Program-made: the position numbers and the translations under genes | The notes under the pieces: model-generated | What the model saw: the letters and a program-made list of their open reading frames with translations, nothing else | Databases searched by the model: none | What the model was told of the DNA's origin: nothing | DNA from: Chromobacterium sp. IIBBL 290-4 | Lineage (GTDB): Bacteria > Pseudomonadota > Gammaproteobacteria > Burkholderiales > Chromobacteriaceae | NCBI RefSeq assembly: GCF_024207115.1 | Contig: NZ_CP100128.1 | Coordinates: forward strand, 2,170,001-2,234,000 | Reading direction: 5' to 3' | Length of the DNA: 64,000 nt | Part shown: piece after piece, positions 1-64,000 of the stretch | How positions within the stretch are numbered: position 1 is the stretch's first letter | Layout: each line of letters starts with the position of its first letter

Positions 1-254
1 AACGTACCAATGCCGACGGTCGTGCGTTCGATGAGGGCGAACAACGGCAGATTCTGGAATACGCGGTCGAGCGCTACTACGAAACAGGCGCTTTATTCGG
101 CTCCGTGAGCGACGGTCGGCGTGTGGTCGATCATGCCTTAGACGTGGGGGTGAACGAAATCGCTTGCCTGATGGATTTCGGTGTCGATTACGCCACCGTT
201 TTGCAGTCACTTCCTTATCTGAAAAAACTTGTTTACTTCTATAAGCCGGAATAA
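1..254 (+). CDS. mupA: MupA-like luciferase-family monooxygenase, C-terminal fragment
   Basis: The window opens inside a reading frame (codons from position 3) that gives about 83 residues and ends at TAA 252-254. The tail reads ACLMDFGVD, then VLQSLPYLKKL. This is the typical C-terminus of the flavin-dependent luciferase-like monooxygenases found in PKS/NRPS clusters. In the mupirocin pathway MupA uses reduced FMN to hydroxylate the nascent chain (the C6 hydroxyl) while it sits on the synthase. The gene lies five bases upstream of the mmpA start, as expected for mupA. The catalytic part is outside the window, so the family call rests on the C-terminal signature and gene order. The start is not visible. 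Confidence 0.75.
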   Translation, partial: RTNADGRAFDEGEQRQILEYAVERYYETGALFGSVSDGRRVVDHALDVGVNEIACLMDFGVDYATVLQSLPYLKKLVYFYKPE

Positions 255-259
255 ATGTC

Positions 260-3200
260 GTGGATACAGATCGCAAGAGAACACGCATAGACGCTAAACT
301 GAAGGCCCTCGCCACTGCACAGGTGCCGCGCAAGGCGGAATCCGCGACGCCAGAGCCCATCGCCATTGTCGGCATCGCCGGATTTTTCCCGCAGTGTGCC
401 TCCGTCGCCGAATTCTGGAACGCGATCGATCAGGATCGTTCGTTGTTGGAAGAAGTTCCCATCGACCGTTTCGATGTCGACGAGGTGTTCTGCCCGGGCG
501 AGATCCGGGAAGGGAAGACACGTAGCAAGTGGGGCGGCTTTATTCCCAATATCCGGCAATTCGATGCGAGTTATTTCGGTATTCTGCCAGACGAAGCCGA
601 ACGGATGGATCCGCGCCAGCGTCTTCTGCTGATGGCAGTTCGCCAGGCTCTGGTGGACGCAGGCTATCGTCCAGACGCCTTGCGAGGAACGAAAACCGGC
701 GTGTTCGTTGGGGCGGAGCACAATGAATACGCGCAGTGCATGGCAGATGCGGACGTGGATGTCGGTACTGGATTACACCAGTCCGATAGCATGCTGGCCA
801 ACGGACTGTCTTATTTCTTCGATTTGCGTGGACCGAGCGAATCGGTCAATGCGATGTGCGCTGGCGGCGCCGTCGCCTTGCATCGCGCTGTGGTCGCTAT
901 GCGTGCGGGGGAAATTGACCAGGCCGTTGTAGGCGCAGCCAACCTAATCTTGAAGCCAGACATTGCGATTAAGCTGTCGCAAAGCGGGCAGATGAGTCCG
1001 ATTGGCACCGTCAAATCCTTCGGTGCTGATGCCGACGGCTTTTTGTGCGGCGAAGGCGTGTGCGCCATGTTGCTCAAGCCCTTGGGCCGGGCCCAAGCGG
1101 ACGGTGACGCTATTCATGCATTGATTCGCCATACCGCCGTTAATTACAACGGCCAAGGTAGCTCCTCGATCGCGGCACCCAGTGTCGCGGTCCATTCTCA
1201 GCTTATCCAAACCTGTTACCGTCAGGCTGGCGTGGATCCACGCGACGTCCGCTATATCGAGGCGCAGGGGATGGGAAATCCAGCCTCGGATATCGCCGAG
1301 TGGGATGCGTTCAATCATGCGTTGAAGACCTTGGCGGACGAAAAGGGGGCGAAGCTCCCCGAGGGCAATTGTTATGTAAGCACGCTCAAGCCCTTGTCCG
1401 GGCACTTGCATGCTGCATCCGCGCTAGCAGCCATCTGCAAAGTCGTTCGCAGCTTTCGTACCGGCATGATTCAAGGTGTGCTCGGTTTCGACACCATCAA
1501 TCCGCACCTTACGCTCGGTGGGATGCCCTGCCGCATCGCCGAGCAGAGTGATGCCTGGCCGAGTGGACGGGAACGTATCGCGGGCGTTCACTCCTTCGGG
1601 GCGGGTGGCAATAATGCGCACATCCTGATCGAGGCGTACCACGAGCCGGCCGAAGAGCAATCCGAGCAAACAGGGGACATGATTCTGCCGGTTTCGGCGC
1701 CCACGCCACAGCTGCTGGAACAAGCGGTTTTCGCGCTACGCGCCAAAGTGGCCGCCCATGCCGAGTACCCTCTTTGGCGTATCGCACTGACGCTTAGTCA
1801 TGGGCGCGAAACGTTTGCCTCCCGCGTCGTGTTTGTTGCCGCGAGCCGTGAAGAGTGGCTGAGCCAGAGTGAGGCTTTCCTCAAGGGAGAAGCATGCAGC
1901 GGTGTGTGGCTCCAAGACGCCACTACGGAAAACAATGATGTGCGGCTGTCCGAACAAGGTATGGCGTTGCGCTGGCTTGTCGGTGAGGAGGTGGCCTGGC
2001 CGGCTCCAGAACAGCATGGTCCCTGGCGAGTGCACTTACCGGCTGCGCCGCTCGATACTCAGCCGTACTGGTTTTCGTCGTGCTCGTCACGCACGCGCGA
2101 TGATGCGTCAATCTCGGTCTCCGACCTGGGGGCACGCACATGGGCCGAACAGGTGGTACGTACCGCGCTCGGCGCTTTGTTGCGCCGTCCGGGGCAGGAG
2201 CTCGATCTGAATGCCGAATTGAGCGAAATGGGGTTCGATTCGCTGATGGTGCGCCACCTTTGCCGCCGCATGCGCGACGATCACGGCGTGGAAATCGAGC
2301 CAGCATTGCTGTTCGAGCTGACGCGTCCGGTGAGGCTGGTCGAATGGCTGGCAAACCGCGGCCATCCGTCCCGCGCGTCGTCGCCTAAGCGAGCACCGCG
2401 CCCGATGCGTCCATGCCTGATCAAAGGGGGGCGAGAGCCGATCGCCATTATAGGGTTGGCCGGCGTCTATCCGAAGGCTGCGAATGTCGATAAGCTTTGG
2501 CGCAATCTAGTGGCCGGCCTTGATTGCATCGACGAGCTGCCCACGGAGCGCTGGGCGACGTCCCATTTCTTTGAGCCGGATCCAGCCCGGGCTGTGGAGC
2601 GTGGACTCAGTTACGGCAAGTGGGGTGGTTTCCTTGAAGACTTGCACGCCTTCGATCCGTTGTTTTTCTATCTTTCCCATGCCGAAGCGCAGTACATGCA
2701 TCCCAAAGAGCGATTATTCATGCAGTGTGCCTGGCATGCCTTGGAAGACGCGGGCTATCCCCCGGGCGCCCTTGCCACCGAGAAGGTCGGCGTTTTTGTC
2801 GGCGTTTCGAAAGCAGGGTATGACAATTACCGCGATTCTTTCTTCTCGGTCGCCAACCGGGTGTCCTACCGCTTCAACTTCACCGGCCCGAGCATGCCGG
2901 TCGATACAGCTTGCTCTTCCTCGCTTTCCGCTATCCATGAAGCCTGCTTGCACCTGCAGTCAGGGGAGTGCGATTTGGCTCTGGCTGGAGGTGTCAACGC
3001 CTATACGCACCCATCCACGTTCGCCGAATTTTCACGCTTAGGTGTTATGTCGCCGGATGGCAAGTCACGCGCCTTTGGTGACGGCGCAAATGGCTTCGTG
3101 CCGGGTGAGGGAGTGGGCGCGGTGTTGCTTAAGCCGCTCGAGCGAGCCTTGGAGGATGGCGACCATATCCATGGGGTGATTCTCGGTAGCGCGATCAACC

Positions 3201-6200
3201 ACGGCGGCAAAACCAACGGCTATACCGTACCCAATCCGGAAGCGCACAGGCTCCTGATTCGTCAAGCGCTGACGCGCTCCGGTATAAGCGCGAGCGCCAT
3301 CGGTTATGTTGAGGCCCACGGTACAGGTACCGCGTTGGGCGACCCGATCGAATTGCGTGGACTGACCGAAGCCTTTCTGGAGGACGGCGTCGAAGTGGGA
3401 GCTTGCCGCTTGGGCTCGGTCAAGACCAATATCGGCCATTTGGAAGCGGCGGCAGGGATCGCCGGTTTGACGAAAATCCTGTTACAGATGCGCCATCGGC
3501 AGTTCGTGCCGTCGTTGCACTCGAGTACCCTGAACCCGGACATCGTCTGGCATGCCTCGCCTTTCCGCGTGCAACAGCGGGTGGAGGCGTGGGATGCGTT
3601 ACCCGCCGATCACTCGCACTCGCCGCGGATCGCTGGACTGTCATCGTTTGGCGCAGGTGGCAGCAATGCCCATCTCATCGTGCAAGAAGCGCCCGACGAC
3701 ACCCGGCCGAAGTCGCCGGACCAAGGCCGGCGACTATTCGTCCTGTCGGCGCGCAATGAAGCGGCGTTGCGCCGCTATGTTGACTCCTTGCTCAACTTCA
3801 TCGAAAGCGGCGTACCGGTTTCGCTAACCGATCTCACTTACACGCTGCAAATCGGTCGCGAAGCTATGCAGTGGCGGCTGGCGTGCGTAGCCGAATCGCT
3901 CGAGGCGCTTGCTTCGGACTTGCGCGGCTTCATATCGGGTGCGCCTGGACATGGAGTTCAGGTGGGCAAAATCAAACGGGTCGAACAGCGGCTCGGTGCC
4001 TTTAGCGTCGACGAAGACGCTCATCGATTGGCGCGTCAATGGTTCGATCAAGGCAAGCTCCACTATCTCGCTAAGTTGTGGCTCGACGGCGAGGAGTTGG
4101 ATTGGCGTGCCCTATACCAGGGCGGTGACGCGCGCCGTATCAGCTTGCCGGGCTATCCTTTCGACAAGGAAGTGATCCCGCCCGCGCCGATGGTATCGCC
4201 CATTGGTGTCGGAGAGGTGCGGGACCTGACCCTGACGAGCACAGGCACTTTGACCGATGGCGGAGGCCTTGGAACCTTGCTGGTGAAGCCGCGCTGGCAG
4301 CCCGCCGCACTGCGCCGAGGCGGTTGGCGTGGTCCGGTGCGCGTTGTGTGCTGTGAATTGCGAGGGGCGGATGAGGTGCCCGGTTGGCTCAAGCTGCCGG
4401 GTGAGGAGCGAGGTATTGCTGAACGTTTTAAAGCGCACTCTATAAGCATAAGCGAAACCTTGCGGCATATCATCAAGGATGGCGCGCGCACCAGCACCCT
4501 GGTGCAGCTGTTGATTCCTTCACGACACCGCTGGCTTTGCGGTCTGTCCGGCTTGCTTAAGACCGCGAGCCTGGAGAGTAGCCGCATCCAGGCGCAATTG
4601 ATCGAAGTTCCAGAGGGCATGGCGGGTGCTGAGTTGGCCGACGTCGCCACGCGCGCGGCCCAACTCGACGAGACTTGGTTGCGTCACGATGGCAGCGGCT
4701 TCAGCGCTCTGCGCTGGGACGATATCCGCTTGCTCGGCACGTCGAACCTGCCGCCGTGGAAGGACGATGGCGTGTACTTGCTGACTGGAGGCTTGGGCGG
4801 TCTGGCCCGGTTGTTCGCTGAGGACATCGCTCAACATGCTCGTCGGGTCACGCTAGTGTTGGTGGGACGTTCGCCTCTGAGTGAACGGCACGCCCAATGG
4901 CTGAAAGTGCTGAATGCATCCGGTGTTTGTGCGATATATCAGCAAGCCGATATTGCCAATGCCGCCGAAGCCGAGTGCTTGGTTGCGGATATCGAATCAC
5001 TGAAGGGGGCGTTGACCGGTGTGCTGCATTGTGCGGGTGTGCAGCGCGATGCCTTCATTATCAATTCACGGCCAGAGGACTGGCATTCCGTCATGGCACC
5101 GAAGACGGAGGGAATAGTCAATCTAGACCGCGCCACACGCCATTGCCGGCTCGACTGTTTTATCGTGTTCTCTTCCGCCTCGGCCGCGGTCGGGCATCCT
5201 GGCCAGGCTGGCTATGCCGCGGCCAACGGATTCATGGACGGATTCGTCGAAGAGCGGCAAGCCCTGGTAGCGGCGGGAGAACGCCATGGGAGGACCGTGG
5301 CGATCGATTGGGGACTGTGGCGTGACGGAGGCATGCAGGTAAGTGCAGAAGTTGAACGGATGTTGCAGGATGGATCGGGCATGATTCCGCTTAGCCGGGA
5401 GTCGGGCCTCTGCGCCTGCTATGACGCGTTGGCCTCCGGAGATTGCCGAGTCCTGGTGATCGAGGGCGACGTCGCACGATTGCGGCGCACGCTGTCCGGA
5501 ACGGCTACGGGCAAACTGGCATCTCCGGCGCGAGGAGAGATGCGACAGGTCCTGTGGTCTGCCCTTTCCGAGGTACTGGGTATCTCGCCAGACAACATCG
5601 ATGAGCAGGCAGACTTCGAATCGGTCGGGCTTGATCAGCCGGCATTCAATCGGATGCTGAGCGAGCTTGGCCTGCATTATGCGCTCGAGCTCTCGCCACT
5701 TCTTTATCGCGAATGCCGCACCATTGCGGAACTCGAACACCACATGGCCGCTCGCCTGGGGTATATGGATGGCACTACGGCGCCGGGTGTGGAAAAGGGC
5801 AATGCGAGCGAGCGAGCCGCCGAGTATCTGAAAAACCTGCTCTCGAGCGTGATTCAACTTCCGGAACATCGGATCGACGCAGATGAGCCGTTCGAACGCT
5901 ACGGCATCGACTCGTTGATGGTGATGAAAATGACCGCCAAGTTGGAGGAGACTTTCGGGTGTTTGCCTAAAACCTTGTTCTACGAATACCAAAACATCCG
6001 CGAGCTAAGCCACTATTTCGCCGAAAAACATGGAAATATCCTGGCTGAGCAGACCCGCGTGCCGGAGTGCGCCTTGCCGTCAGCCAGCGTAGCATCTGCT
6101 GAGCCGACGCGGCAGGGCGCGGCTTTGCCCGACGAGGCCGGGGGGGGGATATCGCGATCATCGGCTTGGCCGGACGCTATCCCGGTGCTGAAAACCTTGG

Positions 6201-6220
6201 TGACTTCTGGCGGGTGCTGA
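260..6220 (+). CDS. mmpA: MmpA trans-AT polyketide synthase, first part (KS0-ACP; KS-KR-ACP-ACP)
   Basis: 1986-residue frame with a GTG start at 260 (GGA at 248-250 as a weak Shine-Dalgarno). Domains: KS0 (about 32-455) with Cys200, but the first catalytic His is Gln336 (AQGMGN instead of AHGTGT), so it should transfer rather than condense. ACP with GFDS at Ser661. Full KS (about 726-1148) with Cys885, AHGTGT and NIGH. KR (about 1503-1690) with GGLGGL, Ser and Tyr. A degenerate ACP with GLDQ (Gln1793). An active ACP, GIDS, Ser1885. There is no AT; malonyl units would come from MmpC. The last about 27 residues are out-of-frame read-through after the G9 run at 6140-6148. The real protein continues with the KS-ACPx4 part downstream. 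Expected role: late extensions of the monic acid chain after MmpD. Confidence 0.9.
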   Translation: MDTDRKRTRIDAKLKALATAQVPRKAESATPEPIAIVGIAGFFPQCASVAEFWNAIDQDRSLLEEVPIDRFDVDEVFCPGEIREGKTRSKWGGFIPNIRQFDASYFGILPDEAERMDPRQRLLLMAVRQALVDAGYRPDALRGTKTGVFVGAEHNEYAQCMADADVDVGTGLHQSDSMLANGLSYFFDLRGPSESVNAMCAGGAVALHRAVVAMRAGEIDQAVVGAANLILKPDIAIKLSQSGQMSPIGTVKSFGADADGFLCGEGVCAMLLKPLGRAQADGDAIHALIRHTAVNYNGQGSSSIAAPSVAVHSQLIQTCYRQAGVDPRDVRYIEAQGMGNPASDIAEWDAFNHALKTLADEKGAKLPEGNCYVSTLKPLSGHLHAASALAAICKVVRSFRTGMIQGVLGFDTINPHLTLGGMPCRIAEQSDAWPSGRERIAGVHSFGAGGNNAHILIEAYHEPAEEQSEQTGDMILPVSAPTPQLLEQAVFALRAKVAAHAEYPLWRIALTLSHGRETFASRVVFVAASREEWLSQSEAFLKGEACSGVWLQDATTENNDVRLSEQGMALRWLVGEEVAWPAPEQHGPWRVHLPAAPLDTQPYWFSSCSSRTRDDASISVSDLGARTWAEQVVRTALGALLRRPGQELDLNAELSEMGFDSLMVRHLCRRMRDDHGVEIEPALLFELTRPVRLVEWLANRGHPSRASSPKRAPRPMRPCLIKGGREPIAIIGLAGVYPKAANVDKLWRNLVAGLDCIDELPTERWATSHFFEPDPARAVERGLSYGKWGGFLEDLHAFDPLFFYLSHAEAQYMHPKERLFMQCAWHALEDAGYPPGALATEKVGVFVGVSKAGYDNYRDSFFSVANRVSYRFNFTGPSMPVDTACSSSLSAIHEACLHLQSGECDLALAGGVNAYTHPSTFAEFSRLGVMSPDGKSRAFGDGANGFVPGEGVGAVLLKPLERALEDGDHIHGVILGSAINHGGKTNGYTVPNPEAHRLLIRQALTRSGISASAIGYVEAHGTGTALGDPIELRGLTEAFLEDGVEVGACRLGSVKTNIGHLEAAAGIAGLTKILLQMRHRQFVPSLHSSTLNPDIVWHASPFRVQQRVEAWDALPADHSHSPRIAGLSSFGAGGSNAHLIVQEAPDDTRPKSPDQGRRLFVLSARNEAALRRYVDSLLNFIESGVPVSLTDLTYTLQIGREAMQWRLACVAESLEALASDLRGFISGAPGHGVQVGKIKRVEQRLGAFSVDEDAHRLARQWFDQGKLHYLAKLWLDGEELDWRALYQGGDARRISLPGYPFDKEVIPPAPMVSPIGVGEVRDLTLTSTGTLTDGGGLGTLLVKPRWQPAALRRGGWRGPVRVVCCELRGADEVPGWLKLPGEERGIAERFKAHSISISETLRHIIKDGARTSTLVQLLIPSRHRWLCGLSGLLKTASLESSRIQAQLIEVPEGMAGAELADVATRAAQLDETWLRHDGSGFSALRWDDIRLLGTSNLPPWKDDGVYLLTGGLGGLARLFAEDIAQHARRVTLVLVGRSPLSERHAQWLKVLNASGVCAIYQQADIANAAEAECLVADIESLKGALTGVLHCAGVQRDAFIINSRPEDWHSVMAPKTEGIVNLDRATRHCRLDCFIVFSSASAAVGHPGQAGYAAANGFMDGFVEERQALVAAGERHGRTVAIDWGLWRDGGMQVSAEVERMLQDGSGMIPLSRESGLCACYDALASGDCRVLVIEGDVARLRRTLSGTATGKLASPARGEMRQVLWSALSEVLGISPDNIDEQADFESVGLDQPAFNRMLSELGLHYALELSPLLYRECRTIAELEHHMAARLGYMDGTTAPGVEKGNASERAAEYLKNLLSSVIQLPEHRIDADEPFERYGIDSLMVMKMTAKLEETFGCLPKTLFYEYQNIRELSHYFAEKHGNILAEQTRVPECALPSASVASAEPTRQGAALPDEAGGGISRSSAWPDAIPVLKTLVTSGGC
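6140..6148 (+). other. mmpA: G9 homopolymer that breaks the mmpA frame
   Basis: Nine consecutive G. Upstream the mmpA frame reads DEAGGG and then leaves frame at ISRSS, ending at 6220. In the next frame the bases right after the run read GDIAIIGLAGRYPG, the standard beginning of a KS domain. One extra G (G10) or two fewer (G7) joins the two frames exactly. The KS start is encoded upstream of any usable start codon of the second frame, so this is one gene, interrupted by a sequencing or assembly indel or by a real, possibly phase-variable, frameshift. Confidence 0.85.
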
Positions 6221-9200
6221 ACGAAGGGTGCGATTGCATCACTGAGATTCCCGCCGAGCGTTGGGATCACGCTCACTATTTCGATCCAGACCGCAACGCT
6301 GCAGGCAAGACCTATACGAAGTGGGGGGGCTTTATCGAGGGCGTTGACTGCTTCGATGCCGCCTTCTTCAATATCTCGCCGCGCGAGGCCGCCATTATGG
6401 AACCGCAAGAGCGACTCTTCCTGCAAACGGCTTATGAGGCGATCGAAGACGCGGGCTATACGAGGCAAAGTTTGGCGAGCAACGCGACTATCCATGGTGT
6501 CGCCGGCAGCGTCGGTGTTTTCGTCGGGGTAACTTATGAGGAGTACCAACTGTATGCGGCGGAAGCCACGGCACGGGGGGAGCCGATGGTACTGTCGATG
6601 AGCCCGTCCTCCATCGCCAACCGGGTATCCTACTTCTGCAATTTTCACGGGCCAAGCATGGCAGTTGACGCAATGTGCGCTTCGTCGTTGACTACCGTGC
6701 ATCTGGCCTGCCAGAGCCTAAAAAACGGTGAATGCCGGGTCGCGTTGGCGGGAGGAGTCAACGTCTCCATCCACCCGGCCAAGTATCTGATGCTCGGCAA
6801 GGGCAAATTCGCATCCAGCAAAGGACGCTGCGAAAGCTTCGGCGCGGGCGGCGACGGCTATGTCCCGAGTGAGGGCGTGGGTGCGGTGCTACTCAAGCCG
6901 CTTGGCGCAGCGCTGGCCGACAAAGATCGGATTTACGGCGTGATCCGAGGCAGCGCGATCAATCACGGTGGCAAGACCAACGGCTATGCCGTGCCCAATC
7001 CGAACGCGCAGGCCGACGTGGTAGCGCGTGCCATAGCCAATGCCGCCGTCGACGCCCGGCAGATCAGTTATGTTGAAGCGCACGGAACCGGCACTGTGCT
7101 GGGTGATCCGATTGAGATCGCAGGCATCAGCAAGGCCTATCGCGCGCATACGCAAGACAGTGGCTTCTGCGCCATCGGTTCGGTGAAGTCGAACATCGGG
7201 CACTGCGAGAGTGCGGCGGGTATCGCAGGCCTGACCAAGGTGCTATTGCAGATGAAGTACCGCAAGTTGGTACCGTCGCTGCATGCTCACACCTTGAATG
7301 CCAACATCAATTTCGACTCGACGCCTTTTAAGGTGCAGCAGACATTGACAGAGTGGGCTCCGCGCTCGACCTCGGGCGAGTCCTTGCCGCTCATCGCGGG
7401 CGTCTCTTCATTCGGCGCCGGAGGCACGAACGCACACTTGATAGTTGCCGAGTGGCCGCAGACCCGCGCCGTGTCCATCGACTCGCCGCGCGAACCCGTC
7501 GCCATTGTGCTGTCTGCCAAGAATGCCGAAGCTCTTCGAGTCCAGGCTGAACGCATGGCTGCCTGGATTCGTGCTCATGAAGCGGAGGGTTTCGATGTGC
7601 GCGCAATGGCGTATACCTTGCAAGTTGGACGCGAAGCGATGGATCACCGGCTGGCATTTCTGGCGGAAAATGTTGCACAGGTAATGGCATCGATCGATGC
7701 CTTCCTGCATGGTGGCGCGGCAACAACAGGACTCCGGTTTGGCCAAGCGCGGGAAGGCCAGCCGACGCCAACGGCTGCCGCTCGCTCATCACTTGAACAA
7801 TCGGCATGGAGCCGTGATCTGCCGACGCTACTGCGTCATTGGGTGGACGGGGGCGAAGTACCCTGGTCTTTGCTGTATGACGGCGAGCCGCCGGCGCGTC
7901 TCAGCTTACCGACCTATCCGTTCTCTCGCCAGCGCTACTGGCTGCCCAAACGCACAGTCTCGGCAGGACTGGGCGTGACCTTGTGCCAAGATGGCACGGC
8001 TACTGCGCCCGGCAAGATCAAGTTGCGTCCGCTGCATACCTTGGCGGACACCCCGGCTGCGCCTAGTCGTCAGGCCGCCGCAAGCTCGGTGCCGACGGGC
8101 GGGATGGCATCCAAGGATGAGGCTGTGGCTCCTATGCCGCAGTTGGATGTGGAATCGATGCTCACAGCGTGGTTGGCCGACGTGCTGTATATGAGCGCCG
8201 GCGATATATCGCAGGACAAGCCCTTCATCGACTTGGGCCTGGATTCGGTGGTGGGCGCGGAATGGATACGTTCGGTCAACAAGCATCTAGGGTTGGCCCT
8301 CCCCTCCAGCGTGGCCTATGAGCATTCAACTATCAAGCGTTTGGCGAGACATGTGCAAAGTCTGATGGCTGGTCAAGCTCCCTCTGCAGCCGTGGCCAAG
8401 ACGGCGCCTGCCGTCATGTCCGCAGTCCATCCACGAGAAAGTGACCGGAGCGGAACGCTCAGTCGACTGGAGCAAATGTTGAGCGCGTCCCTGGCCGACG
8501 TTCTGTATATGAGTGCAGGCGATATTCCGCAGGACAAGCCGTTTATCGACTTGGGTCTGGATTCGGTAGTGGGCGCGGAATGGATGCGAACGGTTAACAA
8601 GAACTTGGGTTTGGCACTGCCCGCCAGTGTGGTTTACGAACAAGCCACGATCCGGCAGCTGGCACGCTATCTGCACGGCCAAGGTGCAGGCAACGTGCCT
8701 GTCGGCGCATCCGCGGCTGATGCGGTTCCGGTCGCCGCGCCTGCAGCATTGGTCGACGAAAGCACGCGGAGCGAAACGCTCAGTCGACTGGAACGGATGT
8801 TGAGTGCCTCCTTGGCCGACGTTCTGTATATGAGTGCAGGCGATATTCCGCAGGACAAGTCGTTTATCGACTTGGGTCTGGATTCGGTAGTGGGCGCGGA
8901 ATGGATGCGAACGGTTAACAAGAGCTTGGGTTTGGCACTGCCCGCCAGTGTGGTTTACGAACAAGCCACGATCCGGCAGCTGGCACGCTATCTGCACGGC
9001 CAAGGTGCAGGCAACGTGCCTGTCGGCGCATCCGCGGCTGATGCGGTTCCGGTCGCCGCGCCTGCAGCATTGGTCGACGAAAGCACGCGGAGCGAAACGC
9101 TCAGTCGACTGGAGCAAATGTTGAGCGCATCCCTGGCCGACGTTCTGTATATGAGTGCAGGCGATATTCCGCAGGACAAGCCGTTTATCGACTTGGGTCT

Positions 9201-9501
9201 GGATTCGGTGGTGGGCGCGGAATGGATGCGAACGGTTAACAAGAGCTTGGGTTTGGCACTGCCTGTCAGTGTGGTTTACGAATACGTCACGATCCGTCGG
9301 CTGGCTCGCCATCTATATGATCAAGGCGCAGGAGGCGAGCCAGAACCGTTTGTCGCCGTTCAGGCATGGCGCTTGTCGTCCGCACCGGAGAACCAGGGCG
9401 AGTCGGAACTGGATGCCATACTCGCGCAGGTGCGGAGCGGCGAACTCGAGATCGGCGTGGCCCAGAAACTCATTGACGACGTATTGCAAAAAATCGGCTA
9501 A
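6142..9501 (+). CDS. mmpA: MmpA polyketide synthase, second part (KS-ACP-ACP-ACP-ACP)
   Basis: Continuation of mmpA in the shifted frame; the KS begins with IAIIGLAGRYPG at about 6150, before the first possible start (TTG 6166). The KS has its Cys codon at 6676 (DAMCASS), AHGTGT and NIGH, so it should condense. Four ACPs follow with GLDS serines at codons 8245, 8563, 8884 and 9205. Each has Trp six residues after the Ser (DSVVGAEW), the flag described for ACPs that recruit the HMG-synthase beta-branching enzymes. This module should add C1-C2 and present the C3 ketone to MacpC, MupG, MupH, MupJ and MupK. I recall two such ACPs (A3a, A3b) in P. fluorescens MmpA; this cluster has four. The last about 60 residues after ACP4 look like a docking tail. 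Stop TAA 9499-9501. Confidence 0.9.
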   Translation, partial: GGDIAIIGLAGRYPGAENLGDFWRVLNEGCDCITEIPAERWDHAHYFDPDRNAAGKTYTKWGGFIEGVDCFDAAFFNISPREAAIMEPQERLFLQTAYEAIEDAGYTRQSLASNATIHGVAGSVGVFVGVTYEEYQLYAAEATARGEPMVLSMSPSSIANRVSYFCNFHGPSMAVDAMCASSLTTVHLACQSLKNGECRVALAGGVNVSIHPAKYLMLGKGKFASSKGRCESFGAGGDGYVPSEGVGAVLLKPLGAALADKDRIYGVIRGSAINHGGKTNGYAVPNPNAQADVVARAIANAAVDARQISYVEAHGTGTVLGDPIEIAGISKAYRAHTQDSGFCAIGSVKSNIGHCESAAGIAGLTKVLLQMKYRKLVPSLHAHTLNANINFDSTPFKVQQTLTEWAPRSTSGESLPLIAGVSSFGAGGTNAHLIVAEWPQTRAVSIDSPREPVAIVLSAKNAEALRVQAERMAAWIRAHEAEGFDVRAMAYTLQVGREAMDHRLAFLAENVAQVMASIDAFLHGGAATTGLRFGQAREGQPTPTAAARSSLEQSAWSRDLPTLLRHWVDGGEVPWSLLYDGEPPARLSLPTYPFSRQRYWLPKRTVSAGLGVTLCQDGTATAPGKIKLRPLHTLADTPAAPSRQAAASSVPTGGMASKDEAVAPMPQLDVESMLTAWLADVLYMSAGDISQDKPFIDLGLDSVVGAEWIRSVNKHLGLALPSSVAYEHSTIKRLARHVQSLMAGQAPSAAVAKTAPAVMSAVHPRESDRSGTLSRLEQMLSASLADVLYMSAGDIPQDKPFIDLGLDSVVGAEWMRTVNKNLGLALPASVVYEQATIRQLARYLHGQGAGNVPVGASAADAVPVAAPAALVDESTRSETLSRLERMLSASLADVLYMSAGDIPQDKSFIDLGLDSVVGAEWMRTVNKSLGLALPASVVYEQATIRQLARYLHGQGAGNVPVGASAADAVPVAAPAALVDESTRSETLSRLEQMLSASLADVLYMSAGDIPQDKPFIDLGLDSVVGAEWMRTVNKSLGLALPVSVVYEYVTIRRLARHLYDQGAGGEPEPFVAVQAWRLSSAPENQGESELDAILAQVRSGELEIGVAQKLIDDVLQKIG
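8461..9290 (+). repeat. 321-bp tandem repeats encoding beta-branching ACPs
   Basis: Unit 1 is 8461-8781 and unit 2 is 8782-9102, each exactly 321 bp. I count about eight differences, all in the first half of the unit. Unit 3 starts at 9103 and stays near-identical for about 160 bp, then diverges around 9265. Each unit encodes one ACP plus an Ala/Val-rich linker, and the linkers of units 1 and 2 are identical. The ACP before them (about 8150-8370) is more diverged. The pattern indicates recent unequal crossing-over within mmpA. Confidence 0.9.
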
Positions 9502-9521
9502 TCCACCATAGGACTGAAGCG

Positions 9522-10427
9522 ATGGTTGCTTGTTATCTGAGTAATATCGAATATACGCTTGGTGAAACTAGGCGGCACTATAGAGAGGCTCCCAGCTTCG
9601 AGGACGTGACTCGCCGCTATGCCATGCCGGATTTGCCTGAACTGTTCGGCTGGGGCCATTTCCATGAGACCAAGCGCAGCCTGACCGACTTGATCGTGGA
9701 GACAGCACAACGCACCCTTGACGCCAGTGGACTCGCCCCAGATCAGATCGACGTCCTCTTGGTATGCAGCACCAATATGCGCACGGCACATGAGCCGTTT
9801 TATCCGGAGCTGCTGCAGCGATTGGGGCTTAGCAGGGCGTTTCCGATCGGCATCGCCTGGGGCGATTGCGCCATGTTGATGTCAGCGCTGGAGACCGCAT
9901 GTTCGCTGTTGAAAACTGGGCGGCGCACGGTTTTGATCGTAGCCGCCAACCGTATCGAGCAAGAAAGCTATCGCTTCCAGCGCTATGCTTTGTTCAGCGA
10001 CGGCGCCGTCAGTTGCTTGGCCACGGCGGAACGTTGCGAAGGCTACGAAGTGCTAGGCAGTCACGCCATGTCCCAAAGCCAAGTGGTTCAAGGCGATGCC
10101 GAGCCAGATGACAGCACACTTTACCGTGCTTGCCACGATCATCTGATGCAAGGTATGGGAATGCGCATCGGGGACATCGAGCGCGTGCTCGCCAGCAACG
10201 TGTTCCTGCCGGTTCTGGCTATCAAGGAGGGCCGGATCGGTGCTGCGCGTGCGCAGCTATATCTTGATAATGTAGTACGCATTGGCCACTGCTTTTGCGC
10301 GGATCCGCTTGTCAATCTACGCGACTTGGATGCATCCGGCGTTGGCCGCGATGGCGGGGTGTTGATGCTGACCGCCAACGCCAGCGGTTTGCGCGGCCAG
10401 ATGGTGCTGCGTCGCGTTCGATCGTAA
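9522..10427 (+). CDS. mupB: MupB, KAS III-like ketosynthase/acyltransferase
   Basis: 301-residue protein with ATG at 9522 and AGGA just upstream. The fold signature is that of 3-oxoacyl-ACP synthase III: VLLVCSTNMRT in the N-terminal half, the nucleophile region WGDCAMLMSAL with Cys116, and AANRIEQES followed by ALFSDGAVSCL. The usual His of the FabH HQAN segment is not there: the matching stretch reads ASNVFLPVLAIKEGRIG. The later Asn region is also altered (GHCFCADPLVN). It may therefore be an acyl transferase or esterifying enzyme rather than a normal condensing FabH. It sits between mmpA and mmpB, as mupB does in the mupirocin cluster. There its exact step is, to my knowledge, not settled. 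Confidence 0.85.
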   Translation: MVACYLSNIEYTLGETRRHYREAPSFEDVTRRYAMPDLPELFGWGHFHETKRSLTDLIVETAQRTLDASGLAPDQIDVLLVCSTNMRTAHEPFYPELLQRLGLSRAFPIGIAWGDCAMLMSALETACSLLKTGRRTVLIVAANRIEQESYRFQRYALFSDGAVSCLATAERCEGYEVLGSHAMSQSQVVQGDAEPDDSTLYRACHDHLMQGMGMRIGDIERVLASNVFLPVLAIKEGRIGAARAQLYLDNVVRIGHCFCADPLVNLRDLDASGVGRDGGVLMLTANASGLRGQMVLRRVRS

Positions 10428-10447
10428 TGCCGCCTGGCTCCAGCCTT

Positions 10448-10467
10448 GGCGCCACCGCAATGGCGCC
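10448..10467. other. Inverted repeat between mupB and mmpB
   Basis: GGCGCCA, a 6-base loop CCGCAA, then TGGCGCC forms a perfect 7-bp GC-rich stem starting 20 bases after the mupB stop. No T run follows, so it is not a classical terminator; it could stabilise the transcript end of mupB or be chance. The rest of the 141-bp gap (10428-10568) shows nothing I can name. Confidence 0.3.
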
Positions 10468-10568
10468 GAGGCCAGCCGACCTATTACCGCTCACAGGTTT
10501 GGTGCTGGACGATTTCTTGTAGATTTAGGTGCGATGAATCATTGCCTACCTTGATTTCGGAATCTTCC

Positions 10569-13500
10569 ATGGCGCATTCAACTTCCAAGTTCGGACATCC
10601 CAAGCGCATTGCGCGTTCCGACGCTGTTCAAACGGTAGAGGGCGGACTCGCCGCTGCGAACCTTCCCTCCCCCTCCGCGAATGATATCGCAATCATCGGA
10701 TTGGCGGGACGCTACCCGATGGCGGCCGATCTCGACCAGTTATGGCAAAACCTCAAGAATGGGCGAGACTGTGTAACGGAGATTCCTCAAGACCGCTGGG
10801 ATCACGCGGCGATCTTTTCGCCGAAAAAAGGGGAGGTTGGCAAAACTTATAGTAAGTGGGGCGGCTTTCTCGATGGGGTCGATTGTTTCGACCCAAGGTT
10901 TTTTAATATTTCCCCGCGCGAGGCGGAAATCATGGATCCGCAGGAGCGCTTGTTCCTGCAATGTGCCTACAGCGTGATTGAGGATGCTGGTTATACGCGC
11001 CAAGCCCTCGCGGATGTGGGGGACGTTGGCGTCTTTGTCGGTGTGCAATATACCGAATACACCGCTTTCAGTAATTCTGAAACCATCGTCGCCGCGCTGC
11101 CGGCCTCGATTGCCAATCGGGTATCCTATTTTTGCGGTTTGCAAGGGCCGAGCATAACGATTGATACCATGTGCTCCTCGTCGCTGACCACCGTGCATCT
11201 TGCCTGCCAGAGTCTGCAAAGCGGGGAGTCCCGCTATGCGATTGCGGGCGGAGTCAATGTCTCGATTCATCCGAACAAATACCTCCTGCACGCCCAGGGA
11301 CGTTTCGCTTCCAGCATCGGTCGCTGCAAAACCTTCGGGCAGGGGGGGGACGGCTATGTTCCGGCGGAAGGCGTCGGTGCCGTATTGCTTAAGCCGTTGG
11401 CTGATGCTATTGCCGATCGCGACCATATCTATGGCGTGATAAAGGGAACGGCGATCAATCATGGCGGCAGGGCGACTGGGTTTACCGTGCCGAAATCGAC
11501 AGCCCAGGCAGCCGTTCTGAGCATGGCCTTGAAACGCGCGCGCGTGTCGGCGCGAGGGGTCGGTTACCTTGAGGCGCATGGCACGGGAACCGCGCTCGGC
11601 GACTTGATTGAGATGGAAGGCCTCTGCAGCGTGTTCGCACAGGACGGAGTTGGCGCTGCGGGCTGCGCGATCGGCTCGATCAAGTCGAATATCGGCCATT
11701 GCGAAAGTGCGGCAGGCATCGCTGGCCTAACCAAGGTTCTGTTGCAGTTCAAGCATGGTCAACTCGTGCCGTCGCTTCATTCGCATGAACTCAACCGTAA
11801 CATCGATTTTGACAATAGCCCATTTCACGTCCAGCAGTGCTTGGCGCCTTGGCCCAGGCAAAGCTGCGCGTCCGATGGCCAGGTCGCGTTACCGCGCATC
11901 GCCGGCATTTCTTCCTTTGGCGCAGGAGGTGCCAACGCGCATGTCGTCGTCGAGGAATATATCGCGCGTCCTGAGGAGGAAGAGGCTGAAGGACAAGCCC
12001 CTGTTCTGATCGTTCTGTCCGCGAAGAACAGCGACCGTTTGCGCGAACGGGCGATTCAACTGCGCGCTAGGCTGGCGCTTGATAGGGCGTTGCCGGATGG
12101 CCCCCGCTATGGTTTGCGCGCGGTGGCCTATACCTTGCAGACCGGACGCGAAGCTTTGGAGGAGCGACTCGGATTTGTGACGGAATCCTGGCAAGCGCTG
12201 GATGACAAACTGGCGGCGTTTATCGAGCTTGGCCACGAGGCTTCCGACATTGTGACCGGACGCGTAGTTAAGAAAGCATCGCAGGCACATCCATCATCGG
12301 AGGGCGCCGAAGATCTTGCGCAGGCTGCGGCCCAGGGGCAGCTAGAGACGTTGTTGCGGTGCTGGGCAAATGGAGCCGACATCGATTGGCAGCAACTGAA
12401 TCGGAACAGTATACCGGAGAAAGTCAGCCTGCCAACGTATCCATTCGCGCAAGAGCGCTATTGGGTGCCGCCCGCCACGCGCGAGCTGGTACATTCTGGC
12501 GGCACTCAATGCCATATCACGCCAAGTCTGCTGCATCGATTGGCAGATAGTGAGGCGGGGCATGAATATGTGGCTACGCTCGGTGGTGACGAATTCTTCC
12601 TCGACCACCACCGCATTGACGGGCGCAAAATCCTGCCGGGCGTGGTTTACCTAGAACTCGCGCGCGCGGCGCTGCTCGATGCATTGGCCGGGCGGATCGA
12701 AGTGGCCGAACTGGCGTTGCGCAATGTGGTGTGGTCACGGCCGTTCGTCAGCGATGGTCGGCCGGCAGATTTGCACTTGATGCTAACACCGAGCGCTGAA
12801 CGTCGTTTCTCGTTCGAGTTCTATCAAGTCGCGTCAGATTCTGGTGCCTCCGTACGTCGTCTGGTGTTCTGCCGCGGAGAGGCAGAACTGGGTACTGCCA
12901 CGAGCTTGCCATCTTCGCTGCTGGACGAGGCAAGTCTGCCGGATGAAGCGTGGACAGCGGCAGCCGCTTATTATGATCGATTCCATGGGCTGGGCATTGA
13001 TTACGGACCCGGGCATCGCGGCTTGCAAGCCATACGGCCGGGTCTGGCGCGGGTGGCCGCCCGTTTGCAGCTGCCAGCGTTTTTACGTGCCCAGGCGTCA
13101 GGCTTTGGGCTACATCCTTGTCTGCTCGACTCCGCGCTTCAGGCGTCCATCGCATTTTCACCCGTGGAGCCGGATGAGGCGCGATGCCCGCTGGTGCCAT
13201 TTTCGCTCGATGAAATCCGCTTCCCGGCCCCAACCGCTGCGCCACGTTGGGCGGTGTTGAGCGCGAGTGTCGCCGAGCGTCAGGGGACGAAGCCGGTGCA
13301 GGCCTTCGATGTCGATTTGTATGACGAACATGGACGGTTATGTATCAAGATGACCGGATATGCCTCCCGGAGCTTCAAGCGGGTCAAGACGTCGCCCGAA
13401 ACGGCGGTGTCGCTGCTTGTTCCTGCGCCGGCTACGGCTGGGCAACCTTCCGATATTGCCGATTACCATTTTGTTTTCTTGTGCGAGCCAGACCTGGAGC

Positions 13501-16500
13501 GATCCGAGCGCGCACGGCAGCGCTTCCCTTCCGCGCACCTGGTCACGCTCGATTTGCGCGCCGAGCCTGGCCTCGGCATCGACGCTCGCTATGAAGCTTA
13601 TGCGCTGACGCTTTTGCGCGTAATCCAACAGCATGTCAAGGAAAAGCCACCGGGCAAAACGCTGCTGCAACTCGTTGTCGACTCGCAAGGGGAGGCGGGC
13701 GTGTTCGCCGGCTTGTTTGGCTTGTTGCGCACAGTCGCGCGTGAACATGCCGATTTCGATGCGCAATGGTTGACGCCCATGCTGGAACGCGTAGCAGAGC
13801 ACTGGGTGCCTCTGACCGAAACGCGCGAGGCCTCCGGGGCGGCGCGACCGGTGTGGAAGGATCGGGGCGTCTATCTGTTCACCGGTGGAATGGGCGGACT
13901 GGGGCAGATCTTCGCCGAGGATCTGGCGCGTCATGCAGAGAATGCGACTCTGATATTGCTTGGCCGTGCCTCGCTTGGCGAAGCGCAGAAACAAACTCTG
14001 GATCAACTGCAGGCGCGAGGCTTGTGCGCGCACTATCTGACAGTCGATGTGGCTGACGACCAGGCGCTCGAACTTGCCGTCCACGAGCTGGTGGAACGCT
14101 TCGGCCGGATCGACGGCGTGCTGCACATCGCCGGGGTGCTCGAAGACAAGCTGCTGAGGGAGAAAAGCGAGGATAGCCTGATGCGGGTGCTGGCGCCAAA
14201 AGTGAGAGGCACCGTGAATCTGGATCGGGCAACCCAAGACTTATCTCTGGACTTCATCGCGCTGTTTTCTTCGCTTTCTGGCGTGTTTGGCCATGTCGGC
14301 CAGGCCGATTACGCCTGCGCCAACGCTTTCATGGATGCCTTCGCGCGATGGCGCAACACCCAGGTTGCCACGGGCCGACGCTCCGGGTTGACTGTGGCGA
14401 TCGATTGGCCATTCTGGCGGGATGGTGGCATGACCATGCGGCCGGAGGCTTTGGCGCGCTTGCGCGAGCAGACCGGCCTGACGCCACTTGGCAGCGATAA
14501 TGGTGTGCGGGCGTTGCACGTTGCGATCCGGCAGTCTTGCCCGCGTTTGCTGGTGCTGGAAGGCGTGCGCGCCGAACTCGAAACCTTCTGTGCGCGATTG
14601 AGTGCCAAGCAAGAAACGCAACCGGACGTTAGGCGATTCGGTATCAAAGCGAGTGTTGCTCCGTACGAGTTGGCCGACCATTTGACCAAGCTGATCGCTA
14701 CGATTTTGAAAATCGAAGCAGCCGACGTCGACGTGGAGTCGGAATTGACCGACATGGGCTTCGATTCGGTCACGTTGGTCGAACTGGCCGGCGCGATTCG
14801 GGATGCGTTCGGTCAAGATGTGGCGCCGGAGTTGTTTTACGAGTATTCCACCGTGACCGCTTTGGCGCGGCATCTGGGCGCGTGCTCCCGCGTTGAGGCC
14901 GCTCCTGCCGTGGAGCGCATGTCGGGCAGCGTCGAGCGCGCGATAAAAGAAATTATGTCCGCCGTGCTTAAAGTACCGGCGAACGCGATCGACAGCGAAG
15001 GACAGTGGGAAGACTATGGTCTGGATTCGGTCACCAGCGCTCAGGTTGTGGCCGAACTCAATCGCCAATTCGGCATCGAGCTGCCGGCCGGTGTATTGCT
15101 CGATCATGCGACGATCGGGGACTTTGCCGTCTGGCTCGGAGAATCGCATTTACCGGTTGAGACGCCGACGGTGCCGTCGATAGCTGATGCATCGGTTTTA
15201 CACGTTCTCCGGGCGCTGGCAGGTGAGCTTTTGAAAACAGCCGAGGCGGAACTTGATACGGAAACCGATTTGTATGACTACGGTTTCGACTCTGTGCTGT
15301 TGACGGAATTCATCAACGAGGTGAATCGGGTTTACCGTTTGGACACTCAGCCGGCGGACTTACTCGACTTGCCTGCAATGACGCTATGTGGCGTTGCGGA
15401 CTTCCTGGTCCGGCGCCATGGCATCCGCGACATACTTGCTGCGCCAGCGATCGTGCTTGAACCCGTCGACCTGGGGGCGCAGTTAACTGTTGCCGCAGCG
15501 GCGCCCGAGCGTGAGTCCGAGTCTGAAGCCATTCTGTTGTCTGCGCCAAGCGAAGCGCAGTTGCGCGCTGTGGCGGGCAGCATGGTAGCAATATTCAGTA
15601 AGCGGCCTGCAGAGCTGATTGATCTACATACATTGGCTTTGACGTCTCAGTCGAGTGGAGCGCTGTGGGGGAAGCGTATGGGGGTGGTGGTGGACAGCGT
15701 TCCGGAATTGATCGGCAAGCTCAACGCATACCTCGGCGGCGAAACGTCGATCCCCGGGCTATATACCGGCGATGCAAGCGCAAACCACGCCTTCAGTGCC
15801 AGCATCCTAGCAGATGCCGATCTTCGGAGGGTAGTCGATGGCTGGCTGGCAGGTCGGAAATTGACGAGCCTGCTTGAGTTTTGGAGCAAAGGCCTGGAGA
15901 TCGATTGGACGGCGTTGCGGCAGGGGGAAGGGACCACTTCGGTGGACGCCTCCTGGCATCCAGTGTCGCGTTTGTCAGAGCAGCCCCAAGACGCGAAGTT
16001 GTTCTGTGTGCCGGCCGCTGGCGCGAGCGCCGCGATCTTCTATCCGCTTGCTCGCGCGCTGGAGACGCAGGTGGAGGTATATGGCTTCGACTATCGCGGT
16101 CTGGTTGCGCCCTGGCAAGCGCATGACACCATGGGGGAAATGGTTAGCTGCTATGTAGACGCAATGCTGCGAGTCCAACCTCAAGGTCCGTATTTGATCC
16201 TTGGCCATTCATTCGGCGCCACGATCGCGTTCGAGATGACGCGCACCCTTGAGGCGTTGGGGTCGGAAGTGGTGTTGTTCATGCTGGATAGCTTGTTCTA
16301 CGCCTCCAAAGACAAGCAGAACCAAGACTTGCTGCCCACTCAGCTCGATTATTTCCTCGGCGACGGCGGCATAACGGGCAAGCAGGTAGCCCAGTGGGCC
16401 GTTCGCTCGGCATCCGATGAAGAGACGATAGAAGGTCTGACCGATGCGCGCCAGCGCCAAGCTCAGCTCTTGGCCAGACAGGTCAAGATGAGCATCAACT

Positions 16501-16766
16501 ATCAACCGTCCGGACATGTCGCAGGAACAGTACTCCTGATTTTGTCCGCCAACAGCATTCTCGGCGAAGCCAATCTCGATGAGACATTGGGGCGCTATGC
16601 CCGCTATCTGAGCAAAACGCCGCGTGTGAGTACGGTGGCTGGAACGCATATGTCGATGCTTTCCAGCGAAAACGTGGCCTCGCTGGCCAGTGTGCTGTTG
16701 ACATATCTCACTTTGGAGCGGAGCACCGGTGTCGGGGCTGGAGAGCAAGTGAGATCGCATGCGTAA
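10569..16766 (+). CDS. mmpB: MmpB polyketide synthase (KS-DH-KR-ACP-ACP-ACP-TE)
   Basis: 2065 residues from ATG 10569; the frame is open further up, but the upstream residues have no PKS character. Domains: KS (about 38-470; Cys202, AHGTGT, NIGH); DH (about 658-938; intact HRIDGRKILP and DSALQ); KR (about 1098-1291; GGMGGLG, Ser and Tyr); three non-identical ACPs with active Ser1400, Ser1487 and Ser1575; TE (about 1805-2055) with GHSFG at Ser1881 and a late catalytic His (GTHMSML). Residues about 1653-1794, between ACP3 and the TE, resemble a post-KS linker without a KS. In mupirocin, MmpB is thought to work iteratively to extend a 3-hydroxypropionate starter to 9-hydroxynonanoate and to release the product. 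There is no ER here, so enoyl reduction must come in trans (MmpC ER or MupE). Confidence 0.93.
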   Translation: MAHSTSKFGHPKRIARSDAVQTVEGGLAAANLPSPSANDIAIIGLAGRYPMAADLDQLWQNLKNGRDCVTEIPQDRWDHAAIFSPKKGEVGKTYSKWGGFLDGVDCFDPRFFNISPREAEIMDPQERLFLQCAYSVIEDAGYTRQALADVGDVGVFVGVQYTEYTAFSNSETIVAALPASIANRVSYFCGLQGPSITIDTMCSSSLTTVHLACQSLQSGESRYAIAGGVNVSIHPNKYLLHAQGRFASSIGRCKTFGQGGDGYVPAEGVGAVLLKPLADAIADRDHIYGVIKGTAINHGGRATGFTVPKSTAQAAVLSMALKRARVSARGVGYLEAHGTGTALGDLIEMEGLCSVFAQDGVGAAGCAIGSIKSNIGHCESAAGIAGLTKVLLQFKHGQLVPSLHSHELNRNIDFDNSPFHVQQCLAPWPRQSCASDGQVALPRIAGISSFGAGGANAHVVVEEYIARPEEEEAEGQAPVLIVLSAKNSDRLRERAIQLRARLALDRALPDGPRYGLRAVAYTLQTGREALEERLGFVTESWQALDDKLAAFIELGHEASDIVTGRVVKKASQAHPSSEGAEDLAQAAAQGQLETLLRCWANGADIDWQQLNRNSIPEKVSLPTYPFAQERYWVPPATRELVHSGGTQCHITPSLLHRLADSEAGHEYVATLGGDEFFLDHHRIDGRKILPGVVYLELARAALLDALAGRIEVAELALRNVVWSRPFVSDGRPADLHLMLTPSAERRFSFEFYQVASDSGASVRRLVFCRGEAELGTATSLPSSLLDEASLPDEAWTAAAAYYDRFHGLGIDYGPGHRGLQAIRPGLARVAARLQLPAFLRAQASGFGLHPCLLDSALQASIAFSPVEPDEARCPLVPFSLDEIRFPAPTAAPRWAVLSASVAERQGTKPVQAFDVDLYDEHGRLCIKMTGYASRSFKRVKTSPETAVSLLVPAPATAGQPSDIADYHFVFLCEPDLERSERARQRFPSAHLVTLDLRAEPGLGIDARYEAYALTLLRVIQQHVKEKPPGKTLLQLVVDSQGEAGVFAGLFGLLRTVAREHADFDAQWLTPMLERVAEHWVPLTETREASGAARPVWKDRGVYLFTGGMGGLGQIFAEDLARHAENATLILLGRASLGEAQKQTLDQLQARGLCAHYLTVDVADDQALELAVHELVERFGRIDGVLHIAGVLEDKLLREKSEDSLMRVLAPKVRGTVNLDRATQDLSLDFIALFSSLSGVFGHVGQADYACANAFMDAFARWRNTQVATGRRSGLTVAIDWPFWRDGGMTMRPEALARLREQTGLTPLGSDNGVRALHVAIRQSCPRLLVLEGVRAELETFCARLSAKQETQPDVRRFGIKASVAPYELADHLTKLIATILKIEAADVDVESELTDMGFDSVTLVELAGAIRDAFGQDVAPELFYEYSTVTALARHLGACSRVEAAPAVERMSGSVERAIKEIMSAVLKVPANAIDSEGQWEDYGLDSVTSAQVVAELNRQFGIELPAGVLLDHATIGDFAVWLGESHLPVETPTVPSIADASVLHVLRALAGELLKTAEAELDTETDLYDYGFDSVLLTEFINEVNRVYRLDTQPADLLDLPAMTLCGVADFLVRRHGIRDILAAPAIVLEPVDLGAQLTVAAAAPERESESEAILLSAPSEAQLRAVAGSMVAIFSKRPAELIDLHTLALTSQSSGALWGKRMGVVVDSVPELIGKLNAYLGGETSIPGLYTGDASANHAFSASILADADLRRVVDGWLAGRKLTSLLEFWSKGLEIDWTALRQGEGTTSVDASWHPVSRLSEQPQDAKLFCVPAAGASAAIFYPLARALETQVEVYGFDYRGLVAPWQAHDTMGEMVSCYVDAMLRVQPQGPYLILGHSFGATIAFEMTRTLEALGSEVVLFMLDSLFYASKDKQNQDLLPTQLDYFLGDGGITGKQVAQWAVRSASDEETIEGLTDARQRQAQLLARQVKMSINYQPSGHVAGTVLLILSANSILGEANLDETLGRYARYLSKTPRVSTVAGTHMSMLSSENVASLASVLLTYLTLERSTGVGAGEQVRSHA

Positions 16767-16811
16767 GTCCGGTTATCCCGAGAAGGACGATGTCGCGAAG
16801 AGGGCAATGGT

Positions 16812-19800
16812 GTGTCGATAGTTTTCATGTTTTCAGGCCAAGGGTCGCAATACCTCCAGATGGGACGAAGTCTGTATGACAGCCATGCGGGATATCGAGA
16901 AATCCTACAGCGGCTCGACCGTATAGCCTTGGAAGAGGGAAGCCCGTCCATCCTGGAGAGCATCTATCCGTCATCGCGCCCAAGCGCGCCGCTCGACGAC
17001 ATCCTGGTGACCCATCCCGCAATCTTTATGCTCGAGTATGCCTTAGCCACGATCCTGATCGAACAAGGCGTGAGGCCGGATGCAGTGCTGGGTTCCAGCC
17101 TGGGAGAGGTCGCCGCAGCCGTAATCAGCGGTGTGACCGACGTAGAGCGGGCCATGCGTTTTGTAGTGCGACAGGCCCGTTTGCTCGATCAGCAGTGCCC
17201 AGCGGGAGGCATGACGGCGGTGCTGGCCCCGACGGGTTTATTCCATGAGTTGCCCGCATTATCCGAGCGTACGGAACTCGCCGCTGTGAATTTCGACGAG
17301 CATTTCGTGGTTTCCGGCACAACGGCAGCGCTTGATGATGCCGAGCGCATTTTACAGGCGCAAGGCCGCGTCTTTCAGCGCCTGCCGGTTAGCCGCGCTT
17401 TCCATTCGTCGGAAATGGACGGCGTGCGGGATGCCTTCCTCGACCTCGTGGCTGATCTTGCAACCTGCGCTCCGTCGGTGCCGTTCATCTCATCCACTTT
17501 CGGCAAGTGTATCGAGACCTTTCCGGCTGATTATTTCTGGAACGTGGTGCGCGGCCAGTTGAATCTGCCTGATGCGGTCGGTGCGCTCGAGCACGGCGGC
17601 TTGCCCCACGAGTACATCGATGTCGGGCCGTCCGGCACTCTGGCGAACTTCGTCAAGCGTTGCCTGCCTGCAGCGTCCGCATCCACTTGTTCCTTTATTT
17701 TGAGTCCGTTCGATCCGTCTCTCGCGCCATTCGAGCGCGTGATCGGCCGGTGCCGTTCGATTACTCAGCAACGCGAGGATTTCACCGTGAGTCACAGCAA
17801 AGTCGTATACATGTTTCCTGGCCAAGGTGCGCAGCAGCGCGGAATGGGCGAGGGTCTGTTCGAGGCCTTCCCCGAGTTGACGGCTGCGGCTGATCGGATC
17901 TTGGGGTATTCAATCAAGGAACTTTGTCTGCATGATCCGCGCAACGAGCTGGCGAAGACTGAATTCACGCAACCCGCGCTGTACGTGACGAACGTGCTGT
18001 CCTACCTGAGCAAGGTACGCTCGGGCCATACGCCGGATTATGTGCTTGGCCATAGCTTGGGCGAGTTCTGCGCCCTGTTCGCCGCCGGTGCCTTCGATTT
18101 CGAAACCGGTCTGCACTTGGTCAAAAAACGTGGCGAATTAATGGCGCAAACCGTGGAAGGCGGCATGGCAGCGGTGCTCAATCTCGACCGGGAGGCGATT
18201 GCCGATGCGTTCCGGCGGCTTGGTTGCACCACGCTGGATTTCGCCAATTTCAATGCGCCCAATCAAACAGTGATTTCGGGACCATCGGCCGATCTTCAGG
18301 CGGTTCAGTCCGCGCTGGAGGCCGCGGGCGGGATGGTGATTCCGTTGAATGTCAGCGCGCCGTTTCATTCGCGCTATATGAGCCAGGCCATGCGGGAGTT
18401 TGGGGATACCTTGCGCGCGACACGCTTTGGCGCGCTGTCGATCCCCGTCATCGCCAACGTCACAGCCGAACCTTATCTCGAGTCCGAGATTTCCAAGCTG
18501 CTCGAACGTCAGGTGGGCGGATCGGTGCGCTGGGTGGAAAGTGTTCAGTACCTGCTGCGCAACGGCGTGACTGTGTTCGAGGAGATTGGGCCTGGCAACA
18601 TCTTGACTAACCTGGTAGCCAAGATTCGGCGCGAGCCATTGCCCGATGTGCCTTCTGAGTCGTCGCGCGCCGCGCCGGCCCGGACGCCGTCCCGGACGTC
18701 CGATGTAGCGTTGCACCTTGGATCGGCGTCGTTCCGAGAAGCCTACGGTGTTCTGCAGGCATACGTCGTCGGCGGTATGTACAAGGGCATCGCCTCAATC
18801 GAACTGGTAGCCTGCATGGCCAATGCGGGCTATTTGGCGTTCTTTGGCGCGGGTGGCCTGCAAACCAGCGTGGTTGAACAGGCCATCGATACCATCCGGG
18901 TGCAAGTGGGCGAAAGGACCTTCGGCATGAACCTGGTCTGCAACCTGGCCAATCCCGGCAAGGAAATGGAGCTGGTGCAGCTGTTCTTGCGCAAGGGCAT
19001 CACGGTGATCGAGGCTGCGGCGTTCATGCAGATCACGCCTGCACTGGTGCTGTACCGCTTGCGCGGTCTAGGCATGCAAGGGGGCAAGGTAAAGGCGGAC
19101 AACCGGATCATCGCCAAGATTTCCCGGCCCGAGGTTGCGCAGCAGTTCCTCGAGCCCGCGCCGCGGCATGTGGTGGATAAGTTGCTGGAGCAAGGGCTGG
19201 TGACCGACGAACAGGCCCGCCTGGCCGCGCAGGTGCCGATGGCGGACGACCTGACGGTCGAAGCCGACTCGGGCGGACATACCGATATGGGCGTGGCCTT
19301 CGTGTTGTTGCCGACCATCATCCGACAGCGCGATCTGGTTTGCCGCGAGCGAGGATATGAACAGCCCGTGCGCGTCGGCGCGGCGGGGGGAATCGGCTCG
19401 CCCGAATCGGCTGCGGCGGCCTTCATCTTAGGTGCGGATTTCATCGTTACCGGCTCCATCAATCAGTGCACGCCGCAGGCCGGCACTAGCGACGCCGTCA
19501 AGGACCTGTTGCAAGGCATTAACGTTCAGGATACCGAGTACGCGCCTGCGGGCGATATGTTTGAAATCGGAGCCAGGGTGCAAGTGCTCAAGCGCGGCGT
19601 GTTCTTTCCAGCGCGCGCCAATAAGCTGTATGACCTGTGGCGGCGCTACGAGTCGCTGGACGAAATTGACGAAAAGACAGCGCGCCAGATCCAGGACACC
19701 TATTTCAAGCGCAGCTTCGATGAAGTGTATGCCGAGACGCGCGAATATCTGCGCAAGGTCGCACCGCAAGAAATCGACAAGGCCGAGCGCAATCCCAAGC

Positions 19801-20090
19801 ACAAGATGGCCTTGATCTTCCGTTGGTATTTTGTGCACAGCTCCCGCCTTGCGATGAAGGGCAGCGAGCAGCAGCGGGTCGATTACCAAGTGCATTGCGG
19901 GCCGGCGCTCGGCGCCTTTAACCAATGGGTGAAAGGGACGCAGCTTGAAAACTGGCGGCAACGTCACGCTGATGTGATCGCTGAGCGGCTGATGGCCGGT
20001 GCCGCCTACTTTCTCAAGACGCGCCTGACCGATCTGTTCGGCCGCTCCGCACCGCAAGACGCGAACAAAGCTGCCGTCACGGTCGATTGA
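16812..20090 (+). CDS. mmpC: MmpC, trans-acting AT-AT-ER protein
   Basis: 1092 residues, GTG start at 16812 with an AGAGGG Shine-Dalgarno. Two acyltransferase domains are followed by an FMN-dependent enoyl reductase of the PfaD type. AT1 (1 to about 300) has FSGQGSQ and a nucleophile motif GSSLGE (Ser96), where the usual His of GHSLG is Ser; domains of this kind often act as proofreading acyl hydrolases. AT2 (about 330-600) has FPGQGAQ and GHSLGE at Ser415 and is the likely malonyl-CoA loader for the AT-less modules of MmpA, MmpB and MmpD. The ER (about 620-1075) shows GGMYKGIASIELV near its start, EADSGGHTD, and VGAAGGIGSPESAAAAF for FMN binding. It could supply the enoyl reductions missing from MmpB. 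It lies 46 bp after mmpB and 40 bp before mmpD, clearly one operon. Confidence 0.95.
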   Translation: MSIVFMFSGQGSQYLQMGRSLYDSHAGYREILQRLDRIALEEGSPSILESIYPSSRPSAPLDDILVTHPAIFMLEYALATILIEQGVRPDAVLGSSLGEVAAAVISGVTDVERAMRFVVRQARLLDQQCPAGGMTAVLAPTGLFHELPALSERTELAAVNFDEHFVVSGTTAALDDAERILQAQGRVFQRLPVSRAFHSSEMDGVRDAFLDLVADLATCAPSVPFISSTFGKCIETFPADYFWNVVRGQLNLPDAVGALEHGGLPHEYIDVGPSGTLANFVKRCLPAASASTCSFILSPFDPSLAPFERVIGRCRSITQQREDFTVSHSKVVYMFPGQGAQQRGMGEGLFEAFPELTAAADRILGYSIKELCLHDPRNELAKTEFTQPALYVTNVLSYLSKVRSGHTPDYVLGHSLGEFCALFAAGAFDFETGLHLVKKRGELMAQTVEGGMAAVLNLDREAIADAFRRLGCTTLDFANFNAPNQTVISGPSADLQAVQSALEAAGGMVIPLNVSAPFHSRYMSQAMREFGDTLRATRFGALSIPVIANVTAEPYLESEISKLLERQVGGSVRWVESVQYLLRNGVTVFEEIGPGNILTNLVAKIRREPLPDVPSESSRAAPARTPSRTSDVALHLGSASFREAYGVLQAYVVGGMYKGIASIELVACMANAGYLAFFGAGGLQTSVVEQAIDTIRVQVGERTFGMNLVCNLANPGKEMELVQLFLRKGITVIEAAAFMQITPALVLYRLRGLGMQGGKVKADNRIIAKISRPEVAQQFLEPAPRHVVDKLLEQGLVTDEQARLAAQVPMADDLTVEADSGGHTDMGVAFVLLPTIIRQRDLVCRERGYEQPVRVGAAGGIGSPESAAAAFILGADFIVTGSINQCTPQAGTSDAVKDLLQGINVQDTEYAPAGDMFEIGARVQVLKRGVFFPARANKLYDLWRRYESLDEIDEKTARQIQDTYFKRSFDEVYAETREYLRKVAPQEIDKAERNPKHKMALIFRWYFVHSSRLAMKGSEQQRVDYQVHCGPALGAFNQWVKGTQLENWRQRHADVIAERLMAGAAYFLKTRLTDLFGRSAPQDANKAAVTVD

Positions 20091-20130
20091 CCCCCTGCCC
20101 GATTGCCGTTGGTTCCAAAAGGATTGCCCC

Positions 20131-23100
20131 ATGTTGAACAAAATTGTCTCGATGCTGAGAAACTTCCAAACCTCTGAAGCCCCCGTTTCGGACGGCTATC
20201 GGCCGATGGAGGTTGCGATCGTCGGCATGGCCTGCCGCTTCCCGGGGGCTGAGGATTACACGCAGTTCTGGGACAATCTGCGTGCCGGCCGCGACAGTGT
20301 GGGCGAGATTCCGCCGGAACGCTGGGATTGGCGCGCGTTCTGGGGCGACTCAGTGGTCGAACCGGGCAAAACGCGTGCCAAGCATGCCGGGTGCATCGAC
20401 AATGTGGCGGACTTCGATCCGCTTTTTTTCGGTATCTCGCGCGCTAGCGCCGAAATGATTGATCCGCAGCAACGGATCATGCTGGAGCTGAGCTGGGCGT
20501 GTTTCGAGGACGCGGGCATTCCGCCTTCGCGTTTGGCTGGCAGCCGCATGGGCGTGTTTCTCGGCGCATTCAATCACGACTATAAGGAGCGGCAGGAGCG
20601 AATGGCGCTCCCAATTGACGAGCATCGCTCGACGGGCGTCGCCGCCTCGGTCATCGCCAATCGGATCTCTCACTTCTATGATCTGCGCGGGCCGAGCATT
20701 GTGCTCGATACCGCCTGCTCGGGCTCGCTTAATGCCATCCACCTGGCGGTGCAGTCTCTCCGGCTCGGCGAGAGTGAAATGGCGCTGGCCGGCGGCATCA
20801 GCCTCCTACTAACCCCGACACGTCACGTCGCTTTCGCCAAAACCGGCATGCTGTCGCCATCGGGAGCTTGCAAGAGTTTCGACGACACGGCCGACGGCTA
20901 CGTACGTAGCGAGGGCGCCGGCGTGCTGTTGCTCAAGCCGCTCGCGCGCGCACTTGCCGATGGCGACATGATTCATGGTGTCATTCGCGGCAGCGCCGCC
21001 AACCATTGCGGCAAGACCCATACCCTGACTTACCCGAGCGCCGAGGCCCAGGCGGAGGTGATCCGCACAGCGCTCAAGGACGCCGAGATCGACGCGGGCA
21101 CGGTGTCGCACATTGAGGCGCACGGAACCGGCACGCCCAAGGGCGATCCTATCGAAATCGAAGGATTGTGCCGGGCGTTCTCCGACGATGCGGCCCGGCA
21201 GACGGGCTATTGCGCTATAGGATCGGCCAAATCCAACATTGGTCACCTCGAATCGGCGGCGGGCGTCGCCGGTGCGATTAAGGTGCTGTTATCGATGAAG
21301 GCCAGGCAACTGCCGCCGCTGTGCCATTTCTCCACAGTCAACCATCGCATCCGCTTGGATGGCTCCCCCTTTTATCTGCTCGACCGCTTGCAAACTTGGC
21401 AGGGTGTGGTCGACCCACATAGCGGCCGTCGCGTGTTGCGCGCGGGAGTCAGCTCATTCGGCTTCGGCGGCACCAATGCCCATCTGATTTTGGAGGAGGC
21501 GCCGGAGCGCGTTGAAAGCGGGCGGTCCGCACCTGCGCGTCCCGCTTACTTGATCTGTTTGTCGGCCAAATCGGAGGAGAGCTTGCGCCGTTACCAAACG
21601 GCCTTGGCTGATTGGCTCGATGACATGGGGCAGGATGTGCACCTGGAGGACATCGGTGCCGTCTTGGCGTTGGGCCGCGAACATATGCGCTGCCGCCTGG
21701 CCGTAACCGTTGGGAGCAAGGAAGCGCTGGCTGCGCGATTGCGGGAGCCGATGGCGGTCTCACTGCTGCCGGCAGCCGGCGTGGACAACGAAGCGGAGCG
21801 CCGGGGCAACGATGCGCTTGCCCGCGACATCGTCGAGATGCTGGCGCAAGCGGAACATGATCCCGTGGCATACACGTGCCGACTGGAGCATCTGGCCGTC
21901 TGCTATCGAAACGGCGCCACAGTGGATTTTGCCGCCCTGTTTACCATGCCCGCCCGCCATGTAGTCTTGCCCGGCTATCGATTTGCGCGCGAACGCTGCT
22001 GGCTGCCGGGCGATGTGCAGCCAGTGACCGCCGGGGTCGGCTGGCTGCCGCGCTGGGTGGAGGACGGGCAGCGCGGGAGTTATATCGCCACGTTCCAACC
22101 GGACGAGCCCCTGGTGCGCGACCATGTGGTACATGGCCAGCGCTGGCTGGCCGGCGCGCTACAACTCGAGTGCATGCGCGCCGCGTTCGTGGAGCGTGGT
22201 GGCTGTTCTTCCTCCTGGTCCGTGAGCGATGTGACCTGGATGCGCCCGCTCGTGGTGGCGGAACAGGCGCTGGACGTACGGTTGCAGATTGGGGAAGCCG
22301 GCGACTTTTCCATTGCCGATGCGCGGTGGGAAGAAGATGAAACGGCGTGCAGAGGGCGCATTGGACCGGGCAGCGGCGAATCGCTGGGCGAACGCCTCGA
22401 TCTGGCCGCGCTGCGCGCGCGCCACATGGACGATGCGCAGGAAACAGAGCGAATCTATGAGCGTTTGCTTGGGGCTGGTCTGGCGTATGACGCTCCTTAC
22501 CGTGCAATCGTCGGTCTGGCGTTCGACGGCGAAGCTTCGGTGCTGGCTCGCGTTGTCTCCGCCACGACAATGCACGAAGATTTGACGCTCAATCCCGCCG
22601 CTATCGATGCGGCATTCCAGGTTGCACTGATGCTGGCCATGCGCCAGGGCGGCGATGCGCCGTGGGTAGGGTTCGCGCTGAGCCGCTTCGACTGCGTGTC
22701 GGCGCTACCCGCCGCATTTTGGGTGCATGTCGTGCCGCGCGGCAGCGTAACGGAGGCGAGTCTGGCGTTCGACATCGACCTGATCGCCGAGGACGGCACG
22801 CGGGTAGGCCGCGTGGGTGCGTTCCAGCTCAAGCGCAGACACGGCTCGGACGATGTCGCTCCCCGCCATGGAGATGAAGAAATATCAGGCCTCATGCAGG
22901 TTGACTGGGTGCCGCTCTTGCCGTCGGATACCACAACTCCAACTTTCGCAAACGGACGCATGGCGATGATCGGTGGCGACGAAGCCAGCCGCGACGGCGT
23001 TCGCCGTTTGTACGGCGACGTGGCCTTCCTCGATATCGACGCGAGTCACGACGTCGATCGCGTGTCGCAGGCGCTGGCCGAGGCCGGCCCGATCGAGCGC

Positions 23101-26100
23101 TTGCTGTGGCTGGCTCCGTCCTCGCCCACCGTGTTCGACGGCGCCGCGTCGTTGGTTCAAGCGCAAGCGGATGGCGTGCTTGCGTTGCTGACAGTGGTCA
23201 AGTCGCTGCTGGCCTTGGGGTATGGTGGCTGTCGCTTGGATGTGTGCGTGGTCACGTCCGGCGCGCTGCCGATACGGACCGGCGAGCGGCGAGTGCCGGC
23301 GCATGCCGCCGTTCATGGCTTGGTGGGCACCTTGGCCAACGAGCAACCCGGCTGGACTGCGCGCGCCGTGGATGTCGAGGCGGAAAGCGCCTTACCTTTG
23401 ACGCAATTACTAAGCCTGCCGTCCGATGTGCGGGGGGGCTCGTACGCTTGGCGCGACGGCGTCTTGCTGCGCCAGACCCTGCTTCCGGTGACGATGGACG
23501 GAAACGCGGCCGGCGAGAACATGTATCGCCCCGGCGGTGTGTACGTCATCATCGGCGGCGCGGGCGGCATCGGCGCCGCCTGGAGCGAGACGCTGATTCG
23601 CGAATGGGGCGCCCAGATTTACTGGATCGGCCGCCGAGCGTCGGACTCGACCATCGAGGCGAATATTGAACGCTTGGCGCGGTTCGGTCCCGCTCCGGTG
23701 TATCTGCGCGCGGATGCCGGCGACCCACTCACGCTCGGCGCGGCACTGTCCGCCATTCGTCAACACCATGGAGCGGTCAACGGCGTGATTCATGCCGCCA
23801 TGGCATTGCAAAGCCGTAGCCTCGAACGCATCACCCATGACGAGTTTCGCGAGTTGCTGGCGACCAAGGTCGACACCTGCGTCAGCCTCGCCGAGGTGTT
23901 CGCCGACGAACCGCTCGATTTCGTGGCGCTGTTCTCGTCGATTAACGCCTTTATGTGCGTGCCGAATCAAGGCGCGTACGCCGCCGGCTGCGCATTCGTC
24001 GATGCCTTCGGGCGCTACCTGGAAAGTCGGTTCGCATGCCCCGTTGCGGTAGTCAACTGGGGTTATTGGGGAAGTGTCGGTGCGTTGGCCGCCTCGGAGG
24101 TTTTTCAGGCGTGGCGAGCGCGAGAGGACTTGGCGTCGGTCGAGCTGCCTGACGCGATGGCAGCGTTGTCGTTTCAATTGACTTATGCCCTAAAGCAGGT
24201 TGCCCTGGCGGGGCCGTTGAGCGCGCCGTCTTTGTTGGCGAGTCGTGAGGAGCGGATTGTCGTCAATGCCGCGCATGCCACCGACGCGCCATTGAATATT
24301 CCTCACCGCCCGATCGATGTGGCGCAAGCCCGTGGCGGGCTGACCACCCCGGACCTCGACCCGCTGTACTGCCGCCTGCTGCAGGTGAAGCTTTGCGCGT
24401 CTGGGCTGTGGTCCGAGCTGCGACCGTATTCGCTCGACGAACTGGCCGGTACATTGGCGCCCGGCGTCACGACGCGCCGTTGGCTGGCACATAGCCTGGA
24501 ACTGTTGGAACGGCAAGGGTTGGTGCGCCGCGAAGGCGATGGTGAGGCGACGCGCTATGTGCTGGCGCACAGGGAGTCGGCCGAGGCCGTTTGGGCCGAG
24601 TGGGCGCGTGCCAAGGCGTTGTGGCTCGCCGATCCGGACCGGCGCGCGCAAGTGGCGCTGGTCGATGCGTGTCTGGATGCATTGCCGGCGGTGTTGAGCG
24701 GTCGGACGCGGGCTACCGATGTGATGTTCCCGGATGCGTCGATGGCTCGGGTGGAGGGGATCTACCAACGCAACGCGGTCTCGGACTATTTCAATGATGC
24801 GGTGGCGGACACGGTGTGGGCGCAGGTGTCGGCACGGCGGGCATCGGGCGGCCGGGCACTGCGCGTGTTGGAGATCGGCGCGGGCACGGGCGGGACGAGC
24901 GCGCGGGTGCTGGCGCGGCTGGACGCGGCGCGGGACTGGGTGGAGGAGTACTGCTATAGCGACGTGTCGAGGGCGTTCTTGCTGCATGCGGAAGAGCATT
25001 ACGGGGAGGGCCGTCCGTATCTGTCGTACCGTTTGGTGGACGCGGAGCAGGACCTGCCGTCGCAGGGCATCGAGACAGGTCGCTACGATGTGGTGCTGGC
25101 GACCAACGTGCTGCACGCTACGCGGGACATCCGCGCGACGGTGCGCCATGTGAAGGCGGCGTTGGCGCGTGGCGGTTTGCTGGTGCTAAACGAGCTCCAT
25201 GGGGCGTCGGTGTTCAGTCATTTGACGTTCGGGTTGTTGGAGGGCTGGTGGAAGTATGAGGACGCGGCGCTGCGCGAAGCGGGCAGTCCCGGATTGACGG
25301 CCCGTATGTGGCAGCAGGTGTTGGAGGACGAGGGCTTTGGTGCGGTGAAGTTCGTCTGCGTCGGGGCGCATGGTCTGGGTCAGCAAGTGATCGTGGCCAA
25401 AAGCGACGGCTTGGCGAGAGTGAGGCGCGGCAAACCGACCACGCAAGAGGCGGTGAAAGCGCGGCGAGCTGAGCCGGAACGAACCGTAGAGGCCCCGGCC
25501 AGCGATGAGGGCACGCGGCGGGAATCGATCCGCCAAGCCATTCTCGAGGTACTCGCCCATTCCTTGAAGTTCGATGCGTCCGCATTGCGTTTCGACGAGC
25601 CGTTTGCAGATTACGGCGTCGATTCGATCACTGGCGTCAACTTTGTGCGCCAGCTGAACGGTCGGCTCGGCATCGAACTTTATGTCACCTGCCTCTTCGA
25701 CTACAGCACAATCGATCGCTTAAGCGAGTACATCGCCCAACAATATCAATATCCGGCAGCTTGCGCTCTCGCGTCGACGCTCGGGCCTGATCAAGATGTG
25801 GCGCGCATCGCCGATATCTTGCGCCAAGAGGCCGCGCCGGTCGCGCGCGCGCCGGACGATGATGCCATCGCCATTGTCGGAGCTAGTGGACGTTTCGCCC
25901 AATCGCGCAACCTGAATGAGCTGTGGCGCCATTTGGCCGAGGGACATGACCTTGTCGACGACGTGAAGCGCTGGGACTTGGCCGCCTACTATCCGGACGT
26001 CGCGTCGGACGACTACTGCTCGCGCGGCGCCTTCATCGACGGGATTGAAGAGTTCGATCCGCTGTTCTTCAATATCTCGCCGCTGGAAGCGACCTACATG

Positions 26101-29100
26101 GATCCGCAGCAGCGCCTGTTCTTGCAGGAAGCGTGGAACGCGTTGGCCGACGCGGGCTGCTTGGGTGAGCGCCAGCGCACACAGGTCAGCGTGTACGTGG
26201 GCTGCGAGGCCGGCGACTACGATAAGCTGTTCGTCAATACGCCGCCGGCGCAGGCATTTTGGGGCAACGCGCCCTCCATCGTGCCAGCGCGCATTGCCTA
26301 CTACCTCGATTTGCAAGGTCCGGCGATAGCGGTCGACACCGCCTGCTCGAGCTCGCTGGTTGCCATCCACATGGCATGCCAAAGCCTGCGTAGCGGCGAA
26401 GCGTCGATCAGCCTGGCCGGTGGCGTGTTCGTTCAATCGACCCCCGACTTTTATCTGAAAGCCAATCGAGCCGGGATGTTGTCCAAAACCGGCCACTGCC
26501 ATACCTTCGATAGCCGTGCCGATGGCTTTGTACCCGGCGAGGGGGTGGGGGTCGTCGTAATGAAGCGTCTGGCTGATGCCATTGCCGATCGAGACCATAT
26601 CTATGGCGTGATACGCGCCTCGGGCATCAATCAGGATGGCGCCAGCAACGGTATCACCGCGCCGAGCGCGCTGTCGCAGCAACGCTTGGAACAGTCGGTC
26701 TACGATCGATTTGCCATCGACCCAGCGTCGATTCAGATGGTCGAGGCGCACGGCACCGGAACGCGCCTGGGCGATCCAATCGAATTCGCGGCGCTGTCCG
26801 CCGCTTTCAACCACTATACCGACAAGCGAGGGTATTGCGCGCTAGGGTCGGTCAAAACCAACCTCGGTCATGCGGCCACTGCGGCAGGTATGGCTGGCGT
26901 GTTTAAGATCCTACTGGCGTTGCGCCACCGCATGATTCCGCCGTCCTTGCATTTTTCCGAAGCCAATCCGACCATCGACTTCGCCGCCAGCCCGTTCTAC
27001 CTCAATACCAGTTTGCGAGATTGGCAAACGGCGCCGGGCGAGAAACGCCGCGCCGCCATCAGTTCTTTCGGTTTCAGCGGCACCAATGCGCACTTGGTGG
27101 TCGAAGAAGCGTCGAACTCCCAGCGCGCGCCATCTTCGACGCAGGCATGCCTGATCGCTCTGTCGGGGCACAGCGCAGCCGCGCTGTACAGCCAGGCTGA
27201 ACTGCTCCTGGATTTCTGCCGCGCCACGCCTGCGCAACCTTTGCTCGACCTCAGCTTCAGCACATTGACCGGGAGGAAACATTTCGAATATCGCCTAGCC
27301 TTGTTGGCCTCGAGCATCGATGAATTGTCGGCCGCGCTCGAAACCTGGCTGCGCACTGGGCATGCCGCGCATTGCTGGAGCTCGGCGGATGCGCGCGCGA
27401 TTTCATCGCGGCAAGAGGAACGCGCCGAATGCGCGCAATGGACGCAGATGGCCGAGCGTTATTGCCAAGGCCAGCAAATTGATTTCTCCCGCATGTTCGA
27501 TGGTTTGGAGTGCCGTCGCTTGCCACTGCCCGGTTATCCGTTCGCGCGAGATCGCTATTGGGTCGAAGACCTTCGTGCCGACTGGAGGCCGAGCGACCGA
27601 ACGGCGCCGTCCCATCCCTTGCTGGTGGAAACTGCCGACGCAGACAGTTTTTACGCGCGCTTCGATGGAGACGAATATTTCTTATCGCAGCATCGAGTGG
27701 TAGGCCGGCGTGTCATGCCGGGGGTCGCAATGCTGGAAATGGCGGCGGCCGCGGCGCGGCGCCGCAGGACGAACGCGGATGATAAGGCGATCAGCCTGGA
27801 ACATGTGGCGTGGATCGCACCGCTTGCCGTGGAGGCTCAGCCGGTCGAGGCGACGCTCGCGCTCGAGCCGCGGGCGGATGGAGAGTGGACGTTCGAAATT
27901 CGTCGCGCTCAAGCGTGTGCCGAAAGCGAAATTTATTGCCTGGGCAGCCTGACGCCGGCACCCGCCGAAGCGCCCTGCCGCCTGGATCTGGGCGCTCTCG
28001 CAGCCGGTTGCACGCTCGTCGAGCGCTCGAGCGCAGATTGTTATCGCCATTTCGCTGCCGTCGGCATTGACTACGGCGACGCTTTCCGGCGCTTGGTGCA
28101 TTGGTCGGCTGGACAAGACGCCGAGGGGCGTCGCCAGGTATTGGCCAGGATCGAATCTCAACGAGATGTCGAACATGGGCTTGTTGGTTGGTGGCTCGAA
28201 CCCGGCATGGTCGACGCCGCGCTTCAGGCGGCGGTGCAACTTTGGGCGGTCGACGCTGCAAGGCCGGTGGCATGGGTGCCGTTCGCCGTCGAGCGCGTCG
28301 ATATTTTCGGCCGCTGCGCGCCGCGCATGTGGGCGCACGTACTCGAACACAGCGTGCCGGAGAACGGAGCGTCCGCCAAGGTGGATATCGTGCTGGCCGA
28401 CGACGCCGGCGATATTCGGCTGATGCTATGCGGGTTGACGTTCCGTGTGATGGCGCAAGGGACGACGGGCGAAACCTCGCTGTGGGCGCGTGAGTGGCGC
28501 CCGTTGCCCACGCGGCGAGAAGATGCTCCGCCCGTCGCTGACAGGCTGATCGTGGCGGCCTTGGGCGAGGCGCCGGCACGTTTGGCCAATACATTGCCCG
28601 GCGTGCCTTACTTGGCGCCTTTTTCCGGGGAGGCGGACTACGAGCTGGCCGGGCTGCGTCTGATGCAAGCCTTGCAAGCGGTGGTCGCCGCCAAGTCAGG
28701 CCGACCGACGCGTGTGCAAGTGCTGACGCGCGCTGGCGACAAGACGATGGGGGCTGGCTTGTACAGCATGGTGGCGTCGGTCACACTGGAAAACCCCGGC
28801 GTGCTCGCTCAGTTGGTAGAAGTTGATGACGCCGCTTTGGCCGCGGGCATCGAGCATCGTCTGCTCGACGAGGCGTTCGCCATGCCGCAGGTGCGTTTGA
28901 GTTGGCGCGACGGCGTTTGGCGCCGAGGCTGCTGGCAGCGGCTCACCGCCGCGCGCGCGGCCCTGCCGTGGAGTGCGGGCGGCGTGTATTTGATTACGGG
29001 CGGCTCGGGCGGGATCGGCCGCATCCTGGTCGAGGAGATCGTGCGCAAGGTGGAGCGGCCGGTGATCGTGTTGGTCGGCCGTTCGGCCGCTGCCGATTGG

Positions 29101-32100
29101 ATCGAGGCCATCGCAAGACATGCCACGGTTGAATACTGGCAGGCCGATGTCGCAGACTTCGCGGCGGTCGAGCGGTTGGTGGCTGGCATCATTGAGCGTC
29201 ACGGCACGCTCACCGGCATCGTGCATGCTGCGGGTGTGCTCGACGACGGTTATTTGCTGACCAAGCGCCAAGAAGCTTTGCGTCGGGTGTTCGCGCCCAA
29301 GGTCCAAGGGACGCTCAATCTCGACCGTGCCAGCCGTCACTTGCCCCTGGAGTTTTTCGTGCTGGCGTCCTCGATCAGCGCCGAACTCGGCAATGCTGGC
29401 CAAGCGAATTACGCCGCAGCCAACGGTTTCATGGATGCCTTCGCTCGCTACCGTGCCATGCAGACCGAGCGCGGAGAGCGTCACGGCCGGACGCTGGCGG
29501 TGAATTGGCCGTTCTGGCGGGAGGGCGGGATGCGCATCGACACGGCGGGCTTGTCGCGCTTGTTCGACAACTGGGGCATGACCCCGATGGGACGTGACTC
29601 AGGTGTGGCGGCGCTTTATACGGCTATGGCTCAAAAAGAAGAGGCGCAGGTACTGGTGATGCATGGTGACCCGGTCAGAGTCCAAGCCCTGCTTGCCCGC
29701 GATGAAACGCCCGCCTCGCTCGGCGACCTGCCTGGCCAAGATGGCGAGACCTTGACCTTGCCGGTCGTGTTGGCGCAGGCCGCCTTGCTAGCAGGTGTCG
29801 AGGCGAGGGATCTCGACCCTTATCAACCGTTTCACGAATACGGATTCGACTGGTCTTTGCAGCACGAGCTGATTCGCGTATTGAGTCATCACCATGCCCG
29901 CGACCTGCCGGTTTCCATCTTTTTGCTGTCGACTTGCCTTGCCCAGGTGGCGGATGCCTTGTCGGCGGAATTGTCCTCGGATCCGCGGGATCCGGCTGTC
30001 TTGGAGTCCAGTCCCCCTATGAATCAGCACGTCACTGCCATCGATCCGGCTGCCGAGTGGTCTATCACCAATCTTCTGAAAGATCTGGTGTCTTCCGTGA
30101 CGAGGGTTCCACGCGCCGAGCTTAAGGACGATTGCCATTTTGAGCGTTATGGCCTGGACTCGCTAATGGTGGTCCAGATGACCGGGCAGTTGGAAAAACA
30201 GTTTGGCCCGCTGTCCAAGACCCTGTTTTTCGAATACACCACCATAGCCGAGCTCGCTGGCTATTTTCTTGAGAGACATGGAGAAACGGTGCAGCGCTTG
30301 AACCGGGGGGCGGAGCCGAACGACGCGGCCGTACGCGAAGAAGCGCCCGCTCTCGTGAACGCGCTTCGCGTGCCCGACGAGCCCCGCGTCGATCGTCCCG
30401 CCGCCGCCGCCGCCGCCGAGGCGATCGCTATCGTCGGACTCGCCGGCCGCTATCCGCAAGCGGAGAACCTGGATGCTTTTTGGCGCAACCTGGCCGAAGG
30501 GCACGATTGCATTACGGAAGTACCGCTCCAGCGTTGGGACCATGCGCCGTTGTTCGACTCGGAGCGTGCACGCGCGGGCAAGATTAATAGCAAATGGGGC
30601 GGCTTCATCGACGGCGTGGATGAGTTTGATCCGCTGTTCTTCAATATTTCTCCGCATGATGCGGAATTCATGGACCCCCAGGAGCGACTGTTCCTGCAAT
30701 GTGCCTATGAGACCTTCGAGGACGCGGGCTACGGCCGTGGGCCGCGCAGCGCGCTAGGTGACGCAAAGGGGTTGGGACACGTCGGCGTCTTCGTTGGGGT
30801 TATGTATCTGGAGTACCAGCTGTACGGTGCCCAGGAGTTGTCTCGCGGCAACCCGCTGGCGCTTGGCGGCAGCGCGGCCTCGATCGCCAATCGTGTCTCT
30901 TTCTGCTTGGGCTTGAACGGTCCTAGCCTGGCCGTGGACTCGATGTGTTCGGCATCGCTGACGGCCATCCATCTCGCGTGCCAGGCTATTCGCAACGGCG
31001 ATTGCGACTCGGCGCTGGCCGGCGGCGTCAACCTGACGCTGCACCCAAATAAATACCTGACACTCGCTCAAGGCAATTTCGCTTCCAGTAAGGGGCTCTG
31101 TGAAAGCTTCGGAGAAGGCGGCGACGGTTACGTGCCAGGCGAAGGCGTGGGTGCGATCCTGCTCAAGCCGCTCGACCGGGCCTTGGCTGACGGCGACCAA
31201 ATCTACGGCATCGTGCGCGGTAGTCAGATCAATCATGGAGGCCGCGCCAACGGCTATACCGTGCCGAACCCGAACGCTCAGGCGGAAGTGATCGGCGTGG
31301 CGTACCGCCGAGCAGGCATCGATGTGCGCGACATCACTTATCTGGAAGCGCATGGCACTGGCACCGCCTTGGGCGATCCGATCGAGATCGCCGGCTTGGA
31401 GAAGGTATTCCGCGCCGCGACGGATGAGAAAGGTTTCTGCGCGCTCGGCTCAGTCAAGTCCAACATCGGGCATTGCGAAAGCGCGGCCGGTATTGCCGGT
31501 TTGACCAAAGTGCTGTTGCAGATGAAGTATGGTGAGCTGGTGCCGTCACTGCATTCTCGTACATTGAACCCCGCCATCGACTTCAGCCTGTCGCCGTTCG
31601 TAGTGCAGCAAGCTCGCGCTCCCTGGCATAGGCGGCGGGTCAAGGACACGGCGCGGGAAAAGCCGCGCCTGGCCGGCATTTCCTCGTTTGGCGCCGGTGG
31701 TTCCAACGCCCATTTAGTGATTGAGGAATATCTCCCAGCGGACGAAACCCCTGCAGCGCACGCGGCGAGAATGCCAGCGCTGATCGTATTGTCGGCGGCC
31801 AGCAAGGAAGGGCTGAAAGAATTGGCGAGGCGGCATCTCGAGTTTGCCCGCGACATGAGGCAGGATGCGGCATCGCTGGTCGACCTGGCTTTCACGCTGC
31901 AACGCGGCCGAGAGCCGTTGAAAGAGCGCTTGGCCTTTGTTGCACATTCCGTCGATGAGCTGCGGCGCAAATTCGGTGATTTCCTCGAAGGCCGCGACGA
32001 TACCGGCGCGCTCTATAGCGGTTCGACTCGGCAAGGTGGCCAGTCTGTGCTGTCCCTGTTTGATACCGTCGACATGGCGCTGATTCTGAAACAATGGGTG

Positions 32101-35100
32101 GCCGCACGGCAATACGACAAATTGCTCGCGCTTTGGACACAAGGCGCGACGATAGACTGGCAGGACGTATTGCCCGACTCCGGGTGCCGGCGCATCTCTT
32201 TGCCGACCTATCCGTTCGCCCGAGAGCGCTATTGGTTTACTGGCATTGAGCGGATAAGCAAGGGGCAATCGGTCATGCCAGTAGTCGAACGTAGGGGTTT
32301 TGATCTAATCGATCTCTCGAACGCGCGCGGAACGCGGTTCGCTGTCGATCTTTCCGGGCGCGAGTTTTTTTTCGAGGATCATGTTGTGCGAGGCCAGCGC
32401 ATGCTGCCCGGTGTCGTGTATCTGGAATTGGCTCGTCAAGCGGCCGAAATGCGCGGCTTGGCAAGTGGCGTGGCCGTCAAGTTGTGCGACGTGGCGTGGC
32501 TGCGTCCGACCGTTGCAAGGGAAGGTGGCCTGCGGCTCGAAATCGATCTTGACGCGCGTGACGACGACGGCGTGGATTTCACGATCAGCGAAGTGGCGGT
32601 GCATGCGGCTGAAGGTGAAACTTTGCGGGCGAGCGGCACAATTCGCTTTGCGGATGCCAGATGCGTACCAGCATTCGATGCCGACGCCCTGATCGGGCAA
32701 TTGCAAGGCCAGGGAGAGTCGTACAGCTTTGTCAGTCAGGCCGAATTCTATGCGCAATTGGCCGAGCATGGCTTGGCGTACGGTCCGGCGCACCGCTCGA
32801 TCACGGCGCTGCATATCGGGCGCGATGCCGTTCTGGCCCGGATTGAGTGCCCGATAGAAGCGAGTATGGACATCGGCGCGTTCGATCTGCATCCATCCAT
32901 GATGGATGCGGCACTGCAAGCTGTTCATCCGTTGCTGTCAGTCGGTGACGGCGGGTTTGCCGTGCCGTTTGTCGTCGATGAGGTCGTGGTGCATGGCGCA
33001 TCCCTGGAGCACATGTGGGCCTTTGTGAGACGTGGCGCGGAGTCCGGACAGGGCTTCGTCGTCGATCTGTTCGGTGACGACGGCGAGGCGTGCGTATCGC
33101 TGGCGGGATTCAAGGTCAGAGCGTTTGGCGTGCGAGCTTCTGCTCAGACCGTCGAGGACGTGGAGCTGTTGAGCGCGGGTGTGTCGTCGCTGGCTCCCCG
33201 TTGGTCATCCCAGGCCTTGCTGCCTGAGCCGGCGCAACTGCGCGGCGAGACGATCTTGCTGCTAGGGTCTTCGCAGGAACATGCCGCGTCGTTGCGCGCG
33301 GCGGGGGCGAGTGTCATGGTCTGCGATCTTGGCCCTGCGTCGGAGGTGGAGGAGATCGTTGAAAGATTGAGTGCTTTGCCGGCATTCGACCGGTTGCTCA
33401 TTTCTATGCCCGTCGGCGTTGCCACATCGATTGCCGATGAGGCGATGATCCACGATCAAAGGTTGCTGGCTGTGTATTGCCTTCGACTGGCCAAGGCGTT
33501 GCTTCGCTTGGGATATGACCGCAAGACACTGACCGCCACCATCCTGACATGGGGAGCCTTTGCCGTTGGCGGGCAGGCGTGCGCCGAGCCGGCACAGGCC
33601 AGTGTGCATGGCTTCGTCGGCTCTTTGGCCAACGAGATTCCACACTGGCAACTTAGCGTCGTGGATCTGATTAATCATGAAATGCCGGATTGGCGCGTCC
33701 TGCTCGTGCCGCCGAGGGGGCCGGGACTCATCTCTTTGGCGTATCGGCAGAGAGGCTGGCTGGTCCGCCAGCTGGTACCGTGTCAGCCGCCAGAACCGCC
33801 CGCGCCAGTCTACCGGCAAGGGGGCTTGTATGTGGTGATCGGCGGCGCAGGCGGCATCGGCGAGGCCTGGAGCCGGATGGTGATTCGCGAGTACGGAGCC
33901 AGGGTGGTATGGATTGGCCGCCGGCAAGCGGATGCTGCTTTGGATGCGAAGCTGGATGACTTGGGCCAGCTCGGTCCGCGTCCTGTTTACTTGGCCGCCG
34001 ATGCGGCGAACCGCGCTGCGCTCGAAGATGCCCGCGCGCAGATACTGAAGCGCTTTGGCCGGATCGACGGACTTGTCCATTCTGCAATCGTGCTTGAGGA
34101 CAGAAGCGTCGCTAACATGAGCGAAAGCCAGTTCGATGCTGGACTCACCGCCAAAGTCGACATCAGCGTGCGCATGGCGCAGATATTTGGCGCGGAGCCG
34201 CTTGATTTTGTCTTGTTCTTCTCCTCGCTCATTTCCTTTACCCGCAATGCTGGACAAAGCAACTACTCGGCTGGGTGCGCCTTCAAGGATGCGTTTGCCG
34301 AACGAATGCGCCAAGCATGGCCGTGCCCGGTCAAAGTCATGAATTGGGGGTATTGGGGCGGCACCGGAATCGTGGCCTCGTCGGCCTATCGCCAGCGCAT
34401 GGAGCGTGCCGGGTTCGGCTCGATTGAGGCGGGAGAGGCAATGGGCGCGCTCGAGGAATTGCTCGGCGGACCGTTTGATCAACTGGCTTTCCTTAAGACG
34501 CTGCGTCCATTGGGCATTGAGGGGTGCGTACCCGGCGAGCGGATCGTTGTGGCTCAAGCCATCCCCGGAGATACGAGCGCCACCTTGGCGGCGCACGGCG
34601 CGGACGTTGTCGAGCGCGATTGGAATCTCGCATTGCTGCTACAACGGGAGGAGGCGTTCCGGGCTATGTCCGAGTCCTTATACTGCCGCCTGCTGCAGGT
34701 GAAGCTTTGCGCGTCTGGGCTGTGGTCCGAGCTGCGACCGTATTCGCTCGACGAACTGGCCGGTACATTGGCGCCCGGCGTCACGACGCGCCGTTGGCTG
34801 GCACATAGCCTGGAACTGTTGGAACGGCAAGGGTTGGTGCGCCGCGAAGGCGATGGTGAGGCGACGCGCTATGTGCTGGCGCACAGGGAGTCGGCCGAGG
34901 CCGTTTGGGCCGAGTGGGCGCGTGCCAAGGCGTTGTGGCTCGCCGATCCGGACCGGCGCGCGCAAGTGGCGCTGGTCGATGCGTGTCTGGATGCATTGCC
35001 GGCGGTGTTGAGCGGTCGGACGCGGGCTACCGATGTGATGTTCCCGGATGCGTCGATGGCTCGGGTGGAGGGGATCTACCAACGCAACGCGGTCTCGGAC

Positions 35101-38100
35101 TATTTCAATGATGCGGTGGCGGACACGGTGTGGGCGCAGGTGTCGGCACGGCGGGCATCGGGCGGCCGGGCACTGCGCGTGTTGGAGATCGGCGCGGGCA
35201 CGGGCGGGACGAGCGCGCGGGTGCTGGCGCGGCTGGACGCGGCGCGGGACTGGGTGGAGGAGTACTGCTATAGCGACGTGTCGAGGGCGTTCTTGCTGCA
35301 TGCGGAAGAGCATTACGGGGAGGGCCGTCCGTATCTGTCGTACCGTTTGGTGGACGCGGAGCAGGACCTGCCGTCGCAGGGCATCGAGACAGGTCGCTAC
35401 GATGTGGTGCTGGCGACCAACGTGCTGCACGCTACGCGGGACATCCGCGCGACGGTGCGCCATGTGAAGGCGGCGTTGGCGCGTGGCGGTTTGCTGGTGC
35501 TAAACGAGCTCCATGGGGCGTCGGTGTTCAGTCATTTGACGTTCGGGTTGTTGGAGGGCTGGTGGAAGTATGAGGACGCGGCGCTGCGCGAAGCGGGCAG
35601 TCCCGGATTGACGGCCCGTATGTGGCAGCAGGTGTTGGAGGACGAGGGCTTTGGTGCGGTGAAGTTCGTCTGCGTCGGGGCGCATGGTCTGGGTCAGCAA
35701 GTGATCGTGGCCAAAAGCGACGGCTTGGCGAGAGTGAGGCGCGGCAAACCGACCACGCAAGAGGCGGTGAAAGCGCGGCGAGCTGAGCCGGAACGTATTG
35801 TCGAGGCCTCGGTCCGTGAGGTCCAGGCCGGCGCTAAGCCTGGACGCATCAGGCAAGTTGTCAGCTCCAGCGTTGCCCAAGCGCTCAAGGTGGCCGTCGA
35901 AGCCATCGACCCGGACGAAGCGTTTGCCGATTACGGGCTGGACTCGATTACTGGAGTCAACCTAGTACGGGTATTGAATGAAGTGCTCGGCATCGACCTG
36001 TCCACCACGGCCTTGTTCGACTACGGCACGGTAAACAAGCTTGCCGCGCATATTGCCAAGGAGCATGCGCCGCAAGTTGATGCTCACTCATCTTCCTTGG
36101 CGACCTCGCAGAGCGCGCCGCTGGCGCGCGTGCAAGCCGAACCAGCCGTAGAGATGCTGACCGGCGATATCCGATCCGGTGCCAAGCCTAGTGAAATCAG
36201 GCAAGTCGTTATCGCCAGCGTAGCCAAGGCGCTCAAGGTGGCGTCCGAGGTGGTCGATCCGGACGAAGCGTTTGCCGACTACGGGCTGGACTCGATAACC
36301 GGCGTCAACCTAGTACGGGTATTGAATGAAGCGCTCGGTATCGATCTCTCCACCACTGCCTTGTTCGACTATGGCACGGTAAGCAAGCTCACTGCGCATA
36401 TCGCCAAGGAGCATGCTCCGCTCGTTGCCGCTCGCACGCCGGCCCCCTTGGTTAAGGCGCAGGCCGCGCCAGAACCCATAGCCGCAGAGCAGGCTCCTCC
36501 GATATTTACCTCGGCGCTTGCGGCGACGTTGGCTTCTCCCATCGCCGTGACGCGCGAACCCATTGCGATCATAGGTGTCAGCGGACGTTTCCCGCAATCG
36601 GCGTCGTTGGATGAGTTGTGGCGAAATCTGGCATCAGGAATGGATGTCACCACGGAGGTGTCGCGATGGGATCTGTCCCGGCATGAGTCTGAGCGTCCGG
36701 CAGAACATATGCGCTGCCCCCGGGGCGGCTTTCTCGCGGACATCGACGCTTTCGACCCATTGTTCTTCAATATCTCCGGGCTGGAGGCTACCTGCATGGA
36801 CCCGCAGCAGCGCTTGTTCCTAGAGGAGTCATGGAAAGCGCTGGAAGACGCTGGCTATGTCGCCGAGGCTATCGCTGGGCGTAAGGTTGGCATTTACGTC
36901 GGTTGTAGTGCCGGGGACTATCGCGGCCAGTTTGCTGCTACGCCGCCTGCCCAGGCTTTCTGGGGCAACGCCACTTCTATCGTGCCGGCGCGCATCGCTT
37001 ATTTCCTGGATCTGCAAGGTCCCGCGATCGCGGTCGATACAGCTTGCTCCAGCTCCTTGGTTGCCGTTCATCTAGCCTGCCAGGCACTGTGGAGTGGCGA
37101 AGTGGAAATGGCACTGGCTGGCGGGGTGTTTGTGCAGGCGACGCCCTCGTTCCATCTTTCGTCGGAGCGCGCAGGGATGTTGTCGCCATCTGGCCGCTGC
37201 CATGCCTTTGATGCTCGAGCCGATGGCTTTGTGCCTTCCGAGGGGGTAGGCGTAGTGATCCTGAAGCGGCTGAGTGCAGCTTTGGCCGATGGGGACCACG
37301 TCCATGCTGTCATTCGCGGTAGCGGTATCAATCAGGATGGTGCCAGCAACGGCATCACAGCGCCGAGCGCCAAATCGCAGGCAAATCTGATTGAGCAGGT
37401 GCATCGGGACTTTGCCGTGCGGGCGGATGAAATCCAGCTGGTCGAAGCCCATGGCACCGGCACTCCGTTGGGGGACCCTATCGAATTCGAAGGCCTGGCG
37501 CGGGCTTTCCGCGCCGCTTCGACCGATCGGCGGGCATCTTGCGCGCTTGGTTCGATCAAGTCAAACATCGGTCATGCTGTCACGGCAGCCGGCGTGGCCG
37601 GACTCTTGAAGCTGGTGTTGGCATTGCGTCATGGCCAGATTCCGCCCGTCGCCAACTTCAAGGCGGGCAATCCGCGCATCGATTTCGAAGGCAGCCCGTT
37701 TTATCTCAATACCGAATTAAGCGATTGGCGCGTGGATGGGATGCCTCGTTGCGCTGCGCTCAGTTCTTTCGGTTTTAGTGGCACCAACGCGCATCTGGTG
37801 TTGCAAGAAGCGCCTGGCATCCCTTCTAAGCCAGGTGTGCTCGTGCCGAGATTGTTTGTGTTGTCGGCCCGCTCTAGTGATCAATTGCGCCAACAAGTGC
37901 GAAATCTGTCCGACGCCTGCCGGGCGAATCCGGCGGCCGACCCCGCGTCGATGAGTTATACCCTTCTGGCCGGACGTAAGCATTTCGAGTACCGCTTGGC
38001 CATAGTGGCCGAAAGCGAGGCCGAGCTGCTTGCCAGGCTTGAAGGTTGGTTGGTAGACGGGGAGGTTTCGCAAGCTGTTTTTGCCGGGCATTATCTGGCC

Positions 38101-40308
38101 CGTCATTTCGAAGCGAGCAAGGAGGGGCTGGATGAGCTGAATGCTCACTGCACGCATTATCGGCGCGAAAGCGGTCACGCGTCGCAGGTCAACTGCCTGG
38201 CGGCGCTGGCCTCCCTATATGTACAGGGCTATCACATCGATCCGCCGGCGTTGTTTGCGCCCGATGACCGTCGCAGAATGCCGCTGCCTACGTATCCGTT
38301 CGAACGTCAAGCCTACTGGGCGACAGCCATGGCAAGTGCTGCAGCCTCCGGTGTTCCGTACGATGTCGAGTCTGACACCGTGGCGGCGCTCGCCTCCCCT
38401 GTCTTGACTCACAGTACCGCCAGTGAGGCCGGGAATTGGCTCTTTTGTGCCGAACGTTGGAGTGATGCGCCCCTTCTTGAGAATCTGGATTGGCAGGAAC
38501 GCGTGCGATTGCAAGCCGGCAGAACTTTGGCCGTTTTCGCCGCCGAGCGTTCCGAGGGAGATGACTTTTGCGATTTGATCGGACAAGTGTGGAGACGGGT
38601 TGGAATGACCCCTCCCCGTATCGAGCTTTTTGTTGCGGACGGCTGGGATGGCGGTGCCCTGGCGGCGGTGATGCCGGACGTGGCATTCTTCCTCGGTGCG
38701 CGTGGCGACGGCAATAGCCGGGAGGCGTTGGCCGACATGAGCACGATCTTCAAGGTCAGTCGGGAGATTATGCAATCCGCTTGGGAGCATCCGCTGGATT
38801 GCTATTACCTTTACGACGCAGCTCGCGCCGAGAGCGAGGCTGTCACAGGGTTCGCCGCGTCCGCGGTACAGGAAAACCGGCATCATGCCTGGACCGTGGT
38901 CGAGCACCAGGCTGACGCGTCGGCATTGCCCCATCAAGTGTTGCTGCAGGAGTGGCTTGGCTACGAGTCCCGGCCTGGTCAGTCGATGATCGTGCGCTAC
39001 GGTGCTGGCGGGCGACAAACGCGCGACTTGGTCAAAGTGCCATCGCCTTTGCCGTGCAAATCCGGATTCCGGCATGGAGGACACTACTTGGTGGTGGGGG
39101 GGCTTGGCCCAGTAGGCGAACTGTTGTGCCGTGAATTGGTACGGACTTGCCAGGCGACCTTGGTGATTCTGTCTCGTACCGCCATGAACGACGCCATTCG
39201 CGGCCAGTGCGATGCGCTGAAATCGTATGGGGGGCGCGTATTTTATCATGAGGTCGATGTCAACGATGCGAAAGCCTTGCAAGTCACTATGGAGACGGTT
39301 GCTCGTCAGGTGGGCGAGTTGCACGGCGTGATTCATCTGGCCCGGCTGGTCGACGACGGCCTGATCGCTGGCAAGACGTGGGAGTCGTTCCGGAAAACCG
39401 TTGCCGCAAAGGTCGATGGCACCCGCAATCTTGATCATCTGACCGCACAGCAGCCCTTGGATTTCTTCATGGTGTTCTCTTCGATGGCGGCATTCGGCCT
39501 CCGTGGCGGCGCCGACTATAGCTATGCCACTGCCTTCCAAAACGCCTTCATGCGCGAGCGGGCGCGATTGCGAACCAAAGGTTTGCGTCAAGGCGCCTCT
39601 GTCGCGCACTGCTGGGGGGCTTGGAGCGTAGATCGCTACATGCCGGCCAACAGGACGATGCGCTTGGAGGAGTGTGGGCTGGATGTGATCGATATAGAAG
39701 CCGCCTTTCCCGTTTTGCATGCCTGCGGAGTCGATGGCGTATATGGCGTCTTGCGCGTCATCGACGAAGCGCGGGCCATGAGAAATATGGGCATCTCCGA
39801 ACCCGATGCTCCCCGTCAGGACGATGCGCCAAGCCAGGTCTCGCTGCGCCGATTGATAGTGCGGTGGGAGGAGGCGTACCGCCAAGGGCGGCCGGTAGAC
39901 CCGGCGACCTATTACGAGGCGCTGAACGGTTGCGACTTGGCTGCGCTGGACGACGAACTTGTCGACAGGCTTGATCTGCTCTTGTTCGCGGAGGAAGGGG
40001 GGGAGCTGGATTGGTCGAATACGCCAGTCGTCCATGGCGGCGCCAAGACCGTGCCTGAGGAAGTGGTGGATACCGAGACGCTGATTCAGCAGATGGTGTC
40101 GAAGGTGCTTTTGGTGCCCAAGCTCGACCTGGATGACGTGTTCCAGCGATTTGGACTCGATTCGGTGGCGGCGATGCAGCTTGCTTCCGGCATGAGTCAC
40201 CGCCTCGGATACATCGTTGAACCAAAATGGTTGTTGCAATATTCGACGATTCGTAGATTGGCGGCCCACCTTAACGCCAAGCGGATATTAACCCAGCAAG
40301 GGGGCTGA
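20131..40308 (+). CDS. mmpD: MmpD, four-module trans-AT polyketide synthase
   Basis: 6725 residues; ATG 20131 with AAAAGGA seven bases upstream. Module 1: KS (Cys196), DH (about 650-904) whose motif reads HVVHGQRWLA with Ala for Pro, KR (about 1134-1340), C-methyltransferase (about 1411-1764, EIGAGTGGT), ACP (Ser1832). Module 2: KS (Cys2072), DH with intact HRVVGRRVMP, KR with an LDD motif (about 2949-3134), degenerate ACP (GFDW, Trp3241), active ACP (Ser3344). Module 3: KS (Cys3606), DH with intact HVVRGQRMLP, KR (about 4566-4757), C-methyltransferase (about 4851-5204), two active ACPs (Ser5272, Ser5388). Module 4: KS (Cys5639), KR (about 6316-6497), ACP (Ser6678); no DH. All four KSs keep Cys-His-His. 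There is no AT and no TE. The order fits assembly of C5-C14 of monic acid with methyls at C12 and C8. The chain should pass to MmpA through its KS0. Confidence 0.95.
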   Translation: MLNKIVSMLRNFQTSEAPVSDGYRPMEVAIVGMACRFPGAEDYTQFWDNLRAGRDSVGEIPPERWDWRAFWGDSVVEPGKTRAKHAGCIDNVADFDPLFFGISRASAEMIDPQQRIMLELSWACFEDAGIPPSRLAGSRMGVFLGAFNHDYKERQERMALPIDEHRSTGVAASVIANRISHFYDLRGPSIVLDTACSGSLNAIHLAVQSLRLGESEMALAGGISLLLTPTRHVAFAKTGMLSPSGACKSFDDTADGYVRSEGAGVLLLKPLARALADGDMIHGVIRGSAANHCGKTHTLTYPSAEAQAEVIRTALKDAEIDAGTVSHIEAHGTGTPKGDPIEIEGLCRAFSDDAARQTGYCAIGSAKSNIGHLESAAGVAGAIKVLLSMKARQLPPLCHFSTVNHRIRLDGSPFYLLDRLQTWQGVVDPHSGRRVLRAGVSSFGFGGTNAHLILEEAPERVESGRSAPARPAYLICLSAKSEESLRRYQTALADWLDDMGQDVHLEDIGAVLALGREHMRCRLAVTVGSKEALAARLREPMAVSLLPAAGVDNEAERRGNDALARDIVEMLAQAEHDPVAYTCRLEHLAVCYRNGATVDFAALFTMPARHVVLPGYRFARERCWLPGDVQPVTAGVGWLPRWVEDGQRGSYIATFQPDEPLVRDHVVHGQRWLAGALQLECMRAAFVERGGCSSSWSVSDVTWMRPLVVAEQALDVRLQIGEAGDFSIADARWEEDETACRGRIGPGSGESLGERLDLAALRARHMDDAQETERIYERLLGAGLAYDAPYRAIVGLAFDGEASVLARVVSATTMHEDLTLNPAAIDAAFQVALMLAMRQGGDAPWVGFALSRFDCVSALPAAFWVHVVPRGSVTEASLAFDIDLIAEDGTRVGRVGAFQLKRRHGSDDVAPRHGDEEISGLMQVDWVPLLPSDTTTPTFANGRMAMIGGDEASRDGVRRLYGDVAFLDIDASHDVDRVSQALAEAGPIERLLWLAPSSPTVFDGAASLVQAQADGVLALLTVVKSLLALGYGGCRLDVCVVTSGALPIRTGERRVPAHAAVHGLVGTLANEQPGWTARAVDVEAESALPLTQLLSLPSDVRGGSYAWRDGVLLRQTLLPVTMDGNAAGENMYRPGGVYVIIGGAGGIGAAWSETLIREWGAQIYWIGRRASDSTIEANIERLARFGPAPVYLRADAGDPLTLGAALSAIRQHHGAVNGVIHAAMALQSRSLERITHDEFRELLATKVDTCVSLAEVFADEPLDFVALFSSINAFMCVPNQGAYAAGCAFVDAFGRYLESRFACPVAVVNWGYWGSVGALAASEVFQAWRAREDLASVELPDAMAALSFQLTYALKQVALAGPLSAPSLLASREERIVVNAAHATDAPLNIPHRPIDVAQARGGLTTPDLDPLYCRLLQVKLCASGLWSELRPYSLDELAGTLAPGVTTRRWLAHSLELLERQGLVRREGDGEATRYVLAHRESAEAVWAEWARAKALWLADPDRRAQVALVDACLDALPAVLSGRTRATDVMFPDASMARVEGIYQRNAVSDYFNDAVADTVWAQVSARRASGGRALRVLEIGAGTGGTSARVLARLDAARDWVEEYCYSDVSRAFLLHAEEHYGEGRPYLSYRLVDAEQDLPSQGIETGRYDVVLATNVLHATRDIRATVRHVKAALARGGLLVLNELHGASVFSHLTFGLLEGWWKYEDAALREAGSPGLTARMWQQVLEDEGFGAVKFVCVGAHGLGQQVIVAKSDGLARVRRGKPTTQEAVKARRAEPERTVEAPASDEGTRRESIRQAILEVLAHSLKFDASALRFDEPFADYGVDSITGVNFVRQLNGRLGIELYVTCLFDYSTIDRLSEYIAQQYQYPAACALASTLGPDQDVARIADILRQEAAPVARAPDDDAIAIVGASGRFAQSRNLNELWRHLAEGHDLVDDVKRWDLAAYYPDVASDDYCSRGAFIDGIEEFDPLFFNISPLEATYMDPQQRLFLQEAWNALADAGCLGERQRTQVSVYVGCEAGDYDKLFVNTPPAQAFWGNAPSIVPARIAYYLDLQGPAIAVDTACSSSLVAIHMACQSLRSGEASISLAGGVFVQSTPDFYLKANRAGMLSKTGHCHTFDSRADGFVPGEGVGVVVMKRLADAIADRDHIYGVIRASGINQDGASNGITAPSALSQQRLEQSVYDRFAIDPASIQMVEAHGTGTRLGDPIEFAALSAAFNHYTDKRGYCALGSVKTNLGHAATAAGMAGVFKILLALRHRMIPPSLHFSEANPTIDFAASPFYLNTSLRDWQTAPGEKRRAAISSFGFSGTNAHLVVEEASNSQRAPSSTQACLIALSGHSAAALYSQAELLLDFCRATPAQPLLDLSFSTLTGRKHFEYRLALLASSIDELSAALETWLRTGHAAHCWSSADARAISSRQEERAECAQWTQMAERYCQGQQIDFSRMFDGLECRRLPLPGYPFARDRYWVEDLRADWRPSDRTAPSHPLLVETADADSFYARFDGDEYFLSQHRVVGRRVMPGVAMLEMAAAAARRRRTNADDKAISLEHVAWIAPLAVEAQPVEATLALEPRADGEWTFEIRRAQACAESEIYCLGSLTPAPAEAPCRLDLGALAAGCTLVERSSADCYRHFAAVGIDYGDAFRRLVHWSAGQDAEGRRQVLARIESQRDVEHGLVGWWLEPGMVDAALQAAVQLWAVDAARPVAWVPFAVERVDIFGRCAPRMWAHVLEHSVPENGASAKVDIVLADDAGDIRLMLCGLTFRVMAQGTTGETSLWAREWRPLPTRREDAPPVADRLIVAALGEAPARLANTLPGVPYLAPFSGEADYELAGLRLMQALQAVVAAKSGRPTRVQVLTRAGDKTMGAGLYSMVASVTLENPGVLAQLVEVDDAALAAGIEHRLLDEAFAMPQVRLSWRDGVWRRGCWQRLTAARAALPWSAGGVYLITGGSGGIGRILVEEIVRKVERPVIVLVGRSAAADWIEAIARHATVEYWQADVADFAAVERLVAGIIERHGTLTGIVHAAGVLDDGYLLTKRQEALRRVFAPKVQGTLNLDRASRHLPLEFFVLASSISAELGNAGQANYAAANGFMDAFARYRAMQTERGERHGRTLAVNWPFWREGGMRIDTAGLSRLFDNWGMTPMGRDSGVAALYTAMAQKEEAQVLVMHGDPVRVQALLARDETPASLGDLPGQDGETLTLPVVLAQAALLAGVEARDLDPYQPFHEYGFDWSLQHELIRVLSHHHARDLPVSIFLLSTCLAQVADALSAELSSDPRDPAVLESSPPMNQHVTAIDPAAEWSITNLLKDLVSSVTRVPRAELKDDCHFERYGLDSLMVVQMTGQLEKQFGPLSKTLFFEYTTIAELAGYFLERHGETVQRLNRGAEPNDAAVREEAPALVNALRVPDEPRVDRPAAAAAAEAIAIVGLAGRYPQAENLDAFWRNLAEGHDCITEVPLQRWDHAPLFDSERARAGKINSKWGGFIDGVDEFDPLFFNISPHDAEFMDPQERLFLQCAYETFEDAGYGRGPRSALGDAKGLGHVGVFVGVMYLEYQLYGAQELSRGNPLALGGSAASIANRVSFCLGLNGPSLAVDSMCSASLTAIHLACQAIRNGDCDSALAGGVNLTLHPNKYLTLAQGNFASSKGLCESFGEGGDGYVPGEGVGAILLKPLDRALADGDQIYGIVRGSQINHGGRANGYTVPNPNAQAEVIGVAYRRAGIDVRDITYLEAHGTGTALGDPIEIAGLEKVFRAATDEKGFCALGSVKSNIGHCESAAGIAGLTKVLLQMKYGELVPSLHSRTLNPAIDFSLSPFVVQQARAPWHRRRVKDTAREKPRLAGISSFGAGGSNAHLVIEEYLPADETPAAHAARMPALIVLSAASKEGLKELARRHLEFARDMRQDAASLVDLAFTLQRGREPLKERLAFVAHSVDELRRKFGDFLEGRDDTGALYSGSTRQGGQSVLSLFDTVDMALILKQWVAARQYDKLLALWTQGATIDWQDVLPDSGCRRISLPTYPFARERYWFTGIERISKGQSVMPVVERRGFDLIDLSNARGTRFAVDLSGREFFFEDHVVRGQRMLPGVVYLELARQAAEMRGLASGVAVKLCDVAWLRPTVAREGGLRLEIDLDARDDDGVDFTISEVAVHAAEGETLRASGTIRFADARCVPAFDADALIGQLQGQGESYSFVSQAEFYAQLAEHGLAYGPAHRSITALHIGRDAVLARIECPIEASMDIGAFDLHPSMMDAALQAVHPLLSVGDGGFAVPFVVDEVVVHGASLEHMWAFVRRGAESGQGFVVDLFGDDGEACVSLAGFKVRAFGVRASAQTVEDVELLSAGVSSLAPRWSSQALLPEPAQLRGETILLLGSSQEHAASLRAAGASVMVCDLGPASEVEEIVERLSALPAFDRLLISMPVGVATSIADEAMIHDQRLLAVYCLRLAKALLRLGYDRKTLTATILTWGAFAVGGQACAEPAQASVHGFVGSLANEIPHWQLSVVDLINHEMPDWRVLLVPPRGPGLISLAYRQRGWLVRQLVPCQPPEPPAPVYRQGGLYVVIGGAGGIGEAWSRMVIREYGARVVWIGRRQADAALDAKLDDLGQLGPRPVYLAADAANRAALEDARAQILKRFGRIDGLVHSAIVLEDRSVANMSESQFDAGLTAKVDISVRMAQIFGAEPLDFVLFFSSLISFTRNAGQSNYSAGCAFKDAFAERMRQAWPCPVKVMNWGYWGGTGIVASSAYRQRMERAGFGSIEAGEAMGALEELLGGPFDQLAFLKTLRPLGIEGCVPGERIVVAQAIPGDTSATLAAHGADVVERDWNLALLLQREEAFRAMSESLYCRLLQVKLCASGLWSELRPYSLDELAGTLAPGVTTRRWLAHSLELLERQGLVRREGDGEATRYVLAHRESAEAVWAEWARAKALWLADPDRRAQVALVDACLDALPAVLSGRTRATDVMFPDASMARVEGIYQRNAVSDYFNDAVADTVWAQVSARRASGGRALRVLEIGAGTGGTSARVLARLDAARDWVEEYCYSDVSRAFLLHAEEHYGEGRPYLSYRLVDAEQDLPSQGIETGRYDVVLATNVLHATRDIRATVRHVKAALARGGLLVLNELHGASVFSHLTFGLLEGWWKYEDAALREAGSPGLTARMWQQVLEDEGFGAVKFVCVGAHGLGQQVIVAKSDGLARVRRGKPTTQEAVKARRAEPERIVEASVREVQAGAKPGRIRQVVSSSVAQALKVAVEAIDPDEAFADYGLDSITGVNLVRVLNEVLGIDLSTTALFDYGTVNKLAAHIAKEHAPQVDAHSSSLATSQSAPLARVQAEPAVEMLTGDIRSGAKPSEIRQVVIASVAKALKVASEVVDPDEAFADYGLDSITGVNLVRVLNEALGIDLSTTALFDYGTVSKLTAHIAKEHAPLVAARTPAPLVKAQAAPEPIAAEQAPPIFTSALAATLASPIAVTREPIAIIGVSGRFPQSASLDELWRNLASGMDVTTEVSRWDLSRHESERPAEHMRCPRGGFLADIDAFDPLFFNISGLEATCMDPQQRLFLEESWKALEDAGYVAEAIAGRKVGIYVGCSAGDYRGQFAATPPAQAFWGNATSIVPARIAYFLDLQGPAIAVDTACSSSLVAVHLACQALWSGEVEMALAGGVFVQATPSFHLSSERAGMLSPSGRCHAFDARADGFVPSEGVGVVILKRLSAALADGDHVHAVIRGSGINQDGASNGITAPSAKSQANLIEQVHRDFAVRADEIQLVEAHGTGTPLGDPIEFEGLARAFRAASTDRRASCALGSIKSNIGHAVTAAGVAGLLKLVLALRHGQIPPVANFKAGNPRIDFEGSPFYLNTELSDWRVDGMPRCAALSSFGFSGTNAHLVLQEAPGIPSKPGVLVPRLFVLSARSSDQLRQQVRNLSDACRANPAADPASMSYTLLAGRKHFEYRLAIVAESEAELLARLEGWLVDGEVSQAVFAGHYLARHFEASKEGLDELNAHCTHYRRESGHASQVNCLAALASLYVQGYHIDPPALFAPDDRRRMPLPTYPFERQAYWATAMASAAASGVPYDVESDTVAALASPVLTHSTASEAGNWLFCAERWSDAPLLENLDWQERVRLQAGRTLAVFAAERSEGDDFCDLIGQVWRRVGMTPPRIELFVADGWDGGALAAVMPDVAFFLGARGDGNSREALADMSTIFKVSREIMQSAWEHPLDCYYLYDAARAESEAVTGFAASAVQENRHHAWTVVEHQADASALPHQVLLQEWLGYESRPGQSMIVRYGAGGRQTRDLVKVPSPLPCKSGFRHGGHYLVVGGLGPVGELLCRELVRTCQATLVILSRTAMNDAIRGQCDALKSYGGRVFYHEVDVNDAKALQVTMETVARQVGELHGVIHLARLVDDGLIAGKTWESFRKTVAAKVDGTRNLDHLTAQQPLDFFMVFSSMAAFGLRGGADYSYATAFQNAFMRERARLRTKGLRQGASVAHCWGAWSVDRYMPANRTMRLEECGLDVIDIEAAFPVLHACGVDGVYGVLRVIDEARAMRNMGISEPDAPRQDDAPSQVSLRRLIVRWEEAYRQGRPVDPATYYEALNGCDLAALDDELVDRLDLLLFAEEGGELDWSNTPVVHGGAKTVPEEVVDTETLIQQMVSKVLLVPKLDLDDVFQRFGLDSVAAMQLASGMSHRLGYIVEPKWLLQYSTIRRLAAHLNAKRILTQQGG
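24367..25481 (+). repeat. Long direct repeat, copy 1 (C-methyltransferase of MmpD module 1)
   Basis: This 1115-bp stretch appears identical, base for base, to 34681-35795 (offset 10314). The neighbouring bases differ on both sides. The translated residues are the same throughout, including silent positions wherever I compared. It covers the whole methyltransferase domain and the first part of the linker before the ACP. Confidence 0.92.
34681..35795 (+). repeat. Long direct repeat, copy 2 (C-methyltransferase of MmpD module 3)
   Basis: Second copy of the 1115-bp repeat, 10314 bp downstream of the first and in the same orientation and frame. The flanking KR and ACP sequences of modules 1 and 3 are similar but not identical. 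The identity is therefore limited to the methyltransferase block, as expected from gene conversion. Such a repeat can also collapse or cause a false join in short-read assemblies. Confidence 0.92.
35838..36415 (+). repeat. Duplicated ACP in MmpD module 3
   Basis: Two consecutive ACPs at about 35838-36063 and 36187-36415 (349-bp spacing). Both carry the same ADYGLDSITGVNLVRVLNE core and LSTTALFDYGTV. They differ at scattered codons, so this duplication is older than the 321-bp repeats in mmpA. Both serines are intact and neither has the beta-branching Trp. Confidence 0.85.
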
Positions 40309-40310
40309 GC

Positions 40311-41575
40311 ATGGATATGTCTTGTCAACATGAGCACCCGTGCGCGATTCATTCTCCGTTCACCATGCCGTGCGGTGCCATTCTGAAAAATCGCTTGGTC
40401 AAGGCGTCGATGAGTGAGCAGATGGGGGATGAACGGCACAATCCTTCCCTCGGCTTGGCGACACTTTATGCCCGCTGGGCAGAGGGCGGCATTGGGTTGT
40501 CACTGTCGGGCAACATCATGGTGGATCGCGGCGCCATCGGGGAGTTGAAAAACGTAGTACTGGATGAGCGTAGCAACCGGGCAGCATTCGAACGGTGGAC
40601 CGAAGCCGGACGTCGTGATGGTACCCATTTCTGGGCGCAGTTGAATCATCCGGGTAAGCAGATCATCAATCTGTTGTGCGCCCGGCCGGTGGCGCCATCG
40701 CCGATCGCTCTTGGCGAGGGTTTGGAGAAGCACTTCAATAGGCCGCAGGCGCTTGATGAGGCAGGCATTCTGGCCATCGTTGACCAGTTTGCTACCAGTG
40801 CCCGGCTGGCGAGGGAGGTGGGCTTTACCGGTGTGCAGATCCACGGTGCGCACGGCTACCTTGTCAGCCAGTTTTTGTCAGAGCGGCATAACCAGCGCGA
40901 CGACCGTTGGGGGGGGGGCTGGCCAATCGCATGCGATTCGTGATCGAGGTCTACCGGGCCATCCGTGCGGCGGTGGGGGATGATTACCCTGTCGGAATCA
41001 AGCTCAACTCGGCAGATTTCATGCGCGGCGGATTTACCGAAGAGGAGTCGCAAGAGGTGGTGCGCGTGCTTGGCGGCATCGGCGTGGATTTGATCGAAAT
41101 TTCGGGTGGCACTTATGAAAACCCGGTGATGAACGGCAGCATGGCGGACAGTACACAGCAACGCGAGGCGTATTTCTTGGCTTATGCCGAGCGTGTCCGA
41201 GCCATCACCGATGCCCCGCTGATGGTAACGGGCGGATTCCGTTCATCGGCTGGCATGACGGACGCCCTGACACGCGGTGCCACTGACTTGATCGGTATCG
41301 CGAGGCCCATGGCTCTTGATCCGGATTTGCCGAAGAAGATCATGGCTGAATCCGGTTTCAGCATGCGGCTGCGCAAACTGAGCACCGGGGTGCCGGCCTT
41401 TGACAAGATGGTGGCGCTTGACATCACATGGTATGAGCATCAATTGCAGCGCATTGCCAAGCATCGCAAGCCGGACCCCGACATGAACGAGTGGTTGAGC
41501 TTCGCCAAGTCGATGTTGTATTACGGCCGCTGCTTCATCCGCAACCGGCATCGGAGGTCTTCACGCGGCCTATGA
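40311..41575 (+). CDS. mupC: MupC, Old Yellow Enzyme-type enoyl reductase (frame broken at a G10 run)
   Basis: ATG at 40311, two bases after the mmpD stop. The first frame (40311-40943) begins with an FMN-dependent OYE domain: PFTMPCGAILKNRLVKASMSEQM, then AQLNHPGKQI and GVQIHGAHGYLVSQFLS. It runs off at 40943. The second frame (to TGA 41573-41575) continues the same fold with LANRMRFVIEVYRAI, GIKLNSADF and GLIGIARPMALDP-like sequence (reading DLIGIARP). The join lies in the G10 at 40909-40918; one extra G gives RWGGGLANR, matching the family's YGGSLENR. The whole protein would be about 421 residues. In mupirocin, MupC reduces the C8-C9 enone while the 8-hydroxy series (PA-B) is turned into PA-A. 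If the shift is real, this step would fail. Confidence 0.85.
40909..40918 (+). other. mupC: G10 homopolymer that breaks the mupC frame
   Basis: Ten consecutive G. Adding one G (11) restores the single OYE frame through RWGGGLANR. Removing two also restores frame but drops a residue that the family keeps. Like the G9 in mmpA, this run is exactly one G short. Confidence 0.85.
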
Positions 41576-41643
41576 TTCTTGATAGGTGGCATGCCACGGC
41601 TTCTCTTGTAGAGTCTGCTCAGAAGAGTAAACGGTGGCAAGCC

Positions 41644-41925
41644 ATGAATGATGTCTACGAATTTATCGTCAAAACCCTCTCAGAGGTCTGCAAGGTCTCT
41701 GCGCAGGATATCGAACCATCGCTTAACCTATTCTCTGATCTAGGCATCGACAGTGTCGATTTTCTCGATGCTGTCTACAGCATCGATAAACAATTCGGCA
41801 TTCGCATTCCGATCGGTCAGTGGATGAGTGCCGTCAATGAAGGTGAGAGCGGCGCAGTCGACTACTTTGTCATGGAAAACTTCGTGGATGCCGTCTCAAG
41901 ACTGGCATCGGCGGTCAAAGCCTAG
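41644..41925 (+). CDS. macpA: MacpA, free-standing acyl carrier protein
   Basis: 93 residues from ATG 41644 with GGTGG upstream; the frame is open to 41491, but that part overlaps mupC. The phosphopantetheine motif is LGIDSVDFLDAV, with predicted helices on each side and an acidic surface typical of ACPs. It is longer than a minimal ACP, with an insert (MSAVNEGESGAVDYF) after the recognition helix. It sits between mupC and mupD. It could carry the intermediate for the nearby reductases MupC, MupD and MupE, but its true partner cannot be told from sequence. Confidence 0.88.
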   Translation: MNDVYEFIVKTLSEVCKVSAQDIEPSLNLFSDLGIDSVDFLDAVYSIDKQFGIRIPIGQWMSAVNEGESGAVDYFVMENFVDAVSRLASAVKA

Positions 41926-41956
41926 GCTGGCGGCACCGAGCGGGCGGAGTGGACTC

Positions 41957-42706
41957 ATGCGAAAGTCTGTACTGGTGACCGGGGGAGGACGCGGAATTGG
42001 AGCGAGCATAGTCCAGCGTCTTGCCGCGAGTGGCTATGATGTGGTGTTGACGTATCGGGCTTCGGCCGACGAGGCGTCGGCGCTATGCTCCGCGCTCAAT
42101 GAAAAGCAGGGCCGCCTTGCAGCGGTCGGTCAATGCTGCGACCTTTCCGACCAACAGGACACTGCTCGTCTTTGCGCTGTGCTCGATGAGCAAGACCGTG
42201 TGTTCTACGGTTTGGTCCACTGCGCCGGTGCTAGTTGCGACAGCCTGTCTGCCTTGGCGGATCTCGAACAGGCGAGGCGCGTGATGCAGCTGAATTTCTG
42301 GTCTTTCGTCCAGCTCTATCAGACCCTGATCCGCCCCATGTCCGCTGCGCGGGCGGGTCGCATCATCTGCATCGGCTCGGTTGCGGCCGAGTATGGCATG
42401 AAGGGCAATGCGCTCTATGCGGCGAGCAAGGCCGCGCTGGCCGGCTTTGTCCGTTCTGCCATGACCGAGATAGCCGGCCGCGGTATAGCCATCAACTGCA
42501 TTGAGCCGGGGTTCATCGACACCGAGTTGGTTACGCGTTACCACGACAAGCGTCTGCAGATCTGTCAAGACATTCCCGCAGGGCGCTATGGCCAGCCTGA
42601 TGAAGTCGCCGCTTTGGTCGACTTTCTGTTATCCAATTCGGCATCTTATCTCACCGGGCAGTGTCTCGCGCTGGACGGCGGACTGACCCGAAGCATTGTT
42701 TCCTGA
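41957..42706 (+). CDS. mupD: MupD, FabG-like 3-oxoacyl-ACP reductase (SDR)
   Basis: 249 residues from ATG 41957. It is a classical short-chain dehydrogenase: TGGGRGIG for NADPH binding near residue 10, LVHCAGAS, the catalytic Ser in IGSVAAEYGMKG, then YAASK for Tyr and Lys, and the C-terminal YLTGQCLALDGG. It likely reduces a 3-keto group on an ACP-bound chain. In mupirocin MupD is placed in fatty-acid-side-chain (9-hydroxynonanoate) formation with MupE and MmpB; that role is knowledge of the pathway, not visible here. Downstream mupE starts 13 bases after the stop. Confidence 0.88.
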   Translation: MRKSVLVTGGGRGIGASIVQRLAASGYDVVLTYRASADEASALCSALNEKQGRLAAVGQCCDLSDQQDTARLCAVLDEQDRVFYGLVHCAGASCDSLSALADLEQARRVMQLNFWSFVQLYQTLIRPMSAARAGRIICIGSVAAEYGMKGNALYAASKAALAGFVRSAMTEIAGRGIAINCIEPGFIDTELVTRYHDKRLQICQDIPAGRYGQPDEVAALVDFLLSNSASYLTGQCLALDGGLTRSIVS

Positions 42707-42719
42707 ATACGGTTATCCC

Positions 42720-43751
42720 ATGCAAGCTTTGCAACTTGTAGCCCGAGAGCGTCTCACCCTGGTCGAGCAAACCCTCCCCCCGGTTGTGCCGGCACATTGC
42801 GCGCGCCTCAAGATGGCTTATGTCACCTTGAATCATCTGGATCTGTTCGGCTATCGCGGTATGGCATTCGCCAAGAGGACTTTGCCTCTTACCGTGGGCG
42901 CGGAGGGCGTGGGGCGGGTGGTATCTGTGGGAACGGATAGTGACCTGGATTTGATCGGCCGTGCGATGGCGATCTACCCGAGTTTTTTTTGCGGACGCTG
43001 CCCGGCATGCGTCAAAGGTAGGGAAAATCTTTGCAGCCAGTCCGGTGGCGTGATGGGGTTTCATCGCCACGGCGTGGCGGCGGATTTTGTCGACGTGCCC
43101 GTCTCGATGCTGGTTCCAGTTCCGGATGGTGTGGAACTGGCACATGCGGCATGCGTGCCGGTGACCTTCGCCACTGTGTATCACATGCTGGTGGATAACG
43201 CGCGCCTGGAACGGGGCGAGAGCATTCTGGTGCAGGCGGGGGGAAGTGGCATCGGTTCGACTGCGATCCGGCTGGCGCGGCATTTGGGCGCCTCGGTTTT
43301 CGCTACAGTGGGTAGCAATGACAAGGCGGAGAAAACCAGGGCGCTGGGCGCCGATCATGTCATCAACTACCGGCAACAGCGGTTCTTGCGTGAGGTTCGC
43401 GAGCTAACCGGCAAACGGGGGGTCGACGTGGTGTTCGAGCATGTCGGCGCCGATACCTGGGAAGAAAGCCTTCTATCATTGGCATTGGGGGGGCGCCTAG
43501 TCATTTGCGGGTCGACCACCGGGGTCGAAGCCAAGACCAATTTGATGGCGTTATTTAATCAGCATATCCATGTCTTCGGCTCGTTCGGCGCGCCGCTGTC
43601 GGGGTTGGAAGCCTCAATGCGGCTTATGCGCGATGGTATTGAACCAGTCATCGATTCCATCCTTCCCCTTGAAGATTTCGAGCGTGGTCTGGCGCGGCTA
43701 AGGCGCCGCGAGGTTTTCGGCAAAATTGTCATCGAGATGAGGCCAGAGTGA
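42720..43751 (+). CDS. mupE: MupE, zinc-type MDR enoyl reductase
   Basis: 343 residues from ATG 42720; an in-frame TTG at 42696 would overlap mupD and is less likely. It is a medium-chain dehydrogenase/reductase of the quinone-oxidoreductase and crotonyl reductase group. GVGRVVSVG lies in the catalytic half. A structural zinc motif, FCGRCPACVKGRENLC, is kept. The NADPH-binding GSGIGSTAIRLARHLG begins near residue 175. It probably reduces an enoyl-ACP intermediate in trans, which would cover the enoyl reductase missing from MmpB. It belongs to the mupC-macpB run. Confidence 0.87.
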   Translation: MQALQLVARERLTLVEQTLPPVVPAHCARLKMAYVTLNHLDLFGYRGMAFAKRTLPLTVGAEGVGRVVSVGTDSDLDLIGRAMAIYPSFFCGRCPACVKGRENLCSQSGGVMGFHRHGVAADFVDVPVSMLVPVPDGVELAHAACVPVTFATVYHMLVDNARLERGESILVQAGGSGIGSTAIRLARHLGASVFATVGSNDKAEKTRALGADHVINYRQQRFLREVRELTGKRGVDVVFEHVGADTWEESLLSLALGGRLVICGSTTGVEAKTNLMALFNQHIHVFGSFGAPLSGLEASMRLMRDGIEPVIDSILPLEDFERGLARLRRREVFGKIVIEMRPE

Positions 43752-43800
43752 CGGCCCACCTCGCCATAAACTGATTAACAGACGAAATGGAGTGAAAGCG

Positions 43801-44052
43801 ATGAATGAGAATCACGCGTTGGATGTCGTGACTGGGCTGATCCTTGAATTGAACATTCCAGGTCTGGATATGGTGGCTATCCAGCCGCACGCATCGTTGC
43901 AATCTGACCTGGGTATTGATTCGCTCAACCGCCTGATTTTGCTCGTACGCTTGCAAGAGCGGGCAGGCATCGAGCTTGCCCGGGTTTCGCGCGATGCGAC
44001 CGAATTCAAGTCGGTCGGCGATTTGACTTCCTTCATGTTGCAACACGCCTGA
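43801..44052 (+). CDS. macpB: MacpB, free-standing acyl carrier protein
   Basis: 83 residues from ATG 43801; GGAGTG lies about 5-10 bases upstream, and an in-frame GTG at 43792 is an alternative. The carrier motif is DLGIDSLNRLILLVRLQE with the phosphopantetheine Ser. It is the last gene of the long plus-strand run before the convergent mupF; only nine bases separate the two stop codons. No sequence feature reveals its specific enzyme partner. Confidence 0.88.
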   Translation: MNENHALDVVTGLILELNIPGLDMVAIQPHASLQSDLGIDSLNRLILLVRLQERAGIELARVSRDATEFKSVGDLTSFMLQHA

Positions 44053-44065
44053 CCGGAATGGTCAG
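44049..44065. terminator. Small hairpin shared by the convergent ends of macpB and mupF
   Basis: CTGACC, loop GGAAT, GGTCAG gives a 6-bp stem that contains both stop codons (TGA 44050-44052 and, on the minus strand, 44064-44062). Lying exactly between convergent genes, it could work as a weak bidirectional terminator. There is no T tract, so the call is tentative. Confidence 0.35.
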
Positions 44066-45081
44066 CGCGGATGGTGCCCCAGCGAAATGATAGTGTCTTG
44101 GATGCTCTGTTCGAGTGGCCGGAACGGAATGCGGAATGTGCTTGTGACGCGACTGTCGTCGAATTGGTGACGCACGCCGAGACTTTGTTTTAAGTAGCGC
44201 CATGATACTTGGCGATTGAACGGGGTCGATAAGTACATAAGCCAGTCGGGTACGCTGGTGTGCGGTGCCTTCGATTCGGGAAAGTGCTTGCGGATTGCGC
44301 ATGACAATTCCTGCATCGAGCATGGCGTGCCTGGTACTATGAATCGACCTTGGATAGCCTCGTCCAGGGCCGCGTGGGCGTGCAGTTCTGCAACGTCGCG
44401 CACATCGACGAAATGGAAGTGCAGATCAGGGCAGGCGCGAGTTTTGCCGCTGTGAAGGTCTTTGAGGATGCGGATGCTGCCCGTGCCGTGGCGCGCGTCG
44501 TGAACCGGTCCGACGATGATGGACGGGTTGAAGCAGACCAAGCGTCGCCCCGCATGGGCCGGCAACTGAAATGCCTTAAAGAGCAGCGACTCGGCGGCGG
44601 TTTTCGAATACCAGTAGGGATCGCTCTCCTTCAGCGGCTGATTATTCCAATCGCTTTCGCTGTAATGGTGCCCAGGGAGGTTGCGGCCGGACAAGATCGC
44701 TGCCATCGATGAAGTAAATACCAAGGCGCGTACCCGAGACGATTTCTCAATGCTCGACAAAATGTTTTCCGTGCCTTGAATATTGACGGCAAGCGTCCTC
44801 CGCCAGATTTCCGAGTCGGGCCGAGCGTTGGTGCTTACCTCGGCCGCACAGTGAATAACGGCGTCGCAATCCGCAAATGCTTGGTCGAAGGCGCCTGGTT
44901 GATGCAGATCGGCCTCGCGGATTTCAAGACTGCCGCTTGCTACCGAGGCGGCCAGTCGCTCAAACAGGCCAGTCCTTTTTCTAACAAGCGCAATGACATG
45001 ACAGTCGCGTGCCAGCAGCGCCAGCACGACATGGCTGCCAAGGAAGCCGGATGCCCCCGTGACGCAGATCCTTCTAGTCAA
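44062..45081 (-). CDS. mupF: MupF, extended-SDR ketoreductase (minus strand)
   Basis: 339 residues on the minus strand. The start is TTG at 45081, which lies just before the nucleotide-binding strand, with GGGAAG immediately upstream. It is an NAD(P)-dependent epimerase/dehydratase-type protein: TGASGFLGSHV near residue 8, VIHCAAEVST, Ser in FTSSMAA, then the YWYSK catalytic Tyr-Lys pair. The relatives are dihydroflavonol-reductase-like ketoreductases. In the mupirocin pathway MupF reduces the C7 ketone left after MupC, the final step towards pseudomonic acid A. It is the only minus-strand gene in the window and is convergent with macpB and divergent from macpC. I do not recall its orientation in P. 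fluorescens with certainty. Confidence 0.87.
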   Translation of the reverse strand: MTRRICVTGASGFLGSHVVLALLARDCHVIALVRKRTGLFERLAASVASGSLEIREADLHQPGAFDQAFADCDAVIHCAAEVSTNARPDSEIWRRTLAVNIQGTENILSSIEKSSRVRALVFTSSMAAILSGRNLPGHHYSESDWNNQPLKESDPYWYSKTAAESLLFKAFQLPAHAGRRLVCFNPSIIVGPVHDARHGTGSIRILKDLHSGKTRACPDLHFHFVDVRDVAELHAHAALDEAIQGRFIVPGTPCSMQELSCAIRKHFPESKAPHTSVPDWLMYLSTPFNRQVSWRYLKQSLGVRHQFDDSRVTSTFRIPFRPLEQSIQDTIISLGHHPR

Positions 45082-45268
45082 TTTCTTCCCTTCCGATAGT
45101 GTGGAGCGCCGGACAAACCAGCTGCAAACAGCTTCACATTTACCTCGAGGGATTGGGGCGTTCTACTAGCAGGTTTCATAGGTTTCGTTGGTCGTGGGAT
45201 CAAGTAAATTAGTCCGGCTAGAGAGGTCTGCGCGTTGGCGCTGATAATGCTATTCATTGGGCGACGAT
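45082..45268. promoter_or_regulatory. Divergent intergenic region between mupF and macpC
   Basis: This 187-bp gap must hold a start point for mupF leftward and probably one for the macpC-mmpF genes rightward. AGCTG-CAAA-CAGCT at 45120-45133 is a perfect short inverted repeat near mupF. GATAAT at 45243-45248, 20 bases before macpC, resembles a -10 box, but I see no good -35 at the right distance. No lux-box-like 20-mer is evident. Confidence 0.4.
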
Positions 45269-45508
45269 ATGACACAAAATGACGTTTTCAATCTCATGGT
45301 CAAGCACACGCGTGAAGTCCTTCCTTGGCTTCAGGAGCATGAGTTTCATAACGACGTTCGCTTGGTCGACCTGGGCGCAAACTCGGTAGACCGCGTTGAG
45401 ATTGTGGTTATGACGCTTGAAGCTCTTTCTCTGAAATTGCCGCTTGTCGCCACGCAGAAGGCGCAAAACCTCGATGAGCTTGCCGCCTTATTGCATGCGC
45501 ACTTGTAA
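45269..45508 (+). CDS. macpC: MacpC, donor ACP of the HMGS beta-branching cassette
   Basis: 79 residues from ATG 45269; a TTG at 45257 is also in frame. The active-site segment reads DLGANSVDRVEIV. The GANS in place of GxDS is typical of the free donor ACPs that carry malonyl/acetyl for HMG-synthase cassettes (the AcpK-type ACPs). It is the first gene of macpC-mupG-mupH-mupJ-mupK and overlaps mupG. Expected role: MmpC AT loads malonyl, MupG decarboxylates it to acetyl, and MupH attaches the acetyl to the beta-ketone held on the MmpA ACP array. Confidence 0.9.
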   Translation: MTQNDVFNLMVKHTREVLPWLQEHEFHNDVRLVDLGANSVDRVEIVVMTLEALSLKLPLVATQKAQNLDELAALLHAHL

Positions 45509-46706
45509 GCCGGGTGACGTGCTGGTCAGTGGCGTCGGAGTTACCAGCGCTATAGGTCAGGGGCGAGAAGATTTTCTGAGCGCACTTTTCGAGGGACGCC
45601 ACGCCTTCGGTGTGCTGAAGCGCACCGGGCGGCAGGAGGGCGATACATGCTTTATCGGCGCCGAAATCGAGGCTTTGCAGACTCTGCCGGGTGTCGATGA
45701 GCAGAGAATGCGCGGCATGTCTTTTTCTGCCGAAGTGGCCTTGGCGACCCTGACGGAAGCCTGGCAAGACGCAGCGCTTGACCAAGTTGATCCTGAGCGT
45801 ATCAGCTTGGTGGTGGGCGGCTCGAATTTTCAGCAGCGCTTCCTTGCGACCTCCATGCCGGGATCGGCGCGTCCGAGCTATGCCCTGCATTTCATGGATA
45901 CCGACTTGAGCGGTGTTTGTTCCGAACATTTCGGCATTCGTGGTGGAGTCCATACGATCGGTGCCGCCTCGGCCAGTGGCCAGCTTGCCGTGATCCAGGC
46001 CGCGCAGGCGATCGTGTTGGGGGGGGTGGATGCCGCGATTGCGCTGGGACCGGTGATGGACCTGTCTCACAGGGAGTGTCGTGCCTTCCGCAGTTTGGGC
46101 GCAATGGGGTCTGATCGCTTCGCTGACGCGCCCGATCAGGCTTGTCGTCCGTTCGACCTGGCGCGCGATGGTTTTATATTCGGGGAAGCCTGTGCTGTCG
46201 TAGTGCTTGAAAGTGAAGAGAGCGCCGCCCGCCGGAGCGTTCGTCCTTACGGCAGGTTACGCGGTTGGTCCGCGCGCTCAGACGGCAATCGCAATCCCAA
46301 TCCATCACTTGACGGGGAAATGCGAGTCATCCGCGAGGCGCTGGCAAATGCGGAGGTGCCCGCCCGCTCGATAAATTACATCAACCCTCACGGCAGCGGG
46401 TCGGTGTTGGGCGACCGGATCGAGCTAGAGGCGCTTGCTGGTTGTGGTTTGAGCCATGCCCCGATCAACGCGACCAAGGCCTTGACCGGGCATGGCTTGG
46501 CGTCGGCTGGCATTGTCGAAATCGTCGCCACCCTGTTACAGATGCGGGCCGAGCGCCTGCACCCGACCCGCAATCTAGAGCGTCCACTTAACGCTTCCTT
46601 TGCTTGGGTCGGGCAACATTCCGTTGCCCATCGCATTTCGCATGCGTTGAGCCTGAGCTTTGGCTTTGGCGGCATTAACACGGCCCTGTGCCTCGGACAA
46701 CCTTGA
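45495..46706 (+). CDS. mupG: MupG, decarboxylating ketosynthase of the beta-branching cassette
   Basis: FabF-type protein of about 403 residues. ATG 45495 is chosen because the KS core (VLVSGVGVTSAIG) begins soon after; ATG 45474 in the same frame is an alternative. Either start overlaps macpC. The active-site Cys is Ser159 (GAASASGQ where KSs have TACSSS). This is the known change in cassette ketosynthases that decarboxylate malonyl-ACP but do not condense. The His sites are kept in form: NPHGSGSVLGD and ALTGHGLASAG. Its substrate should be malonyl-MacpC and its product acetyl-MacpC. A G8 run near 46020 is in frame here, unlike the G9 and G10 runs. Confidence 0.9.
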   Translation: MRTCKPGDVLVSGVGVTSAIGQGREDFLSALFEGRHAFGVLKRTGRQEGDTCFIGAEIEALQTLPGVDEQRMRGMSFSAEVALATLTEAWQDAALDQVDPERISLVVGGSNFQQRFLATSMPGSARPSYALHFMDTDLSGVCSEHFGIRGGVHTIGAASASGQLAVIQAAQAIVLGGVDAAIALGPVMDLSHRECRAFRSLGAMGSDRFADAPDQACRPFDLARDGFIFGEACAVVVLESEESAARRSVRPYGRLRGWSARSDGNRNPNPSLDGEMRVIREALANAEVPARSINYINPHGSGSVLGDRIELEALAGCGLSHAPINATKALTGHGLASAGIVEIVATLLQMRAERLHPTRNLERPLNASFAWVGQHSVAHRISHALSLSFGFGGINTALCLGQP

Positions 46707-46721
46707 AAGTGATTCCGCAAA

Positions 46722-47990
46722 ATGAGTGTCACCGAAGTCGGCATTGAAGCCATGAATGTATACGGGGGAGGGGCATTTCTCGATGTGAGACGTCTTGCAG
46801 AGCATCGCGGGCTCGACCTCAAGCGTTTCAACAATTTGATGATGGAGCAGAAAAGTGTCGCGCTGCATAGCGAAGATCCGGTGACATTTGCAGTGAATGC
46901 TGCCAAACCCTTGGTCGACGTTTTGACCGACGAAGAAAAAAATCGGATTGAGCTGGTGATCACATGCACCGAATCGGGAATCGACTTTGGCAAGTCGATC
47001 AGTACTTATGTCCACGACTACCTCGGTCTCAAGAAAAACTGCCGGGTTTTTGAGTTAAAGCAAGCATGTTATTCGGGCACTGCCGGTTTCCATACCGCAG
47101 TGCAGTTCGTTCTCTCCCAAGCATCTCCGGGGGCTAAGGCTCTAGTCATTGCCGTCGATCTTTGTCGTTTTCTGATGATCGGGAAAGAAGGTGCCCAAGC
47201 CCCGGAATGGGCATTCTCCGAGCCCAGCGGCGGCGCAGGCGCAGTAGCCATGCTCATCAGTGACCGCCCTCGCGTGTTTCGTCTGGATGTCGGTGCCAGC
47301 GGATATTACAGCTATGAAGTGATGGACACCTGCCGTCCGGAGCCAGACAGCGAGGCTGGCAGCGCCGATCTTTCCTTAATGTCGTATTTGGACTGCTGCC
47401 AGCAGGCTTTTATCGAGTATCAGAATCGTGTCGAAGATGTCGACTATATGCGCGATTTCCAATACCTGGCTTTTCATACGCCATTCGGCGGCATGGTCAA
47501 GGGGGCGCATCGGACGATGATGCGTAAATTCGCGCCGATGGCGCCTGGTGAGATCGACGCAGATTTTGAGCGGCGAGTCGCCGCAGGTCTGACTTTTTGT
47601 CAGCGCGTCGGCAACATCATGGGAGGAACAGTGTTCCTCTCTTTGGCGGGCATTATTAGCGAAGGTGACTTCAGTTCGCCCCGCCGGATTGGTTGTTTCT
47701 CTTACGGCTCCGGCTGCTGTTCGGAATTTTTCAGCGGCTCGGTGACGGCGGAAGGGCAGCGTTTGGTGCGCGAGCGGCTGATCGCTAATCAACTTGACCG
47801 TCGCTATGCTTTGTCGATCGAGGAGTATGAGTCGGTTCTCGAGGGCAATCATGCCGTACGCTTCGGCACAAAAAACATGGAAATCGACTGTCCAATCACC
47901 AAAAGCGCCTCCATGGCCGGCGCGGTTGCTGGCAAGTTGCTATTGACGAGAATTCAGAATTACCACAGGGAGTATGCGTTTCAGCCGTGA
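46722..47990 (+). CDS. mupH: MupH, HMG-CoA-synthase-like beta-branching enzyme
   Basis: 422 residues from ATG 46722. It has full HMGS motifs: CTESGIDFGKS with the catalytic Glu, the nucleophile in LKQACYSGT (Cys116), and HTPFGGMVKGAHRTM with the catalytic His. It should condense acetyl-MacpC with the beta-ketoacyl chain on the tandem MmpA ACPs, giving a 3-hydroxy-3-methylglutaryl-like branch at C3. The ACPs carry the Trp flag needed for this. The last codons overlap the mupJ GTG start (GTGA), suggesting translational coupling. Confidence 0.94.
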   Translation: MSVTEVGIEAMNVYGGGAFLDVRRLAEHRGLDLKRFNNLMMEQKSVALHSEDPVTFAVNAAKPLVDVLTDEEKNRIELVITCTESGIDFGKSISTYVHDYLGLKKNCRVFELKQACYSGTAGFHTAVQFVLSQASPGAKALVIAVDLCRFLMIGKEGAQAPEWAFSEPSGGAGAVAMLISDRPRVFRLDVGASGYYSYEVMDTCRPEPDSEAGSADLSLMSYLDCCQQAFIEYQNRVEDVDYMRDFQYLAFHTPFGGMVKGAHRTMMRKFAPMAPGEIDADFERRVAAGLTFCQRVGNIMGGTVFLSLAGIISEGDFSSPRRIGCFSYGSGCCSEFFSGSVTAEGQRLVRERLIANQLDRRYALSIEEYESVLEGNHAVRFGTKNMEIDCPITKSASMAGAVAGKLLLTRIQNYHREYAFQP

Positions 47991-48754
47991 GCTACCAGAC
48001 GATTGGATTCAGGATAGAAGGGACAGTGGCGTTTTTGACGCTCAACCGTCCGCATGCCGCTAACACCATGAATCGCCTCATGGTCGAAGAATGCCTTGAT
48101 GCGCTAAAAATCTGCGACGAACGCGCGGTGGTGGTCGTGCTCGAAGGCAGTGACGACGTATTTTGCCTGGGTGCCGATTTTCATGGTCTGCGCGAGCAAG
48201 TGGTCGGTGGCGTGGCCGAGGCGCATCAGCCGGAGTTGTTGTACGAAGTGTGGCAGCAGCTGACGCAAGGCGATTTCGTGTCGATCGCACACGTCAGGGG
48301 GCGAGCCAACGCAGGGGGCGTGGGGTTTGTCGCCGCCTGTGACATTGTTCTCGCCCGAAGCGATGCACAGTTCAGTTTATCGGAGCTAATTTTCGGGGTG
48401 ATTCCGGCCTGCGTGTTGCCGTTCTTGATACGGCGGGTCGGATTTCAGCGCGCGCACTTTCTGACCTTATCAACCCAAGCTGTTTCAGCTGAGCAGGCAT
48501 GTCTTTGGGGGCTGGTGGACGCGGTCGACTCAGATAGCCAGGCTTTGTTACGCAAACAACTGCTTCGTCTGCGGCGGCTGTCGAAATCGAACGTTGCCGA
48601 ATACAAGTCCTACATGAACCGGCTGGCAACCTTGCCGTCTGATGCCAGGACGATAGCTATCGAACAAAACGTCAAGAGTTTTGCAAGCGGGCAGGTTATC
48701 GAGAATATTTGCCGCTACGTGGAGCACGGTACATTTCCTTGGGAAACGCATTGA
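47987..48754 (+). CDS. mupJ: MupJ, crotonase-family dehydratase (ECH1)
   Basis: 255 residues; GTG 47987 overlaps the mupH stop. It is an enoyl-CoA hydratase/isomerase fold with FCLGADFHGL (oxyanion hole), VRGRANAGGVGFVAACDIVLA, and FSLSELIFGVIP with Glu in the acid/base position. In HMGS cassettes the first crotonase dehydrates the HMG-like intermediate to the glutaconyl form. Position between mupH and mupK supports ECH1. It should act on the chain bound to the MmpA ACPs. Confidence 0.9.
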   Translation: MSYQTIGFRIEGTVAFLTLNRPHAANTMNRLMVEECLDALKICDERAVVVVLEGSDDVFCLGADFHGLREQVVGGVAEAHQPELLYEVWQQLTQGDFVSIAHVRGRANAGGVGFVAACDIVLARSDAQFSLSELIFGVIPACVLPFLIRRVGFQRAHFLTLSTQAVSAEQACLWGLVDAVDSDSQALLRKQLLRLRRLSKSNVAEYKSYMNRLATLPSDARTIAIEQNVKSFASGQVIENICRYVEHGTFPWETH

Positions 48755-48805
48755 CTTCAATCCGACGCGGCTTTGACGGTGCGTCATGGTGAAAGATGGA
48801 TCAGA

Positions 48806-49552
48806 GTGGAACCAGTCGTGAGTTTTGAGAATAGGGGGAGCGGTGTTGTCTTGTTGACGATGCAGGATCGCGCGCACAAGAACACGTTTTCGCCTGCGTT
48901 GATCGGGGGGTTGCAAAGTGCTTATCGCCGAATTGAGGAGGAGGACCGGCACAAGGCAGTGGTGTTGACCGGCTACGGCCCCTACTTTTCGTGCGGTGGC
49001 ACCCGCGAGGGGCTTTTGGCCCTGAACGATACCAATGGCCACTTTACCGATGCGGACGTTTACACCTTAGCCAGCAATTGCAGAATTCCGGTGATTGCCG
49101 CTATGCAAGGCCATGCCATTGGTGGAGGCTTGATCATGGGTTTGTTTTGCGACATCGTGATTCTGGGACGGGAAAGCCTTTATGCCGCCAATTTCATGAA
49201 ATACGGCTTCACGCCAGGCATGGGCGCGACCTATATCATGCCTGAGAAACTCGGAATGAGTCTTGGCCATGAAATGTTGCTTAGCGCGGCCAACTACTCC
49301 GGCGCAACCTTGGAGGCGCGCGGGGTGCCGTTTTCTGTGCTGTCGCGCAATCAGGTGCTGGCGCATGCCCTGGGCATCGCGGCAGAACTGGCCGACAAGC
49401 CGCGTTTATCATTGATGACGCTGAAACGTCATCTCAATCGCAAGTTGCAAGCGGCATTGCCATCGATCATCGAGCAGGAGCTGGCCATGCACGCGCTCAC
49501 CATGCACCAGCCCGAAGTGCGCCACCGGATTTCGACCTTATTTGATAGCTGA
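48806..49552 (+). CDS. mupK: MupK, crotonase-family decarboxylase (ECH2)
   Basis: 248 residues if started at GTG 48806, which has TGGA five bases upstream. In-frame GTG 48779 and TTG 48773 are alternatives with poorer ribosome sites, so the start is uncertain. Crotonase fold with PYFSCGGTREGLL and GHAIGGGLIMGLFCDIVILG, then NFMKYGFTPGMGAT. The last is typical of ECH2 decarboxylases of beta-branching cassettes (PksI-like). It should decarboxylate the glutaconyl intermediate to the alpha,beta-unsaturated beta-methyl product, the C3 methyl (C15) of monic acid. Confidence 0.9.
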   Translation: MEPVVSFENRGSGVVLLTMQDRAHKNTFSPALIGGLQSAYRRIEEEDRHKAVVLTGYGPYFSCGGTREGLLALNDTNGHFTDADVYTLASNCRIPVIAAMQGHAIGGGLIMGLFCDIVILGRESLYAANFMKYGFTPGMGATYIMPEKLGMSLGHEMLLSAANYSGATLEARGVPFSVLSRNQVLAHALGIAAELADKPRLSLMTLKRHLNRKLQAALPSIIEQELAMHALTMHQPEVRHRISTLFDS

Positions 49553-49569
49553 GAGGAAGAAAAACCGTG

Positions 49570-52500
49570 ATGCCCAAATCCATACTTGAGGCTTTGCGCG
49601 ACGGGCGGATCACGCTGGATGAGGCCAAGCGCCATCTGAAGGCGGCGACCGAACCGGAGCTGCTTGGGAAGCATATCATCGGACCCGCGCGCGAGGAGCT
49701 GGCTGCCAAGCAGGGAGACATCGCCATCATCAGTCTTGCCGGACGCTTCCCGGGAGCGGCGGATGTCGAGACATTTTGGGAAAACCTGAAGGTGGGGGCG
49801 GATAGCATCATTCAGGTTCCCAATAGCCGCTGGCGAGAGGCCGATTACTATTCTCCGGACAAACATGCGCTAGGGCGTAGCTATTGCCGTTGGGGCGGAT
49901 TTATCGAAGATGTCGATCGTTTCGATCCGATATTCTTCAAGATATCCCCACGCGAAGCGATGCTGATGGATCCGCAGGAGCGGATTCTACTGGAGGTGGT
50001 ATGGACACTGTTCGAACATGTCGGTTACACGCGCGCACGTTTGCATGAACGCTACGACGGCGCAGTCGGGGTGTTCACAGGTTCGATGTATCAGCAGTAT
50101 CAGGCATTCGACACCGATCCAGACAAGAAGGCCACCCTCGCGGTGTCTTCCCATGCGAGCATGGCGAACCGGGTCTCCCATTTTTTCGACTTGCGTGGTC
50201 CCAGCATCGCCGTCGACTCCATGTGTTCCTCTGCGGCGACGGCGATTCATCTCGCTTGCGAGAGCCTCAGGAGTGGCGCTTGCCAACTGGCGGTCGCTGG
50301 GGCTGCCAACCTAACTATTCATCCATATAAGTATGTGGCGCTGAGCCAGGCACAGTTGCTGGCCAGAGATCCATCGGTCAGGGCATTCGGCGACACGGAC
50401 GGTTTCCTGCCTGCGGAGGTTGTCGGTGCGGTTCTATTGAAGCCGTTGGCGCATGCCCTGGCCGACAATGACCCTATCGTGGCAGTTATCAAGTCGACGT
50501 CGATCAGCCATAAAGGCTATACCCCCGGTTTCAGCGTGCCCAACTCAGATGCCATGGCCGACCTGATGCGGCATAACCTCGCATCGGCCAGGGTGGCGCC
50601 GGAGGCTGTCGACTATGTCGAGTCGTCGACCTCAGGGGCTCCGTTGGGAGATGCGGCAGAGTTCGCTGCGCTACAAGCGGTCTTTGGCGCACGCGACCCC
50701 GGTTTGCGTCCATGTGTCGTTGGTTCAGTCAAAGCGAATATTGGACACCCGGAAGCTGCCGCAGGCATAGCCCAGATTATCAAGGTAGCGTTGCAATTAC
50801 GGCACCGGCTATGGGTGCCGAGCATCCATGCCCTGCCGCTCAATCCGAAAATCCGATTCGACGGCGGGGCGCTGCGTCTGCTCGACCGACTTGAGTCCTG
50901 GCCTGCGCCACCAGGCGCTGCGCCACGTCGGGCTGCCATCAATACCTTCGCGGCAGGCGGTTCCAACAGTCATATGATTCTTGAAGAGTACGTCGAGGAA
51001 GCGGACCTGGAAGGCGCGGACAAGACGCCCGGCGCGCGCCTGTTGGTGTTTTCCGCGGCAAGCGACGAACGTCTGGTCGCCGTGCTGAGTGCGATGCGTG
51101 AACATCTGCAAGCTCGGCCTGAGGTCGACTTTGCTGACTTGGCCTATACCCTGCAACTGGGCCGTGAGTCCATGGTGTCCAGGTTGGCCATGGCCGCGGA
51201 CGATGTCAACGCGGCGGTCGCCAAACTAGAGGCTAGTATCGAGTGCCTCAAGGGCATACGTAAAGAATGGCCGGCGCGCTGTCACTTTTTTAATGTGGAG
51301 AGCGAAGCGGAAGATAGAGATGCGTCAGCGCGGGTCGTAGGTGGGCTCGATGCGCTCGCATATCGATGGGTGCGTGGGGAAGTGGTGGATTGGCAGTCGT
51401 GCCATACCGGCTGGAGCGGTCCGCGGGCGCGCCGCTTTCTTTCCTTGCCGACCTATCCGTTCCAGAAAGTACCTTGTTGGGTGCCGGAGGTGCGAAGCGA
51501 GTCTGAGCCGACAGTTTCAGTAGCGGCGGAAACACAGCCAGAGCGGCATACCGGCGCGAATCTGACCCAGAAAGCTTCGATTCGCGAACTGGTGCTGTGT
51601 CACTTCGGGCAATTGCTGCAGCTCGATCCTCAGACGGTGTCGGTACAGCGTGCGATGACCGATTATGGCCTCAACTCGGTGACCAAACTTGTGCTGGTAT
51701 CGATGCTGTGCAACACATGCGATTTTCTGGACCTGGGCCGTGATGGTGGTCGCCTCGCTGAGGCCGTGACTGTTGCCGAATTGATCGAATACGTCGGAGC
51801 GTTGTACGTGCCCGAGACTTCCTCCAGCAACACGCAGGTGCGCGGCATGGCGGAGGGGCATGGCGAGCTGGGTAAGGAATATCTTGATTACGTCGTGCCA
51901 GACATGCTGGGAAATTACCGCTGCAAGGGTTATGCGTTTCAGGTGGCTGACTCGGATTGGCCCGATACGCCAAGCACCTCCTCTCTGGTTGATGGGGCTG
52001 TCGTGGTCGGGGGAGGACCGGCCGGGCTGATCGCCGCGCTGGCGCTCAAGCGCGGGGGAGTCGACCAAGTGGCGGTCGTCGAGAAGCGAACCGTTTTCAA
52101 TCGCATGCAGATGATTACGCTGTATGAGCATACCCTGCCTTATTTGAAGCGCGCGGGCATTTTGGATGCGATTGTGGCGCGCAGCTCCAGTATTGGAAAC
52201 CACGATTTTTTTGCCAAATTTCTTGGGCAGCGGACGAAATACTATGCGCGAGCGATTTCCCGTGGAGTGCTTGAGCATGTCGATGCAGATATTGACTACA
52301 CCAAAGAATGGATTCGCAATGGCTTTGTCGGCGAATCGGTGATGGCCATCTCGCTGGCGGATTTGCAGGATGTGCTGATGCAGCAAGCCTTGGCGCAAGG
52401 TATTCACTTCATTGCGGATGCGGAGGCTACAGTCGTTGCCCATGATACGGATAGTGAGCGCTACCGGCTTAGGCTCGATCATTCCAGGGGAAGTTCGATC

Positions 52501-53214
52501 ACGCTGGATCCAGAGCTGATTGTAATCGCCGACGGCGTGAGAAGTCGGAATGCCCAGGCTGCGGGAGTGCGCTATCGGGATGTGGCATCGCCGAAAGGAG
52601 TCGAAAACTGGTACGTCTTTCATTGCGCTACTGACAGAAGAGAGTCAGCCCTGTGCTACGAATTTGACTTCAATCGCGAAGGAGTGCTTGAAAACTGTGC
52701 CTTCGGATTGTTCTATCCGAAACGGAGTGAGTTTGGCGTAGCGCTCTATATGCGGCAAAACGACCCTCCGTCGTTGGCGCTATTGCAAGATAAGGCGGCT
52801 TTTTTCGCTGCTGAGCAACAGGCAAGCTTCGAAGGCATTCAGTGGGTCACGAATCGAATTCCCGTGCGATTTACCGCGGCTGACCGACTGGCCATGGGCA
52901 ACGTGCTATTGGTGGGCGACGCGGCGGGAACTGGCTCGCCCATCGCCGGCTTAGGCACGGGGCTGGCGATTTCTGCCTACGGCTGGGGGGTAGAGGATTA
53001 TTGCCGCCGTGCGGCGAAGGATAGAGCTGACGCCATCCTCAGCTACCAGGATACCGCCAGCGAGTATGTCACGACTTGGCATGTGCGCTCGCAGCATATT
53101 TGGGGGGATATCGACGCATTGCCCGGGGCCGTGACTCGCAAAGCGGACTCCAGTCGAGTGCTGGAAAGAGCCAGTCGGAAGCGATTTGGCATGAATGGAG
53201 AAGGCGTGGCATGA
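49570..53214 (+). CDS. mmpE: MmpE, KS-ACP-flavin oxidoreductase fusion
   Basis: 1214 residues; ATG 49570, with an in-frame GTG at 49567 and GAGGAAG upstream. The N-terminal KS (about 50-470) keeps Cys219 (SMCSSA) and NIGH. HGTGT is replaced by SSTSGA, so the first His is lost and it should not condense. An ACP-like domain (about 675-755) has GLNS with Ser703, Asn in place of the usual Asp. The C-terminal part (about 805-1200) is a group A FAD monooxygenase: VVGGGPAGL, ADGVRS, and VLLVGDAAGTGSPIAG. In mupirocin, MmpE is linked to the 10,11-epoxide. The KS and ACP may hold or recognise the acyl chain while the flavoprotein oxidises it. The stop overlaps mupL (ATGA). Confidence 0.92.
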   Translation: MPKSILEALRDGRITLDEAKRHLKAATEPELLGKHIIGPAREELAAKQGDIAIISLAGRFPGAADVETFWENLKVGADSIIQVPNSRWREADYYSPDKHALGRSYCRWGGFIEDVDRFDPIFFKISPREAMLMDPQERILLEVVWTLFEHVGYTRARLHERYDGAVGVFTGSMYQQYQAFDTDPDKKATLAVSSHASMANRVSHFFDLRGPSIAVDSMCSSAATAIHLACESLRSGACQLAVAGAANLTIHPYKYVALSQAQLLARDPSVRAFGDTDGFLPAEVVGAVLLKPLAHALADNDPIVAVIKSTSISHKGYTPGFSVPNSDAMADLMRHNLASARVAPEAVDYVESSTSGAPLGDAAEFAALQAVFGARDPGLRPCVVGSVKANIGHPEAAAGIAQIIKVALQLRHRLWVPSIHALPLNPKIRFDGGALRLLDRLESWPAPPGAAPRRAAINTFAAGGSNSHMILEEYVEEADLEGADKTPGARLLVFSAASDERLVAVLSAMREHLQARPEVDFADLAYTLQLGRESMVSRLAMAADDVNAAVAKLEASIECLKGIRKEWPARCHFFNVESEAEDRDASARVVGGLDALAYRWVRGEVVDWQSCHTGWSGPRARRFLSLPTYPFQKVPCWVPEVRSESEPTVSVAAETQPERHTGANLTQKASIRELVLCHFGQLLQLDPQTVSVQRAMTDYGLNSVTKLVLVSMLCNTCDFLDLGRDGGRLAEAVTVAELIEYVGALYVPETSSSNTQVRGMAEGHGELGKEYLDYVVPDMLGNYRCKGYAFQVADSDWPDTPSTSSLVDGAVVVGGGPAGLIAALALKRGGVDQVAVVEKRTVFNRMQMITLYEHTLPYLKRAGILDAIVARSSSIGNHDFFAKFLGQRTKYYARAISRGVLEHVDADIDYTKEWIRNGFVGESVMAISLADLQDVLMQQALAQGIHFIADAEATVVAHDTDSERYRLRLDHSRGSSITLDPELIVIADGVRSRNAQAAGVRYRDVASPKGVENWYVFHCATDRRESALCYEFDFNREGVLENCAFGLFYPKRSEFGVALYMRQNDPPSLALLQDKAAFFAAEQQASFEGIQWVTNRIPVRFTAADRLAMGNVLLVGDAAGTGSPIAGLGTGLAISAYGWGVEDYCRRAAKDRADAILSYQDTASEYVTTWHVRSQHIWGDIDALPGAVTRKADSSRVLERASRKRFGMNGEGVA

Positions 53215-54065
53215 AAGTAAAGACTCACGATGGATTGTACCTTGACGTGATGGCGACCGAGCAGGCACATCGGACAACCGTAGTGTTCGTCAATGCCTTG
53301 GGAATCGCCAGTGCCGTGACTGAGCACCTGGCCCGGTCACTGTTCGCAAGTGGTCTGAATTTCGTTACCTGGGATCGGCGTGGTCTGCCGGGGCCGTATG
53401 ACGAACGTTACCGCCAGTATTCCTTGCAAGATCAAGTGTTCGATTTGTCCGCCGTGATATCGCGCCTCGCGCCCAAGAATGTAGTCATTTCTGCATGGTG
53501 CACCGGTATTCAGACTGCTTTGGCGTTCGCCAAGGGCAAGACAGAGAAAGAGCTATGTGGACTTGTATTATTCAACAGCCCAAATTACTTCGGTAGCCGC
53601 TATAGCGGCGTGTCTGGCGACGCGATCGGCAAGGTGAGTCGTATTCTGGTCGAGGACGAATCCAAGCTTGATTTTCTCTACCACTCGATTTTCGCCAATA
53701 ACACCGATCAGGTGGGGGCAAAAATCACTGGATTGAGTGACCGTCGCCTGCAACAGCTGGTGGAGGCGCCGTTCAAAAGCGGGCCTGAGGTTTTGCTGCG
53801 TTACGCGCACCTGATTCATGGCTCATCGAAGTCCGAGGTGACGAATGAATGGTGCGCCGACATCGTGGCGCCGATCCATATAGTCGGAGGATGCGAAGAC
53901 TCCATGGTTGCATTCCAGGATTCGGTTTCCTTGGCAGGGATCATGCCATCTGCCACGGTGGAAGTCATTGCTGATTGGGGGCATTACCATTTGTTTAGCG
54001 ATACGGAGAGGGTGGCGAAGATATTCACGTCTTTCTTGGCCCGTGGCGCCACTACTAGCCACTAG
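53211..54065 (+). CDS. mupL: MupL, alpha/beta-hydrolase with a Cys nucleophile
   Basis: 284 residues; ATG 53211 overlaps the mmpE stop. It is an alpha/beta-hydrolase fold: FVNALGIASAV near the oxyanion hole, DRRGLPGPYDE, then the nucleophile elbow SAWCTGIQT. Here the canonical GxSxG is AWCTG, with Cys97 as the likely nucleophile. An acid lies in GGCEDSMVAF and a late His in WGHYHLF. Cys-type members include dienelactone hydrolase and some thioesterase or transferase enzymes. In mupirocin MupL is called a putative hydrolase without a settled step. Release or transfer of the monic acid chain is one possibility, as MmpA has no TE. Confidence 0.85.
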   Translation: MKVKTHDGLYLDVMATEQAHRTTVVFVNALGIASAVTEHLARSLFASGLNFVTWDRRGLPGPYDERYRQYSLQDQVFDLSAVISRLAPKNVVISAWCTGIQTALAFAKGKTEKELCGLVLFNSPNYFGSRYSGVSGDAIGKVSRILVEDESKLDFLYHSIFANNTDQVGAKITGLSDRRLQQLVEAPFKSGPEVLLRYAHLIHGSSKSEVTNEWCADIVAPIHIVGGCEDSMVAFQDSVSLAGIMPSATVEVIADWGHYHLFSDTERVAKIFTSFLARGATTSH

Positions 54066-54084
54066 TCTCTATAGAACCGATGTA

Positions 54085-54113
54085 TTGACAAAATAATGCG
54101 ATGAATTTGTTAT
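54085..54113 (+). promoter_or_regulatory. Putative sigma-70 promoter for mupM
   Basis: TTGACA (54085-54090), a 17-base spacer, and TGTTAT (54108-54113, four of six matches to TATAAT) lie in the AT-rich 149-bp gap between mupL and mupM. Start of transcription would be near 54120, leaving a leader of about 95 bases before ATG 54215. This would let the resistance gene be expressed apart from the PKS operon. Confidence 0.55.
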
Positions 54114-54214
54114 TGTGATGCAATGCCCAATTTGGATATGTGTGGAATTTTACGTATGCTTATGAGATTCAGGATATTGTATGGTTACAGTATTTATCTA
54201 TAGGTAAGAAATCG

Positions 54215-57200
54215 ATGAGTAAGGAAGTGAGCAGTTCAGTGAATTTCCCCAAGATGGAAGAAGCGGTGCAGGCGCGCTGGGAACGCGAGAAGACGTTCGA
54301 GAGGTCAATTTCCCAACGCGAGGGCAAACCGGTCTACGTCTTTTACGATGGCCCTCCCTTCGCCACCGGCTTGCCGCACTATGGTCACATCTTGACCTCT
54401 TACATCAAGGATGTCATTCCGCGCTACCGAACCATGCGTGGACACCAAGTGCCACGCCGCTGGGGGTGGGACTGTCATGGCCTGCCGGTCGAATTCGAGG
54501 TGGAGAAGGCATTAGGCTTTAAATCGAAACGCGAGATTCTCGATTACGGCGTGGGCAACTTCAACCAGGCCTGCCAAAACCTGGTGCTGAAATATGCTGA
54601 TGAATGGCGTGCTTTCGTGAACCGCATGGGGCGCTGGGTCGATTTCGACGGTGCGTATAAGACCATGGACAACGATTACATGGAGTCCGTGTTGTGGGGG
54701 TTCAAAACCTTGCATGATCGGGGCCATGTCTATGAGGGCAGCAAGATCGTGCCGTACTGCGCGCGCTGTCAAACCGTGCTGTCCAATTTCGAGGCGCGTC
54801 TTGACGATGCATTCCGGCCCAAGCGTGACATGTCGGCCTACGTCAAGTTTCCTGTGATCGGCGCTGATAAAACCTATTTCGTTGCCTGGACCACCACGCC
54901 GTGGACCTTGCCGTCTAACGTGGCGCTGGCGGTGTCGGCCGAGATGACCTATGTTTGCGTCGAGCATGGTGGGGAGCGGCTGTGGATGTCCGAGGAAAGC
55001 ATTCCTCGGGTGCTTGATGATGATTTCGGCATAATTGAGCGTTGCTCGGGAATGGAGCTGTCTGGGCGGCGCTTCTTGCCGGTGATCGGTCATGCCTATG
55101 ACCCCGAGGGGCATCCGGTATTGACCGCCGGCTTCGTAGTGCCGGGGGACGGTTCGGGCATCGTTCATATTGCACCCGCATATGGTGAGGAAGACGCCTC
55201 GCTTGCCGCGAAACATGGCCTGGCGGCGCCCAATCCGGTACGCGACGACGGTACGTTTTCCGAAGCCGTTGCGGCGTATGCCGGCCAAAATATTTTCGAC
55301 GCGTCGCCACGCATCCTATCCGATCTGGAGCAGGCCGGAACCCTGTTGAAGCAAACGCTCATCGAGCATAACTACCCGCATTGCTGGCGTTGCGATAATC
55401 CGTTGATCTACCGCGCGGTCGAGTCTTGGTTTGTGCGGGTGTCCGCGTTTCGTGATCAGCTGGTTGAAAACAACGCGCAGATCAATTGGATCCCGGAGCA
55501 TGTGAAGGAAGGGCGCTTCGGTGATTGGCTTCGCAACGCACGCGATTGGGCGGTGTCCCGCAACCGTTTCTGGGGGGCTCCGATCCCTGTTTGGCGCTGC
55601 GATTGTTGCAATAGTGTCGAGGTGCTGGGCAGCATCGCTGAGATTGAGGCGCGCTCGGGCAGGAAAGTTCACGATCTGCACGTACCACACATCGACGAGC
55701 ATCGCTTCGCCTGCAAGTCGTGCAACGGTACTATGAGCCGCGTTTCCGGAGTGTTCGATTGCTGGTTTGAGTCCGGCTCGATGCCTTTCGCCAGCCGGCA
55801 TTATCCGTTCGAGAACAAGCAGGAATTCGAACAAGCGTTCCCATCCGACTTCATCGTCGAATACCTAGCCCAGACGCGCGGCTGGTTCTATACACTTGTG
55901 GCGATTTCCACTGGTTGCTTCGATTCGCATCCATTTAAGAATGCAATGTGCCATGGAGTCATCTTGGCCAAGGACGGACGCAAGATGTCCAAGCGCCTTA
56001 AGAACTACCCCAATCCGATGGACTTGATGGATACCCACGGCTCGGACGCGTTGCGGGTGGCGTTGCTGGCATCACCAGTGTGTCGGGGTGAGGACATAAA
56101 GTTCAATGAGGAGTCGGTGCGCGACGTGGTACGCCGCTACCACTTGTTGTTCTGGAATTGTATGCATTTTTATCGCACCTTCGCCGAAATAGACGGCTTC
56201 AAGCCGCAAGGGTGCTTGGACAAGGCTGGCGATGACGTTCTGGACCACTATCTGCTGCACGAACTGGCATCCATGCAGGCGCAGATAGAGGAATGGATGG
56301 AAGAGATCGATTTCGCCAAGATCTATGCGCGCATCGAGCTGTTCATAAATGTACTGAGTACCTGGTATCTACGACTGAACAAGCCACGTATTTGGCGCGA
56401 GGGGTTCGACGACGACAAGCGTCAGTGTTATGAGGTGCTGCACTATGCCTTGTCAACCTTCGCCAAGCTGATCGCGCCCTTCATGCCGTTTTTGGCCGAA
56501 GCTGTGTATGCCGAACTGGGGTACGAGGAATCAGTTCATTTGCAACATTGGCCCGAGGCTCTCACCGAATACGTATCGCCGAGCCTGGCGGAAGAAATGG
56601 GTAGCCTTCGTAGCCTCGTTGGCTGCGTGCGCAACATTCGCGAAACCCATGCCATTTCACAACGGATTCCATTGCAAAGCATCCGCGTCGCCGGCGTGGG
56701 GCAATCGGTGCTTGAACGCTATGCGAAGTTCCTCCAGGAAGAGCTAAACGTCAAACAGGTTCATTGGGAGGCGGATGGTTCGGAATGGACCGAGGCCTCC
56801 GTGGTGCTGCGTTACCCGCTGCTCGGTAAGCGTTTGGGCGGCAAGATGAAGGAAGTGGCGGCTACCGTGCGCGCCGGCGAATACGTTGAGACGGAACACG
56901 GGACGTTGTTGGTGGCCGGAGAGGAAATCCAAGCCGATGAGTTCGAACGGCGTCTGCTAGTGCGACCGGGACGAAGCGGGGTCGGTATTTTCGAAAATGC
57001 TGTGGTCTGGCTCGATTTGACCATCACGCCCGAACTGCGGCATGAAGGTGCTGCGCGCGAGCTGAATCGACGACTGCAGGACTTGCGCAAAAAGGCAACG
57101 CTCGGCTACTCAGAACGCGTCGAGGTGGCGGTGATCGGCGGTGGAGCGTGCACCGACCAGATACTTGAGAGCCACGAGAGTTGGCTCAAGGGGCAACTGC

Positions 57201-57313
57201 TGGCGGTCAATATTCACCGTAGTCATATGGAGGATCCGCTGGTGAGTAACCAACTAGAGCTGGTCGATGGCGAGGATGTCATGATCCAGCTGCGGCGGGT
57301 GGCATGCAGTTGA
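54215..57313 (+). CDS. mupM: MupM, isoleucyl-tRNA synthetase 2 (mupirocin self-resistance)
   Basis: 1032 residues from ATG 54215 (AGG of TAGGTAAG about nine bases upstream); the frame extends to 54140, but that part is AT-rich and unlike the family. It is a class I synthetase with HIGH as HYGH (55-58, PHYGHIL) and KMSKS as KMSKR (590-594), WTTTPWTLPSN of the editing domain, and ESWFVRVSAFRDQL. Length and motifs match the eukaryotic-type IleRS2 group, which is little affected by mupirocin; MupM of P. fluorescens belongs to it. It attaches Ile to tRNA-Ile in the cytosol and should protect the producer. A housekeeping type-1 IleRS is probably elsewhere in the genome. It carries its own promoter-like region. 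Confidence 0.96.
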   Translation: MSKEVSSSVNFPKMEEAVQARWEREKTFERSISQREGKPVYVFYDGPPFATGLPHYGHILTSYIKDVIPRYRTMRGHQVPRRWGWDCHGLPVEFEVEKALGFKSKREILDYGVGNFNQACQNLVLKYADEWRAFVNRMGRWVDFDGAYKTMDNDYMESVLWGFKTLHDRGHVYEGSKIVPYCARCQTVLSNFEARLDDAFRPKRDMSAYVKFPVIGADKTYFVAWTTTPWTLPSNVALAVSAEMTYVCVEHGGERLWMSEESIPRVLDDDFGIIERCSGMELSGRRFLPVIGHAYDPEGHPVLTAGFVVPGDGSGIVHIAPAYGEEDASLAAKHGLAAPNPVRDDGTFSEAVAAYAGQNIFDASPRILSDLEQAGTLLKQTLIEHNYPHCWRCDNPLIYRAVESWFVRVSAFRDQLVENNAQINWIPEHVKEGRFGDWLRNARDWAVSRNRFWGAPIPVWRCDCCNSVEVLGSIAEIEARSGRKVHDLHVPHIDEHRFACKSCNGTMSRVSGVFDCWFESGSMPFASRHYPFENKQEFEQAFPSDFIVEYLAQTRGWFYTLVAISTGCFDSHPFKNAMCHGVILAKDGRKMSKRLKNYPNPMDLMDTHGSDALRVALLASPVCRGEDIKFNEESVRDVVRRYHLLFWNCMHFYRTFAEIDGFKPQGCLDKAGDDVLDHYLLHELASMQAQIEEWMEEIDFAKIYARIELFINVLSTWYLRLNKPRIWREGFDDDKRQCYEVLHYALSTFAKLIAPFMPFLAEAVYAELGYEESVHLQHWPEALTEYVSPSLAEEMGSLRSLVGCVRNIRETHAISQRIPLQSIRVAGVGQSVLERYAKFLQEELNVKQVHWEADGSEWTEASVVLRYPLLGKRLGGKMKEVAATVRAGEYVETEHGTLLVAGEEIQADEFERRLLVRPGRSGVGIFENAVVWLDLTITPELRHEGAARELNRRLQDLRKKATLGYSERVEVAVIGGGACTDQILESHESWLKGQLLAVNIHRSHMEDPLVSNQLELVDGEDVMIQLRRVACS

Positions 57314-57362
57314 TCTGGATGGCGGGCGTGCCAGTCGGGCGCCCGCTTGTCCGAGGCGTGGG

Positions 57363-58214
57363 ATGAATGCTGCCCTGGCTTTGCCCGAAAATCACATCCA
57401 CCTTTGGTTGTGCCTGGACGCATCGATCAACGATCCTGACTGCCTGGAATGCTGCGAGCGCATGCTGGACAAACCCGAGCAAGCGAGGCGGTGGCGTTTT
57501 CATTTTCCCAAGCATCGTCATCAGTTTTTACTGACCCGGGCATTGGTGCGTTGCGTCCTGTCTTGCTATACGGATGTGCGGCCAGAGGAGTGGACGTTCA
57601 TTCAGGACGCCTACGGCAAACCGGCGATTGCTGGACCCGAGCAAGATCAACCGCTGCATTTCAACGTTTCCCATACCGACGGACTGATTGTCGTGGCGGT
57701 GGCGCGCCAAGGCACGGTTGGCGTCGATGTGGAGAACCTGCGACGAGAGGGATCAACTTTCGAACTCGCTAACAGCTTTTTTGCTGTTCCAGAGCGCGAA
57801 TGGCTGCGCGCTTTGCCATCGGCTGACAAGCCCAGGCGTTTTTTCGAGCTGTGGACGCTGAAGGAGGCCTACGTCAAGGCGCGGGGGCAGGGCTTGTCCA
57901 TTGCCTTGGATTCATTCCATTTCAGGCTTGACGCAGACGGCGGCGACATCCTTTTCGACGCGGCGGATAGCGACCCGTGCCGTTGGCATTTCTGGTCGTG
58001 GTCCTTATTCGGCGATTATCGGTTGGCGCTCGCGGCGATGAGTGACAAGGCAAACGTGTTCCAGGTTGAGGTTGCTGGAGCGGTGCCGGCCCTTGCCGGT
58101 GACGCCGCTGGACGTGCGTTGGGCGGCGTGCTGCCCGCTACTTCTTTTCCTATTTTTTCACCGTCAGACATGGCTTTGCTGGGCGCATCCAGGCTGCGCG
58201 CCTATCAAGAGTGA
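57363..58214 (+). CDS. mupN: MupN, Sfp-type phosphopantetheinyl transferase
   Basis: 283 residues from ATG 57363. Sfp/Sfp-like signature: FNVSHTDGLIVVAV, GVDVENLRR near residue 120 for Mg2+ binding, and WTLKEAYVKARGQG starting at Trp164. It should transfer 4'-phosphopantetheine from CoA onto the many ACPs of MmpA, MmpB, MmpD and MmpE and the free ACPs. About 50 residues after the usual end (from about 235) form a Ala/Leu-rich tail with no recognised motif. It follows mupM by 49 bases. Confidence 0.93.
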   Translation: MNAALALPENHIHLWLCLDASINDPDCLECCERMLDKPEQARRWRFHFPKHRHQFLLTRALVRCVLSCYTDVRPEEWTFIQDAYGKPAIAGPEQDQPLHFNVSHTDGLIVVAVARQGTVGVDVENLRREGSTFELANSFFAVPEREWLRALPSADKPRRFFELWTLKEAYVKARGQGLSIALDSFHFRLDADGGDILFDAADSDPCRWHFWSWSLFGDYRLALAAMSDKANVFQVEVAGAVPALAGDAAGRALGGVLPATSFPIFSPSDMALLGASRLRAYQE

Positions 58215-58275
58215 TAGGTTGAAGGGCAAGCGAATTCAGCTATGCTCATCGCGCATTGTCTGATGGAGAACATGA

Positions 58276-59643
58276 ATGTCGTCATGTCCGGGACATGTTA
58301 CGCTCGAACCCGAGCGTCTCCCCCCACCGGTGGTTAAGGGCTGGCCGTTGTTGGGCTCGGCATTTCCTTTGTTGCGCGATCCGCTTGGATTTCTACGCCG
58401 TGCTCACGAAGAGCATGGCGACATTTTCATGGTCAAGGCGCCCGGGATGAGCCTCGTTGTGCTTGCCGGAATGGAGGCCAACCGTTTCATTGCCGAGCGG
58501 GGACGGGAGTGCCTGAGTTCCGCCAAGTTCTGGCAAGGAACACTGGATGAGATGGACTGCCCGCATTCTTTTATTGGTGTCGATGGGGAGGTTCATCGCT
58601 TCCAGCGCGCGCTGATGAAGCCCTTGTTCGCACGCACGGCCTTCAACGAGCGTATCTCCAAATTGGCCGAGATTTTCATGAGCGAAATCCGCGAGGGCTT
58701 CGGCAAGCGCCAGCTCGTGTCGCCGCTATTTCGCTACGTGGTATCGCGGCAGATCGGCGGTTCTTTGCAGGGGTACTTGCCAAGCGCGGAAGAAGTCGAG
58801 GCACTGATGCACTATCAAACGACGGCAATGAATGTCTGTTCGTTGAAGAAGTGGCCTCGCTTCATGTTGAAGTTGCCGAAATACCGGCGCGCCAAACGCA
58901 AAGTACAAGAGTTGGCTGACCGCATCATTCGCCAGGCCGATCACAACGGCGATTCCACCGGTTATTTTCAGACGCTGCGCGAAAAGGGGCAGAAGGTCAA
59001 ACCCGAGTGGTTTACTCCGGGCGATCTGCGCAACCACGCAGTAATCTCTTTTCTGGCCGGCATCGATACTGTCGGCGCGACGCTCAGCTTTGCCCTGCTC
59101 GAATTGTTCAAGCAGCCCGAGATGGTCCGCCTGCTGCGAGCGGAGGTCGATGAAGTGTTCCAACGTGGCCTGCCCGACGCCGATGCCCTGGAGCGAATGG
59201 AAAAAGTCAACAATTTTGTGCGGGAAATCCTGCGTGTCTATCCAGCGGCCTTCGCGCTCAGACGCACTGCCACGCGCAATTTCGATTTCCAGGGTTATAC
59301 CGTCGGGTGTGGACAGGACATCATCTTGTTCATTACCGCGAACCATACCAATGCAGCTTGGTTTAAGGAGCCGGATCGATTTGACATCGCACGTTACGAG
59401 GCACCGCATTGCGAACATCGGGTAGGTGGTGCCTGGGCTCCCTTCGGTCGTGGTCCACACACCTGCATCGGCGCTGGGCTGGCCAATATATTGCTGACGC
59501 TGAATCTGTCACTGTTCCTGTTTCACACTGAAATCATTCCCGACTGCGACTTGAGCAAGGTGTCGATGGACTACTCCAACCCGACAGCTGGATTGAGCAA
59601 GGGGTTTGCGATCAAATTTACTCCGCGGCGCGCCTCCTCATGA
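58276..59643 (+). CDS. mupO: MupO, cytochrome P450
   Basis: 455 residues from ATG 58276 with GGAGAA six bases upstream; ATG 58272 is in another frame. Full P450 motifs: I-helix FLAGIDTVGATLSF, EILR of the ExxR motif, and the heme loop PFGRGPHTCIG with Cys397 as the iron ligand. There is no transmembrane anchor at the N-terminus, so it is a soluble bacterial P450 that needs a separate ferredoxin (mupT lies outside the window). In mupirocin MupO takes part in the late conversion of PA-B to PA-A. Its stop overlaps mupP (ATGA). Confidence 0.94.
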   Translation: MSSCPGHVTLEPERLPPPVVKGWPLLGSAFPLLRDPLGFLRRAHEEHGDIFMVKAPGMSLVVLAGMEANRFIAERGRECLSSAKFWQGTLDEMDCPHSFIGVDGEVHRFQRALMKPLFARTAFNERISKLAEIFMSEIREGFGKRQLVSPLFRYVVSRQIGGSLQGYLPSAEEVEALMHYQTTAMNVCSLKKWPRFMLKLPKYRRAKRKVQELADRIIRQADHNGDSTGYFQTLREKGQKVKPEWFTPGDLRNHAVISFLAGIDTVGATLSFALLELFKQPEMVRLLRAEVDEVFQRGLPDADALERMEKVNNFVREILRVYPAAFALRRTATRNFDFQGYTVGCGQDIILFITANHTNAAWFKEPDRFDIARYEAPHCEHRVGGAWAPFGRGPHTCIGAGLANILLTLNLSLFLFHTEIIPDCDLSKVSMDYSNPTAGLSKGFAIKFTPRRASS

Positions 59644-60596
59644 GGCAGAGACAACCCTCGCTTTGCCAGATCGCAATCGTGACAGTCGACGCGGTGCGCA
59701 GCAGGCGTTTTTATTGCGCACTGCTCGATTTGCGGCCAACTGGCGAGTTTCCCGTTGTAGGGTCGCGTGCCGCGAGCTTGTTCGAGCTGCCGCACATTCG
59801 CGCAACCAATCACTGGTTGGCCGGATCGAGGCAGTTTTTCCAGATCGAATTATTTGAATTCGAGGAACCGGAACCGAGCGCTACTAACCCTGGACAAGGG
59901 TACAACTGCATTGTCGTTGAGGTGGCTGACGCCGAATCGACCATATGCTCACTCGCAAGCCAGGGTCTGCTAGCGGCCGAAGGAACGTGGTTGTGTCCAT
60001 GCACGGGACATGCCTTGTTACGAGATCCAGACGGCGTGTTGATCGAATTGATAGGAGGAGGCAGGCAACGGAGCACGAGTGGCAGGGTGGTTGGTGTCAG
60101 GGCCGAAGCCTCGGAGCCTCAGGATGCGCGCCGCTATTTCGTAGAGGCATTGGGTATGCGCCCGGATGGTCCCGAGTCCATGCGGCTGTATGCCGGCGAA
60201 TACTGGCTCGAATTGTCACCGCGTGCCGCCGACTCGGCTCACTGTTCACAGCCGCCTGCGCTGGCGCGTCCTGGAATAATGAACATCGCTTTGGGCATGC
60301 GTCAGCCGGCTGACTTTTGGGCGGTCTACCGTCGAGTGCTGAAGCACGGTTACCGCTCAGCGACGGAGCCGATCGGCAACGGCATTTCCCACGTAGTCTA
60401 TGTCCGGACCGAGCATGGCTTGTCGGTCGAACTGCTGCAATTACCGGCGTTTCTAGACGCAGTGTGGGGATTCGCCCGCCCAGGCTTGTGCGCACGCCTG
60501 GCTCAATGGGCGATTCGCGCGCTTGCGCGCAGCAACGCTGTGTGCGCTCGACCAGCAAATTTCGAGAGCATGCGGAAGGAAAAGGTATGGATGTAA
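59640..60596 (+). CDS. mupP: MupP, two-domain VOC-fold (glyoxalase/dioxygenase-like) protein
   Basis: 318 residues, ATG 59640 overlapping the mupO stop. The N-terminal half shows a VOC pattern: LCQIAIVTVDAVRSRRFYCALLD-like opening (IAIVTVD, SRRFY), then NCIVVEVADAEST and LLRDPDGVLIELIG. The second half repeats it: ARRYFVEALGM, PGIMNIALGM, and HVVYVRTEHGLSVELLQLP. Glu in LIELIG and VELLQ are at usual metal-ligand positions, but clear His ligands are not obvious. It may bind metal and act as an isomerase or dioxygenase, or have lost catalysis and bind a product. I recall no settled function for MupP in mupirocin. The last codons overlap mupQ. Confidence 0.75.
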   Translation: MRQRQPSLCQIAIVTVDAVRSRRFYCALLDLRPTGEFPVVGSRAASLFELPHIRATNHWLAGSRQFFQIELFEFEEPEPSATNPGQGYNCIVVEVADAESTICSLASQGLLAAEGTWLCPCTGHALLRDPDGVLIELIGGGRQRSTSGRVVGVRAEASEPQDARRYFVEALGMRPDGPESMRLYAGEYWLELSPRAADSAHCSQPPALARPGIMNIALGMRQPADFWAVYRRVLKHGYRSATEPIGNGISHVVYVRTEHGLSVELLQLPAFLDAVWGFARPGLCARLAQWAIRALARSNAVCARPANFESMRKEKVWM

Positions 60597-61942
60597 AACG
60601 TCAATGGTTGGTGCCGCGCTTACGCTCGTTTAACTCGCGTATGGCGTTGATTGCTGACTGCCGCCACGACACCTACGAGGATATCGCGACGGCGCTGGAA
60701 CAGTGGCTGACACTACTCGATGCTCAAAAAGTCATGCAGGCCACGGTGGTGGTCAACGGCGATTATTCCTGTGTGGTGATCGGCGCGATACTGGCGCTGT
60801 ATTTGCGTGGCTGCGTGGTGGTGCCGCTCTATCTCGCAGACCAGGCAAAGATTGATGAAGTCGCTACGCTGACTCGGGCAAGATATGTGATCGGGGAGGT
60901 GAATGCCTTCGATTGCCGCTCCATCGAGATGGATGGCTCCGTGCCGCCCTTGATCGAGCGGTTGTTCGCGGCTAATGAGTCCGGGTTGATTTTGCTCAGT
61001 TCCGGGAGCACTGGCGTCCCAAAGGCGATGTTGCTCAGTCTCGACCGGCTGTTCGCCCGCTATGTCGACCAAGATGAATTCTCCCCGATGATCACTGCGG
61101 CCTTTTTGCTGTTCGATCATGTCGGCGGGTTCAATACCTTGATCTATTCGTTGTTTAACGGCGGCACACTGGTCAAGCTCAATTCGCGTGATCCAGGGCA
61201 CGTCTGCGCCCATATCGAGCGCCACAAGATCGAGCTGCTGCCTGCGACCCCCACTTTCCTGAACATGCTACTGATCGGCGGTCGTGACCGCGAATACGAC
61301 CTTGGCAGTCTCAAATTGATCACCTATGGCACCGAGAGCATGCCGCAATCCACGCTGGATAACGCGGTCAAGGCCTTTCCGGGGGTTCGTTTGAAGCAGA
61401 CCTATGGCATGAGCGAACTCGGCATCTTAGCCACCCGCTCCGAAGCTAACGATTCGCTGTGGATGAAAATAGGTGGTGACGGCGTCGGCACGCGCGTCGT
61501 CGACAACGTGCTTTGGGTGAAAACCAAAACCGCCATGCTCGGTTATCTCAATGCCGCGTCGCCGATCGACGAAGATGGTTGGTTGTGCACCGGCGACGTG
61601 GTCGAAGTGCGTGAGGAATATTTCAAGGTTTTGGGCCGCGAGGGCGACATGATCAACGTGGGCGGCCTGAAAGTGGTGCCGGCCGAGGTTGAAAGTCATT
61701 TGCTGTGCCTTCCGTTCGTCAAGGACGTCGTGGTGTGGGGCAAGCATAGTCCGGTGACCGGCAAGATTGTGGCTGCCACGGTGCTGACCACTGAGCCGAT
61801 GGACGTTTCTGAGGCGAAGAGGCAAATCGTTCTGCACTGTCGTGAGCGGCTGGAGCCATTCAAGGTGCCGAAATTCATTGAATTCGCCGAAGGGCAGTTG
61901 CATAGCGAACGATTCAAAAAAGTGAAGGTGAGACCCCAATGA
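60587..61942 (+). CDS. mupQ: MupQ, acyl-CoA/acyl-ACP synthetase (ANL family)
   Basis: 451 residues from ATG 60587, with GGAAGGA upstream and a 10-base overlap with mupP. The upstream open frame is a mupP shadow. AMP-forming motifs: LSSGSTGVPKAMLLS, TYGMSELG, WLCTGDVVE, and GREGDMINVGG; the C-terminal catalytic Lys is likely in SERFKKVK. It is a short member of the family. It would activate a carboxylic acid through an adenylate onto CoA or, more likely here, an ACP. In mupirocin MupQ, MupS, MacpD and MmpF are thought to make the 3-hydroxypropionate starter for 9-hydroxynonanoate. It overlaps mupS (ATGA). Confidence 0.88.
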   Translation: MDVKRQWLVPRLRSFNSRMALIADCRHDTYEDIATALEQWLTLLDAQKVMQATVVVNGDYSCVVIGAILALYLRGCVVVPLYLADQAKIDEVATLTRARYVIGEVNAFDCRSIEMDGSVPPLIERLFAANESGLILLSSGSTGVPKAMLLSLDRLFARYVDQDEFSPMITAAFLLFDHVGGFNTLIYSLFNGGTLVKLNSRDPGHVCAHIERHKIELLPATPTFLNMLLIGGRDREYDLGSLKLITYGTESMPQSTLDNAVKAFPGVRLKQTYGMSELGILATRSEANDSLWMKIGGDGVGTRVVDNVLWVKTKTAMLGYLNAASPIDEDGWLCTGDVVEVREEYFKVLGREGDMINVGGLKVVPAEVESHLLCLPFVKDVVVWGKHSPVTGKIVAATVLTTEPMDVSEAKRQIVLHCRERLEPFKVPKFIEFAEGQLHSERFKKVKVRPQ

Positions 61943-62691
61943 ACACGGAAGCTTTGGCGTCCTACTCTGACCAGGACAAGGGCGTGATCATAGTGAGCGG
62001 CGGCAGCCAAGGGCTGGGTTGCGCTATTGTTGAGCGTCTTTTGCAATCCGGGTATCGCGTGGCAACGTTCAGCCGCCGTTGTACGGCAACCGTCGAGCGA
62101 TTGGTGGATCTCCGCGGTTTTTTTTGGCAATCGGTCGATTGCACCAACTATGCCTCGCTTAAGCGTTTTATCGACGAAACCGAGCAACGGCTGGGCCGAC
62201 TGTCCGGCTTGGTGAACAATGCTGCGATGGGCGTAGACGGCATTTTGGCAACGATGCCGCTCTCCGACATCGATCGGGCCCTCGATATCAATCTTAAGGG
62301 ACAGATTTATCTGACCAAGCTGGCCGCGGGCAAGATGCTGAAGGGGCGAGATGGCGCTATCGTCAACATTTCATCGATCAATGCGGTTCGAGGCCACTCG
62401 GGGCTCGCGGTTTATAGCGCGACCAAGGCGGCGCTCGACGGCATGACCCGCAGCCTGGCTAAGGAGCTGGGCCCGAAAGGTATTCGCGTCAATTCGGTGT
62501 CGCCGGGCTATTTCGCCAGCGACATGGTCAAGACGCTCAGTGAAGACACTCTGCGACGCATTCAGCGTCGGACGCCGCTTGGCCGCCTGGGCACACAAAA
62601 AGAAATTGCCGAGCTGGTGCTGTTTCTGATCAGAGATGGTTCGTTTATTACTGGACAGAACATAACGATCGATGGGGGATTCACATGCTAG
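61939..62691 (+). CDS. mupS: MupS, FabG-like ketoreductase (SDR)
   Basis: 250 residues, ATG 61939 overlapping mupQ. Classical SDR: SGGSQGLGCAI for NADPH, VNNAAMGVDG, Ser in VNISSINAVRGHSG, YSATKAALDG, and the end FITGQNITIDGGF. It should reduce a beta-keto or aldehyde group on a MacpD-bound unit. Its start, the macpD overlap at its end and the MmpF start downstream make a tight four-gene block, mupQ-mupS-macpD-mmpF, which fits a shared task in starter formation. Confidence 0.9.
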   Translation: MNTEALASYSDQDKGVIIVSGGSQGLGCAIVERLLQSGYRVATFSRRCTATVERLVDLRGFFWQSVDCTNYASLKRFIDETEQRLGRLSGLVNNAAMGVDGILATMPLSDIDRALDINLKGQIYLTKLAAGKMLKGRDGAIVNISSINAVRGHSGLAVYSATKAALDGMTRSLAKELGPKGIRVNSVSPGYFASDMVKTLSEDTLRRIQRRTPLGRLGTQKEIAELVLFLIRDGSFITGQNITIDGGFTC

Positions 62692-63008
62692 GAAGTTTTA
62701 ATTCCAATGATATTTGGGCTGTCGTCGAACGGGAACTGACCACTATCCTGAGAAACAACGGCAGCACCCCGAACGAACTGGAGCCGGATACTCGGCTTGG
62801 CGAGATCGGTATCAGCTCGCTCGACTTGGCAGAGCTTATTAGCAATCTCGAAGACGCCTTCGGCGTTGATCCCTTCGCAGCCAAGGTGCCGATCACCAGC
62901 ATTGTGACGATTGACCAGTTGTGCGCCGCTTATGCTTCATTGCTCGACAGCACCACCGCGCCTGGTGACATGCTGGACGCCGAGTTGCGGGCGTTGCGCG
63001 CGCAATGA
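62685..63008 (+). CDS. macpD: MacpD, free-standing acyl carrier protein
   Basis: 107 residues from ATG 62685, overlapping the mupS stop by seven bases. The motif is EIGISSLDLAELISNLED, with the phosphopantetheine Ser after Ser/Ile where most ACPs have Asp. It is followed by a typical ACP recognition helix and the third-helix region VTIDQLCAAY. It likely carries the C3 starter or malonyl unit for MmpF. The C-terminal about 20 residues are a charged tail. Confidence 0.88.
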   Translation: MLGSFNSNDIWAVVERELTTILRNNGSTPNELEPDTRLGEIGISSLDLAELISNLEDAFGVDPFAAKVPITSIVTIDQLCAAYASLLDSTTAPGDMLDAELRALRAQ

Positions 63009-63023
63009 GGTGGGGAGTGTGCA

Positions 63024-64000
63024 ATGCATGACGCAGACCTAGCGATTGTTGGCATGGCGTGCCGTTTTCCAGGCGCGCGTAACAAGGATGAATTTTGGCG
63101 CAATTTGTGTGCCGGTGAGGAGTCGATCCGTACGTTGGACGATGCTACCTTGACGGCTTCGGGCGTGACGCAAGAACAGTTGCAAAGTGCCACCTATGTC
63201 AAGCGCAGTCCTGTACTCGACGACATCGACGCCTTTGATGCCCGTTTTTTTGGCATAAGCGGGCAGGAAGCGGCCCTGTTGGATCCCCAGCACCGCCTGT
63301 TCTTGCAAGTGGGATATGAGGCGCTTGAAGATGCCGGTTACGTGCAAATGGCACAGCAAGGGCTAACGGGCGTGTATGCGTCCGCGGGCGGCGTCACCAC
63401 GAGCTACTTACATAACTTGGGGGCATCGTTGAATGGTGTGCCGCAAGGCACTGGAAGTTTGCTCCATCTCGGCAACGACAAAGATTTCCTGGCGACGCGC
63501 CTCTCCTTTAGACTGAATTTGACCGGACCTGGCTTGACGATTCAGACGGCGTGTTCGAGCGCCTTGGTGGCGCTGCATACGGCTTGCGGCGCCTTGCGTC
63601 TCGGCGAGATCGAGACGGCCCTAGTTGGCGCGAGTTGCGTGCGCGTGCCACATCTTGTCGGTTACGACAGCGCCGAAACCCCTCTGTTGTCTGCGGATGG
63701 ATACTGCCGGGCATTTTCGGACGAAGCATCCGGAACCGTATTCGGTAGTGGCGTGGCCGCCGTGATTGTGCGGCGGCTCGCGGACGCTTTGCGTGATCGG
63801 GATCATGTCTATGCAGTGATCAAGGCGACCTCGATTAACAACGATGGAGCAGCCAAGATCGGTTACACCGCTTCAAGTGTGCCCGGACAGGCACGCACAA
63901 TGGTGCGCGCCATGGCCAAGGCAGGGATAGACGCGGATCGGATTGGTTATGTCGAATGTCATGGCACGGCGACGCGGGTCGGTGATCCTTTGGAAATCAA
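63024..64000 (+). CDS. mmpF: MmpF, ketosynthase protein, 5' part (runs off the window)
   Basis: ATG 63024 (GGTGGGGAG upstream), open through the end of the window: at least 325 codons. It opens with a KS of the PKS type: LAIVGMACRFPGA, then FFGISGQEAALLDPQHRLFLQ, with the nucleophile in IQTACSSALVAL and the first His in ECHGTATRVGD. It should be a condensing enzyme. In mupirocin MmpF is a lone KS that works with MupQ, MupS and MacpD on the 9-hydroxynonanoate starter. The end is missing, so further domains cannot be judged. Confidence 0.9.
   Translation, partial: MHDADLAIVGMACRFPGARNKDEFWRNLCAGEESIRTLDDATLTASGVTQEQLQSATYVKRSPVLDDIDAFDARFFGISGQEAALLDPQHRLFLQVGYEALEDAGYVQMAQQGLTGVYASAGGVTTSYLHNLGASLNGVPQGTGSLLHLGNDKDFLATRLSFRLNLTGPGLTIQTACSSALVALHTACGALRLGEIETALVGASCVRVPHLVGYDSAETPLLSADGYCRAFSDEASGTVFGSGVAAVIVRRLADALRDRDHVYAVIKATSINNDGAAKIGYTASSVPGQARTMVRAMAKAGIDADRIGYVECHGTATRVGDPLEI

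Follow-up and report, generated by a model that had tools for sequence, protein, structure and literature searches.

Six Pseudomonas-type mupirocin (mup) clusters, those of NCIMB 10586, BRG100, 2P24, 8B, NS383 and QS1027, are named in passages of PMC9070926; known carriers are thus somewhat more numerous than the original prediction stated. In excerpts of the published descriptions, the NCIMB 10586 cluster spans 74,417 bp (PMC11837529), with two ACPs at the end of MmpA (PMC7619045), three in MmpB (PMC10098928) and a KS0 and an ACP in MmpE (PMC7619045, PMC10098928). Its conversion of PA-B to PA-A is assigned, in part of PMC6367315, to mupO, P, U, V, C and F with macpE. The thiomarinol cluster of the Pseudoalteromonas plasmid pTML1 (NC_015708.1) has a homologous PKS core, HMGS cassette and MupW-type oxygenase.

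The 64-kb window (the whole stretch of DNA that was analysed) is, judged from its genes and domains, a mup-type trans-AT polyketide cluster distinct from the known Pseudomonas locus, and its reading as a further, divergent member of the type, as originally proposed, is supported. The joint probability of cluster type, Chromobacterium host and genomic island was put at about 0.85; production lies outside this figure. Gene content, order, domains, host and island form the directly established layer of the explanation. The whole cluster, mupZ to mupX, measures ~77.9 kb and extends past the window on either side. This continuation, the host and the G-run frame switches in mmpA and mupC had been overlooked in the original prediction. 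Features in the window were as follows (percentages are identities to QS1027 unless stated).

1-254, plus: 3' end of mupA, FMN-dependent monooxygenase (gene start at window -852, stop codon 252-254; tblastn 67%, 59% to TmlA)
260-6220, plus: first part of mmpA, as far as the frame switch; one KR, two KS of which the first is non-elongating, and three ACP stretches (53%, 44% to TmpA; Pfam)
6140-6148, plus: run of 9 G, mmpA frame switch (sequence, HMM and frame scores)
6148-9501, plus: last part of mmpA, other frame; KS and four tandem ACPs (55%; Pfam)
8158-9315, plus: the four tandem ACPs (copies 2-4 92-97.5% identical in DNA, ~321 bp period)
9522-10427, plus: mupB, KS III-like (52%; weak Pfam ACP_syn_III)
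10446-16766, plus: mmpB, KS-DH-KR-3 ACP-TE (48%; Pfam)
16812-20090, plus: mmpC, AT-AT-ER (66%, 52% to TmpC)
20131-40308, plus: mmpD, four-module PKS, 6725 aa (51%; Pfam)
24367-25498, plus: methyltransferase repeat copy 1, mmpD module 1 (99.56% to copy 2 over 1132 bp)
34681-35812, plus: methyltransferase repeat copy 2, mmpD module 3 (99.56% to copy 1 over 1132 bp)
40311-41575, plus: mupC, NADH:flavin oxidoreductase family, two frames (N part 73%, C part 60%; ncbifam)
40909-40918, plus: run of 10 G, mupC frame switch (sequence, coding score)
41644-41925, plus: macpA (66%; Pfam PP-binding)
41957-42706, plus: mupD, SDR reductase, start approximate (56% from residue 44 of the longest ORF; ncbifam)
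42696-43751, plus: mupE, zinc-type enoyl reductase (73%; ncbifam)
43801-44052, plus: macpB, small ACP (GIDSL motif)
44062-45081, minus: mupF, NAD-dependent epimerase/reductase family (56%, minus there too; Pfam)
45269-45508, plus: macpC, small ACP (48% to TacpC; translation)
45444-46706, plus: mupG, decarboxylating-type KS, Ser for Cys, start approximate (62%)
46722-47990, plus: mupH, HMG synthase (75%, 69% to TmlH)
47987-48754, plus: mupJ, crotonase (59%)
48773-49552, plus: mupK, crotonase (70%)
49567-53214, plus: mmpE, non-elongating KS, ACP, FAD oxidoreductase (epoxidase) (51%; Pfam FAD_binding_3)
53211-54065, plus: mupL, alpha/beta hydrolase, start approximate (60%)
54140-57313, plus: mupM, second isoleucyl-tRNA synthetase (HYGH, matching the canonical HxGH motif)
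57363-58214, plus: mupN, phosphopantetheinyl transferase (52%; ncbifam)
58276-59643, plus: mupO, P450 (68%, 44% to the pTML1 P450)
59640-60596, plus: mupP (48%)
60593-61942, plus: mupQ, acyl-CoA ligase (62%)
61939-62691, plus: mupS, SDR reductase (68%)
62685-63008, plus: macpD (47%; Pfam)
63024-64000, plus: 5' part of mmpF, gene end at window 65285 (55%)

The gene order first proposed, mupA to mmpF, was recovered by tblastn with pTML1 proteins against the window and with window proteins against QS1027 DNA (NZ_PHSU01000014.1). Between mupZ and mupX, QS1027 has the same genes in the same order, and it also agrees in the minus-strand mupF and in PKS domain plan. Excluding macpB and macpC, which were outside the set, 35 of 36 protein pieces matched in the corresponding QS1027 place; the exception was an ORF other than mupI (segment L007, 12657-13178). 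Protein identity to QS1027 was 43-75% by gene and 48-66% for the PKS proteins. NCIMB 10586 was likened by PDB sequences and by published descriptions, which in the parts used give the same genes by name and role. MupZ matched PDB 6FXD (76/116 identical) and two MmpA ACPs matched PDB 2L22 (58/170 identical, ACP-only PDB search); when the final portion of MmpA was the query, the mupirocin entry was absent among the best 60 of 151 PDB matches. Together with the 74% identity of MupM to its best Pseudomonas match found, these values bear out the claim that the proteins are not the reference sequence.

The trans-AT PKS set MmpA-MmpF is present, mmpA being split over two frames. Also present are the THP-ring genes (mupW 69%, mupT 43% and mupZ 73% to QS1027), the fatty-acid genes mupQ, mupS, macpD, mmpF and mmpB (QS1027 comparison), all of mupO, P, U, V, C and F with macpE (mupC frame-interrupted), and a mupR/mupI-type pair with LuxR and LuxI Pfam domains. 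Three specific assignments of the original prediction were confirmed: AT-AT-ER in mmpC (ncbifam FabD in two stretches, and PfaD; motifs GSSLG and GHSLG), mupM as an isoleucyl-tRNA synthetase (TIGR00392, 872 bits) and the HMGS beta-branching cassette with macpC (macpC-mupG-mupH-mupJ-mupK). The gene set for a mupirocin-like antibiotic is near-complete, with two genes apparently interrupted in the assembly.

KS active sites matched the expected pattern in an alignment of 11 KS rows. EAHG was replaced by EAQG in the first MmpA KS and by ESST in the MmpE KS; the MmpE ACP motif was GLNSV. The claim that ACP counts differ held for the last MmpA module (four tandem ACPs, versus two in QS1027, three in pTML1 and two in NCIMB 10586); in MmpB the three ACPs equal those reported in the NCIMB 10586 excerpts. 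QS1027 counts, obtained with a custom-built profile that may overlook weak ACPs, were two at the MmpA end, two in MmpB against three here, and one in MmpD module 3 against two here.

The two methyltransferase copies of mmpD (modules 1 and 3) showed sharp-edged identity across ~1.1 kb, and all 5 differences within the 1132 bp fell in the last 17 bp. The corresponding QS1027 copies are 86% identical, against 99.6% here. Passages of PMC9070926 report such homogenisation in Pseudomonas mup clusters, lower in QS1027, and call it unexplained. Chromobacterium mmpD is a clear example, and the phenomenon is open to clade comparison because no repeat comparable to it was seen in the tmpD-type genes of three thiomarinol-type clusters.

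A thiomarinol-type cluster would share the PKS core seen here, which is common to pTML1. Identity to pTML1 was 28-69% by gene, with a different order of tailoring genes. Thiomarinol clusters are marked by a HolA-type NRPS, the amide ligase TmlU, a further TmpB module and the absence of macpE; here HolA gave only partial matches of 25-30% in the genome, TmlU gave only a 25% match to mupU within the 124 kb searched, MmpB has one KS, and macpE and mupV are present. The MmpC tree paired the Chromobacterium cluster with QS1027 (100/99), apart from the thiomarinol type. A thiomarinol-type product was rejected on the HolA and TmlU searches, the single MmpB KS and the MmpC tree, and we consider that assignment of the cluster extremely improbable.

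By analogy with NCIMB 10586, MmpD and then MmpA would assemble the monic acid backbone with trans-acting ATs from MmpC, and the HMGS cassette would install the beta-branch on the MmpA tandem ACPs. MmpE is the candidate for the epoxidation step and MupW/T/Z for tetrahydropyran closure. MupQ/S/MacpD, MmpF and MmpB would produce the hydroxy fatty acid, and the late genes would convert the B-type acid to the A-type. MupM may serve as a drug-tolerant second IleRS protecting the host, and the LuxR/LuxI pair would turn the cluster on. The chemistry at each step, the identity of the product, MupM's role and the mode of regulation are all inferred by this analogy.

The host was assigned to Chromobacterium (Betaproteobacteria) from the flanking ttcA, 95% identical to C. 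violaceum and 96% to another entry. MupW was found at E <= 1e-60 in 1 of 61 Chromobacteriaceae genomes examined, the present one. The window has a GC content of 0.596, against 0.62-0.67 for the outer flanks. An island of ~81 kb adjoining tRNA-Met carries the cluster; in the sibling genome G003 the tRNA-Met and aidB sides are 41 bp apart, and here 80.9 kb lies between them. The island end away from the tRNA holds decayed tyrosine-integrase pieces (arm-binding piece 29.9 bits, cut-off 27) and an IS4/5-type transposase. Three pieces tried from segment L007 at 8.1-9.5 kb gave no Pfam match. Horizontal acquisition by Chromobacterium is the best explanation. Counting against it are the placement of the integrase pieces far from the tRNA and the att search, in which no exact direct repeat of at least 13 bp was found between 77300-77700 and -4000 to -1. 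Passages of the 2022 paper PMC9070926 describe Pseudomonas mup clusters as being without such mobility marks and call mup cluster mobility intriguing, given the absent mobile features; the island placement is a candidate route for mup cluster spread. Among the matches listed in a literature search mostly excluding subscription papers, none reported a mup-type cluster from a betaproteobacterium, Chromobacterium included. The present cluster also makes a divergent enzyme set, and a second IleRS, available for comparison.

Not all frames are open in the assembly: mmpA switches frame at its 9-G run and mupC at its 10-G run, with a clear coding score on either side of both. If the mmpA switch is real, the last MmpA module would not be made. 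It is unlikely that mmpA is naturally divided into two genes, since none of the start codons ATG, GTG and TTG occurs in the downstream frame between its upstream stop and the KS. Long G runs are places where sequencing errors tend to fall. The two tracts are the longest G runs of the island, and in QS1027 both frames are continuous, without such runs at the corresponding places. We regard assembly error as the somewhat favoured reading, under which the strain could make a pseudomonic acid; production is plausible. Use of the cluster as a source of variant IleRS inhibitors, as originally suggested, is only a possibility because two frames are interrupted.

An HMM made six frame-switch calls in 124 kb around the window: the two G runs, one close to the mupV/mupW boundary, one in a broken stretch at window position ~72.9 kb, and two outside the island. 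It made 36 calls in 20 sampled 20-kb genome stretches, none (0/36) in a context with a homopolymer of at least 6. Homopolymer breaks are therefore not widespread, and generally poor assembly of the genome was rejected, though the two tracts are not thereby cleared. Many of the 36 calls look like overlapping gene starts, as judged from context and not case by case.

The same switches could be mutations fixed after arrival in Chromobacterium, leaving a decaying, silent mup-type cluster. Their clear coding scores fit this, as do the broken integrase and a stretch adjoining mupI that holds only short broken frames; three other G/C runs of at least 9 (L122, L129 and L132) keep one frame, though only L132 is coding-positive on both sides. 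Set against it, both switches sit on error-prone tracts, and, mmpA and mupC aside, no internal stop occurs in the translations compared with QS1027, including that of the 20 kb mmpD; the single stop flagged, in mupA, is the terminal one. We consider decay unlikely.

Slippage (phase variation or transcript slippage) at the G runs, with the antibiotic made by part of the population, was also weighed. Both tracts lie in genes of a single pathway, at places without runs in QS1027. The island holds 2 of the genome's 8 G/C runs of at least 9 (0.13 expected by length), and 10 runs of at least 7 in 80.9 kb versus 6 in a 400 kb genome sample. Codon usage accounts for part of this excess: when 25 cluster gene pieces were synonymously shuffled 300 times, a test chosen after the tracts were seen, 4.25 runs of 7+ were expected (maximum 10) against 7 observed without the two tracts, and 0.09 runs of 9+ (maximum 3). 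The excess of shorter runs lies within chance and was rejected as evidence of slippage. Assembly error would account for these observations as well, and slippage is improbable. More doubtful still is that changes in the length of the 9-G and 10-G tracts toggle production within a Chromobacterium population; if true, only some cells would bear the cost of pseudomonic acid and release it.

A housekeeping-type ileS was identified elsewhere in the genome, beside the cluster-borne mupM. MupI (46% to QS1027 MupI) was located by its LuxI domain at segment L007 7074-7847; the ORF at 12657-13178, without a Pfam match, was rejected as mupI. The gene lies between mupW and mupR (the LuxR gene), whereas in QS1027 it follows mupX. 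Passages of PMC9070926 describe full collinearity across all mup clusters seen there; here the mupZ-to-mupX order agrees with QS1027 and mupI is displaced, a single-gene difference not taken to exclude membership. The cluster LuxR is 48% identical to a protein of the NS383 contig, 46% to the P. fluorescens group, 44% to QS1027 and 48% to a Chromobacterium LuxR, and its orthology with MupR is uncertain. Since it is no closer to the Pseudomonas LuxR proteins than to the Chromobacterium one, regulation of the cluster may differ.

By its sequence, the window (G000:C1:2170001-2234000, in the 5.117 Mb, single-contig host genome) is a mupirocin-type trans-AT polyketide cluster. The gene letters follow what we take to be the naming of the Pseudomonas fluorescens NCIMB 10586 reference cluster. 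The mup gene order of the original prediction was confirmed by tblastn: of 36 protein pieces taken from the window and the flanking DNA, 35 matched the mup region of Pseudomonas sp. QS1027, with order and orientation kept, and the unmatched piece was an ORF that is not mupI. mupF is on the minus strand in both clusters. In PMC7619045, PMC10098928 and PMC11837529, mupZ and mupA are the first two mup genes, mmpE lies past the HMGS cassette and mmpF past macpD/mupQ/mupS. The parts outside the window (L006, upstream stretch; L007, downstream stretch) were as follows.

L006 18737-19111, upstream of the window: mupZ
Upstream of the window: start of mupA
Downstream of the window: end of mmpF, then macpE, mupT, mupU, mupV and mupW (mupW ends at L007 7106)
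L007 7074-7847, minus strand: mupI
L007 10169-11047: LuxR gene
L007 11081-12595: mupX

The LuxI gene of QS1027 comes after mupX, so the position of mupI, here between mupW and the LuxR gene, differs. MupI was 46% identical to QS1027 MupI and 25% to a second LuxI-like stretch of QS1027. The LuxR protein was 48% identical to proteins of Chromobacterium sp. CV08 and of the contig of NS383 (another Pseudomonas carrier), 46% to a P. fluorescens group protein and 44% to QS1027; because these values are nearly equal for Chromobacterium and Pseudomonas, it may be either MupR or a local replacement. L007 7900-9550, between mupI and the LuxR gene, held only short broken frames, gave no Pfam match in the three pieces tried, and resembles the remains of a gene or transposon.

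Identities to QS1027 (tblastn) were 43-75% over all cluster genes and 48-66% for the polyketide synthases (MmpA 53 and 55%, MmpB 48%, MmpC 66%, MmpD 51%, MmpE 51%, MmpF 55%). Against the thiomarinol plasmid pTML1, where the tailoring genes are arranged in a different order, most identities were lower (28-69%). A MupM protein search scored 7999 candidates, of which 7655 passed E 1e-200; among the best 120 of these, besides the window's own, the closest were from Pseudomonas sp. W15Feb34 (74%; 28 members) and NS383 (73%). MupMs of W15Feb34, NS383 and QS1027 were 83-89% identical to one another, which places the window cluster outside them. NCIMB 10586 was compared through solved structures only (6FXD and 2L22, presumably proteins of that strain): MupZ matched 6FXD at 76/116 residues and the ACP didomain matched 2L22 at 58/170. 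The view that the proteins are homologues of, not copies of, the reference was upheld by the values for MupM, MupZ and the ACP didomain. 2L22 is named MmpA3a in PMC7619045.

The MmpC tree (15 rows: 13 loci chosen from 80 search matches, pTML1 and the window) paired the window with QS1027 (support 100/99), with the caveat that one outgroup row was 42% filled and that six rows, including QS1027, did not pass the composition test. The four thiomarinol-type rows formed one clade (100/100), and joined the window and QS1027 in a set at 100/100. Grouping with pTML1 were MmpCs of Alkalimonas collagenimarina (L021), Vibrio sp. S9_S30 (L020) and Pseudoalteromonas luteoviolacea MMG009 (L022), which carry thiomarinol-type clusters or parts of them; the latter two MmpCs barely differed (branch lengths 0.006 and 0.002). 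An IleRS on a 7.6 kb contig (P0004, a JGI protein) was equally distant from the window's MupM and the Pseudomonas MupMs (60% identity to each), and could mark a further mup-type lineage.

ACPs were counted with a home-made profile, which weak ACPs may escape; the MmpE ACP went unreported but is visible in the alignment, with its motif GLNSV retained. As predicted, the counts differ from known clusters: the last MmpA module has four tandem ACPs, where QS1027 has two and pTML1, Alkalimonas and P. luteoviolacea have three each. PMC7619045 gives two for NCIMB 10586. In DNA (window 8158-9315), copies 2-4 were 92-97.5% identical and copy 1 was 74-76% identical to these; the near-identical copies suggest recent expansion in the HMGS module. 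MmpB has three ACPs (QS1027 two, thiomarinol-type four consecutive) and MmpD module 3 has two (QS1027 one, thiomarinol-type three).

Two stretches of mmpD in its methyltransferase regions, 10.3 kb apart, were 99.56% identical across 1132 bp, all five mismatches falling within the final 17 bp; outside the repeat, ungapped identity dropped to 24-46% (100-bp steps). The QS1027 repeat was 86% identical across 1099 bp, and self-matches over 250 bp in three thiomarinol-type homologues were 66-68% identical, none comparable. Compared with those of QS1027, the window's methyltransferase copies were 68-70% identical. Such repeats, less identical in QS1027, are described for Pseudomonas mup clusters in PMC9070926, which calls the process unexplained; we infer intragenic gene conversion.

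In an 11-row KS alignment, the extending KSs kept Cys-His-His, the first His was absent from the first MmpA KS and the MmpE KS, and Cys was replaced by Ser in MupG. These changes fit non-elongating and decarboxylating KS types. The MmpE KS is called KS0 in PMC7619045. MupM has the canonical motif HYGH; PMC10485003 links hyper-resistance to GxHH and allows either motif in IleRS2. A second ileS, at 2866417, is probably the housekeeping gene.

In this one assembly, the mmpA frame shifts in the stretch that links an ACP to the following KS, at a run of 9 G (6140-6148), and the mupC frame at 10 G (40909-40918), whereas both are continuous in QS1027, without such runs at the corresponding places. 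Frames were scored 210 bp either side of all 28 genome runs of at least 8 G/C: the best frame was unchanged at 13, shifted at 7 and strand-changed at 8. Among runs flanked on either side by stop-free sequence of positive coding score, eight kept the frame (including those in mmpB and mupG) and two shifted, the mmpA and mupC tracts. Two of the eight runs of at least 9 G/C genome-wide are in the cluster. Since the nearest other MupM among the matches listed was 74% identical, there was no second strain for checking the frames. A genuine mmpA switch would remove the last module, and monic acid would then not be expected; mupC loss alone reduces PA-A in NCIMB 10586 without abolishing it, according to PMC6367315. 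Runs of at least 6 numbered 23 G and 2 C on the plus strand of the island (window -3460 to 77447), against 15 G and 25 C in a 400 kb genome sample. Nearly all cluster genes are on the plus strand, and codon shuffles gave a similar number of G runs.

Flanking ttcA was 95% identical to C. violaceum and 94% to C. phragmitis (best match 96%); Chromobacterium belongs to Betaproteobacteria, Neisseriales. GC was 0.596 in the window and 0.62-0.67 in the outer flanks. There are two identical tRNA-Met genes, and the right flank starts where one of them has its 3' end, at about window 77446-77453. In nine sibling 20 kb stretches containing this flank (L197-L205), the aidB side lay near the tRNA-Met side in seven, 41 bp off in one (G003) and 1.8-15.6 kb in the other six, with different DNA between; aidB was not seen within the stretch in G007 and G008. 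The host distance is 80.9 kb. The range from 41 bp to 80.9 kb therefore marks a variable insertion site, likely an insertion hot spot of the genus. Two features were found at the far end.

Island far end: IS4/5-type transposase, in two frames
Island far end: tyrosine integrase pieces (arm-binding domain 29.9 bits, cut-off 27; weak catalytic piece, E 0.005)

No direct repeat was found between the island ends and the integrase pieces do not adjoin the tRNA, which leaves the mode of entry a matter of inference. According to PMC9070926, the mup clusters known to its authors are without association with mobile-segment features. No paper listed by the literature searches described mupirocin genes in Chromobacterium. 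Among 61 genomes of the family (19 of the genus; host included in both), MupW was matched at E <= 1e-60 in one, the host itself. An MmpC-like match (E <= 1e-100) occurred in 9 of the 18 other Chromobacterium genomes, in eight of them to the ER half only, and further trans-AT clusters may be present in the genus.
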